Shown one piece after another: positions 1 through 64,000 of a stretch of 64,000 nucleotides of DNA (its first letter is position 1; each line of letters begins with the position of its first letter). Position numbers and translations under genes: made by a program. The stretch is from Bdellovibrio sp. ArHS (GTDB taxonomy: Bacteria; Bdellovibrionota; Bdellovibrionia; Bdellovibrionales; Bdellovibrionaceae), in assembly GCF_000786105.1 (NCBI RefSeq), contig NZ_JTEV01000016.1:124001-188000 (forward strand), written 5' to 3'. Under the pieces are notes generated by a model, which made no database searches, was not told the DNA's origin, and saw only the letters and a list, made by a program, of their open reading frames with translations.

Positions 1-1027
1 TGATTGGGATAAGCGTTTGAACGCCCGGAACTCCTGAAGGACTGGAAGGATAAGGCTTTTCTTTTTCCTCTTTGGTGTGAGGCGCATGATCTGAGCCAAT
101 CACATCAACGGTGCCGTCCAAAACGGCTTTCCAAATGCGATCCAGGTGGCGCTTTTCTCGAATAGGAGGATTTTGTTGCGCATAAGTTCCCAGTTTGTCG
201 TAACAGTCAGGCGCATACAAAGTTAAATGCTGTGGAAGCACCTCGACCGTCGCGATGTCTTTTTGATCTTTTAAAAGGTCCATCTCTTCGCCGGTCGACA
301 CGTGCAAGACATGAATCTTACGACCGGTTTTGCGGGCCAGTTCTAAAAGACGGGTGGTCGAGTTCACCGCAGTTTCCACGTCTCGCCAAACGGGATGATA
401 GTGGGGATCAGCCATTTCCGTGGCGATGTGCTTGCGTTCGCGCAAGCGCATCTCGTCTTCGGAGTGAAAAATCACCCGGCGATGGCCCTGGCGAAGGATT
501 CTTTCCAAGGTTTCGTCATCTTCCACAAGCAGCGTTCCGGTGGAACTTCCCATGAAAATTTTTATCCCGGAGCAATGAGGTAAAAGTTCCAGTTCCGCGA
601 TGTTATTGACGTTGTCGTGGGCGCCGCCGATGAAGAAGGCATAGTTGCAATGCGCCCGGTTTTTAGCGCGGTTCAGTTTATCTTGAAAAGCTTCGACGGT
701 CGTGGTGCCTGGGTTGGTGTTTGGCATTTCAAAGATGCTCGTCACTCCACCGAGGATGGCTGCCCGGGTTCCGGTTTCCAGATCTTCTTTATGAGTCAAC
801 CCCGGCTCGCGAAAGTGGACCTGGCTGTCGATGACTCCCGGTAAAACATGAAGGCCCATAGCTTTGATGGTTTTTTGCGCGGGCTCTTGGATGGAGGTGG
901 CGATTTTTTCGATGCGGCCATCACGGATGCCGATGTCGGCCTGTTGTTCGATCAAACCTGTAGAGGTTGGGTGGGGCAGCAGGCAAGTTCCGCCTTGGAT
1001 GAGTAGGTCAAAAGGGCGTTGAGACAT
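1..1027 (-). CDS. pyrC: Dihydroorotase (3' end outside window)
   Basis: Catalyses ring closure of N-carbamoyl-aspartate to dihydroorotate in de novo pyrimidine synthesis (cytoplasmic). The reading frame is open to the window edge, so about 342 N-terminal residues are present and the C-terminus is missing. It has the amidohydrolase metal motif DSQVHFREPG at residues 67-76, the candidate carbamylated lysine K156 in SGIKIFMGSS, a later FHSED and LHVST, and GSDHAPH near the cut end. The first ligand of the usual DxHxH motif is Gln (Q69). I recall the same variant in Bacteroidetes-type dihydroorotases. The start at 1027 has AGGTGA a few bases upstream. It is divergent from the coiled-coil gene at 1132. 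An allantoinase or inactive paralogue is less likely because the downstream metal and carbamate residues are kept. Confidence 0.9.
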   Translation of the reverse strand, partial: MSQRPFDLLIQGGTCLLPHPTSTGLIEQQADIGIRDGRIEKIATSIQEPAQKTIKAMGLHVLPGVIDSQVHFREPGLTHKEDLETGTRAAILGGVTSIFEMPNTNPGTTTVEAFQDKLNRAKNRAHCNYAFFIGGAHDNVNNIAELELLPHCSGIKIFMGSSTGTLLVEDDETLERILRQGHRRVIFHSEDEMRLRERKHIATEMADPHYHPVWRDVETAVNSTTRLLELARKTGRKIHVLHVSTGEEMDLLKDQKDIATVEVLPQHLTLYAPDCYDKLGTYAQQNPPIREKRHLDRIWKAVLDGTVDVIGSDHAPHTKEEKEKPYPSSPSGVPGVQTLIPI

Positions 1028-1131
1028 GTATCACCTCGATAAGGGCTACCCTATCACTACCTTCATTCAAAGGTCCAGTAGACTTCCAGAATGTACATAG
1101 GTTGACGGAGGGGATGGGATAAGGGACAATT

Positions 1132-2136
1132 TTGACTGTGACAATGGATAAATTCCTCTCCTTCTGGGATCATTATAATACGCTCATCATCGAGGGCTTG
1201 ATTGCTCTTGTGATTCTTCTGTCTCTTTTCCTGGCCTATCGCAGTTTTTTTGCGAAAAGATCCAAAGAGGAAGGAGCCGAATCTCATAGTGGATTGGATG
1301 CGGCTCAATTGGAAAAAACCTTACAAAAAATTTTAGAAAATCAACAAGTCTCGGGCGGAGTAAGCAAAACCTCGCGCGCCGCTTCGACGGATGATTTAAG
1401 CACCGATGTTGATTTAGAAGCGATGGAACGAACACCTGTTTCTGACGCAGGGGGTGAGGCCGCTTCTGCAGAATCTGCGGCAGAGGTCGCACAGCTGCGT
1501 GCCTCATTAGGTGAAAGCTCCAAGAAAGTGGAAGCTCTTCAAGCGCAGTTGAAAGAAGCCTTGCGTGCAGCGGAAGCCGCCGCGACGGCTCAAGCGCCGG
1601 TTGCCAGTGGTGGGGAAAGTGGCGGATTGAGTGCAGCGGAAAAAGCCGAGTTGGATGGTAAGCTGCGTGATCTTGAAGCCCGTTTGGCGGAATATGAAAT
1701 TATCAGCGAAGACATTGCTGATCTATCTCGCTATCGTGAAGAAAACGAAAACCTAAGAAAAGAAATCGAAGCTTTGAAGGCGGGGGGCGCAACATCGACT
1801 GCGGCGGCTCCGCAAGAAGAGCCCGTACCAGTTCAGCCTGAAGAAGCACCCGCAGAACCAAGCGTTCCCAGTGAGCCTGTGGCCGAGGAACCTCCTCCTG
1901 TCGTAGCTGTGGATGTGGCGGCGCCGGAAGCTCCAGCAGCTCCTGCCGAAACAGGTTCTGCTGATTTGATTGATGATGAGTTGATGAAAGAGTTTGCAGC
2001 AGCCGTTGAAGGTCAAAAGGCCTTAGATAAAGCGGCTGAAAAAGCCGGGGACGGCAGCGAAAAAGCTGCTGCAACTGGTGATGAAACTGACAAGCTGATG
2101 AATGAGTTCGAAAACTTCGTTTCTAAAAAGAGCTAA
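1132..2136 (+). CDS. Membrane-anchored coiled-coil, Ala/Glu/Pro-rich protein
   Basis: Family not recognised. The protein has one N-terminal transmembrane segment (about residues 17-38, NTLIIEGLIALVILLSLFLA) and a basic stop-transfer YRSFFAKRSK. A charged coiled coil follows (roughly 110-230, rich in Ala, Glu and Lys), then a Pro/Glu/Ala-rich disordered stretch (about 230-290) and an acidic tail. The rest is probably cytoplasmic. The start is uncertain: TTG at 1132 is spaced 5 bases from AAGGGA, and GTG 1138 or ATG 1144 are alternatives that leave the membrane segment intact. The next gene starts immediately after the stop, so the two are probably co-transcribed. A scaffold or envelope-tethering role is only inference from composition. 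Confidence 0.8.
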   Translation: MTVTMDKFLSFWDHYNTLIIEGLIALVILLSLFLAYRSFFAKRSKEEGAESHSGLDAAQLEKTLQKILENQQVSGGVSKTSRAASTDDLSTDVDLEAMERTPVSDAGGEAASAESAAEVAQLRASLGESSKKVEALQAQLKEALRAAEAAATAQAPVASGGESGGLSAAEKAELDGKLRDLEARLAEYEIISEDIADLSRYREENENLRKEIEALKAGGATSTAAAPQEEPVPVQPEEAPAEPSVPSEPVAEEPPPVVAVDVAAPEAPAAPAETGSADLIDDELMKEFAAAVEGQKALDKAAEKAGDGSEKAAATGDETDKLMNEFENFVSKKS

Positions 2137-2139
2137 GTG

Positions 2140-2874
2140 ATGAGTAAAATTCTTGTGGCTTCCATAGTGTTTGCTGGACTTTCTTCAAGTACTTTCGCAG
2201 TCGCAGCCAAACCTTCATCCAGTACTTTAACTTCAGCGATGGAAGTTCTTAAGCTTCCAAGTGAAAACCGTCGCATGGCCATTCATAGCCAGGGTGACAA
2301 ACACTACTCTCATTTTATTTCTGTCGCTTTCAGTGAGTCCCAACCCATGAGTCTGCGCTGGCGTGCTTTGATGGCAGCCGCCGAAGCACGCGGAGAAAAA
2401 GCGACACCAGATTTACTCAAAGCGGGAACTCACAAACAATGGTATATGCGAAATGCAGCCTTGGTGGCCTTAACAGAGGTGAACCCTTTGCAGGGACAGA
2501 AGCTTGCCATGCAGCTTCTTAAAGACAAAGCCTTGGTGGTGCGTTCTGCCGCAGTCAATGCTCTTGAAAAAAACGTCAGTTCTGAAACGCGCGATCTTTT
2601 ATGGGAAGAGCTGAACCAAAAGTATAATTTCAAGAACTCGCAAAGCCTGTGGATTCGCCACCAGATCGTGGAAGTTTTGGCAAAAAAACCGGCCAATCAT
2701 GAGCTGAAGATTTTTGCGGGCCTTCTTTCTGACAAGGATCAAAGAGTGCAATTGCCGGCCGTGCGTGGTCTGGAAAAACTGACGGGCGTGAAGTTGGATA
2801 AGTCGCAAATGCCGGTCACGGCGCTGGTCGGAATGTGGAAGGACTATCTTAAGAAAGAAAAGATCGCTCTTTAG
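2140..2874 (+). CDS. Secreted HEAT-repeat-like protein
   Basis: 244 residues with a cleavable signal peptide (hydrophobic core ILVASIVFAGLSSSTFA, then AVAAKPSS). The rest is alpha-helical with repeats resembling HEAT/PBS-lyase units: stretches such as LRWRALMAAAEA, WYMRNAALVALTE, LVVRSAAVNALEKN and RVQLPAVRGLEKL recur about every 35-40 residues. It is likely a periplasmic protein-interaction module with no catalytic signature. ATG 2140 is preferred over GTG 2137. It follows the coiled-coil gene with only a few bases between and probably shares its transcript. Its stop overlaps the convergent lipoprotein gene by four bases. Confidence 0.8.
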   Translation: MSKILVASIVFAGLSSSTFAVAAKPSSSTLTSAMEVLKLPSENRRMAIHSQGDKHYSHFISVAFSESQPMSLRWRALMAAAEARGEKATPDLLKAGTHKQWYMRNAALVALTEVNPLQGQKLAMQLLKDKALVVRSAAVNALEKNVSSETRDLLWEELNQKYNFKNSQSLWIRHQIVEVLAKKPANHELKIFAGLLSDKDQRVQLPAVRGLEKLTGVKLDKSQMPVTALVGMWKDYLKKEKIAL

Positions 2875-3383
2875 TTGGTGCGTTTTAAAGCTTCGTTAAT
2901 CAGCAATTCGCGTTCAATACGATAGAAAATGATCTTTTCCTCAAGACCATCGGATTCCATCGACTCAGGCTCGGAAAAGAAATCTCTTAAAATTTCCATT
3001 CTTTTATCAATCGTGACCCGCGTGGATTCGCGGCCCTGGGTCGTGCCTTTGGCAAAGGTCAGAATCAATTTATAACGGATGCCGCTGGAAGGCGGGCGTT
3101 GTTCATTGGGTGGCAGCCAGCCGTCAAGCCCCTTGATGTATTCGGTTTCGATGACGCCCGTGTCTTGGTTTTCTTGCGCGATAGGATATTTCAGAACAGC
3201 GTGCGCCGCTCGCCAGACAGAATCATAAGAGGCAAAGAAAACTTTTTGTTTGCTGATTTGTCCCATGCGCTGATGGGCAGATGGCTTTTTATCAAACAGG
3301 CTGCAACCAAATAGTGTGCAGCCTGTGAGAATCACAAGTAATACGAGAATTTTCTTAGAAAGAGACCGAACTGTGTGTGACAT
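2871..3383 (-). CDS. Outer-membrane-type lipoprotein, unknown function
   Basis: About 170 residues with a lipoprotein signal peptide. Two possible lipidation cysteines lie close together, LTGC and LFGC; LTGC fits the lipobox better. The mature part has alternating beta-type segments (FASYDSVWRAAHAVLKYPI, GVIETEYIKG, IRYKLILTFAKG, STRVTIDKRM) and a helical C-terminus. The opening FASYDSVWRAA resembles small BamC/NlpB-like or DUF3576-type folds, but that is a guess. The start is inside the end of the upstream lipoprotein gene: ATG 3383 overlaps it by 29 bases, and ATG 3398 is also possible. The overlap suggests translational coupling in a two-gene operon. Confidence 0.75.
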   Translation of the reverse strand: MSHTVRSLSKKILVLLVILTGCTLFGCSLFDKKPSAHQRMGQISKQKVFFASYDSVWRAAHAVLKYPIAQENQDTGVIETEYIKGLDGWLPPNEQRPPSSGIRYKLILTFAKGTTQGRESTRVTIDKRMEILRDFFSEPESMESDGLEEKIIFYRIERELLINEALKRTN

Positions 3384-4797
3384 GTGTTGCGGCTTCAATC
3401 ATAGCAGGGCCGACAGGGGCTTGGGAAGCAGTTTGGGAGCCAACAAAGTTCACTTCCCAACGTTTTTTACCAGCAATCGCCTGATCATTTGGCCATTGGG
3501 GCAGTTTCATACGCTCAAGCCAGTTTTGAGAGTAAACTTCCCATTGTGGATGAAGGATTTTAACTTTCGCATTGCCTTGGACAACTTCCTCTTCTTTGGA
3601 AAGAACCGAGTACGTGGCGATCGGATTCACGCCCGCGATCGTGTTGAACTTAGGCATCAGGATTTCTCCGTCAGCGGCAATCGTTGGGTCGGCAATCAAG
3701 GGCAGCATCTCAGGCGTTGTGCCGGTTGTGAATGGCAGAAGAGCGGCGCTCATACGATCGTTGTCATTCTTCATGTCTGCCGTTCTTTTAAGCACACCAA
3801 GAATCTTTTGGTCTGAGCCCGTCAGCGCGTTCAGGTTTGCCGATTTGCCTTGCGCGATCTTTTTCACATCCGTAGGAATCATGTAGCCCGACTGATTGGC
3901 GATACCCACCGCGATAAACATTTCGTCTGCGCGAAATTGCGGGGCCGTGACCGCTTTGGCTTCGGTGAAATTCAGCTCGCGTGTCGGCATATCCAGCTTT
4001 GTTTGGCCCGATTTGACTTCGATATCGCGAATTGCTCCGCCGGTGATTTTGAAATCGTTGATCAGCTCATAGAATTCGGCGCCGCCGCGAAGGGCGTCGA
4101 CAGTGGATTTAAACGGGAAGCGGCCGCGAGCTGCAAAAACGCGATTGATCCCTTGCTGGCCATAATAGATACGATAATGGGGTTTATCCAAAGTGATCGT
4201 GAACAGCGAATACTTTTCGCTTTGTTTGGGAAGCGAGATATTGGCGGGAACATCGATATCTTGTCCCATTGCTGAAATTCGATCCGTTTGCGGGCTGATC
4301 ACTTTATTAATGTCAAAAGCCAGCATATCGAGTTTTGTGAACGCAGGCATCACCAAGGCGAAATCCACGAAGCCGTCTTTATCCTGGATCGGAAGGCCCG
4401 AGGAAACCCCTTTGACTTCATACTGAGTCCTGGTGGGTTGCGTGCGCAGCTTGAAGGTGAGTGGGCCTGGTTCTTGAGCAAAATAAGTCGCGCGAACATA
4501 GCCCGGAGCGCTCACGGTCACAGCCTCCACTGTCGTCCATGCCGCCGGAAGAGCTACTTGGCCGTTAGCATCCGTCGTTAGAAAATTGCCTGAAAAAGGA
4601 GCATCCAAAGCGTCGCCGATCAAAATTTGAGCATTTTGAATCGGGGAGCCGTCGACGGCCGTGATCGAGATAACTTGGGCTTCTTGCGTCCAGAAAAGGC
4701 TGCTGACGTCGCCAGATGTGGGTTTTTTTGGCTTATTGTCCTTGGAACAACCAATAAGGACCGCCGGCACAGCCAGTGCCATCATAAGTTTTTTCAT
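3355..4797 (-). CDS. Lipoprotein with N-terminal carboxypeptidase-regulatory-like domain
   Basis: 480 residues with a lipoprotein signal MKKLMMALAVPAVLIGC (lipobox LIGC, Cys17). Residues about 35-120 look like a small beta-sandwich of the CarboxypepD_reg/Ig type: VISITAVDGSPIQNAQILIG, then TTDANGQVALPAAW and VTVSAPGYVRATY. The remainder is beta-rich and not recognised. There is no catalytic motif. It overlaps the start of the smaller lipoprotein gene downstream, so the pair is probably one operon transcribed leftward from the region before the tRNA. A structural or adhesive surface role is inferred from the fold type only. Confidence 0.8.
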   Translation of the reverse strand: MKKLMMALAVPAVLIGCSKDNKPKKPTSGDVSSLFWTQEAQVISITAVDGSPIQNAQILIGDALDAPFSGNFLTTDANGQVALPAAWTTVEAVTVSAPGYVRATYFAQEPGPLTFKLRTQPTRTQYEVKGVSSGLPIQDKDGFVDFALVMPAFTKLDMLAFDINKVISPQTDRISAMGQDIDVPANISLPKQSEKYSLFTITLDKPHYRIYYGQQGINRVFAARGRFPFKSTVDALRGGAEFYELINDFKITGGAIRDIEVKSGQTKLDMPTRELNFTEAKAVTAPQFRADEMFIAVGIANQSGYMIPTDVKKIAQGKSANLNALTGSDQKILGVLKRTADMKNDNDRMSAALLPFTTGTTPEMLPLIADPTIAADGEILMPKFNTIAGVNPIATYSVLSKEEEVVQGNAKVKILHPQWEVYSQNWLERMKLPQWPNDQAIAGKKRWEVNFVGSQTASQAPVGPAMIEAATHVTHSSVSF

Positions 4798-4924
4798 AGT
4801 ATTTCCCCCTCCGTGGTTTTCTTACTACACCTGTCATTGCAGTGTGAGAATCCAGCCGGGTCAAGACCTAAGGCGAGGAAAGATAGGAATATTTAAATTT
4901 CGCATTATAACGCGAAGCCCATTA

Positions 4925-4953
4925 TTGACTTACTGCACTCCAACAATTAAAAA
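4925..4953 (+). promoter_or_regulatory. Candidate sigma-70 promoter of the tRNA
   Basis: A TTGACT -35 element (4925-4930) is followed after 17 bases by TAAAAA (4948-4953), about 40 bases upstream of the tRNA. The -35 is good and the -10 is only fair. Confidence 0.45.
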
Positions 4954-4994
4954 TCGTGCCTCACGCATCGGGCAACCTTTTGCGTGATTCGTGT

Positions 4995-5071
<77 letters not shown>

Positions 5072-5084
5072 ATCTTTTTTAGAA

Positions 5085-5112
5085 AGCCTTCGGTTTGCCG
5101 AGGGCTTTTTGT
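5085..5112 (+). terminator. Intrinsic terminator after tRNA-Met
   Basis: AGCCTTCGG (5085-5093) pairs with CCGAGGGCT (5098-5106) around a TTTG loop, with one G-T pair, and runs into a T tract. It ends the tRNA transcript and may also protect the convergent exporter operon. Confidence 0.8.
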
Positions 5113-5158
5113 TTTTTCGGGGTTCCTGTTGAGGTGGACGCAGTCCCGCGGCCTCTTA

Positions 5159-6049
5159 CTACTGACGTTGTTTTTGATCAGCTCTCTTGACCTTTGCGCC
5201 ATCCTTTAACGTGTCGTCGGGGAACATGACGACTTCGTCCTCTGGATTCAGTCCATTTTCTAAAATGGCTTCTTTTTCATTTTTATTACCAATGAGTACT
5301 TCTTTTGCGTGGACCTTGTTGTTTTCAACTTTGTAGACCTTCCACGTGTCGCCGTCTTTGAAGAGTGCGCCTAGGGGGATCTTTAAAACGTTTTTGGCTT
5401 CGTAGACTTTGATGAAGAGTTCGGTGTGGAAGTTGTCGCCAATAAGAGTTTTTGGTTGCTGGGTAAACTTCATGTGAATGTCGGTTTTTTCTTCTTCCAC
5501 ACCCAGTGCTGAGGTTTCGACGTAACCGGCTCGGCTAATAAGCACAACCTGGGCTGGAATTAATTCGCCGGATCCAATGCCTGTGACTTTGACAGGAGCA
5601 CCTACGGAAACCCTGGTGGCATCAGTTGTTAAGGCTTTTGCGATAATTTCAAAATTGTCGGCGTCGATGATGTCAATGATGGGCTCACCTCTTTGAATGG
5701 GGCCGGCGGATTCGCGATGGACTTTAGAAACAACTCCAGCAACGGGACTTTTTATGGTTCTTTTAAAATCCCACTTTAAAGTTGAAATATATTGTCCTTT
5801 TTTTAGATGATCGCCCACTTTCAAATCAACTCTTTCAAGATCACCAGTGGTAAAAGCAGTCACGGTTGTTTTGGTCTTTGATTTAATAACACCGTCGACG
5901 CGTAGGTATTCTTCGAAATCTCCTTTTTCTATTTTGACCGTGTTGACGAAAACGGATTTTTCCCTGAAAAGAAGCCATAAAGAGACAGCCAGTAAAACTA
6001 TTAAGGATCCGTAGATAAATCGGGAAAAAAAACGAACCTTTGATGGCAT
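5159..6049 (-). CDS. MacA/HlyD-like periplasmic adaptor subunit
   Basis: 296-residue membrane fusion protein that links the inner-membrane ABC exporter to an outer-membrane channel or acts as its periplasmic chaperone. It has an N-terminal anchor (about residues 13-28, YGSLIVLLAVSLWLLF) and a barrel-sandwich half (GVIKSKTKTTVTAFTTGDLERVDLKVGDHLKKGQ). The second lipoyl half is IKSPVAGVVSKVHRESAGPIQRGEPI, followed by beta-barrel and membrane-proximal domains. The alpha-helical hairpin is almost absent, so it is shorter than E. coli MacA (about 370) and may not reach a TolC-type channel. It is the last gene of a three-gene leftward operon, one base after the permease. Confidence 0.87.
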   Translation of the reverse strand: MPSKVRFFSRFIYGSLIVLLAVSLWLLFREKSVFVNTVKIEKGDFEEYLRVDGVIKSKTKTTVTAFTTGDLERVDLKVGDHLKKGQYISTLKWDFKRTIKSPVAGVVSKVHRESAGPIQRGEPIIDIIDADNFEIIAKALTTDATRVSVGAPVKVTGIGSGELIPAQVVLISRAGYVETSALGVEEEKTDIHMKFTQQPKTLIGDNFHTELFIKVYEAKNVLKIPLGALFKDGDTWKVYKVENNKVHAKEVLIGNKNEKEAILENGLNPEDEVVMFPDDTLKDGAKVKRADQKQRQ

Positions 6050-6050
6050 A

Positions 6051-8411
6051 TCAATCCCTAACCTTCAGAGCTTCTGCCATGCTCAATGAACGTACTTTCT
6101 TATAAAGAAAAAATCCCGTCACTGCATAGATGATGACAATAGTAACAATGGCTTTGGCGTAAGTCTCAGTGTTAATTACTAGGGGAAAACTAAAGGTGTC
6201 GGTATGTATCCAGACAGTACTAAGATAGGACAGCCCATATCCAAGAGCCAAGCCCGGGAACAATGCGGCTAAAACTTGAAAACCCAATTCTAAATAGAGG
6301 ACCCTAAAAGTTTCGGGTATATCAAAGCCCATGATTCGCATACTGGCCAGTTCCCAAGATTTTTCGGAAAGAGTTATTCTTGCCATGTTAAATAGAACCG
6401 CCGCTGAAATTGTCATTGCAAAAAGCACTAAAACAACCGTGAACGTTTGGATCATGTCAGATAAATTTTTTGTAAAGCTCTCAAGCAGAAGCTTGCGGAC
6501 GCCGATAGAGGCAACCTCTGGAAACTCTTTAAGTTTAATATAGACTTCGTTGTTCCAGCGAGGATCTACCTTCAGATAAACGGTGTTGATATTGGGTTGC
6601 TCAGAAAGCCATCGGTGCAGGTCTGACTTGTTTGCATAGACTGATGCGCCGACCACATCTTCAATAAACCCACCGACTACCGCAGAGAATTTCGGCTTAC
6701 TGCGATCGGTCAGTTCAAAATAGACAGTGTCTCCGACTTTTATCCCATATTTTTTGTTGAAGTACTGACTGAGAATAACTTGATTTTCTTTGGGCTGAAG
6801 ATGCATCCCTTCTTTATCAATCATGGGTCTTAATGAATCGGCGTTTTCTCGTGAGTTTATAACGGTGATCTTTTCTATATTCTTATAAGTCATTTTTACG
6901 GGAGCCGTTCGGAGGCCTTCAATAAGATAGACGCCCTTGATACGTGCTAGTTCTTGAATTACATCTTCTTTGCGGGGATGAAGAAAAGAAATTTCCATAT
7001 CTTCATGGCTGGACTCGCGAAATTGGCGTTGCACCATGAAATCGACCATGTCGGTCCAAAAACTTCCGTTAATCAGAATGCCTATGGCTGCCGAGACTCC
7101 AAGAATGGACAAAAAGGTTCTCCATGGTTTTGCCAGAACATTTCTTAAGATCATCTTTGTTTGTATGTCTTTGAATTGCAGCAATTGCCATTTTTCAAAG
7201 ACACTTTGGCTGAACTTCGCGGGAGCGGGCGGGCGCATCGCTTCTGCCGGTTGCAGAGTGAAAACTTTAAATAAAGAAATAGAGGAGGCGATCCAGCCCG
7301 GCAAGAATCCCGCAAGTGTTCCTATCACCACAGCCTGAGGCGAGAGACTGAAGTCAATACTGGGAAAGTGAAAATAGCGGGCATACAAATAAGCATACCA
7401 CTGACCAATCCCATAGGCGAAAACAAGCGCGGGGACAATGCCAAGGAAAAGTATAATACTGACAAGTTTAAGATAATAGAGTGCCAAGCTGAAAGAGGTG
7501 TATCCTAAGGACTTTAAGGTCGCTATTTGGGCCCGATGCAGGCTGATCAGTCGGCTTAGAACTGTGTAAAGTATAAATGTCGAAACGATGATGAATATAG
7601 CCGGGACGACAATCGACATTGAACGTTGTTGCCGAATCTCATCTTCAATAAACATATTACTGATCTGTTTTGATCGGTCGTAAGATCCCGTGGAACCATA
7701 CACCGCAAGAAGCTGGTCGATTTTAAGACGGACGCTATCCACATCATCGGTTTTTTTTACCGAGGCGACGATATTGTTAAATGAATCCTGCATATCACCC
7801 AAGCGTGAAAGTTCCTTTTTATCCACCCATAAGATGCCAAAGTGCAGATCATCGGGAAAGGGTACAAGGGGGCTCAGAGCGTAAACATATTCAGGGGATA
7901 TTCCAATGCCAGAAACTTTAAAAATCTTCTTTTGCCCTTTGATCTGCAACGAGATTTGACCGCCTGGCTGAATACGATGAGCTGAAGCGAAGCTTTCATG
8001 GACAATAACTTCGGGAATAGTGCCGGGCTCAGGGAATCTCCCTTTTTTTAAATGTATCTTATTTAAGACTGAATACTCGGTAAAAGAGATAAGTCTGCCT
8101 ACGGCGGGTTCTTGCAAATCAGGAAGATCGATTAAGGCGTCAAGAATTATTCGATCTTCGAAGTGGTCAATTCCTTGAATGTTTTTAAGAGACTCAACTA
8201 CTGATTTTGGTGCCTTCACGAGCTCAGCGAAGACGTCAGGAAAATGGTATTGTTCATAATAAATCGTTTGCGCCTTTTTTAGCGTCACATAAGAACTCCA
8301 CGAGGCCACCAAGATCGCCGTCCCACACGCTAGTAAGACTGCCATCGTGATGATCTGAATGCGAAGACTGGAAATGTCACGTTGGAGTTTACGGGAAAGA
8401 GCCTTCACCAA
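6051..8411 (-). CDS. ABC exporter permease, FtsX/MacB-type (duplicated FtsX domains)
   Basis: 786-residue inner-membrane permease with two MacB_PCD/FtsX units in tandem, as in LolCDE/MacB-family mechanotransmission exporters of the large ~800-residue class. One transmembrane helix (about 18-38) precedes a periplasmic domain. Three helices follow (about 270-375, with [20 protein letters not shown] and [18 protein letters not shown]), then a second anchor ([18 protein letters not shown], about 430-447). A second periplasmic domain and three C-terminal helices (about 660-775) complete it. The conserved cytoplasmic coupling segments are [15 protein letters not shown] and [17 protein letters not shown]. 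Its start overlaps the ATPase gene by seven bases. The substrate is unknown; lipoproteins, peptides or drugs are all possible. Confidence 0.88.
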
Positions 8412-9115
8412 AACACCTCCTCGATGGGAATTTTTTTGGTGTTTCGTTCCTGCTTTATGACCTTGCCATCGCCAAGATAGATCACTCGGTCTGCTAGATT
8501 TGCAATCGCAGAGTTGTGGGTGATAACTATCACCAAAGTGCCTAATTCTTTATGCACTTTATCGATGGCTTGAAGCACTAGTTTTCCAGTCTGTAGATCC
8601 AGAGCGCCTGTCGGTTCATCGCACAATAAAAGTTGGGGTCTTTTGGCAATGGCTCTGGCGATAGCCACCCTTTGTTGTTCGCCCCCTGAAAGTTGCGAGG
8701 GAAAAAAATCTTTGCGGTCTTTAAGTCCCACCAATGCCAAGGCTTCCAGGCTGGGCATTGGTGAAATTGAGATGTCGGTCACCAGGTTCACATTTTCTAT
8801 AGCGGAAAGATTTGGGATAAGATTGTAAAACTGAAAGACAAATCCAATGTGATCTCTTCGGTACTGGGTTAGAATTTTGTTCGTGGACTCGGATAGAACA
8901 TTTTCTTTGTATTTAACCCTGCCAGCCGATGGCGTATCCAATCCGCCAATAATGTTTAGCAAAGTGGACTTGCCACTTCCTGAGGCGCCCAGCAGAACGA
9001 CGAATTCACCGTCGTAAAGCTCAAGGTCCACTCCTCGCAGCGCCTGAATTTTCACTTCCCCCATGAGATATTCTTTAGTCAGGTTTTCGCATGTCAAAAT
9101 AGGCCGCGGCGCCAT
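8405..9115 (-). CDS. ABC exporter ATPase, MacB/LolD-type
   Basis: About 236-residue nucleotide-binding subunit. It has Walker [10 protein letters not shown] (about residues 43-51), a Q-loop [17 protein letters not shown], the signature [15 protein letters not shown], Walker [13 protein letters not shown] and the H-loop VIVITHN. FYNLIP and DEPTGALD are typical of the LolD/MacB/FtsE group. The ATG at 9115 is preferred over the in-frame TTG at 9118 and has GGGAG upstream. It is first in the operon with the FtsX-type permease and the adaptor, which makes the set a tripartite MacAB-like system. A consensus-like promoter lies just upstream. Confidence 0.92.
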
Positions 9116-9140
9116 CAAAGCTCCCGGTTGAGTATTTTCA

Positions 9141-9171
9141 ATTATAGCTGTATGGGTATATTGGGTTTCAA
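9141..9171 (-). promoter_or_regulatory. Candidate sigma-70 promoter of the ABC exporter operon
   Basis: On the minus strand TTGAAA (9171-9166) and a perfect TATAAT (9146-9141) are separated by 19 bases, ending about 25 bases before the ATPase start. The spacer is longer than the ideal 17. Confidence 0.45.
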
Positions 9172-9286
9172 TCTGTGTTTGGACAGTTGGATAAAAGCAT
9201 TTATGTTTTCGTGCTTTTTTGATGTGAAAATAGGGCGGAAATACAGAAGATGAATAGGCTTTTCAAAAAGAATATGTTGGGGTTTT

Positions 9287-9628
9287 GTGGGCTTTAGAAG
9301 AAATGTTATTGTTGCAGGTTTTCTTATTATGTCATCGTTTGGCTTTCAAGCTAATGCCAAGGATGTCGTCTTAGATGTGCGAACACCTAAAGAGTATTCG
9401 GCGGGTCATATTCCTAATGCTCTTAATGTAGATCTTTTAAATGCGAATTTTCGCGAAAAGGTTTCCGAGCTGAGCCGTCAAGATAGTTATAAAGTTTATT
9501 GTCGTAGTGGTAATAGATCAGGTCAGGCCATCGCCATTATGCGGGAACTTGGTTTTAAGGATTTAACGAACTTAGGCAGTCTCGAAAATGCGGCCAAGGA
9601 GCTGAAAGTGAAACCGGTCGGTGAATAG
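9287..9628 (+). CDS. Periplasmic single-domain rhodanese (PspE/GlpE-like)
   Basis: 113 residues. A signal peptide (RRNVIVAGFLIMSSFGFQANA) is followed by one rhodanese domain: VVLDVRTPKEYSAGHIPNA at 27-45 and the active-site loop CRSGNRS with catalytic Cys72. Such proteins transfer sulfane sulfur from thiosulfate or carry it in the periplasm. The GTG at 9287 is the only start that keeps a full signal peptide. The upstream ATG at 9250 is in another frame and stops within a few codons. The ribosome-binding site is weak (GGGG). It stands alone, divergent from the ABC operon. Confidence 0.85.
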   Translation: MGFRRNVIVAGFLIMSSFGFQANAKDVVLDVRTPKEYSAGHIPNALNVDLLNANFREKVSELSRQDSYKVYCRSGNRSGQAIAIMRELGFKDLTNLGSLENAAKELKVKPVGE

Positions 9629-9661
9629 AAGGGCGACATTGTTTAAGGTAGACAGGTAGTA

Positions 9662-9701
9662 TTCTTCGTAGGAGACTAGCATACCCTGGCTATACGAAGA
9701 A
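9662..9701. repeat. Long hairpin upstream of the 41-residue gene
   Basis: TTCTTCGTA (9662-9670) is the exact reverse complement of TACGAAGAA (9693-9701). Inside, TAGC (9677-9680) pairs with GCTA (9689-9692). There is no T tract, so it is not a simple terminator. An ACCGATAA motif, like a sigma-28 -10 element, begins right at its end (9703-9710), but no matching -35 is present. It could be an operator or a leader structure. Confidence 0.5.
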
Positions 9702-9750
9702 AACCGATAATAGTCTGAAACTAGGTCAGCCTGCTTTTAAAAGGAATAAA

Positions 9751-9876
9751 ATGATTACAGATTCCAAGATCCAAAATGAAGAAAAGAATGTGCGATCTAA
9801 AACACTTTTAGTGCTGGGTCTGACGTTTCTATTGCCAGTTGTGATCACCTTGATCTTTTTATACATCAACGTTTAG
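9751..9876 (+). CDS. 41-residue single-pass membrane peptide
   Basis: A short reading frame with a good ribosome-binding site (AAGGA, 6 bases before ATG). It encodes a polar N-terminus (MITDSKIQNEEKNVRSKT) followed by one hydrophobic helix (LLVLGLTFLLPVVITLIFLY) ending INV. The charge pattern, with lysine and arginine just before the helix, suggests the N-terminus stays in the cytoplasm. No family is recognised. It stands between the rhodanese and the helicase gene, preceded by a long hairpin. Coding potential is supported by the ribosome-binding site and the helix, not by homology. Confidence 0.6.
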   Translation: MITDSKIQNEEKNVRSKTLLVLGLTFLLPVVITLIFLYINV

Positions 9877-10011
9877 TCTGGTGTTTTTTCATCTTGATAC
9901 AAGTCTTGGAATAGTCGGAAATAAACCCTTCCAGTTGGACTAGTCCTTAAGTATAGATTTGTTTGAAAAATCTAGTTTCGGCGCGATCGTAGCTTCTAAA
10001 TCACTTCGAAA

Positions 10012-12651
10012 ATGCCGATACACCTCAAGCTGTTTATGCATGAGTTATCCCGAACTTCCTCATTATTATGGAATATCCTTACGCTGTGGTTTGGACGGTG
10101 GTCGTTGCGTGCTTCAGGTGACGCCATCGTCTTAAAATGGATATTTAAAAGTAGGCAATGGGACGTGGTTGAAACCGAAGAAATTCAATATCAGCCGGGA
10201 TTTTTGTTTGGCTCAGTGACACTGATTGGAAGGTCCGCAGTTTTAAAGTTGGTCGGGGTCGAAAAAGAGACATACGATCGTCTACAGGTTTTTCTAAAAG
10301 AACAATCTCAAAGAATACTGTTAAATAATAAGACTCGTATCAACGAGTGCTTCGAGATGAGCGAAGGCTTTTTGCGCTCAGATTTCTATATTAGTGCATC
10401 AAAAAAAGATTGTTTTGCACGGAATTGGAACCAAAAATTTGATGAAGAGTTTTTCGTTCTTCTCGGTAAGTTTGATCGCAATCAATCTATAGATGGATCT
10501 CACTTCGAAGTCAGTTCTTTACTATTGAAAATCAAAGCGGTTTTAAGTCTTAAATTTCATTTCGAAGAGCTTGTGCGGCAACGTAATGAGGATTTTGTAA
10601 AGCAAGAATTAGATCGGCATCGAAAAATCTTTGACAGTGTCGAAGCGCGTCCTTTGACTGAAGAACAGCGCCTGGCCGCTATATACTTTCAAGATGTGAA
10701 TATTCTAATCGCCTCGGCGGGGTCGGGAAAAACATCATCTTTGGTTGGCAAAGCCATTTATGCTCTTAAGAAGAAGTACTTCGAACCACAAGAAATTCTG
10801 ATGCTGGCCTTTGCCAGCGAGGCAGCCGAAGGACTTAAGAATCGCTTTGCAGAAGCTTTGGCAAAACAGAATATGCGCATGACTCCGGACATTCGGACTT
10901 TTCATTCTTTGGGAATGCTGATAATTCAAACGGTCGAAGGGGCGAGACCTCAGTTGGCTCCTTGGGCGCATAAGGGCGATCTTTTTAAAACTGTTCTTGA
11001 AGATATTGTGAAGGAAGTCTGTCTGGATCCCGCGCGTGATGCTGAAATGACTTTGCTTGTTTCAACACTGATGTTTGGGAATGCCACAAGTTATGAGCAG
11101 CGTGTCTACTATCAAGATTTATTTAATGACGATTTATCTGACACGATGGAAATGAAAAACAGCGCTCGCGAAAGAACTCCGTCTTTAAGGACTTTAAATG
11201 GAGAACAGGTTCGGTCATTGGAGGAGCTGATCATCGCAAATTGGCTTTATTTGCACAACATTAAATATGTGTACGAAAAGGAAACGGAAATTCTCAGAAA
11301 TGGCGAAGAGCAAGGAACACGCCGTCATTTCAATCCGGATTTTTATTATCCTGATGTGGATGTTTATCACGAGCACTTCGCTTTGGATAGAAACGGCGAA
11401 GCGCCGGCTTTTATTGGCGAGAAGTATGTTTCAATCGTAGAGTGGAAAAGAAAGTATTTTCAAGAAAGTCAGACGCGTTTTTTTGAGACTCATAGTTCGA
11501 TGTTCTTAGATGGCAGTGTTTTGCCCTTTTTAAAAGCGCAATTGAGCACTTTCGGTTTGAATCCTGAGCCGAAAAACCTTGATTCGGAATCTGCTGAATT
11601 TGCGGAAGCAAAAGACGCTCTGATTGGACATTTTGCGACGATTATTAAGCAGATCCGCAATCAGGGCAAGACATCCCAGAATCTCGACGTGAAACCATTT
11701 GATTTTTTGAGTCAGGCATTTCACAACTTGGTTCTTGCGGTCCTCAAAAGATATGAGCACGCCTTAAGGAAAAACAATCTTATAGATTTTGAAGAGATGC
11801 TAATTAGGGCTTCACTTTATGTCGAGAATAGAGCGTATAGAAGTCCCTATAAATTTATCTGTATTGATGAATTTCAGGACATTTCTCAAGGGCGCAGACG
11901 TCTGGTGAAGGCTCTTCTAGACCAGCATGCCGAGGCGTCTTTGTTCGCTGTCGGCGATGATTGGCAGGGGATCTATCGCTTCGCCGGAGCGGATTTGGAC
12001 ATCTTTACGCGGGCAGAAAAGTATTTTGGTGTGACACAAGAGCTTTTTCTGACAAATACATTTCGAAGCAATCAAGGAATTGCTGATGCTGCCTCTTGGT
12101 TTGTGCAAAAGAATCCTCTGCAAAAGAAGAAGGCCGTGGTTGCCCATGACAACAGAAGGAAAGGTGTTTTGGATGTTTTGAGCTATGACTCGGATTATGG
12201 AGCCTTCCCAGAAATCGAAAAGCAGTTACAGGTCTTAGCAAAAGAACTCACCGCTAAAAATGAGCGAGCCAAAGTATTTATTTTAAGTAGGTATAACTAC
12301 TTGCTTCCGCATCCCAGCAAAATACGTGAGTGGAACAAGGTATATTCGAAAAATCTGGAAATCTTAGGAACGAGTTTTCATGGCTCCAAAGGCCTTGAAG
12401 CCGACTATGTATTTATATTGGGTATGAACAGTGGTCCCATGGGGTTTCCATCCATAAAAAATGATCATCCCTTTGTGCAAATGTACATGCCAGAAGCGGA
12501 CGTCTTTCCTTATGCCGAAGAACGACGCCTTTTTTATGTCGCCTTAACAAGGGCGAAAAGAAAGGCCTTTTTATTGACTAGGAAGGGAATACCTTCGCTA
12601 TTCTTGCAGGAACTTTTAGAGATCCCCAACGCCAACACCTATTTCTCTTAG
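10012..12651 (+). CDS. helD: Helicase IV-like UvrD/Rep-family helicase with nuclease-like insertion
   Basis: 879-residue SF1A 3'-5' DNA helicase. It has the N-terminal region typical of E. coli helicase IV (about 1-200), a Q motif PLTEEQRLAAI (214-224) and Walker A ASAGSGKT (about 234-241). Motif Ia is ILMLAFASEAAEGL, motif II IDEFQDIS (about D619) and motif III AVGDDWQGIYRFAG. Motif V is TSFHGSKGLEADYVFILG and motif VI is YVALTRAKRKAF. Between about residues 400 and 500 there is an insert not found in E. coli HelD, with ELIIANWLYLHNIKYVYE, NPDFYYPD (D443) and VYHEHF (E454). It looks like a PD-(D/E)XK nuclease core. Its likely role is DNA repair or processing of recombination intermediates. 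No clear ribosome-binding site is visible; ATG 10036 is an alternative start. Confidence 0.88.
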   Translation: MPIHLKLFMHELSRTSSLLWNILTLWFGRWSLRASGDAIVLKWIFKSRQWDVVETEEIQYQPGFLFGSVTLIGRSAVLKLVGVEKETYDRLQVFLKEQSQRILLNNKTRINECFEMSEGFLRSDFYISASKKDCFARNWNQKFDEEFFVLLGKFDRNQSIDGSHFEVSSLLLKIKAVLSLKFHFEELVRQRNEDFVKQELDRHRKIFDSVEARPLTEEQRLAAIYFQDVNILIASAGSGKTSSLVGKAIYALKKKYFEPQEILMLAFASEAAEGLKNRFAEALAKQNMRMTPDIRTFHSLGMLIIQTVEGARPQLAPWAHKGDLFKTVLEDIVKEVCLDPARDAEMTLLVSTLMFGNATSYEQRVYYQDLFNDDLSDTMEMKNSARERTPSLRTLNGEQVRSLEELIIANWLYLHNIKYVYEKETEILRNGEEQGTRRHFNPDFYYPDVDVYHEHFALDRNGEAPAFIGEKYVSIVEWKRKYFQESQTRFFETHSSMFLDGSVLPFLKAQLSTFGLNPEPKNLDSESAEFAEAKDALIGHFATIIKQIRNQGKTSQNLDVKPFDFLSQAFHNLVLAVLKRYEHALRKNNLIDFEEMLIRASLYVENRAYRSPYKFICIDEFQDISQGRRRLVKALLDQHAEASLFAVGDDWQGIYRFAGADLDIFTRAEKYFGVTQELFLTNTFRSNQGIADAASWFVQKNPLQKKKAVVAHDNRRKGVLDVLSYDSDYGAFPEIEKQLQVLAKELTAKNERAKVFILSRYNYLLPHPSKIREWNKVYSKNLEILGTSFHGSKGLEADYVFILGMNSGPMGFPSIKNDHPFVQMYMPEADVFPYAEERRLFYVALTRAKRKAFLLTRKGIPSLFLQELLEIPNANTYFS

Positions 12652-12697
12652 TTGATCATTCGCGAAGTGACCTCTTTTTCTTGTGGGCGGCATTTTC

Positions 12698-13987
12698 TTA
12701 AAGAATAAGATAACCCAAAATGTCTTCGAACTGGCCTTTGGGTTCGTAAGAGTTTCTTAAAAGCTTGCGGAATTGTTCCTGATTGGCGCTTTTAGAAAGA
12801 GCCTTAGCGTATTTTTTAGCGGTTAAAATCCAGCTTTCGCGTGCGGGGTAGGCGCCTTTAGAAACCCGTTCTAAGATCACGGCCATCTTGACGGTGTTGA
12901 CGACAAGAAGTTTCGAGCGGCGGTTTAGCGAATAGCGTAATTGCAGGATCTTCTGGCAAAGGGCGAAGTTTTTTTCACGGATCGCAAAAATAAATTCGAT
13001 TTGCAGAAGCTTCTGATTCTTTTGGATTTCGCTTTTGCCTCCGGCCAGTTGGCGAGCGCGCTCCAGATGTTTTCGCGCCATGCTAGCGTCCTCGAAATGA
13101 AACGCGACCAAAGCCTGTCCATAGTGGGCAACGGCTTCCGTGATTCTGAAGTTACTGCGGCGGGCGTGCCATTCAGCGCGGTGATAGTATTTGCCAGACT
13201 GAGAAAAATTCTTGCGCCGGATTTCTAAGCGCGCCAACTGGATATACTTCAACGAAATGCCGCGACGAGGAGAGTGGCGCGTGCGAAGCTCTAAGGCAAT
13301 AGACTTTCTGAGAAGACTATTGGCCATCATAAAATCGTTTTGGGCGAGGTGGATCTTCGCCTGGCGATAAAGAACCTCTGATCGCAAAAGAGAGTTCGGC
13401 GTATCCTGAAGTACTTGCAGGGCTTGTTCCAGGCTTTGTGTTGCCTCGGAAATTTCTCCCAGCATTAAAAATGTAGAGCTTTGATAGCAGAGAACGTGGA
13501 CCGTCATGCGCGAGTCTTGCACGGCCCGTGACAAAGCCAAAGCTTTTTGCAGATACCGTTTCGCTGAACGATACAGCCCCAACTGATATTTGATGTATCC
13601 TATGTGCATGAAAAGCTGGGCTTCCTGATCAGTAGGAAGAGGAACTCCCTCAAACTCCTTCAGGATATTCAAATAAGAGTCCCATTTTTTGGTGGAATGT
13701 AAGGCCCGAACGATGTCCTTAGAGAAAAGTTCATCAAGAATTTTGTTTTTGACAAGAACGCGGACCGTTTTTTCGGGGAAGGTGATCTCGTCAATAGGGC
13801 ACTGAAGAAAATCACTCATTCTTTGCACAGTTTCGGTTTTGACCTTGGTGACATGCCCGTTGACCCATCTTTGGACGGTCTTAATATTCACGGCAAGAAA
13901 TTCTGCAAGTTGAGTTTGGGTGACTTCTCGCAAGCTAATTTTCTGTTTTAAGGCATCAGAGTTAAGTTGGGAGTAGGTACCAAGCAT
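12698..13987 (-). CDS. XRE-type HTH regulator with TPR domain
   Basis: 429 residues. An N-terminal helix-turn-helix (about 15-70; SLREVTQTQLAEFLAVNIKTVQRW, then MSDFLQCPIDEITF) is followed by an all-helical tetratricopeptide region. The TPR-like units include YIKYQLGLYRSAKRYLQKAL, CYQSSTFLMLGEISEATQSL, VLYRQAKIHLAQNDFMMANS and AHYGQALVAFHFEDASMARK. The layout resembles peptide-sensing XRE-TPR regulators (Rgg/PlcR type), but the ligand is unknown. An inverted repeat lies 77-100 bases upstream of its start, so autoregulation or control of the divergent chemoreceptor gene is possible. Confidence 0.83.
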   Translation of the reverse strand: MLGTYSQLNSDALKQKISLREVTQTQLAEFLAVNIKTVQRWVNGHVTKVKTETVQRMSDFLQCPIDEITFPEKTVRVLVKNKILDELFSKDIVRALHSTKKWDSYLNILKEFEGVPLPTDQEAQLFMHIGYIKYQLGLYRSAKRYLQKALALSRAVQDSRMTVHVLCYQSSTFLMLGEISEATQSLEQALQVLQDTPNSLLRSEVLYRQAKIHLAQNDFMMANSLLRKSIALELRTRHSPRRGISLKYIQLARLEIRRKNFSQSGKYYHRAEWHARRSNFRITEAVAHYGQALVAFHFEDASMARKHLERARQLAGGKSEIQKNQKLLQIEFIFAIREKNFALCQKILQLRYSLNRRSKLLVVNTVKMAVILERVSKGAYPARESWILTAKKYAKALSKSANQEQFRKLLRNSYEPKGQFEDILGYLIL

Positions 13988-14063
13988 GATTTATCCTACC
14001 TGACCCCCAGGATTATACCAGCTCGAAAATATGATTTTTCAGCCCAAGGGAACGATGTCCTAG

Positions 14064-14087
14064 ATGTCCTAAAGACATTTAGGACAT
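14064..14087. promoter_or_regulatory. Perfect inverted repeat, candidate operator
   Basis: ATGTCCTAAA (14064-14073) and TTTAGGACAT (14078-14087) are perfect 10-base arms around GACA. An extra direct half copy, GATGTCCTA, lies one turn upstream at 14054-14062. The site is between the XRE-TPR regulator and the chemoreceptor and has the size and symmetry of a dimer-binding operator. Confidence 0.55.
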
Positions 14088-14129
14088 TGGTTTTCGTCAG
14101 GGAAAGTGAAAGCGGTTTCGTTTTGTATC

Positions 14130-14157
14130 TAAAGAATTACGATCCCAGGGCCGAACA
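14130..14157 (+). promoter_or_regulatory. Candidate sigma-28 promoter of the chemoreceptor
   Basis: TAAA (14130-14133), 16 bases, then GCCGAACA (14150-14157). This resembles the FliA pattern TAAA-N15-GCCGATAA with two mismatches in the -10. It is placed about 40 bases before the start of a chemotaxis gene, as expected for a motility promoter. Confidence 0.5.
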
Positions 14158-14200
14158 TTAAGCGTCACACCCCGGTGGATTAAGAATAAAGGATCGCGCA

Positions 14201-15703
14201 ATGAAAAAGTGGAGTCTCAACTTAAAGATAGTTTTTGTCATAAGTATTTTAATACTTGGGAGCATTTGTATTTCCGGAATGAGCTTGTACCAGATGGGAG
14301 GCATAAATAGCTCCCTGGAAGAAATCACTGACGTTCGCGTGAAAAGTGTGATGGAGGCAGAAAAGATCCGACAGATCTTTTACACGCAGATTATCAATGA
14401 AAGAAATTTTATGATTTACGATACGCTCGAAGGTAAGGCCCGTGTCGCCGAGCTGATTGTAAAAAGGGACAAAGAAATCCGCGATTTGATCAACGAAAGA
14501 AAAAAGCATTCCGATCCTCATGCGGCTAAGAATCTTGACGAATTTGTCGCGGTCTATGAAAACTGGCATAAAACAAATGCCGAAGTGGTAAAGCTCATGG
14601 TCGGCGGCAAAGAAAAAGAAGGATTGGAGCTTATCCTGTCGAAAGGACGTGACCTGCGTTTGGCCGGAGAAGCAGCCACCGACAAAATGGTTCAGCACGA
14701 CATAGAAGAAATGAATAAAACAAGAAAAGCGGCTAGCGATACTTATTCCCAAGCGAAAACCCTGACGAGTTTTATCAGTCTGTTATCGATCTTGATTGGT
14801 GTTACGATGGCATTCTTGGTTCTTAGAGCGGCAAGCCGGGCGATTCACCAAGTGATTTCGGATTTGCAGGACAACTCGACCCATGTCACGCAGGCGTCGC
14901 GGCAAATCGCTTCAGCTTCAGAAGAACTCTCTTCCGCTTCGACCGAACAGGCTTCTTCATTGGAAGAAACCGTAGCCACCTTGGAAGAGCTGACCTCCAT
15001 GGTAAAACTGAACTCGAGCAATGCCAAAGAGGCGGCAAGACTGGCCAGCCTCACGCGCGAAATCGCCATCAAAGGGGAATCAGAAATTCGTCTCTTGGTG
15101 AATTCAATGGGTGTGATTTCCGAGGACTCGCGAAAAATTGAAGAAATCACAAGTGTCGTAGATGATATCGCCTTTCAAACAAATCTTCTGGCCTTGAATG
15201 CGGCTGTCGAGGCGGCACGGGCGGGAGAGCAGGGGAAAGGTTTCGCCGTTGTGGCGGAAGCTGTTCGCAATCTAGCCCAAAGAAGTTCTTCAGCGGCTAA
15301 GGACATTGCCGATCTTATAAAAGGAAGTGTGGCGAAGATTGAAGTGGGCAGTCAGCAAGCCTCACAAAGTGGTCGAGTTCTGGAAGAGATCGTGAATTCT
15401 GTAAAAAAGGTTTCGGATCTTAACTCCGAGATCGCAACGGCCAGTGAAGAACAGTCGCATGGGATCCAACAAATCGGCAAGGCCATGAACCAGCTGGATC
15501 AGGTCACGCAAGTCAATGCGGCAACATCCGAAGAAGCGGCGGCTTCAGCTCAGGAACTTTCGAGTCAGTCTGAGAGTCTCTCCAACGCTGTTCATATTCT
15601 GATTGAAGCCATCGACGGGGTGAAAGCGGCTGACGTCCCCCGCTTTTTGTCGCATCAAAATGAAGCAGTGGAACCAGCAGCTCCTCAGAGAAAAGTGGCG
15701 TAA
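14201..15703 (+). CDS. Methyl-accepting chemotaxis protein
   Basis: 500-residue transmembrane chemoreceptor. TM1 is at about 9-29, a periplasmic four-helix-bundle ligand domain at about 30-185 and TM2 at about 187-208 (TSFISLLSILIGVTMAFLVL). The signalling coiled coil carries the conserved hairpin VVDDIAFQTNLLALNAAVEAARAGEQGKGFAVVAEAVRNLAQRS. The segment after TM2 goes almost directly into the methylation helix (SEELSSASTEQASSLEE), so a complete HAMP domain appears to be missing. There is no CheR-binding pentapeptide at the C-terminus (ends QRKVA). The start at 14201 has AAAGGA upstream. It senses an unknown small ligand and signals through CheA/CheW. Confidence 0.93.
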   Translation: MKKWSLNLKIVFVISILILGSICISGMSLYQMGGINSSLEEITDVRVKSVMEAEKIRQIFYTQIINERNFMIYDTLEGKARVAELIVKRDKEIRDLINERKKHSDPHAAKNLDEFVAVYENWHKTNAEVVKLMVGGKEKEGLELILSKGRDLRLAGEAATDKMVQHDIEEMNKTRKAASDTYSQAKTLTSFISLLSILIGVTMAFLVLRAASRAIHQVISDLQDNSTHVTQASRQIASASEELSSASTEQASSLEETVATLEELTSMVKLNSSNAKEAARLASLTREIAIKGESEIRLLVNSMGVISEDSRKIEEITSVVDDIAFQTNLLALNAAVEAARAGEQGKGFAVVAEAVRNLAQRSSSAAKDIADLIKGSVAKIEVGSQQASQSGRVLEEIVNSVKKVSDLNSEIATASEEQSHGIQQIGKAMNQLDQVTQVNAATSEEAAASAQELSSQSESLSNAVHILIEAIDGVKAADVPRFLSHQNEAVEPAAPQRKVA

Positions 15704-15722
15704 TAGACACTGAAGTTCCCCG

Positions 15723-15760
15723 GAGAAGACTTTTCAGAGAAATCTTTGGAAGGTCTTCTC
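15723..15760 (+). terminator. Possible terminator after the chemoreceptor gene
   Basis: GAGAAGAC (15723-15730) pairs perfectly with GTCTTCTC (15753-15760). The T run begins only about 14 bases later, so termination efficiency is uncertain. Confidence 0.45.
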
Positions 15761-15817
15761 GCATTTAAATTCAATTTTTTTTTGTTCGCTTGGTGCCCTA
15801 TCCCTGGTGGATTTGAC

Positions 15818-15844
15818 TAATCTTTCACAGAAATGCTCCGATAA
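15818..15844 (+). promoter_or_regulatory. Sigma-28-like promoter of the pilin/collagen gene
   Basis: TAAT (15818-15821), exactly 15 bases, TCCGATAA (15837-15844). It has one mismatch in each element from TAAA-N15-GCCGATAA. Transcription would start near 15851, leaving a leader of about 70 bases before ATG 15920. Confidence 0.65.
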
Positions 15845-15919
15845 TTCGAGTGTTGATTGAGAGGAAAAGTTCATCCGTATCTATGTGTTTCGGAGAAATT
15901 CTGACGATCCTCAGCTGAA

Positions 15920-17071
15920 ATGTCTGAATTTAAAGAGTGGGAGATTGTTTTGAAAGACACATTTTTTTCTTGGTCTTCATGTCTATTGAAACGTCGCCTT
16001 TTTCCGAAGCAAGCAAAGGTGAGTGTCCCTAAGAAGAGAACCTCTGAGGCGGGATCCATCCTTGTTCAAGTATTAGTCTTAATTGGAGCTGTCGGATTCA
16101 TGGCGTCTGTTGTCGCTTCTTTAAGCCAACAAATGAACAAAAGCATGATGCAGTTTAACCTGACCACATCGGTCACACAGATACGGTTGAACTTGCTTGG
16201 GACCATCGGGAACGATGACGCCTGGACGGCTACGATAGAACATCCATCGAATGAATCTGTATTCAATTGTTTGAAAAAGGGCAGTCCTGCATGTGTGAAC
16301 GAGTCTAAACATGCTTTCAAGCTTTATGATGCTTCAAAAACTCTTGTTTACGATTCTACGAAACCGAACAATGGCTTTGCTACAAATGGCACTCCTTGCT
16401 CGACCTTCTCAGAGGCCAAGGGCGACGATGCCTGTCCTCTTCGTGTAAACCTATTTTGGGAACCCGTTTGTTCGAGCGATTGCAAACGTCCGCAGGACTT
16501 CGTTCGCGTGGAGTTTACTTATAAACCTAAGTCCCAAGATTTGGGACTTCTCTTTAATCCCACAAGACATTCGCTTCGTCAGTCGCGGATTTACCTGTCG
16601 AATGCGACCCCCGTGGTGACCTGTGGTGGTGCCGGAAAAATTTATTTACCTACGGGCTTCAACGGATTTAGCGCCGATAGCAATGGGTGCGTCGACCCCG
16701 TCGCCTTTCGCGGGCCAGCAGGGCCTCAAGGTCCAGCAGGACCACAGGGACCTGCGGGTCCACAAGGGCCGGCAGGACCGCAAGGACCTCCGGGGCCGTC
16801 GGCGGAAGCAGGAGCTGTGGCGTCTTCAGGAGGGGGCGCAGGAGGCACGGCCAGCAGTGGGAGTGGCACAGCAAGCAGCGGGACGAGCAGTCCCCCTGTA
16901 AGCGTTCCTGTCAAGGTGACTTGTCGAGTAGAGAGCATAAGTCTTTCAAATAGCGTGGGAATGCCTTCTTGTCCGGGTACCTATGCCATAAGTAGTGTCG
17001 CTTGTAGAAACGACGGAGAAAATGGTCATTGTGCCTTTACCTGCATTCGAACTGTTTGCTCTGGTGAATAG
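15920..17071 (+). CDS. Pilin-like anchored protein with collagen-like repeat
   Basis: 383 residues. A hydrophobic helix at about 46-68 (GSILVQVLVLIGAVGFMASV) follows a basic leader KKRTSEAG, the arrangement of a type IV prepilin N-terminus though without the usual Glu5. A globular region with several cysteines follows (about 75-260). Ten perfect Gly-X-Y triplets (265-294) come next, then a Gly/Ser/Ala linker and a cysteine-rich C-terminal domain (CRVESIS to CSGE, eight cysteines). The collagen stretch should trimerise. ATG 15920 has no clear ribosome-binding site. GTG 16019 would give a prepilin leader of normal length (about 12 residues) and is a serious alternative. Family and function are not known; a surface fibre or adhesin is likely. 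Confidence 0.8.
   Translation: MSEFKEWEIVLKDTFFSWSSCLLKRRLFPKQAKVSVPKKRTSEAGSILVQVLVLIGAVGFMASVVASLSQQMNKSMMQFNLTTSVTQIRLNLLGTIGNDDAWTATIEHPSNESVFNCLKKGSPACVNESKHAFKLYDASKTLVYDSTKPNNGFATNGTPCSTFSEAKGDDACPLRVNLFWEPVCSSDCKRPQDFVRVEFTYKPKSQDLGLLFNPTRHSLRQSRIYLSNATPVVTCGGAGKIYLPTGFNGFSADSNGCVDPVAFRGPAGPQGPAGPQGPAGPQGPAGPQGPPGPSAEAGAVASSGGGAGGTASSGSGTASSGTSSPPVSVPVKVTCRVESISLSNSVGMPSCPGTYAISSVACRNDGENGHCAFTCIRTVCSGE
16712..16801 (+). repeat. Collagen-like Gly-X-Y coding repeat
   Basis: Ten consecutive GPA, GPQ, GPP or GPS triplets, encoded by near-identical 9- and 18-base units rich in GGN CCN. Such tracts expand and contract easily and could be phase- or length-variable. Confidence 0.9.
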
Positions 17072-17082
17072 TCACGAATAAA

Positions 17083-17102
17083 GGGCGAAGAAACTTTCGC
17101 CC
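17083..17102 (-). terminator. Terminator of the Calx-beta-like lipoprotein gene
   Basis: GGGCGAA (17083-17089) pairs with TTCGCCC (17096-17102). On the minus strand the stem is followed by TTTATT, just past the stop codon at 17115. Confidence 0.6.
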
Positions 17103-17114
17103 GAGTTCTGCCGA

Positions 17115-17984
17115 TTACTGTCGTTCGTTGCGATAAAGACACGCTTCATGCCCCATATCGCTGGCGTACACGATTTTATCTTTATTCTCATCGTCATTAA
17201 TATTGATCGTGAAGTTCGACTCTTCCCAAGGCTGAATCACGTAAGCAGGTTGGGGATTTAAAAGTTGACCGGTTGCTTTATTCATCCACTGAGTTGCGGT
17301 GTTTAAACTCAAAGTGATTGATCGCGTCCCGTCTCGGAGGGAGTTGTTAATCAACTGGATTTTAAAGTGTGTTCCATAAAAAATATTTGTGACGGTGCCT
17401 CCGGTGGCTCGTCCTAATTCTGACGGGTCGAACTCGAAAGGCCCCAGCAGACGATAGTCTACTCCGGCAACGGCCGTACCACCCACTTTTAGGTAGTTTC
17501 TTCCCACGGTATTCGTCGGGTATTCCGTCGATGACGATGAAACTAATCGAACGACAAAAGTCAGGATTTCGTCACTTTCACAAACGTCGGCCTTATTGTC
17601 ACCATAGAGTCCCCCGGCGAGGACGGCGGCTCCGAGTCCTGCGGGGCGAAGAACATCCGAAGTCGAGAACACTTTTGCTCCCGCCATGGCTGTCGTATAA
17701 ACGAGACCGCGCATCAAATGAGCGTTGTCTCGACTGGCCTGAACGGGATAAGAGGGTTGAGTGGGCGCTGAAGCGGGAGGTGCCGCAGGCTCGGGAATGG
17801 ATGGGGTCGGATTGTCATCAGCGATGATGTCGGTATTAAGATCTGGAGTGCCAACGCTTGGTGACTGCACACTTTCTTCGATGACTTTAAATTGCATCGG
17901 ATTGTTAGAACAGTTTTGAAATAGAACCAAAGATGTCAAAATCCCCGGTAATAAGATGAATAGTACTCGACGCTTTGTTTCCAT
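17115..17984 (-). CDS. Lipoprotein with Calx-beta-like domain
   Basis: About 289 residues with a signal peptide METKRRVLFILLPGILTSLVLFQNC, where the Cys in FQNC is the probable lipidation site although the lipobox is loose. A Pro/Ala/Ser-rich linker follows (about 40-85). The C-terminal half has the pattern of a Calx-beta unit: GGTAVAGVDYRLLGPFEF, then FKIQLINNSLRDGTRSITLSL and INDDENKD. These modules are common in calcium-binding adhesins. ATG 17984 is chosen over ATG 18008 because GGGGGAAG precedes it. It is convergent with the pilin/collagen gene. The function is unknown beyond a probable surface location. Confidence 0.75.
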   Translation of the reverse strand: METKRRVLFILLPGILTSLVLFQNCSNNPMQFKVIEESVQSPSVGTPDLNTDIIADDNPTPSIPEPAAPPASAPTQPSYPVQASRDNAHLMRGLVYTTAMAGAKVFSTSDVLRPAGLGAAVLAGGLYGDNKADVCESDEILTFVVRLVSSSSTEYPTNTVGRNYLKVGGTAVAGVDYRLLGPFEFDPSELGRATGGTVTNIFYGTHFKIQLINNSLRDGTRSITLSLNTATQWMNKATGQLLNPQPAYVIQPWEESNFTININDDENKDKIVYASDMGHEACLYRNERQ

Positions 17985-18014
17985 ATCTTCCCCCAAAAAA
18001 ATCAACATGCAAAG

Positions 18015-18041
18015 ATCATGGCCGCCGTCTTGAAGGGTTTA
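18015..18041 (-). promoter_or_regulatory. Weak sigma-28-like promoter candidate
   Basis: On the minus strand TAAA (18041-18038), 15 bases, GCCATGAT (18022-18015). The spacing fits sigma-28 but the -10 matches only in part. It is upstream of the Calx-beta-like lipoprotein gene. Confidence 0.3.
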
Positions 18042-18394
18042 TTGGTCTTCTAGCGTTCAAGCCTTAGGCACTGTCTATTTTATAGTTTACATAAAGTTTG
18101 GTTGATGAAAATTGTCTAGTTACGTTCTTCCGCATCTTGAGATTCCAATGCTGATGTTTTAATCTCCCAGCGAACATTTGCTTCCATAGATATTTTAATA
18201 ATGCCGAAAGAGACCTTAGTGAAAGAGGAAGACTTCCCCCCAAAAAAAGATGATCTAAGGCCGCAGGGCCGCATACCAATATAGGTCGGTGTCTAGTTAG
18301 AGTAGTCGTATCATCACGGTTCAGTTGTGAGAGTTTCTCAGGAGAACATTATGCTATTTTTGTTCTCTGAGGCCCTTTTGTAGACGAACCTTCC
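18042..18394. other. Gene-free stretch with one hairpin
   Basis: No convincing gene on either strand. CTCAGGAGAAC near 18338 pairs with GTTCTCTGAG near 18363 with one bulge, followed by CCCTTTTG, and could be a terminator. A minus-strand stretch near 18230-18260 repeats the T7-G6-AAG string found at the start of the neighbouring lipoprotein gene, which hints at an old partial duplication. Confidence 0.4.
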
Positions 18395-18421
18395 TAAGGT
18401 TTCGAAGGAATAAGCCGATAC
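18395..18421 (+). promoter_or_regulatory. Sigma-28-like promoter of the lipoprotein/fibre operon
   Basis: TAAG (18395-18398), exactly 15 bases, GCCGATAC (18414-18421), with one mismatch in each element. The predicted leader before the first gene is about 100 bases. Confidence 0.6.
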
Positions 18422-18526
18422 TTTATAGTGTTAATTTTTTAGAACGGATAGGTGCCTCACTACATCCCTTCTTGAAAAAGACGTTAGGAAAATTCAGTCT
18501 GGAACGCGACTGTAAATAAGTGGGAG

Positions 18527-18796
18527 ATGAGCTTGGTAAGTAACTTTTTTTTCATAGCACTTATTGCTGTTACAATCTCAGCATGCTCGATGGAAGCAAG
18601 TTTAAGTGAATTGAATAAGGCACTTCCTTCGGGTCCCACTGACAACCCCTATAACCGCAAAGAGCCTGATTTTGTAAATGGGGAAACGGTGACCTCTCCT
18701 AATAACTACGTGGCAACGGGTGTTTTGGGTGAAATTTCTGAAGCTCAAACTTCCAGCAATGGCTATCAACTCGAAGGAGCTTTTTATGCGCAATAG
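18527..18796 (+). CDS. Small lipoprotein preceding a fibre gene
   Basis: 89 residues: lipoprotein signal MSLVSNFFFIALIAVTISAC (lipobox ISAC), then a short polar, Pro/Asn-rich mature part with no recognised fold. The start is uncertain: ATG 18527 directly abuts GGGAG, and TTG 18533 has better spacing. Its 3' end overlaps the start of the fibre gene by 11 bases, so the two are translationally coupled. It could anchor or secrete the fibre, but this is inference from position only. It may be specific to this group of bacteria. Confidence 0.72.
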   Translation: MSLVSNFFFIALIAVTISACSMEASLSELNKALPSGPTDNPYNRKEPDFVNGETVTSPNNYVATGVLGEISEAQTSSNGYQLEGAFYAQ

Positions 18797-21776
18797 TGTC
18801 ACACTTTTGCTTCTCGTACTCTTGCAGAGCTTTTCGGCCTTCGCACAAATTAAAGGCTATACTTTTCAAGGTTCAATCAAAAGACCTGACGGCACTCTGC
18901 CGACGGTGACGGGTTTAACCGTTAATTTGAAAATTCTAAATCCGGCGGGCTGTGTGCTTCGCGACGAAGACATCACGGGTGTTAATATCACTAATGGATA
19001 TTTCACTTTAGTCGTGGGTAAAGGAACGCCGACGGGTGATGATCCCGGTAAAACAATTCAGCAAGTTTTTAACAATGCGGTGAACATCGCAAGTGGTCTT
19101 AATTGTTTAGATGCTTCTAATAATGTTATTGCAAGCAATCAAGGCTACAATCCTGGCGCGGCGGATACTAGAAAACTGCGAATGTCGTTAGAGTTAGATG
19201 GTAATCCTATCGTCATGGACTTCAATATGCGCAGTGTTCCTTTCGCAACGAACTCTGAAACATTGAACGGTTTCAGTGATGCGAATTTTATCAAGACTTC
19301 AGCAAATATCACCCAGACGGCGGTTGAAAACTGGTTCTCAGGTGCGGTGATGGGTCAGCTTTCTGGCGGCACTTACAACGCGCCTTCAGCAACGACAGCT
19401 GTGAATGTCACAGGGACCGTCGCCATCGCCAATGGTGGTACGGGTGCGACAAGTGCGGCGGCGGCACGAACGAATCTTGGTTTGGGTGCTCTTTCGACAA
19501 TGACTCCGACTGGAACACCTGACGGAACAAAATTTCTTCGTGACGACGGAGTATGGACGGCTGTGGCTGGTGGTGGTGGCGCTGTTACCAGTGTAGCTGG
19601 CAAAACCGGTGCTGTCAGTTTGGTGGCGGCAGACATAACGGATTTCAATACCGTGACAGACGCCAGAATTTTGGCACAAATGCCAACGTTCTCTGGTGAC
19701 GTCAGCGGGGCCTACAATGCAACGAGCGTTGACAAGATCAAGGGAAAAACCGTTAGTGCAGCGCCAACAACAGCCGGGCAAGTCTTTAGATATGACGGTA
19801 CTGATTTGGTGCCAAGTTTTCTTTCGATGTTTGATCTTCGCTCAACAGTCACTGGCGCCAGCACATTCGGCGGCGGGGCTGCCGGTTGTACGGCAGGACA
19901 AACTTTAACTTGGACGGCGGCAACAGATAATCTGTCATGTACTAATATCGCTATCACCAGCGGCCAAGTCAGTGGCCTTGCAGCGTCAGCCACAACCGAT
20001 GTGACAAATGCGGCAAATATTTCTGCGGGCACATTGCCAGCGGGACGCATGCCGGCCCTGACCGGGGATGTTACAACGACGGCAGGAAGCGTGGGGACGA
20101 CTATCGCCAATAATGCCGTCACTTCGGCAAAGATTGCTGACAGTGCCGTGACTGCGGCAAAATTGGGTTCTGATGTCGGCTCTTGGTCCACAGATGGTAC
20201 GAATGTGTATAGACTCTCTGGGAAAGTCGGGATCGGAACGAACTCTCCATCAAGTGAACTATCAATTGTAAAAGATGGAAATGATTCCTCTCTTTCATTG
20301 GCGGCAGCAGGTACGGGACTTTTAAGTGGTCGAATCAATTCGTACTCAGCGCGAGGGACGATGGCGGCTCCGACCGTGAGTAAAGCACAGGACGTTGGAT
20401 TTAAAGCCTTCACATATTTTTACGACGGAAGTACTTATCGAGAGGGCACAGGGATCATGGGTATTCTTGAACAAGACGCCGCTTCCGATAGTGTGCCGTC
20501 TTCCTTGGTATTTAGAACGAATGCAGGGGCCGGTGGCTTTAGTACGGAACGGGTGCGAATTACTTCGGCGGGGAATGTCGGTATTGGTTCGGTATCTCCG
20601 ACGGCGAAACTTGAAGTCAACGGCGCTGCGGGGGCAACTCTGAAGATCGTTGACACGAATCAAGGTGCGGGAAAAGTTTTAACTTCAGACGCCAATGGCG
20701 TGGCTTCATGGGCCGTCGCGGGCGGCGCCTGGGTGACGTCAGCAAAAACGGCAAACTACACGGTGACCACCGCTGATAAGTCGACCTACTTCAAAGGAAC
20801 CGGCTCAATCACTTTCACGTTACCTGCTGCAGCCACTGCGGGCGCTGGCTTTATGGTCGGATTTAAAAATGCCGGCACAGGCACGGTCACAGTTCAGGCG
20901 AACGGTGCAGAGACTATCAATACCGTGAACTCCGTGGCGCTTTATCAATACGACACTATTATAATCATCTGTGATGGAACGAGCTGGGACTACTTCACCA
21001 GTTCTTCAAATAGTGGCAGCCCTACCTTTAATACAGCTCTGCCATTTAGTACGCCCGGCTCTACGACATTCACTATTCCAGCAGGTGTGACACGAATTCG
21101 CGTCAGTGTCCTCGGTGCCGGGGGAAATGGCGCTTCTGGAGTCTGGGCCGGCGGCGGCGCAGGTGGTGGCGGTGGCGGATATGCGCACGGTGTTTTTTCT
21201 GTCACGCCAGGAGCACAATATACCGTGACCGTCGGTGCGGGCGGGGCAGGCGGGGCTGGCGGCACGTCTTCGTTTGGTTCTTTGATCAGTGCAACGGGTG
21301 GTCAAAGTGGAATAAATACGACCGGTGGCGCCGGTGGCACTGGCACTGGTGGGTCCGTGCAACGCAGTGGTGGAAGTGGCGGGAACGGCTATACTGGTAA
21401 CACCAGCTACTCCGGCGGCGGAGGTGGATCTGGTGGTGGTTTCAATGGCAATGGCGCCAATGGGTTAAGCAGTTCTGGAAATAGCTATGGAGGAAACGGT
21501 GGCGCTGGTAGTGGTGGTGCCGCCCTTGGATCCGGCGGTGCAGCTAGCACTAATGGCGTCGATGGTGCGAGTGTAACGATAACATCCTTTACGACCGTTA
21601 ACAGCGGTGGCGGTGGCGGCGGCAGTGGTTCATGCTACAGTAATGGCAATTGGAAAGGTGGAAATGGTGGTTCCTACGGTGCCGGTGGTGGTGGCGGCAG
21701 TGGTGAAAACGGTGGGAATACTTGCTATGGCGGCGGTGGTATAGGTGCCCCAGGCTTTGTGCTCGTCGAGTACTAG
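18786..21776 (+). CDS. MAT-type fibre with glycine-rich tip
   Basis: 996 residues. A signal peptide (MRNSVTLLLLVLLQSFSAFA) precedes the conserved N-terminal beta domain starting QIKGYTFQG. Phage-fibre-like modules follow: NGGTGATSAAAARTNLGLG (about 217-236), a VDKIKG...GQVFRYDG unit and VGIGTNSPSSELSI repeats. The C-terminal region (about 758-996) is a glycine-rich tip like those of phage tail-fibre adhesins, with PAGVTRIRVSVLGAGGNG, repeated Gly runs and final GFVLVEY. The architecture matches the trimeric mosaic adhesive (MAT) proteins described in Bdellovibrio for prey contact. ATG 18786 is chosen because AAGGAG precedes it by 7 bases and it begins the signal peptide. It is co-transcribed with the small lipoprotein gene. 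Confidence 0.85.
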   Translation: MRNSVTLLLLVLLQSFSAFAQIKGYTFQGSIKRPDGTLPTVTGLTVNLKILNPAGCVLRDEDITGVNITNGYFTLVVGKGTPTGDDPGKTIQQVFNNAVNIASGLNCLDASNNVIASNQGYNPGAADTRKLRMSLELDGNPIVMDFNMRSVPFATNSETLNGFSDANFIKTSANITQTAVENWFSGAVMGQLSGGTYNAPSATTAVNVTGTVAIANGGTGATSAAAARTNLGLGALSTMTPTGTPDGTKFLRDDGVWTAVAGGGGAVTSVAGKTGAVSLVAADITDFNTVTDARILAQMPTFSGDVSGAYNATSVDKIKGKTVSAAPTTAGQVFRYDGTDLVPSFLSMFDLRSTVTGASTFGGGAAGCTAGQTLTWTAATDNLSCTNIAITSGQVSGLAASATTDVTNAANISAGTLPAGRMPALTGDVTTTAGSVGTTIANNAVTSAKIADSAVTAAKLGSDVGSWSTDGTNVYRLSGKVGIGTNSPSSELSIVKDGNDSSLSLAAAGTGLLSGRINSYSARGTMAAPTVSKAQDVGFKAFTYFYDGSTYREGTGIMGILEQDAASDSVPSSLVFRTNAGAGGFSTERVRITSAGNVGIGSVSPTAKLEVNGAAGATLKIVDTNQGAGKVLTSDANGVASWAVAGGAWVTSAKTANYTVTTADKSTYFKGTGSITFTLPAAATAGAGFMVGFKNAGTGTVTVQANGAETINTVNSVALYQYDTIIIICDGTSWDYFTSSSNSGSPTFNTALPFSTPGSTTFTIPAGVTRIRVSVLGAGGNGASGVWAGGGAGGGGGGYAHGVFSVTPGAQYTVTVGAGGAGGAGGTSSFGSLISATGGQSGINTTGGAGGTGTGGSVQRSGGSGGNGYTGNTSYSGGGGGSGGGFNGNGANGLSSSGNSYGGNGGAGSGGAALGSGGAASTNGVDGASVTITSFTTVNSGGGGGGSGSCYSNGNWKGGNGGSYGAGGGGGSGENGGNTCYGGGGIGAPGFVLVEY

Positions 21777-21800
21777 CCTCTTGTTGCAAAGGCTGTCACT

Positions 21801-23021
21801 CTATTGAGTGAATGCATGCGGAGCGACTTCCTTATAGAAGTCGTTCTTGCCGTTTTCGGACATGAGGGTTTGAGGAATTGATAAGCTGTCGCCGAACGCG
21901 GAAGAATAGGTGACTCGCTTCGGGCCCTTATGCGGGCTTTTAAGATCTTTGAAGCGAGAGCAGTAAAAGACAAATTTATTAGATTCAGCTAGATCGTGAA
22001 ATTCAATATCGTCACAATCGCCAAAAATGACGTCATAATGACCGTCACGCAGAGCCGGAAAGGATTCTCTTCGCACCCAATTGATCTTCTCAAGGAATTG
22101 ATGTGACCCTTGCGCCCAATAGGCTTTTTGTAGAATTTTGAAAGCCGGATCAACAGAGGCGATATCAATCCTTTTACAAACCGAAATAAGTCCTTGAGCA
22201 ATCTGGCCGACTTCGGAAGAAATGATCAAACAGTGCTTCGCTGGTTTTATCGTACTTGCGGCAAAGTCCGCCGCGGCCGTATAGTATTTGGCGCTGATGT
22301 TTTGTCGCAGGCGGGAGTTATGGAAATAGTAATCCGATTTTTTAAAGCTGAATTGTTTGGCGATGTCAAAGACGATCTCGGGCGCTTTTCTTTCGGTGCG
22401 CGCAATGAAGTGAAGCTCGCCGTAGCTGGACGATAAATGGATAATTTCAAACTTAGCGTCGTTGCCTAAAAATCGTGTTAAAAAGTATTCACTGTAGCGA
22501 TAAGGGGTTAGGAACGTGCAGATGAAGAGGCCGCCTAAATAGAGTAAGAGTCCGTTTAAGGTTTTCTTTTGTGGGCAAAGAAACACGGTGGTGAACGCCA
22601 AAAGAAGAAGCCAATAGGTATCGATCCAAGAAACGCTGAACGCGGATACCAGACCGGCAAAGAAAAGCAGCCCCTTTTGTGGGCCGGAGAGGCTTCGGGC
22701 GTTTGCCCTTAAAAACACGACCGAGGCAACCATCAAAAAGAAGCAGGTTAAAGAAAGAAAGACGGTGTCTAAAGGACCGCCGCGATGGACGCGATAGATT
22801 GAAATAAAGACTAGAGTGATCTGCAACACCAGTAGGGCAAGCGCACTCAATTTAGGAGCGAAGAGGTTCTTGAATAGATGTTCGCCGAAGAGCGCTAACA
22901 AAAAGCCGGCAAGGGTGGCCCAATGCAACTCGGTCACTCCTTGAATCAGCAGAAGGTGCATCCCAAGCACTAACACAACCAGTGCCGCGGAAGTTGTGAT
23001 GAGTCGATGATATTGTTGCAT
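21801..23021 (-). CDS. Membrane protein with degenerate aminopropyltransferase-like domain
   Basis: 406 residues. The N-terminal half (about 1-190) has six to seven transmembrane helices. The C-terminal half (about 200-400) has the layout of a spermidine-synthase/SAM-methyltransferase fold: YGELHFIART, SAKYYTA, LIISSEVGQIAQGLI at the motif I position, IDIASVDPAF and DVIFGDCDD. The glycine-rich motif I is largely lost, so catalysis is doubtful. Membrane proteins fused to SpeE-like domains are known, and this looks like a diverged member. GGAGAGC precedes the ATG. It is divergent from the membrane/PQQ gene with only 35 bases between them, so a shared regulatory region is likely. Confidence 0.7.
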   Translation of the reverse strand: MQQYHRLITTSAALVVLVLGMHLLLIQGVTELHWATLAGFLLALFGEHLFKNLFAPKLSALALLVLQITLVFISIYRVHRGGPLDTVFLSLTCFFLMVASVVFLRANARSLSGPQKGLLFFAGLVSAFSVSWIDTYWLLLLAFTTVFLCPQKKTLNGLLLYLGGLFICTFLTPYRYSEYFLTRFLGNDAKFEIIHLSSSYGELHFIARTERKAPEIVFDIAKQFSFKKSDYYFHNSRLRQNISAKYYTAAADFAASTIKPAKHCLIISSEVGQIAQGLISVCKRIDIASVDPAFKILQKAYWAQGSHQFLEKINWVRRESFPALRDGHYDVIFGDCDDIEFHDLAESNKFVFYCSRFKDLKSPHKGPKRVTYSSAFGDSLSIPQTLMSENGKNDFYKEVAPHAFTQ

Positions 23022-23056
23022 TTGCTCTCCAGAATAAGTCTGTTATAGTTTGAAAG

Positions 23057-25423
23057 ATGATCAAGAAGCTTTCAATGTATTTCTCGCTGGACTCTTTCAA
23101 GAATCGCCCCGCGCTTTTCGAATTTGGTTTGGCTTTGAATTTTATTCTGTTGCTGTCGGCATTCTTTTGGAAAAATGATGTGCCCTTTATTTTGCAACAG
23201 AAGCTGTCCATTTGTTGGCCTTTCTTTGCGTCATGTTATGTTCTAAGGCCTTTTTCTGAAGTCCTTTCCTCCGGTTTTCTATGGGCCATGGTGGCTTGTG
23301 CAATTTTCAGCAGTTTTTATTTGCTCAAAGGAAATCAGAAAGCCCATTTCGTTTGGCTTTTTGCAGGGTATTTTTTTAAGGCCCTTTTGTTCGTTCAAGA
23401 TTATCGATTGATGGGGAATTATCATTGGATGCCCTTTTGGTGTGTGCTTATTTACCTTTTTGCGCGCAACAAGGAGTCCCTGTTAAAAGTTATCATCGTC
23501 TTGTTTTACTTCTTTGCCGGCGTATTGAAACTTTCGAAAGAGTGGATTTCAGGAAGTGCAATGCTGATGGCGCCGTTAAATCATGTGGTGCCCATCGAGG
23601 TACTAACAGTTTTTGTCATTGTTCTAGAGCTTTTGTTAATTTGGTTTTTGTTTTCCAAAAGATTTCACTCCGCCATTTTAATTTTGCTATTTTTCTTTCA
23701 TCTCTATTCCTGGCATCAGGTTGGATACTTTTATCCTTTAGTGATGTTCTTTCTTTTGACGATTTTTGTTTTTGGTCAGAAGTATGGCTCGGCTATTTGG
23801 CATGACCTGAGACAGGAAAAAGCAGGGGCGATTTTATTGGGGATTTTTGTAGGCTTGCAGTTTCCCGGATATCTTATTCGCGGGGATGAAGCTTTGACCG
23901 GCGAAGGGCGCTATTTTTCTTTGAACATGATCGATGCGCACTCGCAGTGTCAGGGATATCTTTTCTATCAGCAGAAGCAGCAGTGGACCGAATTAGCCTT
24001 GAACGATAGATCTGGTACCTTTCGGACCATCAGAATTCATTGTGAACCCCTGGTGTACTGGCAGTTTGCCAAATCCAAATGTCGGGAACTCAAGTCGGGG
24101 GGATTCGATGGCGAAGCGCATTTATACCTTTTTGCGAAACGATCGTCAGATCAACAGTGGACCTCATTGATCCAGGAAAAAAATGTCTGTGCTTCACGTA
24201 AAGAGTCCCACGCTCTGAAACCTCACGATTTTGTGAATATTCAGGAAAGTGAGACATTTGCTGAAGGTGTCGCACCTGTCGTTCACGTCAATGACTCTTT
24301 GTCGCCTGAGGTGAAAGGCTCTTTGTCTGAACATTTTTTAGGTGGGCCGGAACGCAACAATGTCTTTAGCGCATCGGTAGGAGCTGTTTTACAAACCAAA
24401 AAGCTGATTCAGTTCAACTCAGGTGTGCACACAGCGGCGAAGTCGACACCCGTAGCCGATGAAACTGGATTTTATGTTGCTAGTGATAGCGGTCGTCTAA
24501 CGAAGTTTGACTGGGACGGAAATATACTTTGGAACTTCATCTTTCAGAACACACCGCTCGGAATTCACTCGACGCCACTTCTTTGGGATAAAGCTATTTT
24601 TTTAGGAACTTACTCCGGTGATTTCTACAAAATTGATAAAATGACCGGGGATCTTATCTGGGTTCGTAAACTAGGAGATGCGATCGGTGCTTCGCCTTTG
24701 CTGTCGCAGAATATGCTGGTGATTAACACCGAATTTAATAGTTTGAAACGATGGGGCGGGATGCTGGTGGCTTTAGATCCGCAAAGTGGATCTTTAATAT
24801 GGCGGTCGGATCTTTTTCCGGATCAATCCCATTCATCGCCTTCGGTTCTAGGTCAGAATTTATATTTTGGTAGTAATGATGGAAAAATCAGAGTCGTGGA
24901 TCTTGATAACGGCAAAACAAAGGCTGAGTATTCCGTACATGAAGAGCCGATCAAAAGCAGTGTTCTTGTAGCTGACCATTCCCTGTATTTCTCTGATTGG
25001 AAACGGGGTCTGGGAAAGATGGATCTGAATGGTAAAATCTTGTGGCAGCTTGAAGACGGGGGACAGAATATGTCAACGCCTCTTTGGGATCCGCAGGGCA
25101 AACATGTTTTTTATGGGAATAGTCAGGGCCTTCTAAAGAAAGTAAATCCTTCGGATGGAAACGTCGTACAAGAGTGGAAGACCGGCGAAAGAAGCATCAA
25201 ATCAGGACTGCTTCAGCTTGGAAAAGATCTGTTTTTTGGTTGCGGTGAAGACGAACTCTGTCAATTGAACACCGACAACGATCAAATTCATAAAATCAAA
25301 CTGGACGGGAGAGTCACGGCGACACCCATCTTTTATGATGGCAAATTAGTGGTAGTGACGGATGCGCCGGGCTCACTTTGGCTTATCCGCTTTGATCGCG
25401 GAAAAAAAGGTCTTAAGAATTAG
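23057..25423 (+). CDS. HTTM-like membrane domain fused to PQQ-type beta-propeller
   Basis: 788 residues. The first ~250 form a polytopic membrane domain resembling the HTTM / vitamin-K-dependent-carboxylase-like family (for example YFFAGVLKLSKEWISG and FFFHLYSWHQVGYFYPLVMF). A periplasmic linker (about 270-430) follows. The C-terminal domain (about 430-785) is a PQQ-like beta-propeller made of repeats such as STPVADETGFYVASDSGRL, STPLLWDKAIFLGTYSGDF and SSPSVLGQNLYFGSNDGKI. No dehydrogenase cofactor residues are evident, so the propeller is probably a binding scaffold as in BamB. The family pairing is by eye. A hairpin terminator follows at 25445. Confidence 0.75.
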   Translation: MIKKLSMYFSLDSFKNRPALFEFGLALNFILLLSAFFWKNDVPFILQQKLSICWPFFASCYVLRPFSEVLSSGFLWAMVACAIFSSFYLLKGNQKAHFVWLFAGYFFKALLFVQDYRLMGNYHWMPFWCVLIYLFARNKESLLKVIIVLFYFFAGVLKLSKEWISGSAMLMAPLNHVVPIEVLTVFVIVLELLLIWFLFSKRFHSAILILLFFFHLYSWHQVGYFYPLVMFFLLTIFVFGQKYGSAIWHDLRQEKAGAILLGIFVGLQFPGYLIRGDEALTGEGRYFSLNMIDAHSQCQGYLFYQQKQQWTELALNDRSGTFRTIRIHCEPLVYWQFAKSKCRELKSGGFDGEAHLYLFAKRSSDQQWTSLIQEKNVCASRKESHALKPHDFVNIQESETFAEGVAPVVHVNDSLSPEVKGSLSEHFLGGPERNNVFSASVGAVLQTKKLIQFNSGVHTAAKSTPVADETGFYVASDSGRLTKFDWDGNILWNFIFQNTPLGIHSTPLLWDKAIFLGTYSGDFYKIDKMTGDLIWVRKLGDAIGASPLLSQNMLVINTEFNSLKRWGGMLVALDPQSGSLIWRSDLFPDQSHSSPSVLGQNLYFGSNDGKIRVVDLDNGKTKAEYSVHEEPIKSSVLVADHSLYFSDWKRGLGKMDLNGKILWQLEDGGQNMSTPLWDPQGKHVFYGNSQGLLKKVNPSDGNVVQEWKTGERSIKSGLLQLGKDLFFGCGEDELCQLNTDNDQIHKIKLDGRVTATPIFYDGKLVVVTDAPGSLWLIRFDRGKKGLKN

Positions 25424-25444
25424 CAATAAAGCTCTTAGAAGAGT

Positions 25445-25466
25445 CTTTCCTTGAAGGAAAGCTTTT
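25445..25466 (+). terminator. Terminator after the membrane/PQQ gene
   Basis: CTTTCC (25445-25450), loop TTGAA, GGAAAG (25456-25461), then CTTTT. A short but perfect stem, 21 bases after the stop codon. Confidence 0.6.
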
Positions 25467-25515
25467 GGCGGGTCGGCGCGCTCACGCAGCGAGCAAAACT
25501 TTATGCCAACTTATT

Positions 25516-25542
25516 CAAGTTCCCCAAAAGATGGTCCGATAT
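25516..25542 (+). promoter_or_regulatory. Sigma-28-like promoter of the Ig/FGE lipoprotein
   Basis: CAAG (25516-25519), exactly 15 bases, TCCGATAT (25535-25542). The predicted transcript start near 25549 is 26 bases before the ATG at 25575. It therefore also argues against the longer reading of this gene from 25503. Confidence 0.55.
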
Positions 25543-25574
25543 TTTTGAGTGTTCTTCTTTTTCATTGGAGAGAG

Positions 25575-28500
25575 ATGTCTCAAAATTGCCTGTTTTTTCT
25601 TGTATTTTTGCTAGCCCTGATTTCGTCGGGCTGCGGGATTGAGGTTTCTCTTTCGAGCTTCGAGAAGAATTCGGGATTTTTAGGTGTAGAATCAACCCCT
25701 CGCTTCGTGAATATTGATAATGTGGCAACCTTCCCCATTTCAGGACTTTGTCCGATGGGGGCGACGCAAGTTGTTTTGGCGGTGGCGGATTCAGATCCTT
25801 TGATCGAAACAGTACTGCCTTGTGTGGAGGGTGTCTTCAGCGGACATGTCGACCTTTCTACGCTGCCAGAAGGGCCGTGTGTACTTCTTTTTACTGCTGA
25901 CAACGGGAGGTCTCGTTCATGGGTTGTAACCAAAGACACCACTCCGCCTTTGGTGCAGCTAGATGTGCTTGTTAGCTACATAAATCTAGATAACGTTGAA
26001 AATTTTTTTGTCAGCGGAACTTGCAGTGAAAGCGGTCAATTTGTTTATATCGAAGGCGGTCTTTTAAGATGGCCGATTTTATGCGGTGGTGGAAGCTTTG
26101 GCATTAATTTGAACTTGGTTTCGTTAGCTGATGGTGTCGTCAATCTGAGTGCTCAGCTTGCAGATGTTTCTGGAAATGAAAGTACGCACAGCCGAAGCAC
26201 GCAGAAAGACACAATTCGTCCTGATGTTGCACAGCTGGCAAGTCTACCGACATCGCCTTCGCCGCAAATTTATCTTTCGTCCTCTGTGGCGGGGGTTGAT
26301 GTCAAACAGTATGCCTATAAGGTGGGACCAGCTAGTAGTGTCACTTGTTCCGATATCGCAACGGGGTACGGAATTTGGGAAAATGTTGAGAATGTTCTGG
26401 CAGCTGATATTTCTGGCCTTGCCGATACTCTTCTTAAGCTTTGTGTTTGGAGTAAAGACGTCGCTGGAAATCGCCAGGCGGCGGAAGATATTTATGAATA
26501 TACGTGGCAAAAAGATAGCAGTATCGCGATGGCGACGATCAGTGATTTTGTCCCGGCAGGCATCGTCAGCAACAGTGGTGTGGATCGGACTGTCACTATT
26601 GGGGGACCAAGCATCACCCATTATAAAGCAGTGGTGTTGCACAATCAGTCCACCTGTACCGGCGCCAATTTTACCTCAGCCCCTGAAGCCGCCATTAGCA
26701 CAAGTTATACTTTTTCTATTGCTGCAGACGGAACTTACCTGGTCTGTGCTTTGGGAAAAAATGTAGCTGGCCACTGGCAAAGCGAGTTCTCCGCGACGGC
26801 GTCGAATCTCTTAGTAGTTGATCGAGTGCCACCTTCCTTAGTGTTGACCTCCACCGCAGGAAGCACGTTTAACACGCCGACAATGTCTGTGACGGCAACG
26901 TTTTCAGAAAACGTCGCGGGATTCACACTCAGTGATATTTCAGTTACGAATGGTGTGGCTTCCGAATGGGTCGGATCCGGAACAACCTATAGCTTTACGG
27001 TAGCGCCTTCCGGTCAGGGCCCCATTTTGGTGTCCGTAGGCGCAGCGGTGGTCACAGATGCTGCGGGAAATGCCAATGTGGCGGCGGCAAACCTGCTTAG
27101 AATTTATGACAGTGTATCCCCCATGCTGTCTCTTTCAAGTTCTGCCGCAACAGAATTTAATACTTCAACGATGACGGTGACGGCGACGTTTTCAGAGGAT
27201 GTGACAGGTTTTGCATTAGACGATGTGAGTGTCACAAATGGTATCGCGTCGATGTTAAGCGGTTCCGGCGCAATTTATAATTTCGTGGTAACGCCGTTGG
27301 GACAAGGCTCCGTAACTGTCGCCATCAGTGATCGTATCGCCTTAGATGCCGGCGGTAACGAAAATGCGGCGGCGACAGATCTGACGCGAATTTATGATAG
27401 TGTGGCACCTACAATCACAGGTCTAAGTGATGATGGCACTTGGAGAACTTCTAAGACATGGAACTGGAGTTGTAGTGAGACCTGCACCTTCAGGCACCTC
27501 GTCGATATGAGCGCAGTCAGCACGCCAGCGACTTCATTTAGTTCTACGACAACGGCGACACAAAGCTCTGGCTCTGGAACGTATTATTTGCATGTCCAGG
27601 CCCAAGACAGTGCCGGCAATAGCTCCCTGGTTCACGTGTCTGCCAAGATTGATAGTGTGGCGCCGGCGGCGCCTTCGGCCCTCGTCGATCAGAGCTATCT
27701 ATCGTCTCTCACGGCCAGTCCGGTGGTTACTTTTATCTCTGGAAGTGACAGCGAAAGCGGACTTAATAGACATGAAGCTCGGATCGTGAAGTTAGCCGAT
27801 GGGACGCCTCTGACCTCTTGGGAAAACTTCACTACAGGTGGAAGCTTTTCGGGATTACCACTTGCCAATAACACCGCTTATGCCGTTGAAGTCAGAGCGG
27901 TCGATAATACGGGAAATGTGTCATCGATAGTTCAAGGAGATGGTTGGATCGCAGATACCACCGCTCCCACTACCCCTGCGGATCTGTTGGCTGGAGCTGT
28001 GCCGGATAAATTAACAGAAACCCCTCCGTTGTCATGGACCGCGTCGACGGATGCAGGGGGGGCTGGTGTGGCTTATTATGAGGTGAAGATTTTCAGGACC
28101 TCGGATGACGTTAGCATGAGTTCGTGGACACCGCTGGCGAGTGGTTCAGCGGTGACGGGTCTTTCTTTAGATTTAAACACAAGTTACTATTTTAAAGTTC
28201 GGGCTTTTGATAATGCCGGCAACATGAGTGGTGAATCGGCGGCACGCTTGTGGACAAGCATGAATGATCCATGTCCGGCGAATTATATTCTTGTGCCCGC
28301 GATGGCAGGATATGCCAATCAAAATTTCTGTGTTGCCAAGTATGAAATAAAAAATATTGGTGGTGTGCCCACATCCCAGGCCAGTGGTGCTCCTTGGACT
28401 TCTATTCTTCGTGGTGAATCCGGAGGAGGGGGCGCCTGGAAGGCTTGCCGAGATCTCGGGTCTAAGTATGATCTGATCTCCAATGCTCAATGGCAGGCCA

Positions 28501-29051
28501 TTGCGAGAAATATCGTGATGGTGAATGCAAATTGGTCCGGTGGAAGTGTTGGTTCTGGAAGTTTGAATACTGGCCATAGCGACGATTCTCCGTCAGCGTC
28601 TCTTGCCGCAGACACCGATGATAACAATGCTTGTGCGGGAACGGGGCAGTCTTGCAGTAGTTCCGTATGGAATCTACAACGTCGTACACACGTTCTTTCC
28701 AACGGCAGAGTCATCTGGGATTTTGCCGGCAACGTCGCCGAGTGGATTCGCGACGACTACTTATCTATGGGTTGGAATCCGGTCCTGCCCGAAACCGCAG
28801 CTTGGACAGAGTTAAGCACTCTTTCTCCTACCAACCAAGCCATATTAGGTTCTGCCAATGGAGCCTGGAATTCAGCACAGGGATTAGGCATGGTTATTCC
28901 GCTGTCCAATGGTCAAAACGGTGTCCTACGAGGAGGTTGTTGGTGGAATGGAACCAGTCTGGCGGGAGTCTTCTTTGCGCATTTAGGTTGGCCTAATATT
29001 TCCGGATGGGAAGGTACAAATATTGGCTTCCGCTGCGTCTATGTGCCGTGA
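25575..29051 (+). CDS. Large lipoprotein: Ig-like and FN3-like repeats, C-terminal FGE/lectin-fold domain
   Basis: 1158 residues. A lipoprotein signal MSQNCLFFLVFLLALISSGC starts at ATG 25575, with GGAGAGAG just upstream; an in-frame start at 25503 would bury it. A series of beta-sandwich repeats follows. Two neighbouring ~98-residue Ig-like units are close copies (TMSVTATFSENVAGFTL and TMTVTATFSEDVTGFAL). FN3-like segments come next (YYEVKIFRTSDD, YYFKVRAFDNAGNMSG). The last ~260 residues match the formylglycine-generating-enzyme / C-type-lectin-like fold: FCVAKYEIKN, WDFAGNVAEWIRDD, VLRGGCWW and IGFRCVYV. I see no obvious copper-binding cysteine pair of true FGE, so a ligand-binding role like DGR-type lectins is more likely. 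A smaller secreted protein gene follows 57 bases later. Confidence 0.85.
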   Translation: MSQNCLFFLVFLLALISSGCGIEVSLSSFEKNSGFLGVESTPRFVNIDNVATFPISGLCPMGATQVVLAVADSDPLIETVLPCVEGVFSGHVDLSTLPEGPCVLLFTADNGRSRSWVVTKDTTPPLVQLDVLVSYINLDNVENFFVSGTCSESGQFVYIEGGLLRWPILCGGGSFGINLNLVSLADGVVNLSAQLADVSGNESTHSRSTQKDTIRPDVAQLASLPTSPSPQIYLSSSVAGVDVKQYAYKVGPASSVTCSDIATGYGIWENVENVLAADISGLADTLLKLCVWSKDVAGNRQAAEDIYEYTWQKDSSIAMATISDFVPAGIVSNSGVDRTVTIGGPSITHYKAVVLHNQSTCTGANFTSAPEAAISTSYTFSIAADGTYLVCALGKNVAGHWQSEFSATASNLLVVDRVPPSLVLTSTAGSTFNTPTMSVTATFSENVAGFTLSDISVTNGVASEWVGSGTTYSFTVAPSGQGPILVSVGAAVVTDAAGNANVAAANLLRIYDSVSPMLSLSSSAATEFNTSTMTVTATFSEDVTGFALDDVSVTNGIASMLSGSGAIYNFVVTPLGQGSVTVAISDRIALDAGGNENAAATDLTRIYDSVAPTITGLSDDGTWRTSKTWNWSCSETCTFRHLVDMSAVSTPATSFSSTTTATQSSGSGTYYLHVQAQDSAGNSSLVHVSAKIDSVAPAAPSALVDQSYLSSLTASPVVTFISGSDSESGLNRHEARIVKLADGTPLTSWENFTTGGSFSGLPLANNTAYAVEVRAVDNTGNVSSIVQGDGWIADTTAPTTPADLLAGAVPDKLTETPPLSWTASTDAGGAGVAYYEVKIFRTSDDVSMSSWTPLASGSAVTGLSLDLNTSYYFKVRAFDNAGNMSGESAARLWTSMNDPCPANYILVPAMAGYANQNFCVAKYEIKNIGGVPTSQASGAPWTSILRGESGGGGAWKACRDLGSKYDLISNAQWQAIARNIVMVNANWSGGSVGSGSLNTGHSDDSPSASLAADTDDNNACAGTGQSCSSSVWNLQRRTHVLSNGRVIWDFAGNVAEWIRDDYLSMGWNPVLPETAAWTELSTLSPTNQAILGSANGAWNSAQGLGMVIPLSNGQNGVLRGGCWWNGTSLAGVFFAHLGWPNISGWEGTNIGFRCVYVP
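26860..27410 (+). repeat. Tandem duplicated Ig-like module
   Basis: Two adjacent coding units of about 290 bases share aligned motifs (TVTATFSE, DSVSP/DSVAP, VTNG, GQG). They indicate an internal duplication inside the lipoprotein gene, diverged enough to differ at many codons. Confidence 0.65.
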
Positions 29052-29108
29052 TGTGTAACGGATCTTTTTATTTTCCTAAGAGCCCCGCAACTGCTAGCAT
29101 TTTTGCAT

Positions 29109-29549
29109 ATGTCGAAAGTTAATTTTTTAAAATCCGCGATTGTAGTTAGTGTGCTAGTCTTTCCGCCCATGCTGGGCTCTGTGGCTTTTGCGAAAAGAAA
29201 ATCTCCGCCGAAGGCGTACAGCTTTATTGCAGAAGGTGGTAAAGCTTCCCAAGGGGAGTGTGATGGGGAACGTAAATTGCCCCGTTTAAAGCGGCTCAAG
29301 GACTTTGCGAAATTCAGCTCTTACATGGGCTCTGAACTACAGACTCCTGAGCTGAAGGGAAAAAGTGATGGTGAGATGTGGAAGCATTTCTTCCGCTCCA
29401 AAGACATATGCAATTCTGTTTTATCTAAAACACCCTCATCCATAGTTGACGAGACACTTAAGAAGAACAAAGCTGAACTTCCTCCCGAGGATGATTCCGA
29501 GGACGCAGAGGATGAATCAGGACAAGTCAGTCCTGCAGAAGCGGAATAA
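29109..29549 (+). CDS. Secreted protein with acidic C-terminus, unknown
   Basis: 146 residues. A signal peptide (NFLKSAIVVSVLVFPPMLGSVAFA) is followed by a basic mature region, two cysteines (GECDGER and KDICNSV) that could pair, and a disordered acidic tail (PEDDSEDAEDESGQ). ATG 29109 is used; TTG 29103 would add two residues. It lies 57 bases after the Ig/FGE lipoprotein gene in the same direction and probably belongs to its operon. No family is recognised. Confidence 0.7.
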   Translation: MSKVNFLKSAIVVSVLVFPPMLGSVAFAKRKSPPKAYSFIAEGGKASQGECDGERKLPRLKRLKDFAKFSSYMGSELQTPELKGKSDGEMWKHFFRSKDICNSVLSKTPSSIVDETLKKNKAELPPEDDSEDAEDESGQVSPAEAE

Positions 29550-29579
29550 AGCGAAAATCTCGGCTTCAAGGCCGTCGGG

Positions 29580-32500
29580 TTACCAAGCCGCTTTGATCAT
29601 GATCGTGGGGCGATGGCATTGCCCGGTCCCCACACTTGAGCGGCCATAAAGATAAAGATGGGCTTCGTTTTCTTCAAAGCCCAGAGTTCCCCACAGATCC
29701 ACCCAGCCGCTTGAAGCTTTGACGAAGGTGCCGGAACGAGAAATTTCCGTGGCCGTGAGTTTCACAATACTCGCATCGTCTTTTTGATAAACGACCGAGG
29801 CGTAGGTGGTGCCACCATTTGTGTTCTGCATCCAGCAAGAAAGTTTAATATAGAGTTTTGTGTATCCCGCGGCTTTCAGATCGGACCATGGGATGAAGCC
29901 GCCATTATTGGAAGGCCCCGCGGCGACATCGCTGGTTGTGGTGAAGTCGTACATGCCACCACTTGATAGGGGAATATAGGTCGCATTAGTTTGTGAACGA
30001 ACAGCACCGTTGACTTCCAGAGCTGTCGTGGGATTTGTTGTGCCAATACCGACTTTGCCTGAGTTCTGAAAGATCACACTGTTGCCTAAACTTGTAGAGC
30101 CTGTCCAAAGTGGCACGTAGCTGGCCGTCCCGCTGCCAACACTGGCCGTCGTTGTTCCGCCGGCCCACTCGATAATAATAAATCCATTAGATCCGTTGAC
30201 GCCGCTGGAAGCACCATTCGGTCCACCAGCGCCGCCGGCACCGATGCTGCCAGTAAGAATCTGACCCGGTGTGACGGCCATAGTTTTGATGGCCAGTCCG
30301 CCCCAGCCTCCGTCGTAAGTGCTGCCATCTCCACCATACGCCCCTGAGCCCACAAGGTTGACGTCACCGCCAGTAGCCGAACCTGGCGAACTGCCATTAC
30401 ATCCACCGGAACCACCGAAGGCGGTGATCGTGCTAAAAGTTGAAGCGCCGCCGTGGCCGCCTGAGGCGGTATTCGCGGCACAACCTCCGGCCCCAGCCCC
30501 GGCGACGGTCACACGAATTTGGGAAACGCCGGCAGGCACAGTAAAACTCATAGCGCCCGGGCTCGTAAAATATTGGCGTTGTGATAAATTAATTCCTAAA
30601 GAACTCCACGTCGCGCCATTGCAGAATTCCATTTGTGGAATCGATGAGTTGTAGCGAATAGCGCCGGCGTTGGCGGGGACACAGGCCGTGCCCTTGTTGC
30701 CAGCGCGGATTTCGCCGTTCACATCGAGTAGGACCTGGGGGGTTGCAGTACCGATTCCAAGGCTGCCACTATTAGCGAGGGTCATCGCCACGATGTCATT
30801 GGTTTTAAAATTCAAAGCGTTGTTATCAACCGTTCCTAAGGTGGCGGTTCCCGCAAAAGAATTTCCGCCGTTAAGAAAGACCGCACTTTCTGTGAAGGCG
30901 GTACAAATCATCATTCCCGAAGAATCAAAGGTCAAAATTTTGCCTACACCACAGTTAAATGTCGTCAGCGAATTGCCGGTGCCATCTGAAGCGACCAATC
31001 GGTTGGCGATGAAAGAGGTTGCCGCTGTTCCCCCTTTGTTAACAGGTACGACAGAAGGAAAGTTCGCAGGATCTGCCGAGATAGTCCCCGAAGAAACCGC
31101 AATGCCGGCGCCGATTTGCACTGCCCCTTTAGCCGCAGTTGTCGCATCACTGATAGAAATCGCCGGAGTCGAAGATCCCGAAGTCACAATAATCGGAGCC
31201 GTGCCTGTCACATTTGTGACAGTCCCGAAGTTTGGAGTGATCCATTCTAAACCCGATGCTTGTGCAGAATTTGCCGAAAGAATTTGGCCATTGGCCCCGA
31301 CAGGAAGACGAGCGTTGTTTGTGGCATCCCGAACTAAAAGGTCCCCCTTCATTGCCAAAGGCGAAAGTCCGTTGAAAGCGGCAAGCGCAGAGGTTTGTCC
31401 AGTTCCGCCATTGGCAATCGGCAACGTTCCGGTCACTTCATCCGCAAGATCGACGGAAGAACTGTTGCTGGCCGCCGTTAAACGACCTTGGGCATCGACG
31501 GTGATATTTGCCCGTGTGTACGAACCTGGTGTCACGGCGGTATTTGCAAGAGAAACAGTCCCGGTGCCAGTAATGGGTCCACCCGTTAAGCCTGTTCCTG
31601 TCGCGATATTTGTGACAGTGCCCCCGGTATTGTTGTCGCCAGCAGGAAGCCATTTCACACCGTCGTATTTTAATATCTGACCTGAGGTGAGTCCGGTAGT
31701 GTCAATCTCAACCCCTTTGATTTTGTTAACGGAAACGGCTCCGATAGTGCCACTGACATCTCCAGCAACCGAGACGTTGATCGACTGACACTGAAAGCCA
31801 AACACCGCGCTCCAGGTCATAGTTTGATGAGGCAAACAGCCCGCTGAACTGACATATCCGTCGAAAGTCGATTTCAAAAGATAGGTATTTAAGGTGGCAC
31901 TCAGATTGGTCACATCACCCATCGAGATTCCCGCGCCCCCCCATTGGGTGCCGTCAAACTTGAAATATTGACCTGAACTCGGCGCGACGGCTGAAATCAA
32001 AGTGTTTTGCAGTTTCGCTACAGAAGGATTTGGATAAGTCCCGCCTAGATCACCTCCAGCAGTTCCTTTCGGAGTGCGGGCGTCGCTGAAGCGCGTGTCA
32101 TCGCCGGCAGCAACTGTTCCGGCACTGATGCCGACATTCAAGGTCATTAAAGGTGTCGACGTGTTATTGGTAATCGTAAGATAGGAATTGGCAGAGGTGA
32201 CACTCGTCACCGTGCCGCCACTGGCGCCGCTAACAGGAGCACAGAGTAAAGCAGAGCCGTTCCATTTCAGAAACTCGTTGGTGGCACAAGTCGGAACTCC
32301 CGTTTTGACGACAAAGTCATTTTCGGTCTTTGTGCCCAATCTTTCTGCCGATCGCGCGTAAGCAGAATAAGGCACGGAACGAATTTCATTCGATGGCGAG
32401 ATCACTTTCCATCCCGCTCCGTCATGAAATTGCACTTTTAAAAGCCGGATATCCCCGGAGCCAGGTACATACGGAGCACCACCGCCATAACAGATTTGCG

Positions 32501-32819
32501 CCTGCGAGTTATTGAACGCATCTAAAAGAGTAAAAAGAGGATCGGTGGGAAAGAGCTTTGTTCCGGAACCGATGGGAACGTCAAAAACACCACGTGAATT
32601 CAACATGCTGACGCCATCTTTTTGTTCGCGGTATATCACGCAATTTCCGTTGGGACTGGTGATTTCAAATAGAAAGCTGACGTTGTTATGCTCGAGGGGC
32701 TGACCGTCCGTATTGACGATGCGACCTTGATACGTCAAAGCATTAGGTGACGCAAAAGCGGGTGAACCTAATAAAATCAGAGCGCCAAGAATAATAAACA
32801 AGCACGTCCCGGTATTCAT
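29580..32819 (-). CDS. MAT-type fibre with glycine-rich module and C-terminal tip domain
   Basis: 1079 residues. Signal peptide MNTGTCLFIILGALILLGSPAFA, then the conserved N-terminal domain SPNALTYQGRIVN. Fibre modules include NKIKG...GQILKYDGVKW, ANGGTGQTSALAAFNGLSP and LGIGTATPQVLLDVNGEI. A glycine-rich module (about 750-885; TVPAGVSQIRVTVAGAGAGG to NGFIIIEW) is followed by another VGIGTTNPTTALEVNG unit and a ~150-residue C-terminal tip (GGFIPWSDLKAAGYTKLYIKL to HRPTIMIKAAW), probably a beta-sandwich that contacts ligand. The glycine-rich part is therefore internal here, not terminal as in the first fibre. No Shine-Dalgarno precedes ATG 32819, and a sigma-28-like -10 element ends only 11 bases upstream. 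Confidence 0.85.
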   Translation of the reverse strand: MNTGTCLFIILGALILLGSPAFASPNALTYQGRIVNTDGQPLEHNNVSFLFEITSPNGNCVIYREQKDGVSMLNSRGVFDVPIGSGTKLFPTDPLFTLLDAFNNSQAQICYGGGAPYVPGSGDIRLLKVQFHDGAGWKVISPSNEIRSVPYSAYARSAERLGTKTENDFVVKTGVPTCATNEFLKWNGSALLCAPVSGASGGTVTSVTSANSYLTITNNTSTPLMTLNVGISAGTVAAGDDTRFSDARTPKGTAGGDLGGTYPNPSVAKLQNTLISAVAPSSGQYFKFDGTQWGGAGISMGDVTNLSATLNTYLLKSTFDGYVSSAGCLPHQTMTWSAVFGFQCQSINVSVAGDVSGTIGAVSVNKIKGVEIDTTGLTSGQILKYDGVKWLPAGDNNTGGTVTNIATGTGLTGGPITGTGTVSLANTAVTPGSYTRANITVDAQGRLTAASNSSSVDLADEVTGTLPIANGGTGQTSALAAFNGLSPLAMKGDLLVRDATNNARLPVGANGQILSANSAQASGLEWITPNFGTVTNVTGTAPIIVTSGSSTPAISISDATTAAKGAVQIGAGIAVSSGTISADPANFPSVVPVNKGGTAATSFIANRLVASDGTGNSLTTFNCGVGKILTFDSSGMMICTAFTESAVFLNGGNSFAGTATLGTVDNNALNFKTNDIVAMTLANSGSLGIGTATPQVLLDVNGEIRAGNKGTACVPANAGAIRYNSSIPQMEFCNGATWSSLGINLSQRQYFTSPGAMSFTVPAGVSQIRVTVAGAGAGGCAANTASGGHGGASTFSTITAFGGSGGCNGSSPGSATGGDVNLVGSGAYGGDGSTYDGGWGGLAIKTMAVTPGQILTGSIGAGGAGGPNGASSGVNGSNGFIIIEWAGGTTTASVGSGTASYVPLWTGSTSLGNSVIFQNSGKVGIGTTNPTTALEVNGAVRSQTNATYIPLSSGGMYDFTTTSDVAAGPSNNGGFIPWSDLKAAGYTKLYIKLSCWMQNTNGGTTYASVVYQKDDASIVKLTATEISRSGTFVKASSGWVDLWGTLGFEENEAHLYLYGRSSVGTGQCHRPTIMIKAAW

Positions 32820-32830
32820 AGCTGTAAGGC

Positions 32831-32857
32831 TTATCGGTGCTTGGAAACACTTTATTA
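32831..32857 (-). promoter_or_regulatory. Sigma-28-like promoter of the second fibre
   Basis: On the minus strand TAAT (32857-32854), exactly 15 bases, ACCGATAA (32838-32831). A start about 7 bases downstream would give a leader of only about five bases before ATG 32819. Confidence 0.62.
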
Positions 32858-32989
32858 AGTGATTTATGAATTTGCCGTCTTAATATGGGGCGAGAGGGCC
32901 CTCATTAGACCTTAATCTGTCACAAATGTCATTGAAGGCTCCTAAAGCCTCATGTAAAACGAGCGTTCTTAAGCACTGCGAGGTAAATA

Positions 32990-33343
32990 ATGAAACTTCT
33001 AATAATGATTATCACGACCTTTCTACTGTCAGCGGTCAGCCAGGCCGCAAATTGGAAGATTGTTCCCAATAAAGAAGTTTGCATGGTCAACGAAACCCAT
33101 TTTGCCCGACCGCAGATCGCGGTTCCCGTAGACGGAAAAATTTATTATGGCTGTTGTGACAACTGCAAAAAAACTTTAAGCGAAAATGCCAGCGCCAGAA
33201 TGGCCAAAGACGCCTTGACGGGGAAGAGCCTTGATAAAGCGCGCGCCGTCATTGCGGCAAACCCCGCAGGTCACGTTTTGTATTTCGAAAGCAAAAGGAA
33301 CTTCGAACAATTTATGAAACGGCCTGATCAAAATAAGAACTAG
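32990..33343 (+). CDS. Secreted TRASH/YHS-like metal-binding protein
   Basis: 117 residues with signal peptide MKLLIMIITTFLLSAVSQAA. Cys31 (EVCMVN) and the cluster YYGCCDNCKKTL (Cys55, 56 and 59) followed by conserved basic/hydrophobic positions resemble YHS/TRASH metal-binding modules. The arrangement suggests periplasmic binding or delivery of copper, zinc or nickel; the metal is not determinable. GAGG lies about 7 bases before the ATG. Its stop overlaps the convergent DTW gene by four bases. Confidence 0.7.
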   Translation: MKLLIMIITTFLLSAVSQAANWKIVPNKEVCMVNETHFARPQIAVPVDGKIYYGCCDNCKKTLSENASARMAKDALTGKSLDKARAVIAANPAGHVLYFESKRNFEQFMKRPDQNKN

Positions 33344-34077
33344 GCATAATTTTTCCGTAGAGTTTGCGGCCGACGATAGCGCGTCGGCTTGTCGAGTTCG
33401 TCCGCTTTCCTGATAAAACTCAATTGCAGCTCTACCATCGAGTCGAAGACCTTGAGAAGACGATCATGGGTGCGTGACGAAATATCAAATCCCTGGCTGT
33501 CGCCCAGAAGTTCAATTGTGTGATGAATAGCTTCTAGAGTTGAGTAGCAGGCTTGGTGCGGCTGTTTGCGAACCCGGAAGTTCGAAGGTTTTTCGGGGGA
33601 GAAGCAAAGACGTGGTAAATTTGTAAGATTCTGACTTTGCCGCATCATTTTTTTGGCGGTCAACCAGGTTCCGTCAATCACGAACAAAGTGAGTTTCTTC
33701 GTGGAGTCAAAAAGAGCTTTTCGTTCGTCTCGTTTTAAAGGTGTTAAATTTGTCGAGGTTTTACCCGGATAAAGAATCATACATTGTCGATCAGGGTCCG
33801 CTAGAATCTGATTCACTTCAGGCACTTCGGTGTAATTCTGTCCACGGATTAAATAAGAGCCTTCCAAGCAAAGGTGGGACATGCGGCCCGTGGCGATACG
33901 ACGGCGTACTTCAATAGGGTGAATCAAAATCACAAAGTCAATATTCGGATGAAAGCGTTCGATATGGCGACAGTAGCACGAAAAACGCGGCTGGATGCAG
34001 GCAGTGCAAAGTTCACGATGGGTGGGTGCCGTGGCGGCAAGTCGTTCTTTTAGTGCCAAGTAGTCTTTTAAGTTCAT
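33340..34077 (-). CDS. DTW-domain tRNA aminocarboxypropyltransferase
   Basis: 245 residues. DTW-domain enzymes (TapT/YfiP type) transfer an aminocarboxypropyl group from SAM to a tRNA uridine (acp3U). The sequence has the N-terminal zinc-type cysteines C24-x2-C27-x6-C34-x-C36 (CTACIQPRFSCYC), ILIHPIEVRRRIATGR, the name-giving D-x-T-W (FVIDGTWLTAKKMMRQS) and the basic LCFSPEKPSNFRVRKQP. Length is usual for the family. It is convergent with the TRASH-like gene. Confidence 0.88.
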   Translation of the reverse strand: MNLKDYLALKERLAATAPTHRELCTACIQPRFSCYCRHIERFHPNIDFVILIHPIEVRRRIATGRMSHLCLEGSYLIRGQNYTEVPEVNQILADPDRQCMILYPGKTSTNLTPLKRDERKALFDSTKKLTLFVIDGTWLTAKKMMRQSQNLTNLPRLCFSPEKPSNFRVRKQPHQACYSTLEAIHHTIELLGDSQGFDISSRTHDRLLKVFDSMVELQLSFIRKADELDKPTRYRRPQTLRKNYA

Positions 34078-34221
34078 CCGGTGTCTCCAGGTGCTTTGCA
34101 GAAGTGTCTCACAAGATCGGCTCTCGCAAAATCTTCAAAAGAAAGGGTCTAGGAAGCTTAGGGTTGCCTTTTCCCAGAGGAGTCGCTACAACGTCGGAAC
34201 CGTTTAAAGAAAGTAGATCCC

Positions 34222-34488
34222 ATGCAAGACTTTATCCCGCCCAGACCGCCTAAATCCTTCCGCCTTGTGTTGGAGTTGAATAGATCTGAAAAGCGTCTGG
34301 ACACCGTTCTGCTCGCCGCGATCAAGGCACAGAACGAGGATCTAAACTTACGAGAGATCACAAGGACCCAATACAAAGAGCTTTTCAAGGAAGGCAAGAT
34401 TCTGATCAAAGGTCAGCGAGCGACACCATCTTCCTCGGTTGCAAAGGGTGTTACCTACGTGGATATTCTGGGATTTAAAAATAAATAG
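34222..34488 (+). CDS. Small S4-like RNA-binding protein
   Basis: 88 residues. The pattern LDTVLLAAIKAQ, then ITRTQYKELFKEGKILIKGQ and SSVAKGVTYVDI matches the S4 fold seen at the N-terminus of pseudouridine synthases and in HSP15. No catalytic domain follows, so it is a free-standing S4 protein that may bind rRNA or stalled ribosomes. The ribosome-binding site is weak. A strong terminator begins at its stop codon. Confidence 0.7.
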   Translation: MQDFIPPRPPKSFRLVLELNRSEKRLDTVLLAAIKAQNEDLNLREITRTQYKELFKEGKILIKGQRATPSSSVAKGVTYVDILGFKNK

Positions 34489-34533
34489 CGCCTTCTTTCG
34501 TGCTGGACCGCAAAAATCCACAAGGCGCTTTTC
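34487..34533 (+). terminator. Terminator of the S4-like gene
   Basis: AGCGCCTT (34487-34494) pairs with AAGGCGCT (34522-34529), followed by TTTTC. The loop is long (27 bases). The stem begins within the TAG stop codon. Confidence 0.6.
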
Positions 34534-34562
34534 TTTGTCTTTTTTTCTTTTGATAATGAAAT

Positions 34563-37049
34563 ATGAAGAAAATTATCTCATTTGAAAATCTTCAGGGAAT
34601 CGTCCTTGGTCAAGAGGGCCTGTCCCTTGCGTCCGTGATCGCCCAACAAAAAAAGTTCGGGCGTAACGAAATTGTCGAGGATTTTGCGCAGCCGTGGTGG
34701 GCCATTCTCATTGAAACCCTGAAAGATCCCATGGTGGCTTTGCTGGCTGTCGCAGGATCTATGTTTCTGTTTCTAGATAACTACAGCGAAGCCATCACGC
34801 TTTACGTGGCGATTCTTCCCTTACTGGCGATGAATCTTTACCTTCATCATCGCACACAGGCCTCAACCCGCGTCCTTAAAGCACAAATCAATCGCTCCGT
34901 CTGGGTCTGGCGTGAAGGAAGAAAAATCGAGATTGATTCCTTAGATCTTGTCCCTGGGGATCGGGTTTTGCTGAAAACAGGGGATTATCTTGCGGCCGAT
35001 GGATTTTTTGAGAGCACGGACAAACTGCTGGTCGACGAATCTATTTTGACAGGTGAATCCCTTCCTCTGAAAAAAGATTTTCTGCATCAAGGTCCCCCTG
35101 CCAATCTACTGACGCCAGTGTCAGTGCCGAGTGAAGCTTTGGGTTTTGCGGGAACCCGAGTCGTGCGTGGGGATGGCGTCTTGCGCGTCTTAGCCATCGG
35201 TCCTAAAACTGAATACGGCACCATTCTTCAGACTCTTTCGGATGTCCCCCAACAAAAAACGGCTTTGCAAATTGATATCGCAAGACTCGTCAAGACTTTG
35301 ACTTTTGCCGGGTTTGTTTGCTGCCTTTTACTGGCGGCCGTACGCCTCTATCAGGGCAAAGGGTGGCTGGATGCGATTCTAAGTGCTGCGATTCTGGCTG
35401 TCGCGGCAATGCCGGAAGAGTTCCCGATTGTATTTTCATTTTTCCTAGGGGTTGGTGTTTATCGCCTTGCCAAAGAAAATGCCCTGGTAAGACGAGCTGT
35501 GACCGTCGAAAACATTGGCCAGGTCGAATGCATCTGCACAGATAAGACAGGCACCATTACGCTTGGCGAGCTGCAAGTCGTGAATGTTAAAAATGCTTCA
35601 GGCATTTCCAAAGATCTTCTTTTGGAAGGTGCTTTAATGGCCTCGGAAGAGTTTCCGACGGACCCCGTGGATATTGCTATTTCTCGCTTTGCCAATAGTG
35701 TCAGCTCTTTGACGAAACTTTGCAGCTTTCCTTTCACAGAGCTGCGCAAAAAAGAATCCGCGATTTACCAAAGGGCTTCTGGAGAAGTTGTTTGTGCCGT
35801 TAAGGGCGCCCCTGAAATTATTTTTGATCTTTGCGCTATGCCCGAAGAAGAACGAAAGCACTGGAAGCAAGTCGTTCTTGACTGGTCCGGCAATGGGGAA
35901 AAAGTGCTCGCCTTTGCGCAGCGGGCTCTGGGGGGTAAGGAAAACACTCAGACAGAGCCGTCTTCAGGTTTCACCTTCGGTGGGCTTTTAGGATTTTCGG
36001 ATCCTCTTCGCCCAGAGGTGAGGGGGGCGATGGAATATTGTCGTCAGCACGGGATTAAAGTCATCATGCTAACGGGGGATCATCCTCAAACTGCCGCCGC
36101 CATAGCGACCCAGGCGGGGATGGTCGAGAATACGCCCCGAGTTCTGTCGATGGAAGAGACGGATTTATATAAAACCAAAGAAGACATTCAAAGTCGGATT
36201 TTTGAAATTGCCCAATATAATGTCATTGCTCGTTGCAATCCTTTACAGAAGGTTTGGATTGTTGAAGCGCTTAAAACACAAGGTAAGGTTGTCGCGGTCA
36301 CTGGGGACGGAGTGAATGATGTCCCGGCCCTGCAAAGAGCGGACATTGGTATTGCCATGGGAAAACGTGGTGCCCGGGCTGCGCGCGAGGTTTCTGCGAT
36401 TATTCTTGCCGATGATAATTTTGCGACGATTGTGAAAGCAATCCGCGAAGGCAAGCAGCTTTTAAAAAATTTGAATGTCAGTTTTGAATACCTGCTTTTT
36501 ATGCAGATCCCTCTGGTTTTGGGAGCCGCCATCATTCCTTTGGTAGGATATCCTTTGTTATTCCTTCCGGTCCACTTGGTTTGGATGGAGTTGATCCTAC
36601 ATCCGACGTCTCTTTTGGCCTTTCAACTTCCGGTGGCGGGCGATGGGAATAAATCTACGCTGGGCGACTTCTTTAATCGCAAAAAATTATTTTTAATTTC
36701 ATTTGATGGCTTATTGATTCTTCTGATCATGATCGCCAGCTTTCGCTTCGGAATCGGGGAAGAAAAAGGGGCTGGCCATGCGCGCGCCAATGCGTTGGTC
36801 ATTCTTTGCCTGGCCAGCGTCGTCTTTGTTCTTCGTAAAACGTTCTTGGGCACCAAAGCCAGCGCTTGGATTTTTATCCTTACCTTGTTTTCAACCGTGA
36901 TTCTGGTTCAGATCCCGTGGCTTTCGCAACAGCTGTCGCTTCAGCCTTTGGATTTCTTCGACTGGGTGCGTGCGTTTACACTGGTTTTCGTCGCTGCACT
37001 GGCTTCCGAATTCATTAGCCGGCGGGCCAACACATCTTCAGCGGGATGA
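34563..37049 (+). CDS. P-type cation ATPase, P2-like, unusual transport motifs
   Basis: 828-residue membrane pump. It has the actuator motif LTGES (about 163), phosphorylation site DKTGT at D327, MLTGDHPQTA and hinge GDGVND (about 581), so the ATPase core is intact. The core resembles SERCA/PMCA-type P2 pumps. The M4 motif is PEEFP (about 284) where calcium pumps have PEGLP. The M6 region reads LVWMELILHPTS rather than the N-x-x-T-D calcium ligands. The ion is therefore not assignable and a calcium label would be unsafe. Its last 12 bases overlap the convergent KH gene. Length is normal for bacterial P2 pumps, slightly short. Confidence 0.9.
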   Translation: MKKIISFENLQGIVLGQEGLSLASVIAQQKKFGRNEIVEDFAQPWWAILIETLKDPMVALLAVAGSMFLFLDNYSEAITLYVAILPLLAMNLYLHHRTQASTRVLKAQINRSVWVWREGRKIEIDSLDLVPGDRVLLKTGDYLAADGFFESTDKLLVDESILTGESLPLKKDFLHQGPPANLLTPVSVPSEALGFAGTRVVRGDGVLRVLAIGPKTEYGTILQTLSDVPQQKTALQIDIARLVKTLTFAGFVCCLLLAAVRLYQGKGWLDAILSAAILAVAAMPEEFPIVFSFFLGVGVYRLAKENALVRRAVTVENIGQVECICTDKTGTITLGELQVVNVKNASGISKDLLLEGALMASEEFPTDPVDIAISRFANSVSSLTKLCSFPFTELRKKESAIYQRASGEVVCAVKGAPEIIFDLCAMPEEERKHWKQVVLDWSGNGEKVLAFAQRALGGKENTQTEPSSGFTFGGLLGFSDPLRPEVRGAMEYCRQHGIKVIMLTGDHPQTAAAIATQAGMVENTPRVLSMEETDLYKTKEDIQSRIFEIAQYNVIARCNPLQKVWIVEALKTQGKVVAVTGDGVNDVPALQRADIGIAMGKRGARAAREVSAIILADDNFATIVKAIREGKQLLKNLNVSFEYLLFMQIPLVLGAAIIPLVGYPLLFLPVHLVWMELILHPTSLLAFQLPVAGDGNKSTLGDFFNRKKLFLISFDGLLILLIMIASFRFGIGEEKGAGHARANALVILCLASVVFVLRKTFLGTKASAWIFILTLFSTVILVQIPWLSQQLSLQPLDFFDWVRAFTLVFVAALASEFISRRANTSSAG

Positions 37050-37394
37050 ATTATTAAAGTAGGGAATTTCAATCACCGATCTGAAGCCATTTTTCATGGT
37101 CATCGTGGTGGTGATTCTGCGCAGGGATTCGATGGTTTGTCCCCCCCGGCCAACAAGATGTCCGTAGCTGTCCTGGCGGCAGTCGATTTTGAATATCGTG
37201 GTTCGTTCTGCGACGTGGAATTCGATGGAAAGCTTTTCGTCCTCTGGCAAAATATTACTTAGAATCGTTTTTAACAGAGCACAGATTTCCTGGCGAAGAA
37301 GGGTCTTTCTTTCTTCATTGTCCAGAACTTCGAGTTCCTCAGATGCTTTTCTTCCTTTGATCTTTACTATTTGAATTTTCGTTTCATCCGACAT
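37038..37394 (-). CDS. KH-domain RNA-binding protein (KhpA-like)
   Basis: 118 residues. The C-terminal half is a KH domain with the GxxG loop VGRGGQTIESLRR (G82-G85) and final SVIEIPYF. The N-terminus is charged and helical. KhpA proteins bind many RNAs and influence cell division and translation in other bacteria. GGGGG sits 5-6 bases before the ATG. A second, shorter KH paralogue is at 63085. It is convergent with and overlaps the P-type ATPase gene by 12 bases. Confidence 0.8.
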   Translation of the reverse strand: MSDETKIQIVKIKGRKASEELEVLDNEERKTLLRQEICALLKTILSNILPEDEKLSIEFHVAERTTIFKIDCRQDSYGHLVGRGGQTIESLRRITTTMTMKNGFRSVIEIPYFNNSSR

Positions 37395-37652
37395 TTTTAC
37401 CCCCTTTCACTAAACTAACTTTTGGGGAAGTCAAAAAAAAGTCCCCCTGAACCTTAAATTGTTTCCCATTGAAATGGTGGAGATCAATAAACAGGCGTTT
37501 CTTCACCAATAGCTTTTGGGACGACTCAGTATGACCTAAATCCGGCTGAGGATTTGTGTCTGGCAAGATTTAAGAATTTGCTAGAAACAGAAAGTGTTTG
37601 GGAACAATGGCCTTTTTCCATAAGCTTTGCTTAACTGATTCAGGGAGTTGCA

Positions 37653-38441
37653 ATGCCGGTACTTCATGCACAAAAACGACTTGTCGAACAATTGATTGCG
37701 GACTTCAAGAGTAGAAACAACAAGAATCCGAAGTTTTCTTTGCGGGCCTATGCGCGAACTTTGGGGGTCAGTCCCACCTCTTTGTCGCAAATAATGAGTG
37801 GAAAACGCAAACTCACCTATCCTGTGGCCGTGGTCATTTTTGATAAAGTCGCAATGGATCCGAAAGACCGTGATCAGGCTTTATCAGTTCTCAGAACTCA
37901 TATGCAGGATGAGCGTAGACGGAAGACAAAATACGACGTTATCGAAGTTGAAGCGCCGGTCAGTAAAGTGTCACTAAGCTGGCTTGAAATGGCGATTACT
38001 CCTTTCATGTCCACACCTCATTACAATGGCGGAGCTGAGAGCATCGCCCGGTACTTCGGCGTTTCAAAACAAGAGGCGAGCAATGCCTTAAAACATCTTG
38101 AGCAGATGCAGATTGTTGAATGGAAAGACGGGGGATATCGGGAAGTATTTAAAGCGGAGCTGCGCTACGGCTCCGAACGAATGCCCACGGAAGTTGTCAA
38201 AAAGCTTCGTTTGGAAAGCCTGGAAAGAACTCGTGAGCTTGTTTCTCGGAACCCTCCCGAAGATCAGGGTTTTATGGGTGTGTCCTATATGGCAGTGTCT
38301 GAGCAGCATAAAACAAAAGCCCTGAACGAGCTGCAGTCCTTTGTCAAAAACTTCAGGAAGAAGTATGGCACCATAGGCGAAGCCGATGAAATCTTCTTAC
38401 TCTCTGTAAATTTTCTTTCTTTTGCGCAACAAGGAAAATAA
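37653..38441 (+). CDS. TIGR02147/DUF4423 family putative regulator
   Basis: 262 residues. An N-terminal helix-turn-helix-like segment (FSLRAYARTLGVSPTSLSQIMSGKRKL) is followed by a winged-helix-like region (IARYFGVSKQEASNALKHLEQMQIVEW) and the conserved C-terminus MGVSYMAVSEQHKTKALNEL. This matches my memory of TIGR02147, a family abundant in Bdellovibrio and Fibrobacter. It is probably a DNA-binding regulator; its targets are unknown. It has GGGAG about 6 bases upstream. Confidence 0.8.
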   Translation: MPVLHAQKRLVEQLIADFKSRNNKNPKFSLRAYARTLGVSPTSLSQIMSGKRKLTYPVAVVIFDKVAMDPKDRDQALSVLRTHMQDERRRKTKYDVIEVEAPVSKVSLSWLEMAITPFMSTPHYNGGAESIARYFGVSKQEASNALKHLEQMQIVEWKDGGYREVFKAELRYGSERMPTEVVKKLRLESLERTRELVSRNPPEDQGFMGVSYMAVSEQHKTKALNELQSFVKNFRKKYGTIGEADEIFLLSVNFLSFAQQGK

Positions 38442-38443
38442 AA

Positions 38444-38463
38444 AAGCCCGCGTAGGCGGGCTT
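38444..38463 (-). terminator. Terminator of the CxxCH protein gene
   Basis: AAGCCCGC (38444-38451), loop GTAG, GCGGGCTT (38456-38463). On the minus strand it runs into TTTTTTATTTT. It may also serve the convergent regulator gene. Confidence 0.75.
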
Positions 38464-38469
38464 GGGGAT

Positions 38470-39600
38470 CTATTTCTTCATCTTTTGAATAAGCTCTTTC
38501 ATGCTCTTCAGTTCGCGATCGACATCTTTGGGAAGATGCGTGCCGGAAGAACCCGTGTAGGCCATCGTGACCAAGTCTTGATATTCCTTCAGGCAGGAGG
38601 GGGCGATAGCGGAGGCTGGATGTTCCAGAACACATTGTTTGAGGTAGAGTTCTGGTAGCGAATAAAAGGCTTTTTGTTCGTAGCGTCTTTCGCAGAAAGA
38701 AAGCCAGTATAAAATATCCGGTTTAAGAGGCGTATCAGGATACTGATCCAGGTATTTATAAAGTACGCTGGAAATTTTCAGATAGGCGATGTCTTTTTGT
38801 GGGGAAAATTCAAAGTCCCCTTGCAGTTCGTCTTTAAGTTCAGTCTCAACATATTTTTTTAGTTCGGCCTGTTGGTCGGCATTGAACTCAGCGTAGCCTT
38901 CTTTCTTCATTTTTTCGGCTGCTTTTTTAAAACCTGCGATTTTTTTCTTCAGGAGCTCAGGCAGCTGTTTGTTCTTTTGATTCTTTTCTAAGGACTTGAT
39001 GAGGCCAGGTAGATCTCTTTTGACTCGAACAAAGTAGTAAACTTTGCGAGCGACAGCCTTTTCGACGTTTTCAAAAGGCACTCCGTTACCGGGATAGTCA
39101 GCGATGACCTCGTCGTAAAGAGGCACGGCTTTGTCGAAGTTGCGGACGATAAATAAGAATTCAGCTTCGTCATAAGGCTTTGTCAGCGCATGTTCTTTAT
39201 TGAAAAACTCAAACTTTGTCGATGTGGCCGGCAGTTGGGTGTGGCAGGACATGCACACACTCAAAGTCGAACGCAGCATCCACAGTGAATAGTCTTTATT
39301 GCCGACGCGATAGATAAGTTCCGCTTCTTTTAGCTGCTGATTCAAAGCATTGCTGGAAATGGCAAATCCCGATTTTTTGATTTTTCCCTCATGCGAGATC
39401 TTTTCACTCAAAGACACCATGTTCTTTAATGATTCGTCGATCTTTTCGAAGTTTTTCGGATCGCGATACTCGACGTCAGAAACGATATAAGGTTTTAATA
39501 CGAAAATCTCTTTGAGCATTTGATCCATGTAGGGTTTAACTTCCCCCTGAGCCCACGAACCAAAACCAAAAAACACCACAAGACTTAAAAACTTCGCCAT
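38470..39600 (-). CDS. Secreted helical protein with one CxxCH motif
   Basis: 376 residues with signal peptide MAKFLSLVVFFGFGSWAQG. Residues 116-120 are CMSCH, the attachment motif of c-type haem. Around it the protein is helical (residues 22-160). The remainder looks TPR-like (EAEFLFIVRNFDKAVPLYDEVIADYPG, PDILYWLSFCERRYEQKAFYSLPELYLKQCV). The likely role is a periplasmic monohaem protein or a scaffold. The fold after the haem motif suggests protein interaction rather than a small soluble cytochrome. It carries its own terminator. Confidence 0.75.
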   Translation of the reverse strand: MAKFLSLVVFFGFGSWAQGEVKPYMDQMLKEIFVLKPYIVSDVEYRDPKNFEKIDESLKNMVSLSEKISHEGKIKKSGFAISSNALNQQLKEAELIYRVGNKDYSLWMLRSTLSVCMSCHTQLPATSTKFEFFNKEHALTKPYDEAEFLFIVRNFDKAVPLYDEVIADYPGNGVPFENVEKAVARKVYYFVRVKRDLPGLIKSLEKNQKNKQLPELLKKKIAGFKKAAEKMKKEGYAEFNADQQAELKKYVETELKDELQGDFEFSPQKDIAYLKISSVLYKYLDQYPDTPLKPDILYWLSFCERRYEQKAFYSLPELYLKQCVLEHPASAIAPSCLKEYQDLVTMAYTGSSGTHLPKDVDRELKSMKELIQKMKK

Positions 39601-39674
39601 AGAAGCCCCCCCAACAAAATCTAAAAGACGTGGACCTGCAATGCAAGCCCGGCGTCTTTACCTGAATAAAAAAA

Positions 39675-40598
39675 TTAGGAACGTACGACGACCACTGGTA
39701 CTTTGGCAGTGGCGACCATCGCACGCAAGTTGCTTCCAAGCACGGTGCTGGCGATAATGCCATGGCTTTGATGACCCATGAAGATTAATTGCGTTTTGTC
39801 TCCGGCATAAGCCAATGCGGCTTCGACCAGATTCGCCTTTTCCGATTCGATGTGGAAAGAGCAGTCCAGGCCTTTCTTTTTAAGGCGTTCGATTTTCTTA
39901 GTCATCGAGACTTCGGCGTCTTTTTTCATGTCGTCGAAGATCGTGTTGAAGGTCGGCAAAGCTTCGCCAGAGGCATAGGCAAACTGTTGTGCCGTACTCA
40001 TTGTTTCCGCCAGCGAATAATAGAAAGTCAGACTTGCGCCGGTCTTTTGCGCGAAGCTCACCGCATAGGTTTCTGCCGCACGGCACTTTTTAGTAAGATC
40101 CGTCACCACAAGGTAGTGCTTCTTTTTGTGTTCTCCCAAGTGGAAGTCTTCTTTTAAAGCTCCAGGGCCAAGAATGAATGCCGGGCGTTTGACATTGCGG
40201 ACAACCTCTTCGGCCGTACTGCCCAGGAAGAATCTTTCGATTCCCTGAAGGGAGCGCGTGCCTAACACAAGTCCTTCAAAGTTTTCTTTGGTCACAAGTT
40301 TAACGATCTCTTCAATAGGCCAACCCAGCTTGACAAAGAGTTTGCCAGGTCTTTGAAAGTTACGAAGAACGGGTGCATATTTCTCTGTAAGTGAGTCTAC
40401 AAATTTCCTTCTGCTGTCCCCATTCAACATTTTTTTCGCAAGATGCTCATTCAGATGATGCACGTAGACTAAGTCCACGGGGCATTCCAGCATAACGGAA
40501 AGATCGGAGCCAAGTCTTTGTACTAAGGCCGATCTTTTTTTGGCTTGTTCGTCTGTCGCGTGAGGTTCGTCGGCAACCAGAATAGAACGTGGGATCAT
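39675..40598 (-). CDS. Tandem universal stress protein
   Basis: 307 residues with two UspA domains (about 1-145 and 155-305). The second has the ATP-binding loop pattern G-x2-G-x9-G(S/T) in MGHQSHGIIASTVLGSNLRAMV, ending VPVVVVRS. The first has GTRSLQGIERFFLGSTAEEVV. Tandem UspA proteins respond to stress, starvation or redox change. It is transcribed alone. CAAGGAGA is close upstream of the ATG. Confidence 0.88.
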   Translation of the reverse strand: MIPRSILVADEPHATDEQAKKRSALVQRLGSDLSVMLECPVDLVYVHHLNEHLAKKMLNGDSRRKFVDSLTEKYAPVLRNFQRPGKLFVKLGWPIEEIVKLVTKENFEGLVLGTRSLQGIERFFLGSTAEEVVRNVKRPAFILGPGALKEDFHLGEHKKKHYLVVTDLTKKCRAAETYAVSFAQKTGASLTFYYSLAETMSTAQQFAYASGEALPTFNTIFDDMKKDAEVSMTKKIERLKKKGLDCSFHIESEKANLVEAALAYAGDKTQLIFMGHQSHGIIASTVLGSNLRAMVATAKVPVVVVRS

Positions 40599-40781
40599 AT
40601 GCAGTCTCCTTGTTTTATATAAGTCATAACAGAAGATTTCCTAAAACTGAAATCTTATGGCTGACACGGGGTTTATGATCCAGGACATATTCCGGGGGTC
40701 TACACGGTGGTATTTATTCAATTGAGCTCGGATGCTCATTCAAGATGAAGCGAAAGGCTCACAACCACAAAAGGAGTATTT

Positions 40782-41174
40782 ATGAAAATCGCAAAATTAA
40801 TATTGGCAGCCATGGTTTCTATGAGTCTGAACGCATTTGCTGGTCAAGCAGAGCCAGTTGAAAAAGAAGTGCAGATTGGCATCAACGGTGTTTACGTTCC
40901 AGGCGGTTTCGATTCTGCGTCTGACGTCTTTGTGGTTGTGAACGGAATTTTCCAAAACGGATGCTATAAATGGAAAAGAGCGGATGTGAGCCACTTGGAT
41001 ACCTATTCTCATGAAATCAAGTCCATCGCCTCTGTCAGCCCTGGCATGTGTTTGATGGTCTTGATCCCATTCCAAAAAGAAGTTCGTTTGGGTAAATTCG
41101 CTGCCGGCAAACACGTTTTGCGTTTCGAAAATGGCGACGGAACTTACCTTGAAAAATCTTTGATCGTTGAGTAG
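40782..41174 (+). CDS. Small secreted beta-rich protein, unknown
   Basis: 130 residues with signal peptide MKIAKLILAAMVSMSLNAFA. The mature protein is beta-rich (VQIGINGVYVPGGFD, DVFVVVNGIFQNGCYKWKRADV) with two cysteines (NGCYKW and PGMCLMV) that may form a disulfide. AAAAGGAG is about 5 bases upstream of the ATG. It is followed by a lipoprotein peptidase gene in the same direction after a hairpin. No family is recognised. Confidence 0.75.
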   Translation: MKIAKLILAAMVSMSLNAFAGQAEPVEKEVQIGINGVYVPGGFDSASDVFVVVNGIFQNGCYKWKRADVSHLDTYSHEIKSIASVSPGMCLMVLIPFQKEVRLGKFAAGKHVLRFENGDGTYLEKSLIVE

Positions 41175-41198
41175 CTAATTCAATAATCACGGTTCGCA

Positions 41199-41222
41199 AA
41201 AGGGATCTGCAAAGGTCCCTTT
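41199..41222 (+). terminator. Weak hairpin between two secreted-protein genes
   Basis: AAAGGGA (41199-41205) pairs with TCCCTTT (41216-41222), followed by GTGATTTC. A poor T tract makes it an attenuator at best. Confidence 0.35.
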
Positions 41223-41252
41223 GTGATTTCATGTCACTGAGGGGCGCGCTCC

Positions 41253-42611
41253 ATGAAAAAACTTATTCTTATTGCTGTTTTATTTTTGGTGTCGTGTGGA
41301 GAAAAAAAAGGTCTGCAACCTATCGAATGGCGTAAAGGTGAGCCGCCGTCAGCCCTGCAAAGCCTCAATGACGTAAATTTAACTCTGCCCTCGAAAATGC
41401 AATCCTTGGACGAAGTCGTCGAACTTCGCGAGCAGAGAGTGCAGGGTGTTCCGGTAGAAAATAGTTTTGTCAAAAATCTGAAAGATTCTACCGGGGACGA
41501 CGTTCTGGTGCGGGCATCCGTCTCGTTAGAAGAGGGGAAATTAAGTCAACTTAAACTTGACGAGTTTGCCTTGAAGAAAGTGTCCATTGCCAAGGATTTA
41601 AAAACGGCTTTCCCTATTTTTCGTAAATTTGCCCCAGAAAAAATTGAGATGATCGTAGCCTACAATCGTGGTTTCTATGAACCATTATGGCGAGTGGTTT
41701 ATACTGATCAAAAAGGGGTTCCTTGGGAAGTGCGTTTGAGTCGCCTGCTTGAGGTTCGCGGCGTGAAAAGAGTGGGCTCGCAGTTTCATGACACTGTTGC
41801 CGCCATTTTCCCTAAAGGTCCCAAAAAAAGTCAGATCCAAGAAGTGGTGCTGAAAGATTTAAGAGCACAACCAACGTTGGCGAATTCTCGCCTTCTTGTG
41901 AGCTCGCAAGCCTCTGCGAAAATCGTCAGCGTGACTGAACCACTGAAATTCAATCCCCAAGACAGCCGCTTTGATCAAGTGCAGGTGTTCTATTTTATTG
42001 AAGAGTCTTTAAAGTGGTTCGAAAATAAACTGAACGTGAAAATTCCTTTTCAGCTTCAAGCAGAGATCCATGTCGGCGCTCCGGAAAAAACCAATGCGGC
42101 CTTCTATTATCAAGGCAAAATTCGACTCGGTGCCGGGGATGATGAGTTCTATTCTCGCATTCCGCAGGATCCTTCCATTGTCGTGCATGAAAGTGTGCAT
42201 GCCCTGATTGAGGCGGTGGCGCGACTGCCTTACGAAGGGGAGGGCGGTTCTTTGAACGAGGCATTCGCAGATTTTTTCACCGCCTCTCAACTTAATAACC
42301 CTAACATGGGCGAAACGGCCTATTTAAAGGGGCCGTTCCGTCGCTCTGTTGTGAATGATTTGAAGCTGTCGGATAAGAACGGCGGTCTTTATCATGACTC
42401 GGGAATTGTCAGTGGAACTTTGTGGTCTTTAGCGACTCGATTTGGCCCTGACCGGGGACGACAAATTGCTCTTTTGACTTTGAATCGGCTGGTACCATCC
42501 AGTGATTTTCAGGATTTTGGCGTGCATCTTCGCGAGGTCCTGCCGCTGGTATTGAGCACGGAAGAAGATCTTCAGGCCGCGCGCGCCATTTTGGCTGAAA
42601 GGGGGTTCTGA
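41253..42611 (+). CDS. Lipoprotein metallopeptidase, M4-like (gluzincin)
   Basis: 452 residues with a lipoprotein signal LILIAVLFLVSC. A propeptide-like region (about 40-200) is followed by a zinc-peptidase domain: HESVH at residues 312-316 and, 19-20 residues later, SLNEAFADFF, which supplies the third ligand Glu as in thermolysin/fungalysin relatives. YHDSGIVSGTLWSLATRFG near the C-terminus resembles the catalytic His region of M4 enzymes. It likely cleaves peptides at the outer face of the cell, plausibly during predation. Its stop codon overlaps the start of the next gene by one base. Confidence 0.82.
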   Translation: MKKLILIAVLFLVSCGEKKGLQPIEWRKGEPPSALQSLNDVNLTLPSKMQSLDEVVELREQRVQGVPVENSFVKNLKDSTGDDVLVRASVSLEEGKLSQLKLDEFALKKVSIAKDLKTAFPIFRKFAPEKIEMIVAYNRGFYEPLWRVVYTDQKGVPWEVRLSRLLEVRGVKRVGSQFHDTVAAIFPKGPKKSQIQEVVLKDLRAQPTLANSRLLVSSQASAKIVSVTEPLKFNPQDSRFDQVQVFYFIEESLKWFENKLNVKIPFQLQAEIHVGAPEKTNAAFYYQGKIRLGAGDDEFYSRIPQDPSIVVHESVHALIEAVARLPYEGEGGSLNEAFADFFTASQLNNPNMGETAYLKGPFRRSVVNDLKLSDKNGGLYHDSGIVSGTLWSLATRFGPDRGRQIALLTLNRLVPSSDFQDFGVHLREVLPLVLSTEEDLQAARAILAERGF

Positions 42612-42982
42612 TGCTTGCGAACTCGATCCTAGGACTGTGGATTTTCACCAGTCTGATCTATCAGGGTGAACCGATGCCTTTGCCGAACCCCTCTTTGAAA
42701 ATTCAGTATCAGTTCGAAGATACGGGAATGAACACTCTGCGCTATCACCGTGAAGGCGAGCAAGGGTTCTGTGAGCGTCGCGCCCTCTATGAATTTTCCG
42801 AAGGAAAACTGGTGCAACAGGTCGTCTGGGTGAATCCTCAGAACGCTTTTAGCTGTCATCAGGATATGGACATGCGCTTGGGCTATCAAAGCTGGTCGAA
42901 AGCTTGGCTAAAGGACGGGAAGTTTTATCTGGCAGTTCAGATGGGTGAAGAAAATCTGATCTACGTTTGGGAAAAAAACTGA
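42611..42982 (+). CDS. Small protein coupled to the peptidase, unknown
   Basis: 123 residues. The ATG shares one base with the upstream TGA, so translation is coupled. A hydrophobic N-terminus (MLANSILGLWIFTSLIYQG) could be a signal or anchor. The rest is beta-type (LKIQYQFEDTGMNTLRYHREGEQGFCERRALYEF). No family is recognised. It is possibly a partner or inhibitor of the peptidase, but only position suggests this. Confidence 0.7.
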   Translation: MLANSILGLWIFTSLIYQGEPMPLPNPSLKIQYQFEDTGMNTLRYHREGEQGFCERRALYEFSEGKLVQQVVWVNPQNAFSCHQDMDMRLGYQSWSKAWLKDGKFYLAVQMGEENLIYVWEKN

Positions 42983-43044
42983 AGAACCTTTGGGCTTTTG
43001 GCAAAAAGAAGATATCCTAAAGAGGACCTAAAGAAGGGAACTCT

Positions 43045-43434
43045 ATGAAGCATCTTAAATTGATCGTAATCGTCGTCACGGCGTTGTTCTCATCGCTGAC
43101 TTTGGCGCAAGAGCCTCCGCGTCCCGGCGACCCTCAGTTCGGCGCAGAGGGGCGTTTGCTGATTCTTAAAGTGGTGCCTGGTGATCGAACCGCCAAACTT
43201 TTCTTCGTGGGAAAGAAGGCCGCCGAACTCGACTTCAACAAAGATCATAAACTTCTTTCCGTCACCGCCCTTAAGAACGGCCAAACCGAGACTTTGCAAT
43301 TTAAAAATAACGGAGACTCTTACGAGGTCTTCGGTCTTCCTGGTGGAAAAGAACCTTATTCGCTGGGTGTAAAGTCTGAAGTTAAAGGCAAGGTTGAAGA
43401 ACTTAAGGTGAAGATTCAGCCCGCAAAGCCTTAG
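43045..43434 (+). CDS. Small secreted protein, unknown
   Basis: 129 residues with signal peptide MKHLKLIVIVVTALFSSLTLA. The mature part is basic, lacks cysteine and has beta-type segments (LLILKVVPGDRTAKLFFVG, ETLQFKNNGDSYEVFGL). GAAGGGAA precedes the ATG by about 6 bases. It is convergent with the CsoR-type regulator gene, 15 bases apart. No family is recognised. Confidence 0.7.
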   Translation: MKHLKLIVIVVTALFSSLTLAQEPPRPGDPQFGAEGRLLILKVVPGDRTAKLFFVGKKAAELDFNKDHKLLSVTALKNGQTETLQFKNNGDSYEVFGLPGGKEPYSLGVKSEVKGKVEELKVKIQPAKP

Positions 43435-43449
43435 CGTTTTACGGACGAG

Positions 43450-43710
43450 TTAAATATATTTTGTGATTTCCTTGATCTCGTCCAGATCAATATTTTTGTG
43501 ATTGCCGTCCAGGCAGTGCTCGATGTGATCGTGAATATAAACGCTTTTCGCCGCAGCAATTGCCTTGGTGACGGCGTGGAGTTGGCGCGCAACATCGACG
43601 CATTCTCGCTGCTCTTCAAGCATCGCAATCACAGTTTCCAGATGCCCTTTGGCGCGCTTTAACCTTTTCGAAACATCCTCGTGACTTGCATGTTGCTTTT
43701 TGTTTGACAT
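43450..43710 (-). CDS. CsoR/InrS-type metal-sensing repressor
   Basis: 86-residue all-helical DUF156 repressor. The metal ligands are C37, H62 and C66, with the same spacing as the Cu(I) triad C-H-C of CsoR and the Ni(II) sensor InrS. The Ni/Co sensor RcnR has His at the third position. The basic helix VSKRLKRAKGHLETV gives DNA contacts. It is divergent from the ferroportin gene, with a palindromic G/C-tract operator between them. Copper, nickel or iron could be the inducer; the ferroportin neighbour favours nickel, cobalt or iron. Confidence 0.85.
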   Translation of the reverse strand: MSNKKQHASHEDVSKRLKRAKGHLETVIAMLEEQRECVDVARQLHAVTKAIAAAKSVYIHDHIEHCLDGNHKNIDLDEIKEITKYI

Positions 43711-43718
43711 GTGCTAAA

Positions 43719-43737
43719 TATCCCCTCCCCGGGGATA
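43719..43737. promoter_or_regulatory. CsoR/RcnR-type operator
   Basis: TATCCCCTCCCCGGGGATA: 7-base inverted repeats around TCCCC, a C/G tract flanked by A/T-rich ends as in CsoR-family operators. It lies 8 bases from the regulator start and 2 bases from the ferroportin start, so binding would block both genes. Confidence 0.7.
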
Positions 43738-43739
43738 GG

Positions 43740-45041
43740 ATGTCAAGAGTGATGAAAAAGTTATTTACGATGGAAACCCAGATTCTTTTAGGCCGTTTGC
43801 TGACAAGGTCCGGCGACCAGGCTTGGGATTTTGTTATTCCTTTCGCACTTCTGCATGTCTTTCCGGGGAAGATTCAAATCGCCGCTCTTTATTATCTACT
43901 TATCAAAATCGGCGGCTTTCTGCTAACGCCTTGGGTGGGACGCTGGATTGATACCAATCAACGTCTGCGGGTTGTGAAGGCCGGCGTCTGGATTCAATTT
44001 GTTGCCGTTCTTGGTGGTGTCGTTATTTTCTATGTGCTTGATGAAGCTGTTCATACGGGCGCGCCGTCGGATTTATGGATTGCCACTTTGTTTTTGCTAC
44101 TTTCTGGCGTGGGGATTTTAGCGTCATTGGGTTCGTTGATCACCGATATTAGTGTTGGCAACGATCTGGCTCCAACCCTGGTGCCCGCGGAAAAATTAAC
44201 CTATTTCAACAGTTGGTTACGGCGTATTGATTTGGGGACAGAGGTGGGTGCACCGATTGTTGCTGGCGTTCTTTTTTCTTTGAGCTCGGTGTACAGTCAC
44301 CACTTCGGTCTGTTTTTGATTGCTCTTTGGAACATGCTTTCTTTTGCCCCGGAATATCTGCTTTTGACCAACGTGATTAAAAAGTCCGGTCTGAAAAACA
44401 AAGAAGTCAGTTCGGCGAAAAGCTGGGCCGAACTTTTTTATTTTAATTGGAAGGACTCTTTAACGAGCCCGATTTTCTGGTTGATCTTCAGTTACGCTCT
44501 GTTGTGGCTGTCGGTCCTCAGTCCACATGGTGTTTTGTTAGCAGGATATCTGAAAGACAAAATGGCGTTGCCGGAAGCCGAGATCGGAGTTTTTCGCGGA
44601 CTGGGGGCGATCTTTGGGCTGTTCTCGACTTTGAGTTTTCCAGTGTTGGTAAAAAAAGTCGGACTGATTGAAAGTTCAAAAGTGCACCTGGCTTTTCAAG
44701 CACTCACCCTTTGCGTGGGCATCGTGGCGTTTTCGTTCGGGACCTCCTGGAGCACTTACATCTTTTTATCCTGCATCTTGCTTTCGCGAATCGGTCTGTA
44801 TGGCTTTTCCAACGGAGAGTTTGAGTTGCGGCAAAGAATGATTCCCGAGGGAAAAAGAGGACAGCTCAATTCCTTCAGTCACTTGACGACGACTTTGGCG
44901 ACGCTTTTGCTTTTTGGCGCGGGCAGTGTTCTTTCGAGCACCAGCGACTTTAAATATCTGGTGTATGCATCGCTCGCTGCCGTTCTTCTGGCAAATGTGG
45001 TCTTTCTAAGATGGGCTAAAGCGACCGAGGGTGGAATATAA
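43740..45041 (+). CDS. Ferroportin, BbFPN-like divalent metal exporter
   Basis: About 434 residues of a major-facilitator-fold exporter. The sequence follows B. bacteriovorus ferroportin as I remember it almost throughout: LGRLLTRSGDQAWDFV near the N-terminus, with the aspartate corresponding to BbFPN D24, SLGSLITDISVGNDLAP, LTYFNSWLRRIDLGTEVGAP, LWLSVLSPHGVLLAGYLKD and LSRIGLYGFSNGEFELRQR. BbFPN exports Fe(II) and also carries Ni or Co. The start could be 43740 or 43752 (MKKLF); the latter fits the BbFPN N-terminus equally well. It is controlled by the adjacent CsoR-type repressor through the shared operator. Confidence 0.92.
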   Translation: MSRVMKKLFTMETQILLGRLLTRSGDQAWDFVIPFALLHVFPGKIQIAALYYLLIKIGGFLLTPWVGRWIDTNQRLRVVKAGVWIQFVAVLGGVVIFYVLDEAVHTGAPSDLWIATLFLLLSGVGILASLGSLITDISVGNDLAPTLVPAEKLTYFNSWLRRIDLGTEVGAPIVAGVLFSLSSVYSHHFGLFLIALWNMLSFAPEYLLLTNVIKKSGLKNKEVSSAKSWAELFYFNWKDSLTSPIFWLIFSYALLWLSVLSPHGVLLAGYLKDKMALPEAEIGVFRGLGAIFGLFSTLSFPVLVKKVGLIESSKVHLAFQALTLCVGIVAFSFGTSWSTYIFLSCILLSRIGLYGFSNGEFELRQRMIPEGKRGQLNSFSHLTTTLATLLLFGAGSVLSSTSDFKYLVYASLAAVLLANVVFLRWAKATEGGI

Positions 45042-45122
45042 GAGCTCGGGTCTTGTTCCGCGAAATACCACGCCAATTGCGAATTAAATACATGAAAATC
45101 CGTTGTATTCCCAGATTGTAAC

Positions 45123-45150
45123 TAAGGTTCCCATAGATGGGTTCCGATAA
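45123..45150 (+). promoter_or_regulatory. Sigma-28-like promoter of the third fibre operon
   Basis: TAAG (45123-45126), 16 bases, TCCGATAA (45143-45150). A start about 7 bases downstream would be at or next to the ATG at 45158, giving a leaderless transcript. The spacer is one base longer than in the other copies. Confidence 0.5.
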
Positions 45151-45157
45151 GAAGAGT

Positions 45158-47953
45158 ATGAAACAGACGGGAACGTTACTGGTAGCTCTGTTCTTCTTAG
45201 GTGGACCTGCGTTTGCAGCGCCCGCCGCGCTTACTTATCAAGGTCGTATCGTGAAAAGTTCGGGTGCTCCCTTGGAGTATAACGCCGTGGCTTTTCAGTT
45301 CGAAGTCTTAGCGCCTAATAAAGTCTGCGTGCTTTACCGTGAACAGCTTAATCATATCGATATGACGAACTCCAATGGTGTGTTCGATGTAAAGATCGGG
45401 TCGTCCCATAGCTTTCCCGCTTCACCGACCTTTACGATCTTAGACGCCTTCAGCAATGGTACGGCCTTTACCTGTGACGGTGGCTCGCCCTACAACCCAG
45501 GTTTGACGGATGGACGTTTTTTAAGAGTTAAATTTCATGATGGGGCTTCGTGGCAGACCATTTCTCCTGATAATGAAATTCGCACAGTTCCGTTTTCGGG
45601 TTTTGCGGCGTCGGCTGCGCAATTGGGCTCGCACGTTTCAACTGATTTTGTTTTGAAAAATGAAGTGAACGACAATTTAAATTGTTCTGCAGGTAACTTT
45701 CTGACCTGGGATGCAACGACAAAAAAATTTGGTTGCGCGGGAGTTTCCGGGGCGAGCGGTGGCACCGTGCAAACGGTGACAGCTGCCAGCGGCAGCTCTC
45801 CTTATCTTGCAGTCTCTGCCGATACGGTCAATCCAGAAATCACCTTGAACGTGGGTACTGTCGCGGGAACCGTGGCGGCGGGAAATGATTCTCGTTTTAC
45901 AAATTCTCGACCTCCCAACGGCGCCGCGGGTGGCGCATTGTCTGGTTCCTATCCCAGCCCTGGATTGGCGACGAATGCGGTGCAAACAAGTCATATTGCC
46001 GATGGAGCTGTAAGTACCGCCAAACTTTTTGTAAATCCTGGAATCAATCGTCTGGTGATGACCGATTCATCTACGGGAGACACTTTCGCTCCTATGGCCT
46101 GCGCTTCGGGCCAGCTTCTTACTTGGAATGTCACGCTCGGGTGGCAGTGTACAAATACTGCAAGTTTAACTGTCGGCAGTGCTGCGGCCGCAACGACGGC
46201 GACAAATCTTTCAGGAACTTTAGCGGGCGACGTTTCCGGCACACAGACTTCCACAAGTGTGGATAAAATCAAAGGTTTGCCGGTCGATTTCACCGTGGCG
46301 CCAAGCCATGGACAATTTTTAAAATTTGATAACGGCAAATGGATCGCGTCTTCGGATAACAATGCCGGCGGCACGATTTCATCTTTAACCGGCGACGTTT
46401 CTGCCAGTGGGTCAGGGGCCGTGATTGCGACGGTGAACGCAGTGGGTGGCTCGACGGCCGCCAATATCAATACGGCGACGGTGGCTGCCAACGCGGCTAC
46501 AAATCTAAATACGGCTTCGACAATTGTGAAACGAGACGCTTCAGGAAGCTTCAATGCGGGTGCTGTGAGTGTTTCTTCCCATGTGTATCGCGATTCTGGC
46601 AGTAACACGGTCACACTTCAGGCCCCGGCGGCGGTGACAAGTTCGTACACTTTGAAATGGCCCACAGCCGTGGGTTCGGCCAATCAGGTGCTGGGCACGG
46701 ATGCGTTGGGTAACTTGTCCTGGGTGACGCGCTTAAGCACCGTCAACTTAGGCGACATCAAATCCACGGTCACACCTTTTGGTGGGGTTTTTGAAAATTC
46801 CACTTGCACCTCTGCGCAAACGCTGACGTATCAATCTTCGACAGATACTTTCATTTGCCAACCGATTTCCGTGAGTGCCGCTAATTTCGCAACTCAATCG
46901 GCCAATTTAGTTTTTGCTGGCCCGGCTTCGGGTGCTGCCGCAGCCCCGAGCTTTCGCGCTTTGGCTTCCAACGATCTGCCAAAGACTGGAACTGATGGGG
47001 TCTTTGTCAACGGCGGAAATAACTTCGGCGCAGCGACTTCGCTGGGAACCACGTCTGCGACGAATCTGGATATCAAAACAAACAATACCGCACGCCTGAC
47101 AGTTTTATCTTCGGGCGAAGTGGGCGTCGGGGTAAGTCCGGTCGCAAATTTTCAAGTGCATGGAACTGCCATCATGGGGACTGGCAACAGCACTTTCACG
47201 AATGCGTTAAACTGGGTTATCGGCTCCTCCAATTCCATCACCAATTCGGGCGGGGGTAACGCCAGTGCGATGAACATCATCGGTTCGAACAACGCGATTT
47301 CAACAACTCTTCTGAATTTTTCCTATAGTCTGGATCTTTTTGGTCGCAATAACACGGTCGCCAACGCAGGTAACTCTTACGTCGCTGGCCGAGGCAACAC
47401 CGTGACAGCCTCAAACAGTGTGACGATCGGTTCGGGTCTTACGAACGCGGTTGCCAGTTCTTTGCAGATCGGCCCGAACAACACGGCGAAAATCACGATC
47501 TTGTCTTCAGGCAATACCGGTATTAACACCACGGCCCCGAGCGAAGCTTTAGAGGTGAATGGGAATGTGAAGGCAACGGCTTATCTTTATACTTCGGACG
47601 CACGCCTGAAGAAAGACATCGTGACACTGCCACAAGCTTTGGCAAAAGCGTTGAAGCTTCGTGGTGTCAATTTCGTTTGGAAAAGCACCGACGAAAAAAC
47701 TGTGGGCTTTATTGCGCAAGAAGTGGAAGAGGTTTTCCCCGAGTTAGTTAAGACCGACAAGGTCTCGGGGTATAAGGCCGTTCAATATGGAAATATCGTC
47801 GCGATACTGGTGGAGGCTTTGAAAGAAGAACATCAGCAACGGGTGCAAGCGCAAGCGCGCGCCGAAGAAAGATTTCAGCAACTTGAAAAAGAGAATCTGG
47901 AACTGAAACTTCGTCTGGAAAGACTGGAAAAGGCTCTTGTGGATGGAAAGTAA
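45158..47953 (+). CDS. MAT-type fibre with S74 endosialidase chaperone domain
   Basis: 931 residues. Signal peptide MKQTGTLLVALFFLGGPAFA, then the conserved APAALTYQGRIVK domain. It has the module SVDKIKGLPVDFTVAPSHGQ shared with the other fibres, LTSVVT-like repeats and a YadA-head-like beta-roll (about 690-800; GSSNSITN, IGSNNAIS, LFGRNNTVAN). The C-terminus is a Peptidase_S74 intramolecular chaperone: YTSDARLKKDIVTL, FIAQEVEEVFPELV and a final coiled coil. S74 domains drive trimer folding of phage fibres and then self-cleave. The serine-lysine dyad is probably the SDARLKKD segment. It is followed two bases later by the fibrinogen-domain gene. The upstream ATG 45137 lies inside the presumed promoter. 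Confidence 0.87.
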   Translation: MKQTGTLLVALFFLGGPAFAAPAALTYQGRIVKSSGAPLEYNAVAFQFEVLAPNKVCVLYREQLNHIDMTNSNGVFDVKIGSSHSFPASPTFTILDAFSNGTAFTCDGGSPYNPGLTDGRFLRVKFHDGASWQTISPDNEIRTVPFSGFAASAAQLGSHVSTDFVLKNEVNDNLNCSAGNFLTWDATTKKFGCAGVSGASGGTVQTVTAASGSSPYLAVSADTVNPEITLNVGTVAGTVAAGNDSRFTNSRPPNGAAGGALSGSYPSPGLATNAVQTSHIADGAVSTAKLFVNPGINRLVMTDSSTGDTFAPMACASGQLLTWNVTLGWQCTNTASLTVGSAAAATTATNLSGTLAGDVSGTQTSTSVDKIKGLPVDFTVAPSHGQFLKFDNGKWIASSDNNAGGTISSLTGDVSASGSGAVIATVNAVGGSTAANINTATVAANAATNLNTASTIVKRDASGSFNAGAVSVSSHVYRDSGSNTVTLQAPAAVTSSYTLKWPTAVGSANQVLGTDALGNLSWVTRLSTVNLGDIKSTVTPFGGVFENSTCTSAQTLTYQSSTDTFICQPISVSAANFATQSANLVFAGPASGAAAAPSFRALASNDLPKTGTDGVFVNGGNNFGAATSLGTTSATNLDIKTNNTARLTVLSSGEVGVGVSPVANFQVHGTAIMGTGNSTFTNALNWVIGSSNSITNSGGGNASAMNIIGSNNAISTTLLNFSYSLDLFGRNNTVANAGNSYVAGRGNTVTASNSVTIGSGLTNAVASSLQIGPNNTAKITILSSGNTGINTTAPSEALEVNGNVKATAYLYTSDARLKKDIVTLPQALAKALKLRGVNFVWKSTDEKTVGFIAQEVEEVFPELVKTDKVSGYKAVQYGNIVAILVEALKEEHQQRVQAQARAEERFQQLEKENLELKLRLERLEKALVDGK

Positions 47954-47954
47954 A

Positions 47955-49379
47955 ATGCCACTTTTTCTGAAATTCATTGCGCTTTCCGTCTTGGGTTTGG
48001 CGTTGATGGGAATTGACACCGTCGATAGTGGTTTTAAGGTTGTGCGCGGGACAACGAAAGCTATTTACGCCCACAATGTTTGCAAAAAGATTGTGAATTC
48101 TGATGCCTCGAATGACTTCTTTGTGTCCACTAAGACCGCGGCAGAGTGGAGTTCGTTTCGAGCCGCGACGGTGCCGGGGTTAGCGCTGCAAAGCTGCAAG
48201 TCTTGCTGGGACATTTTAAACAATGGCGGTTCAGTCGGGGATGGCATCTATCACATCGACCCCTCGGGAAGTTCTCCTTATCCTGTCTACTGCGACATGA
48301 CGACCGATGGTGGTGGCTGGACTCGGTTGTTCAAACATCAACAAGCAGGAGGATTTTTTGCTAACGCCGCGGATGCCGATGCTAAAAACACGTCGGATCC
48401 CAACAACAGCCTTTATTCTATCCTCAATCAAATGGATTATTTTAAAACCCCCACCAATCGTTATCACTTTCGGATCACTTGGCCCGGGGAAAGTTTTAGA
48501 AATCTATGGTGGCAAACCACCAGCCCTCGTGCCGACGTGGTCGTTGCGGGTTACAAGACGGACTTCGTGCAAGCTTACTCGAACTATTGGGGCGGTCTAG
48601 AGTTTTCAAACGGCACCCATGGGCCGGCCAGCAATTCCTCGTATATCGATGGTTCTGTGAATCACGCAAATTGGTTTTACGCGATTGGTTCTTTCGTCGT
48701 TTGGGGATCGACTCCGCCAGGCATTCCCGCGTCGGAGGATATGGGAGTCTCACACGGGGCCGCGGAAGTAAATTTATGGATTAAGGAAACAGACACCCAG
48801 ACGATCTATTCTTCATGTAAAGCGATTCTGAATGCCGGGGCCTCGAAAGGCGACGGTATTTATGTGATTGATCCCGATGGCGCTGGTGCGGGCGTGGCCT
48901 ATGAGGTTTATTGTGACATGACCACCAGTGGTGGGGGGTGGACATTGGTGGCTCATTCCAATGGCGCAGTGACGGCCTCAACACCGAATGATTTTCTAGT
49001 GAATACGTATAGTCTGGCGTCAGTGGCTAAACCGGGAATTCCCAATACGCAGGCCTCTTTGAATCCTGAACAGTTTTCGACCTTGGCAAGTACCACGGAT
49101 GCCATGTTTATTTCCCCCAGCTATAACGCAGGGGCCGCTATTGTGGATTTGGCTGGGGGCACCTGGAATTATAACAGCACTAAGTGTACTGGCAACCTTC
49201 GTCATACCAGTCGCACGGCCGGATGTGCCGGTCAAAACGCCAATGATAACTACAATAGCTCTGATGCCTTTAACATCGCCGTTAATTCGGGGAATGAAGG
49301 GATTGTGCCCGCCTACAAAGCCAGTGAGGTTTGTTATAGCGGCAAAGGCTCTTGCACCTTTAGATTTTTCCTAAGATAA
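47955..49379 (+). CDS. Secreted protein with two fibrinogen-like domains
   Basis: 474 residues with an N-terminal hydrophobic segment (FLKFIALSVLGLALMGI, signal or anchor). Two fibrinogen-related modules are present. The first (about 80-275) has SCKSCWDILNN, DGIYHIDPSG, YPVYCDMTTDGGGWTRL. The second (about 280-474) has SCKAILNAG, DGIYVIDPDG, YEVYCDMTTSGGGWTLV and ends CYSGKGSCTFRFF. YCDMTT and GGGWT are the family hallmark. In animals such domains bind acetylated sugars or clot proteins. It is translated right after the S74 fibre, so it probably acts with it as a surface lectin. Confidence 0.87.
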   Translation: MPLFLKFIALSVLGLALMGIDTVDSGFKVVRGTTKAIYAHNVCKKIVNSDASNDFFVSTKTAAEWSSFRAATVPGLALQSCKSCWDILNNGGSVGDGIYHIDPSGSSPYPVYCDMTTDGGGWTRLFKHQQAGGFFANAADADAKNTSDPNNSLYSILNQMDYFKTPTNRYHFRITWPGESFRNLWWQTTSPRADVVVAGYKTDFVQAYSNYWGGLEFSNGTHGPASNSSYIDGSVNHANWFYAIGSFVVWGSTPPGIPASEDMGVSHGAAEVNLWIKETDTQTIYSSCKAILNAGASKGDGIYVIDPDGAGAGVAYEVYCDMTTSGGGWTLVAHSNGAVTASTPNDFLVNTYSLASVAKPGIPNTQASLNPEQFSTLASTTDAMFISPSYNAGAAIVDLAGGTWNYNSTKCTGNLRHTSRTAGCAGQNANDNYNSSDAFNIAVNSGNEGIVPAYKASEVCYSGKGSCTFRFFLR

Positions 49380-49455
49380 GACACGGCGCCAAGTGACAGG
49401 AAAGTCCGTTTTTGATTCTATTGTTGCCATCGTTTTTTAACAAAAAGGTGGCAAC

Positions 49456-51123
49456 ATGACTCCGTCCAAAAAATGGTGGAAAGAATCCGTCGTCTATCAA
49501 ATTTATCCGCGCAGTTTTATGGACTCGAATGGGGACGGTGTCGGGGACCTTCAAGGAGTGACGGCGAAACTGGATTATCTGCAAGATCTGGGCGTGGATG
49601 TGCTTTGGATTTGTCCCATGTATAAGTCTCCGCAGGATGACAATGGCTATGACATCAGTGATTACCAAGAAATTCACGCCGAATTTGGCACGATGGAAGA
49701 TTTTAATACCCTCTTAAAAGAAGTTCATAAGCGGGGTATGAAGCTGCTGATCGATCTTGTGATCAATCATACCAGTGACGAGCACCCGTGGTTTATTGAA
49801 TCGCGCTCATCCAAAAACAATCCGAAAAGAGACTGGTATATTTGGCGAGATGGAAAGAACGGCAAAGAGCCGAATAACTGGGAGAGTATCTTCGGTGGTT
49901 CCGCCTGGAAGTATGATGAAAAAACACATCAATACTTTATGCATATCTTTTCCGCCAAGCAGCCGGATTTGAATTGGGAAAATCTGGAAATGCGTCAGGA
50001 AGTTTATAAAATGATTCGCTGGTGGTTGGATAAAGGCATTGACGGTTTTCGCATCGATGCCATCAGCCACGCCAAGAAAGAGGCGGGACTCGCCGATATG
50101 CCGAATCCGCAAGGATTGGAGTATGTGCCCTCCTATGCCAAACACATGAACGTGCCGGGCATTCAGGACTATATCACTGATCTTTGCAAAAATACTTTTG
50201 TTCACTACGACATCATGACCATCGGCGAAGCCAATGGTGTTTCCGCTGAAAATGCGGAAGAGTGGGTCGGTGAATCGCAAAAGAAATTCAACATGGTGAT
50301 TCAGTTCGAGCATGTCGGATTGTGGGATGCAAATCCCGAAAAACGCATTGATTTATTAAAAGTCAAAGAAGTCTTTGGACGCTGGCAAAGAGAGCTAGAG
50401 AACAAAGGCTGGAATGCGTTGTTCGTAGAAAACCACGACGTGCCCCGAATTATTTCGAAATGGGGAGACACTAAAAACCACTGGCGTGAAAGTGCGACGT
50501 CCCTTGCGGCGATGTATTTCCTGATGCAAGGGACACCGCTGATCTATCAGGGGCAAGAGATCGGAATGACCAACACGACCTTTCAGGGGCCCGAGGACTT
50601 TAATGATGTTTCGGCAAAAAATCACTTTGCGATTCGCCGAAAACAGGGCGCGACGGATGCGGAAATCACCAAAGAACTGGCCAACTCGTCGCGCGACAAT
50701 GCGCGCACACCGATGCAATGGAATGGCCAAGTCAACGCCGGATTTTCGACAGGGACACCTTGGTTGAAGGTGAATCCGAACTATAAATCGATCAACGTCG
50801 AAGCCCAGCTCCAGGACCGCCTGTCTGTTTTCAACTTTTATAAAAAGTTGATTCAAATTCGCAAACAACATTCCGTCTTTGTCTATGGCACCTATAAACT
50901 TGTAATGGAGTCTGATCCTCAAGTCTATGCTTACACGCGAACTTTTGAGGGAACGCAGGTCTTGGTGATTTGCAATATTTCGGATAAGTCGGCCCTGTTT
51001 GCGGAAAAGGGAATTATCTTGAAGTCTGAAAATCTTCTTTTGGCAAACTATGAAGACCTGGCATTGGGAGACACCGAGCAACTGACTCTTCGTCCTTATG
51101 AAAGCCGGGTTTATAAAATTTAA
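49456..51123 (+). CDS. GH13 alpha-glucosidase (oligo-1,6-glucosidase type)
   Basis: 555 residues. Hydrolyses terminal alpha-glucosidic bonds of short oligosaccharides in the cytoplasm. The catalytic residues are nucleophile D201 (DGFRIDAI), acid/base E258 (TIGEANGV) and stabiliser D328 (FVENHDVPR). The N-terminal KESVVYQIYPRSFMDSNGDGVGDLQG is the classical start, with a Ca-type loop DSNGDGVGD. The length is usual. There is no signal peptide. AAGGTGG lies about 6 bases upstream. It may use sugars taken from prey, which is inference. Confidence 0.93.
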   Translation: MTPSKKWWKESVVYQIYPRSFMDSNGDGVGDLQGVTAKLDYLQDLGVDVLWICPMYKSPQDDNGYDISDYQEIHAEFGTMEDFNTLLKEVHKRGMKLLIDLVINHTSDEHPWFIESRSSKNNPKRDWYIWRDGKNGKEPNNWESIFGGSAWKYDEKTHQYFMHIFSAKQPDLNWENLEMRQEVYKMIRWWLDKGIDGFRIDAISHAKKEAGLADMPNPQGLEYVPSYAKHMNVPGIQDYITDLCKNTFVHYDIMTIGEANGVSAENAEEWVGESQKKFNMVIQFEHVGLWDANPEKRIDLLKVKEVFGRWQRELENKGWNALFVENHDVPRIISKWGDTKNHWRESATSLAAMYFLMQGTPLIYQGQEIGMTNTTFQGPEDFNDVSAKNHFAIRRKQGATDAEITKELANSSRDNARTPMQWNGQVNAGFSTGTPWLKVNPNYKSINVEAQLQDRLSVFNFYKKLIQIRKQHSVFVYGTYKLVMESDPQVYAYTRTFEGTQVLVICNISDKSALFAEKGIILKSENLLLANYEDLALGDTEQLTLRPYESRVYKI

Positions 51124-51213
51124 ACTGATCCAGCAGTCTGTTTGTAGCGCGGGGGATTTGGTGCGGAGGAAATACTTTAGCGGTGCTCCGTTCAGCACGG
51201 CCTCCAGCCTCAG

Positions 51214-51552
51214 TCAAAAGCGCCCCCCGAAAAGAGCTCTCCAGAAGGAGAGCTTTGGTTGAACCCCTCTTTTTCGCAACTCTTCCAAAACAATTTTGTT
51301 TTTATAAAAAGTCGCGGCCTCAAGGGGCGTTTGATCGTCGAAAAATGACTTTAAGCGGGGATCTGCTTTGTGTTCCAAAAGATAAAGAGCCACCTCGGTG
51401 TGTCCGGCGGCGATCGCCGCCACCAAGGGTGTCGCCAAAATTTCGGGGTGTTGATAGTTAGGATTTACACCATTTTCGATATGGTAGCGCACTAATTCCA
51501 TGTCGCCGCGTTGAGCGGCCGAATACATCTCTTTCCAGTCTCCCGCAGACAT
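51214..51552 (-). CDS. Small ankyrin-repeat protein
   Basis: 112 residues with about three ankyrin units: DWKEMYSAAQRGDMELVRYHIENG, TPLVAAIAAGHTEVALYLLEHKAD and TPLEAATFYKNKIVLEELRKRG. It is a protein-binding module with no signal peptide. ATG 51552 is chosen because GGAG lies 5 bases upstream. The last coding bases contain a hairpin with T tract (51235-51254). Confidence 0.82.
   Translation of the reverse strand: MSAGDWKEMYSAAQRGDMELVRYHIENGVNPNYQHPEILATPLVAAIAAGHTEVALYLLEHKADPRLKSFFDDQTPLEAATFYKNKIVLEELRKRGVQPKLSFWRALFGGRF
51235..51254 (-). terminator. Hairpin inside the end of the ankyrin gene
   Basis: AGCTCTCC (51235-51242), loop AGAA, GGAGAGCT (51247-51254). On the minus strand CTTTTC follows, as in an intrinsic terminator, but it lies before the stop codon. 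Confidence 0.4.
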
Positions 51553-51714
51553 AACAGCTCCTTGAATACTGGTATTGTGTTGGCCCTTCCCGGGCACTGT
51601 CAAAAATATTGTCAGATGTCTGCTTCCGAAACGTCTCTATTGGCGCCCTCGTCGTGGCGCGCATTTCGCTATAAGGGCTCATGTTCTGGAAACTCAAAAA
51701 TGAAAGGTTTTGCT

Positions 51715-52269
51715 ATGAAGAAGACTTTAGCTGTTCTTTTCTTATTGATGGCTGGCAATATGGCACAAGCGGCCCCCTATTATGCGGGTGTGGGTTGTAA
51801 TGAAGAAGGGACACGTTGTACCTTCGGAAAACCATCGGGACGTGTCTTGAATTGGAGTAAAAAAGGAACCATACAAGAGCTGGGCGAGCGCTGCGAAAAA
51901 TTCATTAACAACATTGAAGCGCGCAAGAACGAAATCTCGAAAAGCCAAAAAGTCGAGTTGAAGTATAAGAACTTCACTTATTCGTGGTCTAATGAGATCC
52001 AAGAAGACGGACGAGCAAAGATTGTCTGCGCCGTTGAGTTGCATTCAGAGTTGCCTGAAGTGAAGTTTGAGACTAAGTCAGTAAAAAGATTTTTCTGGGT
52101 CTGCGAAAACAAAGATAGTGCCGGTGTGTGCGCCCATTATTTCGATGAATGTGAAGCCGTTCGTGATGAGGCTTTGCGTGACGGTTCTGTTTTAGATGCG
52201 ACCATTTATCGCGGAGGCTCGTTATTGCAGGGAAATATCTGCGATATCGTGACCGTGAAGTTTAAATAA
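51715..52269 (+). CDS. Secreted cysteine-containing protein, unknown
   Basis: 184 residues with signal peptide MKKTLAVLFLLMAGNMAQA. The mature part has nine cysteines, suggesting several disulfides, with basic and beta-type segments (FTYSWSNEIQEDGRAKIVCAV, VKRFFWVCENKDSAGVCAHYFDEC). No family is recognised. ATG 51715 is preferred because AAAGG lies 7 bases before it; ATG 51700 is possible. It ends with a strong bidirectional terminator. Confidence 0.75.
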   Translation: MKKTLAVLFLLMAGNMAQAAPYYAGVGCNEEGTRCTFGKPSGRVLNWSKKGTIQELGERCEKFINNIEARKNEISKSQKVELKYKNFTYSWSNEIQEDGRAKIVCAVELHSELPEVKFETKSVKRFFWVCENKDSAGVCAHYFDECEAVRDEALRDGSVLDATIYRGGSLLQGNICDIVTVKFK

Positions 52270-52290
52270 AAATCCCCACCACGAGATATT

Positions 52291-52318
52291 AAAAAGCCCG
52301 GAACTTCCGGGCTTTTTT
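52291..52318. terminator. Bidirectional terminator
   Basis: AAAAA-GCCCGGAA-C-TTCCGGGC-TTTTTT: A and T tracts on both flanks, so it can end both the secreted-protein gene and the convergent gene. Confidence 0.85.
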
Positions 52319-52322
52319 GTTA

Positions 52323-52601
52323 TTAGAAGCCTTGGATTTCAAGCAGGGTGCAATCTGCTGACATCATCGGAACAACAATAATGCCTTCGCCGTTATCAAG
52401 AAGGAACTCAACGCCGTAAGAAACGACGCCACGAGCGTCTGCTTTTCCCGAGCCAAAGACATTCACGGGTGTTGCTCCAGTGGCATGAACTTCATCCATA
52501 TAGTCTCGTGCGTAGGCGACGGCCTCCGCTTCGCAAACTTGCGTTTGTGCGAAAGAAAATAGAGGGGAAAGAAGAAAAGTGGCGACGATAGTCCATTTCA
52601 T
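52323..52601 (-). CDS. Small secreted protein, unknown
   Basis: 92 residues with signal peptide MKWTIVATFLLSPLFSFA. The mature protein has two cysteines (VCEAEA and ADCTLLE) and VVSYGVEFLLDNGEGIIVV, a beta-type segment. AGGAGC lies about 5 bases upstream of the ATG. No family is recognised. Confidence 0.7.
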   Translation of the reverse strand: MKWTIVATFLLSPLFSFAQTQVCEAEAVAYARDYMDEVHATGATPVNVFGSGKADARGVVSYGVEFLLDNGEGIIVVPMMSADCTLLEIQGF

Positions 52602-52794
52602 AAGTGCTCCTTTAAATGCGACTCTTATAGTGAACTTTTCAGCATTCGGGTAGTCTTAGCGACGATTTTTAGAAAATCTTCTAATATTTTCAGGGGGTTC
52701 AACGCGAAACCGTCTTCACAGAAGGCCGTTTGTTAAAACGAAATCGCATTTTAAGTCGTTTGACTGTGGGGGACGAGGTCCATAGGCTTAGGGG

Positions 52795-53403
52795 ATGACA
52801 TCTTTTCGCGCACAAATTCAATGGATTGAACAGACCTTTCGTGAAATCAAGCCCTCTTCAGAGGTGGCTTTAGACCTGAAATACGCCAGCGAAGACAACT
52901 TTATGCAGAAGGATGTTTACCAAGGTTTTCAGCGTTGTTTTCTGGCTCCCATCGCTTATACGATGTTCGAGAATGCCTGTAGAGTGTTGCGGGAAAATCA
53001 TCCGCACCTGCAATTTCTGATTTGGGACACCCTTCGTCCGCGCAGTATTCAATCTTTGTTTTATGCGCACCTTGAGGGAACTCCATTCCAAAATTACGTG
53101 GCAGCACCTTTTCCAGGCTCTTTGCACAATTTTGGTATGGCGATGGATTTAACTCTGCAGACGAAAGAGGGTGAACCGCTTGATATGGGGACGGGGTTTG
53201 ATGATTTTCGTGACCTTGCCCAGCCCAAGCTTGAGCAGAAGTTTTTGGCCTCCGGAGAATTAACCCCTCAACAACATGCCAATCGACTTCTGCTTCGAGA
53301 GCTTTTAGAGTCACAGGGATTTAAGGTTCTAGAGCATGAATGGTGGCATTTTAATGCTCTTCCCAAAGACCAAGTCCATGGCCTGCATCCCGTCCTGGAA
53401 TAG
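52795..53403 (+). CDS. VanX-like D-Ala-D-Ala dipeptidase (M15D)
   Basis: 202 residues. Zinc ligands follow the family patterns SxHxxGxAxD (SLHNFGMAMD, about 102-111) and ExWWHF (EHEWWHFN, about 180-187). The conserved early arginine is in WDTLRP. It hydrolyses D-alanyl-D-alanine. There is no signal peptide, so it probably works in the cytoplasm. No vanHA, two-component or other van genes are near, so it is more likely a cell-wall-turnover enzyme, perhaps for dipeptide recovered from prey peptidoglycan, than a resistance gene. Confidence 0.88.
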   Translation: MTSFRAQIQWIEQTFREIKPSSEVALDLKYASEDNFMQKDVYQGFQRCFLAPIAYTMFENACRVLRENHPHLQFLIWDTLRPRSIQSLFYAHLEGTPFQNYVAAPFPGSLHNFGMAMDLTLQTKEGEPLDMGTGFDDFRDLAQPKLEQKFLASGELTPQQHANRLLLRELLESQGFKVLEHEWWHFNALPKDQVHGLHPVLE

Positions 53404-53543
53404 TTTTTTGCGAGCAGCCCTCTGAAAAGCAATCCAAGTTTTGCACGAGGGTCCAGGAAAGGGCTCGTTCAACATTAAAATTTCCGACAACAGCCGTGGC
53501 ATTTCATACACTGAGCCTCTATCGATGTCTCCGAGGAGTGAAA

Positions 53544-53750
53544 ATGCGGAAAACTTTGGCGGCCCTGAAGGGCCGCGTGCTTAAGGTTTACGAAGTGATA
53601 AAAGAACTTGATCAAATACCTTTACGAAATCTGCGTGGCGATTTTTACGAAGCAGAATCACCTAAAAAAATAAAACGCGTCCCCCGGCAGAACAAAGTAC
53701 GCGTGGAAGATCTTCGTCCCGGTTCGACTTATGAAGATAAATCTTCGTAA
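53544..53750 (+). CDS. Small basic protein, unknown
   Basis: 68 residues, MRKTLAALKGRVLKVYEVIKE then a basic stretch (KKIKRVPRQNKVRVEDL). ATG 53544 has GAGGAG about 6 bases upstream; a longer reading from 53496 has none. No family or membrane segment is visible. It is convergent with the SRPBCC gene. Confidence 0.6.
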   Translation: MRKTLAALKGRVLKVYEVIKELDQIPLRNLRGDFYEAESPKKIKRVPRQNKVRVEDLRPGSTYEDKSS

Positions 53751-53762
53751 GAATATTGAACG

Positions 53763-54218
53763 CTATTTCAAAACTTCCTTATAGGCGCCCTGGCGCAGGT
53801 TGATCCCATATTCCAGATAGGCTTTCATCGCGAAGAGCATTTGCGACCAACCCTTGCAGTTGCCAAATGCAGCGCTCATACCTGTTTCCGACGGGCTCCA
53901 GCCCTCTTCTGTCACTGTCACTTTGGATTCTTTTGGATTTAGAGCTTCAAAAACAAATTCGACTCGGTTGTCTTTGCCACCTTCTGCGGAACCCCACGCA
54001 AACACAATCAGTTTGTCTTTGAGCACGTTTTTCGTGTGCACAGGAAATGCCCCGGGGAAATCGGCAAACTCCCATTGCACCGTTGTGCCTTCTTGCAGAG
54101 GACCGGTCGCTCCTCCTGTGATGAAGTAGGCACTTAATTTTTTCGGGTTGTAGACGGCGTCGAAGACTTCGGCCACGGGTTTTTGAATGATGACCCACGT
54201 ATCAAATTTCGGTGTCAT
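53763..54218 (-). CDS. SRPBCC/AHSA1-type domain protein
   Basis: 151 residues with the helix-grip fold typical of AHSA1-like proteins: IQKPVAEVFDAVYNPKKLSAYF, GTTVQWEFADFPG, FVFEALNPKESKVTVTEEGW and GWSQMLFAMKAYLE. These proteins bind hydrophobic ligands or act as small co-chaperones. There is no signal peptide. AGGAG is about 7 bases upstream of the ATG. Confidence 0.82.
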   Translation of the reverse strand: MTPKFDTWVIIQKPVAEVFDAVYNPKKLSAYFITGGATGPLQEGTTVQWEFADFPGAFPVHTKNVLKDKLIVFAWGSAEGGKDNRVEFVFEALNPKESKVTVTEEGWSPSETGMSAAFGNCKGWSQMLFAMKAYLEYGINLRQGAYKEVLK

Positions 54219-54518
54219 AAAGGCTCCTCGTTCTGATTTCTACTTACGTGATATGACGGAATTGCTTGTACGGTTTATGATTCAAGAAACGGCTTTGTCT
54301 GTCAAACTCGCAGCCCTCATCCTGACTTTTGACGCTGACGATGTTGGATTTCCGTCGTTTCAGCGTCTTATGAAGTCACTGAGTGTCGGAATACCAACAG
54401 GTCCGATGAGGTCATTGAAGGAAATGGTCGAGGTCTTTGCCTAAGTAGTCCTCGAAGAAATATTCTCTGGGCATACTAAAAGGAAGAAGGATTCTAAGGA
54501 CGTTGCGGAGGAAAAACA
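54219..54518. other. Intergenic stretch without a firm gene
   Basis: An open frame of 63 codons starts at ATG 54254 on the plus strand but lacks a ribosome-binding site and any recognisable domain. The last 40 bases hold the GGAGG of the methyltransferase gene. Confidence 0.5.
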
Positions 54519-55400
54519 ATGGATGCAGGCAAGCTGGCTTCATTTCTGGATCAAATCATTTGTGGTGATGCTTTAGAGACTTTAGAAAAAATCCCAGACA
54601 ACTCGATTGATCTCGCGGTGACCTCTCCGCCCTACAATCTGAAGAATTCCACGGGCAACGGTCTGAAGGATGGACGGGGAGGCAAGTGGTCAAAGGCCGC
54701 ATTGCTGAAAGGTTATCCTAATCACGATGACAATATGCCACACTCGGAATACGTGGCCTGGCAAAGGGCCGTGATCGCGGAAACCTTGCGAACACTCAAG
54801 TCCGAGGGCGCTCTTTTTTATATTCATAAATGGCGTGTCCAGAATGGGATTCTTCAGGATCGGCAAGATATCGTCAGTGGCTTTCCCGTGCGCCAGATTA
54901 TCATTTGGCAAAGAGCCGGAGGCATTAATTTTAATCCAGGCTATTTTCTTCCTACTTACGAAGTGATCTATCTTATCGCCAAGCCAGAGTTCAAACTTTC
55001 GCCTCAGGCCAACGCGTGTGGCGACGTCTGGAGTTTTTCGCAAGAAATGAATAACGATCATCCGTCGCCATTCCCGTTGGCCCTAGCGGAACGAATCATT
55101 TCTTCCACAGAAGCAAAGATTGTTCTGGACCCTTTTGTGGGATCGGGAACCACAGCGGTTGCCGCAAAAAAATGGGGACGGCAGTTTATCGGCATTGATA
55201 TTGCCGAAGAGTATTGCAAAGTAGCAGAAGAACGGGTGCGTGAATTCAGCATCACGAAAGTGGATCCTTTCAAAAATAAATTGCTGTCGACGAAAGCATC
55301 ACAATCTCGGGAAGCGCGAAAGACCGTCGAAGAAAGAAATCTGTCATTCTTCGAAGATCTCGAAATTGATGTAGCACGGAAGCCGGAAGTGGGACTGTAG
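54519..55400 (+). CDS. Orphan DNA methyltransferase, class beta
   Basis: 293 residues. Catalytic motif IV is SPPY (VTSPPYNLK, about residues 35-43) and the SAM-binding motif I is DPFVGSGT (about 205-212) near the C-terminus. This is the beta order of N6-adenine or N4-cytosine methylases. SPPY is seen most often in N4-cytosine and in some N6-adenine enzymes, so the base is not decided. The C-terminal ~50 residues are charged. No restriction gene is next to it. The enzyme may be a regulatory (orphan) methylase like CcrM. GGAGG lies about 7 bases upstream of the ATG. Confidence 0.9.
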   Translation: MDAGKLASFLDQIICGDALETLEKIPDNSIDLAVTSPPYNLKNSTGNGLKDGRGGKWSKAALLKGYPNHDDNMPHSEYVAWQRAVIAETLRTLKSEGALFYIHKWRVQNGILQDRQDIVSGFPVRQIIIWQRAGGINFNPGYFLPTYEVIYLIAKPEFKLSPQANACGDVWSFSQEMNNDHPSPFPLALAERIISSTEAKIVLDPFVGSGTTAVAAKKWGRQFIGIDIAEEYCKVAEERVREFSITKVDPFKNKLLSTKASQSREARKTVEERNLSFFEDLEIDVARKPEVGL

Positions 55401-55461
55401 AGTTACATGTGCTCAAGCTGCATTTTTCACAGCATGATAAGTGCTATGAAAAGGAGATCTC

Positions 55462-55863
55462 ATGGAGACTTCACGACAAAATGAATCACAACCTTCCAAG
55501 GAAACCCTGGAAGTAGGTAAAAAGTTGGTCGAACTTTGTAAGCGTGGCGATAATATGAAGGCCATTGACTGGCTTTATGCGGAAAATATTGAAAGCCAAG
55601 AAGCGGCAGCGATGCCTGGTATGCCGGCGCAAATGCGCGGCATCGAAGCTATTCGCAAAAAGAATAAGGAATGGATAGAGCAAATGGAAGTGCACTCGAT
55701 GGATGTTGCGGGGCCATTTCCGCACGGTGACCGTTTTGCTGTTCACTACAAAATGGATGTGAGTGAAAAGCAATCGGGAAAACGCTATCAAATGGAAGAA
55801 GTGGCGCTTTATACAGTTGCCAATGGTAAAATCGTAAAAGAAGAATTCTTTTATATGATGTAA
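55462..55863 (+). CDS. SnoaL-like (NTF2-fold) protein
   Basis: 133 residues with the cone-shaped alpha/beta layout of SnoaL/NTF2 proteins: VGKKLVELCKRGDNMKAIDWLYAENIES, RGIEAIRKKNKEWIEQM, FAVHYKMDV and VALYTVANGKIVKEEFFY. No catalytic pair can be assigned. It has an excellent ribosome-binding site, AAGGAG with a 6-base gap. It is 61 bases downstream of the methyltransferase, which may be coincidental. Confidence 0.82.
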   Translation: METSRQNESQPSKETLEVGKKLVELCKRGDNMKAIDWLYAENIESQEAAAMPGMPAQMRGIEAIRKKNKEWIEQMEVHSMDVAGPFPHGDRFAVHYKMDVSEKQSGKRYQMEEVALYTVANGKIVKEEFFYMM

Positions 55864-55911
55864 AGAGTTGGTCCTTGGGCAGTTGTCCTGCTCAAGGATT
55901 GTGTTACTGGA

Positions 55912-56892
55912 TTATCGTGCGACACCGGTTTCATAGGCTTTGCGAATCTCACGACCGCAAAGATAAGAGGCCCATCCCGAACCGATCTCGTTCCCACCTG
56001 AAGGCACTTCGTAGCGTGAAATAAGACCATAAAGATTTTTAGAAGCATTGATCCAAGGATAAAATCCGAAAAGGCCGGCACTGCTAAAACTGCCATCGCC
56101 GTTTTCATCATCTTCAACCCAATGACCGTAAGAGTAGTGCCAGTTCACTGCCAACGGGCTGCTGACTGCCGTCGTGCATTGACTGGGAAGAGTGCAAGTT
56201 GAATTTGCTCCCAGATAAGTTCGAATCAGAAGTTGATTGTTTAAAATCTTGCGAAGAAATAGGGCATAGTTGGCAGCATCCGTGTTGACGCCTCCGGCAA
56301 GCTGAGGCGAGGCGAAAATGAAGTCAAAGTCCGTGCCCAGTTGCGACTGATATTCCGTACGAAGCTGAGCCCGTGTCATGGTGGCAAGGCCGTTGTCTAC
56401 GGCCCACTTCTGAAAGTGCCCGCCATTATAATAGAATTTGTTATCGTCCGCGGCGTTGTACTGTGAATTGGTTCCGACATTGGCGCATTCCTGCACGGTG
56501 TTCGTGCCGATGCAAGAGAGATTGCCAAAGCTCGTATATCCCGACAGCATTTTAAGATGTTTTTCAGTGGTCGAGTCAAAAGTGCCGCCACGCTTTTGCA
56601 CGACATAAGCTCCGAAAAGCCACTTTGAAGCCGAGGCAATAGCCAAAGAGGTTGTGCGGGTAATGCTGCCGTTGCCGGTAGAGCCTGACGCCAAGGTGCT
56701 ACTCCCGTTCCCGATTTCCCAGTAAAAGGGCACGATCGCGGTGCAGTTTGTATTGGTGTTTGCGGTGGTTTGGGCGGCCGCCACTTTTGCGGATTCTGAG
56801 GGGGCAGGGGTAAATTCAGGGACGGTGCCGTCGCCCTTGCAGCTGCACAAAAGAAATACATAAAATATGAAAACAACCGCGCTCTGTCTCAT
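55912..56892 (-). CDS. Lipoprotein with beta-lactamase-like SxxK motif
   Basis: 326 residues. Lipoprotein signal MRQSAVVFIFYVFLLCSC is best started at ATG 56892; the in-frame 56928 is less likely. SASK (S87-K90) opens a hydrophobic helix (IASASKWLFGAYVVQ) as in serine beta-lactamases, DD-peptidases and related esterases. KFYYNGGHFQ may be the second motif (normally YxN) and GLFGFYPWI is later. The order fits the class C/DD-peptidase-like fold, but I cannot place a KTG equivalent. It may be a serine hydrolase acting on the cell wall or on esters. Ten or more cysteines outside the signal suggest disulfides. Confidence 0.7.
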   Translation of the reverse strand: MRQSAVVFIFYVFLLCSCKGDGTVPEFTPAPSESAKVAAAQTTANTNTNCTAIVPFYWEIGNGSSTLASGSTGNGSITRTTSLAIASASKWLFGAYVVQKRGGTFDSTTEKHLKMLSGYTSFGNLSCIGTNTVQECANVGTNSQYNAADDNKFYYNGGHFQKWAVDNGLATMTRAQLRTEYQSQLGTDFDFIFASPQLAGGVNTDAANYALFLRKILNNQLLIRTYLGANSTCTLPSQCTTAVSSPLAVNWHYSYGHWVEDDENGDGSFSSAGLFGFYPWINASKNLYGLISRYEVPSGGNEIGSGWASYLCGREIRKAYETGVAR

Positions 56893-56970
56893 CTGTATAA
56901 TTATTGAAGTCGACGCAGGTTTCGTCAAAAGTAATTTGGCGGAAGATCCTTTGCCCCCTATACTAAAAGC

Positions 56971-57432
56971 ATGTTGGAGACCATAGTTTACATTCTGATC
57001 CTCATAGCCTGCCTGCTTTTGATGTTCTTTAAGCCCGTCTCAAAATACACCTTGAGCTCGCAGTACGTCGATTACGGCCTTGGCACAGCGATACTCATCA
57101 TTCTGTTTATCTATGTCCTTGCGACCTATATTTCACCGGCGATGATCGAAGAGGATTTGGCGAAAGAGCCTTGCGGTTCAGCGACCCCGCAAGGAGTTTG
57201 TTATAATTTAGATCACGGGCTTTGTGTTTCGTTATGGCAAAAAGCCCGTGGAGATTGTCAGATCGAAATGGCAGATCTGATAAAGAGTCGGCCCACAGGA
57301 CTTCTAGGCCCGGGATTGAATCGGTGCAGTGCCAGAAAAATGGACAAGGCAATTCGCTTCAATCGTGCTAAAACAGAGACCGCCTATTGCAAGGCCTATT
57401 TTAAATATATCGAAGAAGTAAATGGACACTAG
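56971..57432 (+). CDS. Two-TM membrane protein, unknown
   Basis: 153 residues. Two hydrophobic helices (about 4-22, IVYILILIACLLLMFF, and about 36-55, GTAILIILFIYVLATYI) are followed by a cysteine-rich soluble part (five cysteines) that would face the periplasm. No family is recognised. Its end overlaps the truncated-haemoglobin gene by 11 bases, so the two are coupled. Confidence 0.75.
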   Translation: MLETIVYILILIACLLLMFFKPVSKYTLSSQYVDYGLGTAILIILFIYVLATYISPAMIEEDLAKEPCGSATPQGVCYNLDHGLCVSLWQKARGDCQIEMADLIKSRPTGLLGPGLNRCSARKMDKAIRFNRAKTETAYCKAYFKYIEEVNGH

Positions 57433-57814
57433 TAAAACACCGTACGAACTTTTAGGTGGCGAAGAGCCTCTTCGCAAAATCGTCAAACGCTTTTATCAAA
57501 TCATGGACTCCGTGCCCGAGGCCCGTGGTGTGCGGGAAATGCATCCCGGTAACCTGCAAAGCTCTGAAGACAAGCTTTTTATGTTTTTAAGTGGTTGGTT
57601 GGGCGGTCCCAGTCTTTTCGTGGAAAAGTATGGGCATCCGCGCATGCGTGCACGGCATATGCCTTTTAAGATTGGCAAATCCGAGCGGGATCAATGGATG
57701 CTTTGTATGGTGCAGGCATTTGAAGACGAAAATGTTCCGGAGCCTTTGCGTTCAGAACTTCTTCACGCGCTGTTGCGTCTTGCGGATCATATGCGGAATC
57801 AGGAAGAGAAATAG
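57422..57814 (+). CDS. Group II truncated haemoglobin
   Basis: 130 residues with the trHbII/YjbI signature: FMFLSGWLGGPSLFVEKYGHPRMRARHMPF followed by ERDQWMLCMVQA. The RHMPF histidine is the probable proximal haem ligand and the tryptophan in ERDQW is the group II distal Trp (G8). Such globins bind O2 and can detoxify NO or peroxide. It is translated from the end of the membrane-protein gene (11-base overlap). Its stop abuts the convergent histidine kinase gene. Confidence 0.9.
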   Translation: MDTSKTPYELLGGEEPLRKIVKRFYQIMDSVPEARGVREMHPGNLQSSEDKLFMFLSGWLGGPSLFVEKYGHPRMRARHMPFKIGKSERDQWMLCMVQAFEDENVPEPLRSELLHALLRLADHMRNQEEK

Positions 57815-60373
57815 TTAGTGATGCGCAAAATAACGTCCCACCAACTTACTGATGGAACGAATCAATTGTTTTGCCTCAACCGGTTTTGCTAGATGTTCGT
57901 CAAAGCCCATGTCTAACGCTTTTTTGTGATCTTCGTCGTGCGCATAAGCGGTCAGGCAAATCGCCTTCACGCCTCCCCCCATGTTAGTCGGCAAGCGACG
58001 GATCATTCCGATCAATTCATAACCGTCTTTATCAGGCATTCCCACATCACTGATGAGCACATGGGGTTTTAGTTTTATCAAAAGCTTAAAAGCTTCCGTG
58101 GCCGTGGATGTGATCGTAGGTTCCGCTCCGGACTTTTTTAGGATCGTTCGAATCAGCGCTTGCGCGTCGGGCTGGTCGTCGACGACTAAAATTCGCAAGC
58201 CTTTTAAAGGTGTGCGCAAAGAATTTAAGTGGAAAGGTTCTCGTGTCGTGGGCTCTTCGGGGATTTCCAGGACGGTGACAGGCAGGGTGATGGTGAAGGT
58301 CGCCCCCAGCCCCTTGCCATCACTGCTCGCTTGAATGGTTCCACCATGGGCTTCAACCAGGTTTTTTGTGATAGCCAGCCCCAGTCCTAAACCGCCAAAC
58401 TTCCGTGTGGTGGAAGAGTCCTCTTGACGAAAGCGTTCGAAAACGTAGGGTAGAAATACAGGATCGATGCCTTTTCCGGAATCACGCACACTGACCACAA
58501 TGTTGGAAGATTGTCGTTCTAGCTTAACCAGAACCTTGCCGTGATGTGATGTGAATTTGACCGCGTTTGAAAGAAGATTCCAGAGTATTTGTTGCAAACG
58601 TGTGGGATCACCAGTGACATAACATTTCGACGAACCGACATCTTCTTTCACCTCGATGTTTTTCGCACTTGCGGCAGGCAGGATGGATTCCACGGCTACT
58701 GCGACGATTTCGGACATATCAACCAATTCAAGATGCAGTTGCACGCGGCCGGTAATAAAGCGGGAAACATCCAGAATATCACTGACGATGTGGACCTGAG
58801 CTTTCGTATTTCTGTAGATCGCCTCAATCGATTTTTGCTTTTCACTTTCGCTAAGTTCTTCGCCGTAAAGAAGTTCACTGTGTCCTAAAATCACATTCAT
58901 AGGGGTGCGCAATTCGTGCGATATAGTTGCCAGAAATTCATCTTTCAGGCGGTTTGCTGTCTGGGCTTGCTCATAGAGAATCTGCTTTTCTGCGATCTCT
59001 TTTTTCAACTGTGTATTGACGATTCCAAGTTCTTCGGTTCGCTGTTGGACTTTTATTTCCAGATCTTTTGAAAGGCGAGTCAAATCTTCCTCGGCCCAGG
59101 TTCTTAAGATGAAAAGACTTATGTGTTTGGAAATATCATCCAGACTGTTTAACAGATTTTGGTCGGTGTCGATCTTTTCGTCGTGCAGGAAACACAACGC
59201 GCCAATCACTTCGTTATTATCGATCAAGGGGCAATAAAGTAATGATTGAAAATTTGCGGACTGAACCAACTGCGCACGCGGATAGTCCGAGTTTTTCAGG
59301 GCTTTGACGATATGAAGTGGATGCGCAGCTCCTTCCGTCTGAGGAAACAACCCTTGGTCTTTTGGCAGAAAAAGGGGATGGCTAAGAGTCAGAAATTTTT
59401 CACGCAACTCCGAAGACAGGCAATAGTTATCAGTATAATAAAAATTCTGGCGCTTTTTGTCTGTGAGCCACAGTTCTGCCAAAGGCCAATTCACGCCGCG
59501 AACCAAAGTTTCCAGCAGGCGAGGCACGGCCGCTTTTAAAGACGACTCTTCGGCTAAAATTCGCGTAACCTGATATTGTAAAAAACTAAGTCGATCTTCC
59601 TGTTTCTTTTCGGTGATGTCGCGCAGAAAGGCCCCAAACATAAGATTTTCTTTTTGCCGAATGGGATAGACCGTCAGCTCGACAGAGATATCCTGATTCG
59701 ATTTATGTTTTGTCGGCACTTCAATGCGTTTATTGAGGATGGGGCCTTCGCCTGTCAGTTGGAAACGCTTTAGCCCTTGTAAGTGCGCATTCCGATAGTC
59801 GTCGGGAATCAGCACCTCCGTCAAAGAACGTCCTAAGACCTCATCCCGGGTCCAGCCAAAAGTTTTTTCAGCCTGATTGTTCCACTCACGAATTTGACTA
59901 TTGATGTCGATGGCAACGAACGCATCATTGGCCGAATTCAGGATGGCGCGCATACGTTCTTCAGAGCTTTGTAATTCTTCTTCTCTCAATCGTCTTTGTG
60001 TAAGTTCTCTTTGCAAATGAGCCTCGGAACGGGCTTTTAATAAACCAACAGCAATACTTACGATCGGCAGAGTGAGGCCCCAGTTGACGAGTCTCTTATG
60101 GGTGTCGGCCGCTAAATCAATGATTGGAGGGCTTAGGTAAGTCAGATGATAAGCGATATAAAGCCAAGACAATAAGCTGGTAATAATCCCTGGTTTGAAT
60201 CCACCATAATAGCAAGATAAAATCACACCGAGTACCAGGAAGGGTGCAGGATTGGGAATTTCCCACGAGGTGTACTGGGTGAGGTGCATTAAACCGGCAA
60301 TCAGTGCGACCCAAAGAGGACCGATAAGAAAGAACCCGATACGTTTCGTTTTTTCTGCAAGTTTTATTTTCAT
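57815..60373 (-). CDS. Hybrid sensor histidine kinase
   Basis: 852 residues. Four N-terminal transmembrane helices (about 13-110, DUF4118-like: WVALIAGLMHLTQY, PAPFLVLGVILSCYYGGFKPGI) are followed by a PAS domain (about 135-255) and a GAF domain (about 265-425). A coiled coil (about 430-475) leads to the HisKA site SHELRTPMNVILGHSE (about H486), then HATPase with the G boxes VRDSGKGIDP and GLGLGLAITKNL. The C-terminal receiver (about 727-850) has VVDDQPDAQ and ISDVGMPDKDG (about D777). It probably phosphorylates an unlinked HPt or regulator. It ends immediately against the globin gene, which could place redox or oxygen sensing in context, but that is speculative. Confidence 0.92.
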   Translation of the reverse strand: MKIKLAEKTKRIGFFLIGPLWVALIAGLMHLTQYTSWEIPNPAPFLVLGVILSCYYGGFKPGIITSLLSWLYIAYHLTYLSPPIIDLAADTHKRLVNWGLTLPIVSIAVGLLKARSEAHLQRELTQRRLREEELQSSEERMRAILNSANDAFVAIDINSQIREWNNQAEKTFGWTRDEVLGRSLTEVLIPDDYRNAHLQGLKRFQLTGEGPILNKRIEVPTKHKSNQDISVELTVYPIRQKENLMFGAFLRDITEKKQEDRLSFLQYQVTRILAEESSLKAAVPRLLETLVRGVNWPLAELWLTDKKRQNFYYTDNYCLSSELREKFLTLSHPLFLPKDQGLFPQTEGAAHPLHIVKALKNSDYPRAQLVQSANFQSLLYCPLIDNNEVIGALCFLHDEKIDTDQNLLNSLDDISKHISLFILRTWAEEDLTRLSKDLEIKVQQRTEELGIVNTQLKKEIAEKQILYEQAQTANRLKDEFLATISHELRTPMNVILGHSELLYGEELSESEKQKSIEAIYRNTKAQVHIVSDILDVSRFITGRVQLHLELVDMSEIVAVAVESILPAASAKNIEVKEDVGSSKCYVTGDPTRLQQILWNLLSNAVKFTSHHGKVLVKLERQSSNIVVSVRDSGKGIDPVFLPYVFERFRQEDSSTTRKFGGLGLGLAITKNLVEAHGGTIQASSDGKGLGATFTITLPVTVLEIPEEPTTREPFHLNSLRTPLKGLRILVVDDQPDAQALIRTILKKSGAEPTITSTATEAFKLLIKLKPHVLISDVGMPDKDGYELIGMIRRLPTNMGGGVKAICLTAYAHDEDHKKALDMGFDEHLAKPVEAKQLIRSISKLVGRYFAHH

Positions 60374-60490
60374 GGAAGCCTCTAAGCCTCTTCTGGCTTA
60401 AATATCTGACGGAACAGCAGGCTTCAGTAGGAAAAAATGAAGTATTAATTATTATTCATTTAAACAAGATTCTGATTTGTTGATTGGCAG

Positions 60491-61243
60491 CTAGTATCCC
60501 ATGCGCTCCAGGTCTCGTTCCATTTGAAAGAGATACAGATTCTCACCCTCGGGATCTTTTGCATACTCTTTATATTCTTTCAGTCTTTCCTGATTTTCCC
60601 GATTCGAGTTTTCATCATTGAAGGGGCGAACATAGCGGCCCGCCTTATCGTACTGCTCGGCGACGGTCGCATCCATCTGAACGGGCATTTGTGGCTCGTG
60701 ACGGGTCATATGCTTTTTCCACTCGCTTAAGGGCACCGCTTTTTTTTCTATCGAAGGATCAAGAATGTACGGGACTTCTTTTCCTTGAACTCGCACCATG
60801 ATTAAGGGTGCGACATGAAACTTCCAGCGTCGGATGTCTTTGCCATTGGGATGCGGGATCTCAAGACGGGGGGATTTGTTTTCATCGACCGAAGCAAACA
60901 TCTTTAAAGGACGAATGCCTTTTAAAAGCATCAGCCGGGACATTTCATGGGCACGCTCTTCGCAGCCCGCTATCGCGAACTCAAAAGGAATCTCGGTATG
61001 AGACTGCATATCTTTAAAAAGAGCCTGCGCCTCCGCCTCAGACAGTGAAGTGACCTCTTTCCCATCGTACTTCGTCGTCTGAGCCGTTCGTGGCGCTAAA
61101 GGTTCATGAGTACAGGGGGGCGTCTTTGCATCCTGAAGATGTTGTAAAGTTTTATCCAGGCCATTTACGAACGAATGAAGGTTTTCTTGCCCCCAGGCCA
61201 GACTAAAACTCAACGTGATAAGAAAAACGAGCACCATTTTCAT
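60491..61243 (-). CDS. Secreted protein-glutaminase-like enzyme
   Basis: 250 residues with signal peptide MKMVLVFLITLSFSLAWG. The pattern CEERAHEMSRLMLLKGI (Cys94), WKFHVAPLI (His143) and YILDPSI (Asp162) matches the Cys-His-Asp triad of protein-glutaminase (PG, Chryseobacterium type) and the related Gln_deamidase_2 family. These deamidate protein glutamine side chains. The mature form would act outside the cytoplasm, possibly on prey proteins during invasion. A charged C-terminus (KEYKEYAKDPEGEN) follows. It is in the same direction as the DUF6279-type lipoprotein gene upstream. Confidence 0.78.
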   Translation of the reverse strand: MKMVLVFLITLSFSLAWGQENLHSFVNGLDKTLQHLQDAKTPPCTHEPLAPRTAQTTKYDGKEVTSLSEAEAQALFKDMQSHTEIPFEFAIAGCEERAHEMSRLMLLKGIRPLKMFASVDENKSPRLEIPHPNGKDIRRWKFHVAPLIMVRVQGKEVPYILDPSIEKKAVPLSEWKKHMTRHEPQMPVQMDATVAEQYDKAGRYVRPFNDENSNRENQERLKEYKEYAKDPEGENLYLFQMERDLERMGY

Positions 61244-61302
61244 AGCTCTTTCTTATCGGCGTATCCGTCTGGAATATTCACAGGTCGTTTAAGGAACTGG
61301 AC

Positions 61303-62130
61303 CTAGGAGCGGCCGCGAATTTTCTCAAGTTGTGCCACTTTTTCCAGAAGGTTGTCACAGAGTTCCCGTTTTTGATTTTTATTTAAGGTCTTCAGGACGG
61401 CCGTCAGCAGATTTTTAAGATTCACTTGATAGGTGTGCACCGCCTGATTGTATTCAGGTAGATTGAAACTTTCGGGCTTTTCGGAAAACTTGGCGACAAA
61501 TTCTTTTAGCCCGTCGGGATGCTGACGTTTTTCAACAAAGACCTGATAGATATGTTTTCGATTCTTAATCTTTAATTCGGCAGGGTAAGGGGATTCCCGC
61601 AGATGTTTTTCAATAAGATGTGTTTGTTCTTCGGTTAAATCTCCAAGAAACATTTCAAAATACTTGAAGTAGCGTTTTTTCTGTTTTTTTTCATAGTGCG
61701 AAGAAGAGATCTCTTTCAGATCGTCTTCATTTTTTTCATTAAAAGCCTTTGCGAAGTAGGTCCATTGGTCGTTCTTGGTCGTGCCAATGAAGTCCACAGC
61801 CGTTCTGGAAAAGTGCGCTGTGAAGTGTTCAAAGCTGGAAGTCACCATTTCGAAAGTCCGCTGGATTTTTTCCTGACTAAGAGAATCACTGGCGACATCT
61901 CGTTCCAAATCTTTGGCGCTCTTGATCCACTGGGGTAGAACGTCTTGTTTTATTTTCTTAAAATCGCTTTGTAATGATTTTTTCAGACTTTTGCTTTGCT
62001 CAGAAGAGATGTCGAAGTAGTCATCCACTTTCGCGGCAATAAAGGTGTCGGCCCAGTTCACGGCGATATCGAGGCGGGCACACGCGGATGCAAAAAAAGC
62101 GCACAGAGCCAATAAGGCGATTGGTTTCAT
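61303..62130 (-). CDS. DUF6279-like lipoprotein
   Basis: 275 residues with lipoprotein signal MKPIALLALCAFFASAC. The mature protein is helical and lysine-rich, with VNWADTFIAAKVDDYFDI and LTEEQTHLIEKHLRE, patterns I associate with DUF6279. The function is unknown. The weak start context leaves ATG 62130 as the only start before the signal. Confidence 0.75.
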   Translation of the reverse strand: MKPIALLALCAFFASACARLDIAVNWADTFIAAKVDDYFDISSEQSKSLKKSLQSDFKKIKQDVLPQWIKSAKDLERDVASDSLSQEKIQRTFEMVTSSFEHFTAHFSRTAVDFIGTTKNDQWTYFAKAFNEKNEDDLKEISSSHYEKKQKKRYFKYFEMFLGDLTEEQTHLIEKHLRESPYPAELKIKNRKHIYQVFVEKRQHPDGLKEFVAKFSEKPESFNLPEYNQAVHTYQVNLKNLLTAVLKTLNKNQKRELCDNLLEKVAQLEKIRGRS

Positions 62131-62267
62131 TCAGTTGTTCAGTTTGCGAGTTCGTCAGTTGCAGCCGTATTCGGGGAAGGACTCGGATTTGGGACTCCTT
62201 CCACTTAGAATAGCAAAGACGATGACGAAAGGGGGGCCAAAGATGAAACCCCGACAACAGGCTGGGC

Positions 62268-62657
62268 CTAGCGGCAGGATTCACTATTCCATTTTTTCAA
62301 TTCCGCTGCCGTGGACTCGGAGGCGTCAAAATAACGGGCTTCTTCCAAAGCCCAGACAAAGTCCTGAACATAGTTGTTGTAGCGGTTGACGTAGTGAAGA
62401 CCGTCGCAAATACCCTCCAGGCCTTTGTCGCTAACATACCAGTCTTCATGAGTGCCGACGACGATGGTTTGCTGTTGGCGTAAATCCTGGCACTTGTATT
62501 CACAGGTCCATTTGCGTTTTGTGCCATACCAGGTTTTTTTATAATAGATGTATTTCTTGGAGTAAGGATCGGCTATGCAGTTACAGGCCAGCGCGCTCGA
62601 GCTAAAGACTTGAAAACTTGTGATCAGAGCTAAAAGAAGTAAGAACCAGCGGCGCAT
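62268..62657 (-). CDS. Secreted cysteine-rich protein, unknown
   Basis: 129 residues with signal peptide MRRWFLLLLALITSFQVFSSSALA directly followed by CNCIADPYSKKYIYYKK. The mature protein has six cysteines (CNC, WTCEYKC, GICDG, SESC), many aromatic residues and a VSDKGLEGIC segment. ATG 62657 is chosen because GGAGGTCC precedes it; a longer reading starts at 62690. No family is recognised. Confidence 0.72.
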   Translation of the reverse strand: MRRWFLLLLALITSFQVFSSSALACNCIADPYSKKYIYYKKTWYGTKRKWTCEYKCQDLRQQQTIVVGTHEDWYVSDKGLEGICDGLHYVNRYNNYVQDFVWALEEARYFDASESTAAELKKWNSESCR

Positions 62658-63084
62658 AAAAGGACCTCCGAAAACTTCTGCAGCAAACATTGTTCCCTCG
62701 GTAAAACGTATTAGGGGATTCTGACTGTCACTTTATTAGACAGGGTCCCAATTAGGGCTTCAAACGCCCAAGGTTGAAAGAGCTAGGTGACGAACAAAGT
62801 ATTTTTATAAGACGAGCTTTTTTAAATATCTCCGTCTGCGAAGAAACTGAATTTTAACAGCTATCATAGGACTTATTCGTGTTTTTCAGAATCTCTGTGA
62901 GCACAAAAAGAACTCTAGCCATAGCGAGTCGGCAAGGGAACCTTTGGTGTTAACACTTTGCGGAGTATCCCCCAGTATATGTTATATTGGTGGAACACTA
63001 AGTGGACTGGATAACCACGAGATCATTGCTCGCGATCTCGTGCATTTGCATGATGGTGTAGGGTGCGAGTGGAGGAAATATTTC
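62658..63084. other. Gene-free leader region of the KH gene
   Basis: No gene is supported. A frame open from GTG 62944 into the KH gene has no ribosome-binding site and adds residues without homology. TTGCGG near 62958 and TTATAT near 62982 (18 bases apart) may be the KH promoter. A perfect hairpin lies at 63016-63042. Confidence 0.5.
63016..63042 (+). promoter_or_regulatory. Perfect hairpin in the KH gene leader
   Basis: CACGAGATC (63016-63024), loop ATTGCTCGC, GATCTCGTG (63034-63042). It ends about 30 bases before GGAGG (63071) and 42 before the GTG start. No T tract. It may be a translational control element. Confidence 0.5.
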
Positions 63085-63360
63085 GTGTTAACGGATACGA
63101 CAATACAGGAAAATGCAATTAGGGAGCGACTGGCTAAAGTACTTCAAAGTGTTATTCAGGAAATGACATCTTGCCAAGATAACATCGAAGTCACGTTCAA
63201 TGCGGGCGAAAAAACGACGATTTACAAAGTGATTTTGCCGCAGGAATTTCGGGGAAAATTAATCGGCTCGCAGGGGAAAAACATTACGGCTCTTCGTAAC
63301 ATCATCGGCGCGATGGCGGGAAATCATGGATTCCGCGCCATCATCGAACTGGTTGTCTGA
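63085..63360 (+). CDS. Small KH-domain RNA-binding protein (KhpA-like)
   Basis: 91 residues from GTG 63085, preferred because GGAGG lies 9 bases upstream and the reading matches the length of KhpA proteins. A helical N-terminus (RERLAKVLQSVIQEM) is followed by a KH domain with GxxG GSQG (61-64) in GKLIGSQGKNITALRNII, ending FRAIIELVV. It is a paralogue of the protein at 37038-37394: compare ERTTIFKID with EKTTIYKVI and GFRSVIEI with GFRAIIEL. It probably binds single-stranded RNA. Confidence 0.82.
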   Translation: MLTDTTIQENAIRERLAKVLQSVIQEMTSCQDNIEVTFNAGEKTTIYKVILPQEFRGKLIGSQGKNITALRNIIGAMAGNHGFRAIIELVV

Positions 63361-64000
63361 TTAGCTTAAATAATTAATACAAAAAGTAATCAACGCGGCA
63401 TTGATGAAATCAATGAAGCACGAACCGACCAGAGGCACGACAAGAAAGGCCTTTGGCGCGGGACCATATTTGTGCGCCAAAGAAGACATGTTGGCCATAG
63501 CATTTGCGGATGTGCCCATCATAAAACCGACATAACCTGCGCTGATGATGGCCCCTTCATAATCTTTTCCCGCAACCCAAAATGCCGGTCCGATGGCGGT
63601 AAGAGCGACGAGAACCACTTGTAGAGTTAAGAAGATCAATATCGGTAAAGCGGCATGGCGAAGTTCATCAAGTTTCAACGACATGATAGCGGTCGCGATA
63701 AAAAGTGTCAAAGAGACAGCTCCAATCTCTTCAATCCACTCGGCTTTAATTTTAAAAACGGGTTTAATATCTTCAATATTTCTGAACAAGGCGGCAATGA
63801 GCATAGAGCCAATGTAAATAGGTAGAGTGATTCCCAGGCTATTGATCCATGAACTTAATGTCGTGCCAAATCCCATAATTAAAGCGATGGCAAGAAAGTG
63901 ATAAAGAAGGTCGCTTCCGATACGTGCTTGAATCACCGGTGCGTCGCTAGAGGCATCTACTTCACTTCCCAGGCTCGCTTTAAGACGCCGTTTATTAATT
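63361..64000 (-). CDS. gltS: GltS-type sodium/glutamate symporter (5' end outside window)
   Basis: The C-terminal half of an inner-membrane transporter: the frame stays open to the window edge, and GTG 63936 is an internal valine, not a start. The visible part has about five transmembrane helices and the GltS motif GYVGFMMGTSANAMANMSSLAHKYGP, then FLVVPLVGSCFIDFINAALITF. The gapped glycine/serine motif forms the Na+/glutamate pore region. It is convergent with the KH gene, meeting it stop to stop. It would provide glutamate uptake, which fits an amino-acid-consuming predator. Confidence 0.88.
   Translation of the reverse strand, partial: INKRRLKASLGSEVDASSDAPVIQARIGSDLLYHFLAIALIMGFGTTLSSWINSLGITLPIYIGSMLIAALFRNIEDIKPVFKIKAEWIEEIGAVSLTLFIATAIMSLKLDELRHAALPILIFLTLQVVLVALTAIGPAFWVAGKDYEGAIISAGYVGFMMGTSANAMANMSSLAHKYGPAPKAFLVVPLVGSCFIDFINAALITFCINYLS

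Follow-up and report, generated by a model that had tools for sequence, protein, structure and literature searches.

FliA-type promoters at prey-recognition fibre loci of Bdellovibrio sp. ArHS and a fixed start-codon spacing that predicts leaderless adhesin transcripts

Five surface-protein loci in a 64,000-nt stretch of the Bdellovibrio sp. ArHS genome (the window, C16:124001-188000), three of them encoding probable prey-recognition fibres, lie behind strings that match the promoter consensus of the sigma factor FliA (sigma-28). In the main class of such fibre genes, surveyed in 24 genomes of the genus, the start codon lies exactly 8 nt beyond the end of the -10 box CCGATA, and a short element, GNACGT, usually follows 10–20 nt inside the gene. 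From the motif, its position, spacing and conservation, and the identity of the genes, we infer FliA dependence, leaderless starts and a function of the element. The joint reading, to which a probability of roughly 0.83 is assigned, is that the sites are FliA promoters, that most of these fibres and a set of lipoproteins form a leaderless class in which GNACGT acts on the transcript, and that a second class of fibres is expressed from operons.

Promoter sites and genes of the window

The sequence-only reading of this DNA had placed five sigma-28-type strings ahead of scattered fibre loci, and all five occur at the coordinates and on the strands given for them (Table 1). CCGATA is exact at every site. 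The -35 element begins with TAA at four sites and with CAA at the remaining one, so that the site at 25516, while present, matches at only 8/9 positions. When the 220 nt ahead of each of the 57 predicted genes were scored against TAA-N16..18-CCGATA with a threshold of 8/9, seven genes were retained: the five already noted, a minus-strand gene at 60491-61243 and a minus-strand gene at 17115-18008, the last with CCAATA only. The gene at 60491-61243 raises the number of FliA-type candidates of the window to six. A weaker copy claimed for a chemoreceptor gene (14201-15703, MCPsignal) did not hold up, as no site of at least 8/9 was found there. Four TAA-type sites were counted where the density across the genome predicts 0.8 (Poisson P about 0.01, a post hoc comparison), and single 8-9/9 matches do arise by chance in a 64-kb window.

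Table 1. Promoter sites, in-gene elements and associated genes in the window
Feature	Position	Strand	Remarks
FliA-type promoter 1	15818..15844	+	TAAT-N15-TCCGATAA, exact string; predicted start near 15852; upstream of 15920-17071
Pilin-like protein, collagen-like Gly-Pro-Gln repeat	15920..17071	+	Prepilin-like N-terminus; weak Collagen match below cut-off
FliA-type promoter 2	18395..18421	+	TAAG-N15-GCCGATAC, exact string; predicted start near 18429
Small lipoprotein, gene 1 of lipoprotein-MAT operon	18527..18796	+	Lipobox ISAC; same order ahead of other MATs
MAT-family fibre, Gly-rich tip, operon gene 2 with Shine-Dalgarno	18786..21776	+	N-domain profile 174.7 bits; Gly_rich_2
FliA-type promoter 3	25516..25542	+	CAAG-N15-TCCGATAT, 8/9 match; predicted start near 25550
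Lipoprotein, bacterial Ig-like domains and FGE-like tail	25575..29051	+	Big_12, Ig_Rha78A_N; FGE-sulfatase match below cut-off
MAT-family fibre	29580..32819	-	N-domain profile 251.5 bits
GNACGT element (GGACGT) of fibre 29580	32804..32809	-	Locus L163
FliA-type promoter 4	32831..32857	-	TAAT-N15-ACCGATAA, exact string; CCGATA 12 nt before ATG
FliA-type promoter 5	45123..45150	+	TAAG-N16-TCCGATAA, exact string; CCGATA exactly 8 nt before ATG
MAT-family fibre, C-terminal Peptidase_S74	45158..47953	+	N-domain 239 bits; PF13884
GNACGT element (GAACGT) of fibre 45158	45171..45176	+	Locus L164
Fibrinogen-C/COLFI-like secreted protein, operon gene 2	47943..49379	+	PF00147, PF01410
Glutaminase-like secreted protein (Gln_deamidase_2)	60491-61243	-	CCGATA 10 nt before ATG
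Extra CCGATA	61254-61259	-	10 nt before ATG of 60491-61243; 8/9 with its -35

Profile matches place one common beta-rich N-terminal domain directly after the signal peptide of the fibres at 18786, 29580 and 45158. This domain is the hallmark of the mosaic adhesive trimeric (MAT) fibres (Caulton et al. 2024, PMC10769870), which were earlier annotated as "cell wall anchor" (PMC10769870) and one of which, Bd2740, occurs at the surface during the attack phase (PMC11003981). The assignment of these three loci to prey-recognition fibres, made from sequence, is therefore supported. The N-domain profile has 19 matches in the ArHS genome, a 3.54-Mb draft in 47 contigs, and 21 in B. bacteriovorus HD100, a member of the same genus; the latter number agrees with the published MAT count of 21 (PMC10769870). 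The identity of the HD100 genome is further borne out by a c-di-GMP-I riboswitch at the published merRNA position (1,073,741-1,074,185). Of the variable adhesive tip or S74 chaperone typical of MAT fibres, fibre 45158 has S74 and fibre 18786 a Gly-rich tip. For fibre 29580, no Pfam tip domain was found, and a scan of genome contigs returned a single relative, from a Bdellovibrio sp. MAG. Homologues of the pilin/collagen gene occur in few Bdellovibrio genomes.

The five sites differ in their distance from the start codon. The site at 45123 stands, and the start of its gene is corrected from the ATG at 45137 to that at 45158, most likely the true start codon since the former falls inside the promoter. 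Transcription would then begin at 45158 itself, the A of AUG, in exact agreement with the leaderless layout described below. The predicted start of promoter 4, near 32823, leaves a leader of 4 nt. Because the sites at 15818 and 18395 are far from their start codons and that at 25516 leaves a leader of ~25 nt, leaderlessness is not shared by all five.

Fixed spacing and the in-gene element

A total of 127 MAT loci from the 24 Bdellovibrio genomes were surveyed, with start codons that are predicted but mostly the single ATG possible before the signal peptide. An exact CCGATA lies within 300 nt upstream of 83 of these genes; the distance from its end to the start codon is exactly 8 nt in 67 of the 83 and 7–13 nt in 79, while a reversed control gave three scattered matches. 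If any fifth base is permitted, 93/127 MATs possess the box at 7–13 nt. Conservation was tested in this way for MAT promoters as a class. A Shine-Dalgarno-like word precedes none of the 93 leaderless-type MATs versus 17 of the 34 others, an absence that is partly forced because the -10 box occupies that place. Of 51 non-redundant cases, 50 have a pyrimidine immediately ahead of the AUG, and the upstream flanks vary freely. The -35 element is degenerate in most MAT promoters: a cognate TAA at the right spacing was detected in 24/72 MATs, compared to 2–11 at wrong spacings.

Leaderless mRNAs of bacteria start at the AUG and possess no Shine-Dalgarno sequence. Among the FliA-type small RNAs of HD100 given in Table 2 of PMC3627812, APsRNA6 and APsRNA7 begin 8 nt after the -10 box and APsRNA3 begins 12 nt after it. 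With CCGATA located 8 nt before the AUG, and two of these three starts at the same distance, the fibre mRNAs should start at the AUG if MAT promoters act as those two do, and MAT mRNAs are accordingly predicted to be leaderless from their spacing and the published sRNA starts. A separate observation concerns APsRNA5 of HD100 (605,300-605,750; L373), which does not appear in the FliA-dependent listing of PMC3627812: its published 5′ end lies 24 nt past the end of a CCGATA box. Processing of the RNA or an overlooked promoter may account for this.

MATs are paralogues, and close pairs are partly alike in their upstream and signal-peptide regions. The FliA promoters could thus be real while the spacing was simply inherited through duplication of genes together with their upstream DNA, with no leaderless function. 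Such an origin is improbable. After removal of pairs with at least 70% identity, CCGATA still stands at 8 nt in 51 promoters, whereas their flanking columns are low in information. The same layout is found in five further HD100 genes that encode MAT-unrelated lipoproteins (L382, L384, L386, L387, L388), and the spacing extends beyond the genus to further genera of its family (L360, L361, L365, L366, L367). The paralogues are nonetheless not independent, a dependence for which the redundancy filter and the lipoprotein cases correct only partly.

The leaderless-type MATs are further set apart by GNACGT, which occurs 10–20 nt after the A of AUG in 62/72 non-redundant members versus 12/32 other MATs (P 1e-6). 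The element might have reflected a Gly-Thr motif of the signal peptide, conserved at the protein level, but two observations rule this out. The Thr codon that follows Gly, Cys or Arg is ACG in 56/69 cases versus a background of 27% (P 1e-20), and out-of-frame GNACGT is present in 11 of the 41 MATs with no in-frame copy versus 12 of 419 background genes (P 1.5e-8). The codon bias and the out-of-frame copies argue that the element is conserved as nucleotides. In the 24 genus genomes, the composite pattern CCGATA-N7..10-ATG-N3..24-GNACGT has 212 matches versus 14 for its reverse; those examined in HD100 are all MATs or MAT-unrelated lipoproteins, with the element in differing frames. Across leaderless-type FliA genes, GNACGT is seen in all three reading frames. 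A search of the HD100 attack-phase sRNAs for a pairing partner yielded only scattered ACGTNC words (APsRNA2, 3 and 7) and none that was convincing, and the 16S rRNA, sought for the same purpose, was not found in the assembly searched.

More than half of the 19 ArHS MATs fall outside the leaderless type. Among MATs with Shine-Dalgarno leaders in this genome, five sit behind a small lipoprotein gene. A FliA-type site precedes the lipoprotein at 9/9 positions in L170 (promoter 2 of the window) and L180, and at 8/9 in L175 and L176; in the fifth operon, L179, none was found at a plausible place. Likewise, no convincing FliA-type site was found for the MATs of L168, L169 and L174. The recurrent order of a lipoprotein and, close behind it, a MAT (L170, L175, L176, L179, L180) suggests a lipoprotein-fibre pair.

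The motif in the genome and the FliA regulon

TAA-N16..18-CCGATA has 102 matches in the ArHS genome versus 65 for a reversed-pattern control. The sequence-only reading had proposed a genome scan for enrichment upstream of secreted or fibre genes. Among matches that were recovered and placed, 45/100 fall between genes and no more than 250 nt ahead of one, versus 6/60 for the control, with genes near the matches called by a hexamer model trained on the stretches around them. In 36 of the 45 upstream sites, a purine occupies the position 9 nt after CCGATA, the place at which a transcript is expected to start. Signal peptides were predicted (by a crude predictor) for 23/44 site genes versus 132/432 others (P 0.006). 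Among the genes that follow the sites are fliL and those for two methyl-accepting chemotaxis proteins, a CheA-like kinase, four PilZ proteins, a Flp pilin, a Tad ATPase and Ig-like lipoproteins.

The four PilZ-domain (c-di-GMP-binding) proteins lie at L015, L020, L093 and L124, and link the regulon to c-di-GMP signalling. At L107 (C15:90532-97883), FliA-type sites occur ahead of both the Flp pilin gene and a Tad gene with ParA/T2SSE domains, and the first of these sites is near-identical to one at 106367-106393 of HD100.

The sigma-28 assignment itself is well founded. The motif corresponds to the published attack-phase consensus, a FliA gene is present (C10:65934-66605; TIGR02479, 281 bits against a cut-off of 189.6), and fliL, chemoreceptor and flp/TAD genes share the motif. 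FliA control of the window loci is strongly supported and partly known already, their dependence on FliA being inferred. A CCGATA-like box could instead be read by another regulator or sigma factor, for instance the product of another sigma-70-family gene, given that TIGR02479 has five matches in the genome, only one of them above the cut-off, and that the -35 elements of MAT promoters are weak. This is less probable still than inherited spacing, since the motif is identical to the FliA consensus as stated in PMC3627812, the flp1/TAD promoter answers to Bdellovibrio FliA in E. coli (PMC5430801), and fliL and chemoreceptor genes carry the same motif. Least probable of all is that the five matches are chance products of a loose pattern picked after the window was read: about 55 of the 100 genome-wide matches are indeed chance-like and not placed upstream of a gene, but the control falls far short of the upstream enrichment and the fibre promoters keep a fixed distance across 24 genomes, which refutes chance for the MAT loci, though an individual site (that at 25516 or at 15818, for example) may yet be due to it.

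Relation to known systems and proposed mechanism

In the report by Karunker et al. (2013), 140 attack-phase promoters of B. bacteriovorus were mapped, of which 92 possess TTAAG-N16-CCGATA, the same consensus as here; cell-surface anchors, chemotaxis, proteases and flagella are among the targets, and FliA was proposed as the global attack-phase regulator (PMC3627812). Avidan et al. (2017) demonstrated FliA dependence of the flp1/TAD promoter by reporter in E. coli (PMC5430801). The core idea of a FliA-run attack-phase programme is therefore not new. Since MATs were once called "cell wall anchor", their control by FliA is probably implicit in the 2013 targets as well. The passages of PMC3627812 considered here leave the MAT class, the 8-nt spacing, leaderless mRNAs and the in-gene element untreated. 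Because fliA is essential (PMC5430801), its deletion, suggested as a check by the sequence-only reading, is infeasible.

The TAD/flp operon (PMC5430801) resembles the MAT loci in that a predation-related surface structure is under FliA, and ArHS has a site before its flp pilin gene at L107. It differs in encoding a pilus rather than a fibre, and in that L107, whose site is 23 nt ahead of the start codon, is not leaderless. The MAT study (PMC10769870) meets the present data in the three window proteins with the N-domain, one of them ending in S74; FliA is not mentioned in its main text, and transcript architecture was outside its subject. Relative to leaderless mRNAs in general, the layout appears to differ in comprising most of an adhesin class, in its alternative sigma factor and in a conserved GNACGT within the coding region. 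No report of leaderless mRNAs in Bdellovibrio or of the GNACGT element was found in a literature search that excluded most subscription journals, and the leaderless layout and conserved in-gene signal appear to be undescribed so far. The fixed spacing and the in-gene element also go beyond what the earlier reading had claimed.

The mechanism proposed under the joint reading is as follows. RNA polymerase bearing FliA would use the five sites, which would place MAT fibres and surface lipoproteins in the regulon of the swimming attack phase. Where CCGATA lies at 8 nt from the start codon, as in the principal class of MATs and some surface lipoproteins, transcription would begin at the A of AUG. 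The resulting leaderless mRNA would lack a Shine-Dalgarno sequence, so that promoter position alone would set the translation start. GNACGT, 10–20 nt into the gene, might then act on the leaderless transcript through its translation, its stability or a bound regulator, which is a guess. In the second MAT class, a FliA-type promoter would serve the lipoprotein, and a Shine-Dalgarno sequence the downstream MAT. For the broader proposition, that the fibres and many lipoproteins form a leaderless FliA sub-regulon of the family in which GNACGT is a new RNA or DNA control that selects or times adhesins of the non-growing attack phase, the chances are judged to be about even.

The joint reading would connect the FliA attack-phase switch with the MAT prey-recognition fibres at individual promoters, across the family. 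If it is true, fibre expression would drop as FliA activity drops after prey entry. From the 8-nt spacing, many adhesin mRNAs are predicted to be leaderless, which has a bearing on how transcripts are selected for translation in a non-growing, fast-swimming cell. CCGATA-N8-AUG, usually together with GNACGT, would offer a signature by which more attack-phase surface proteins may be found.
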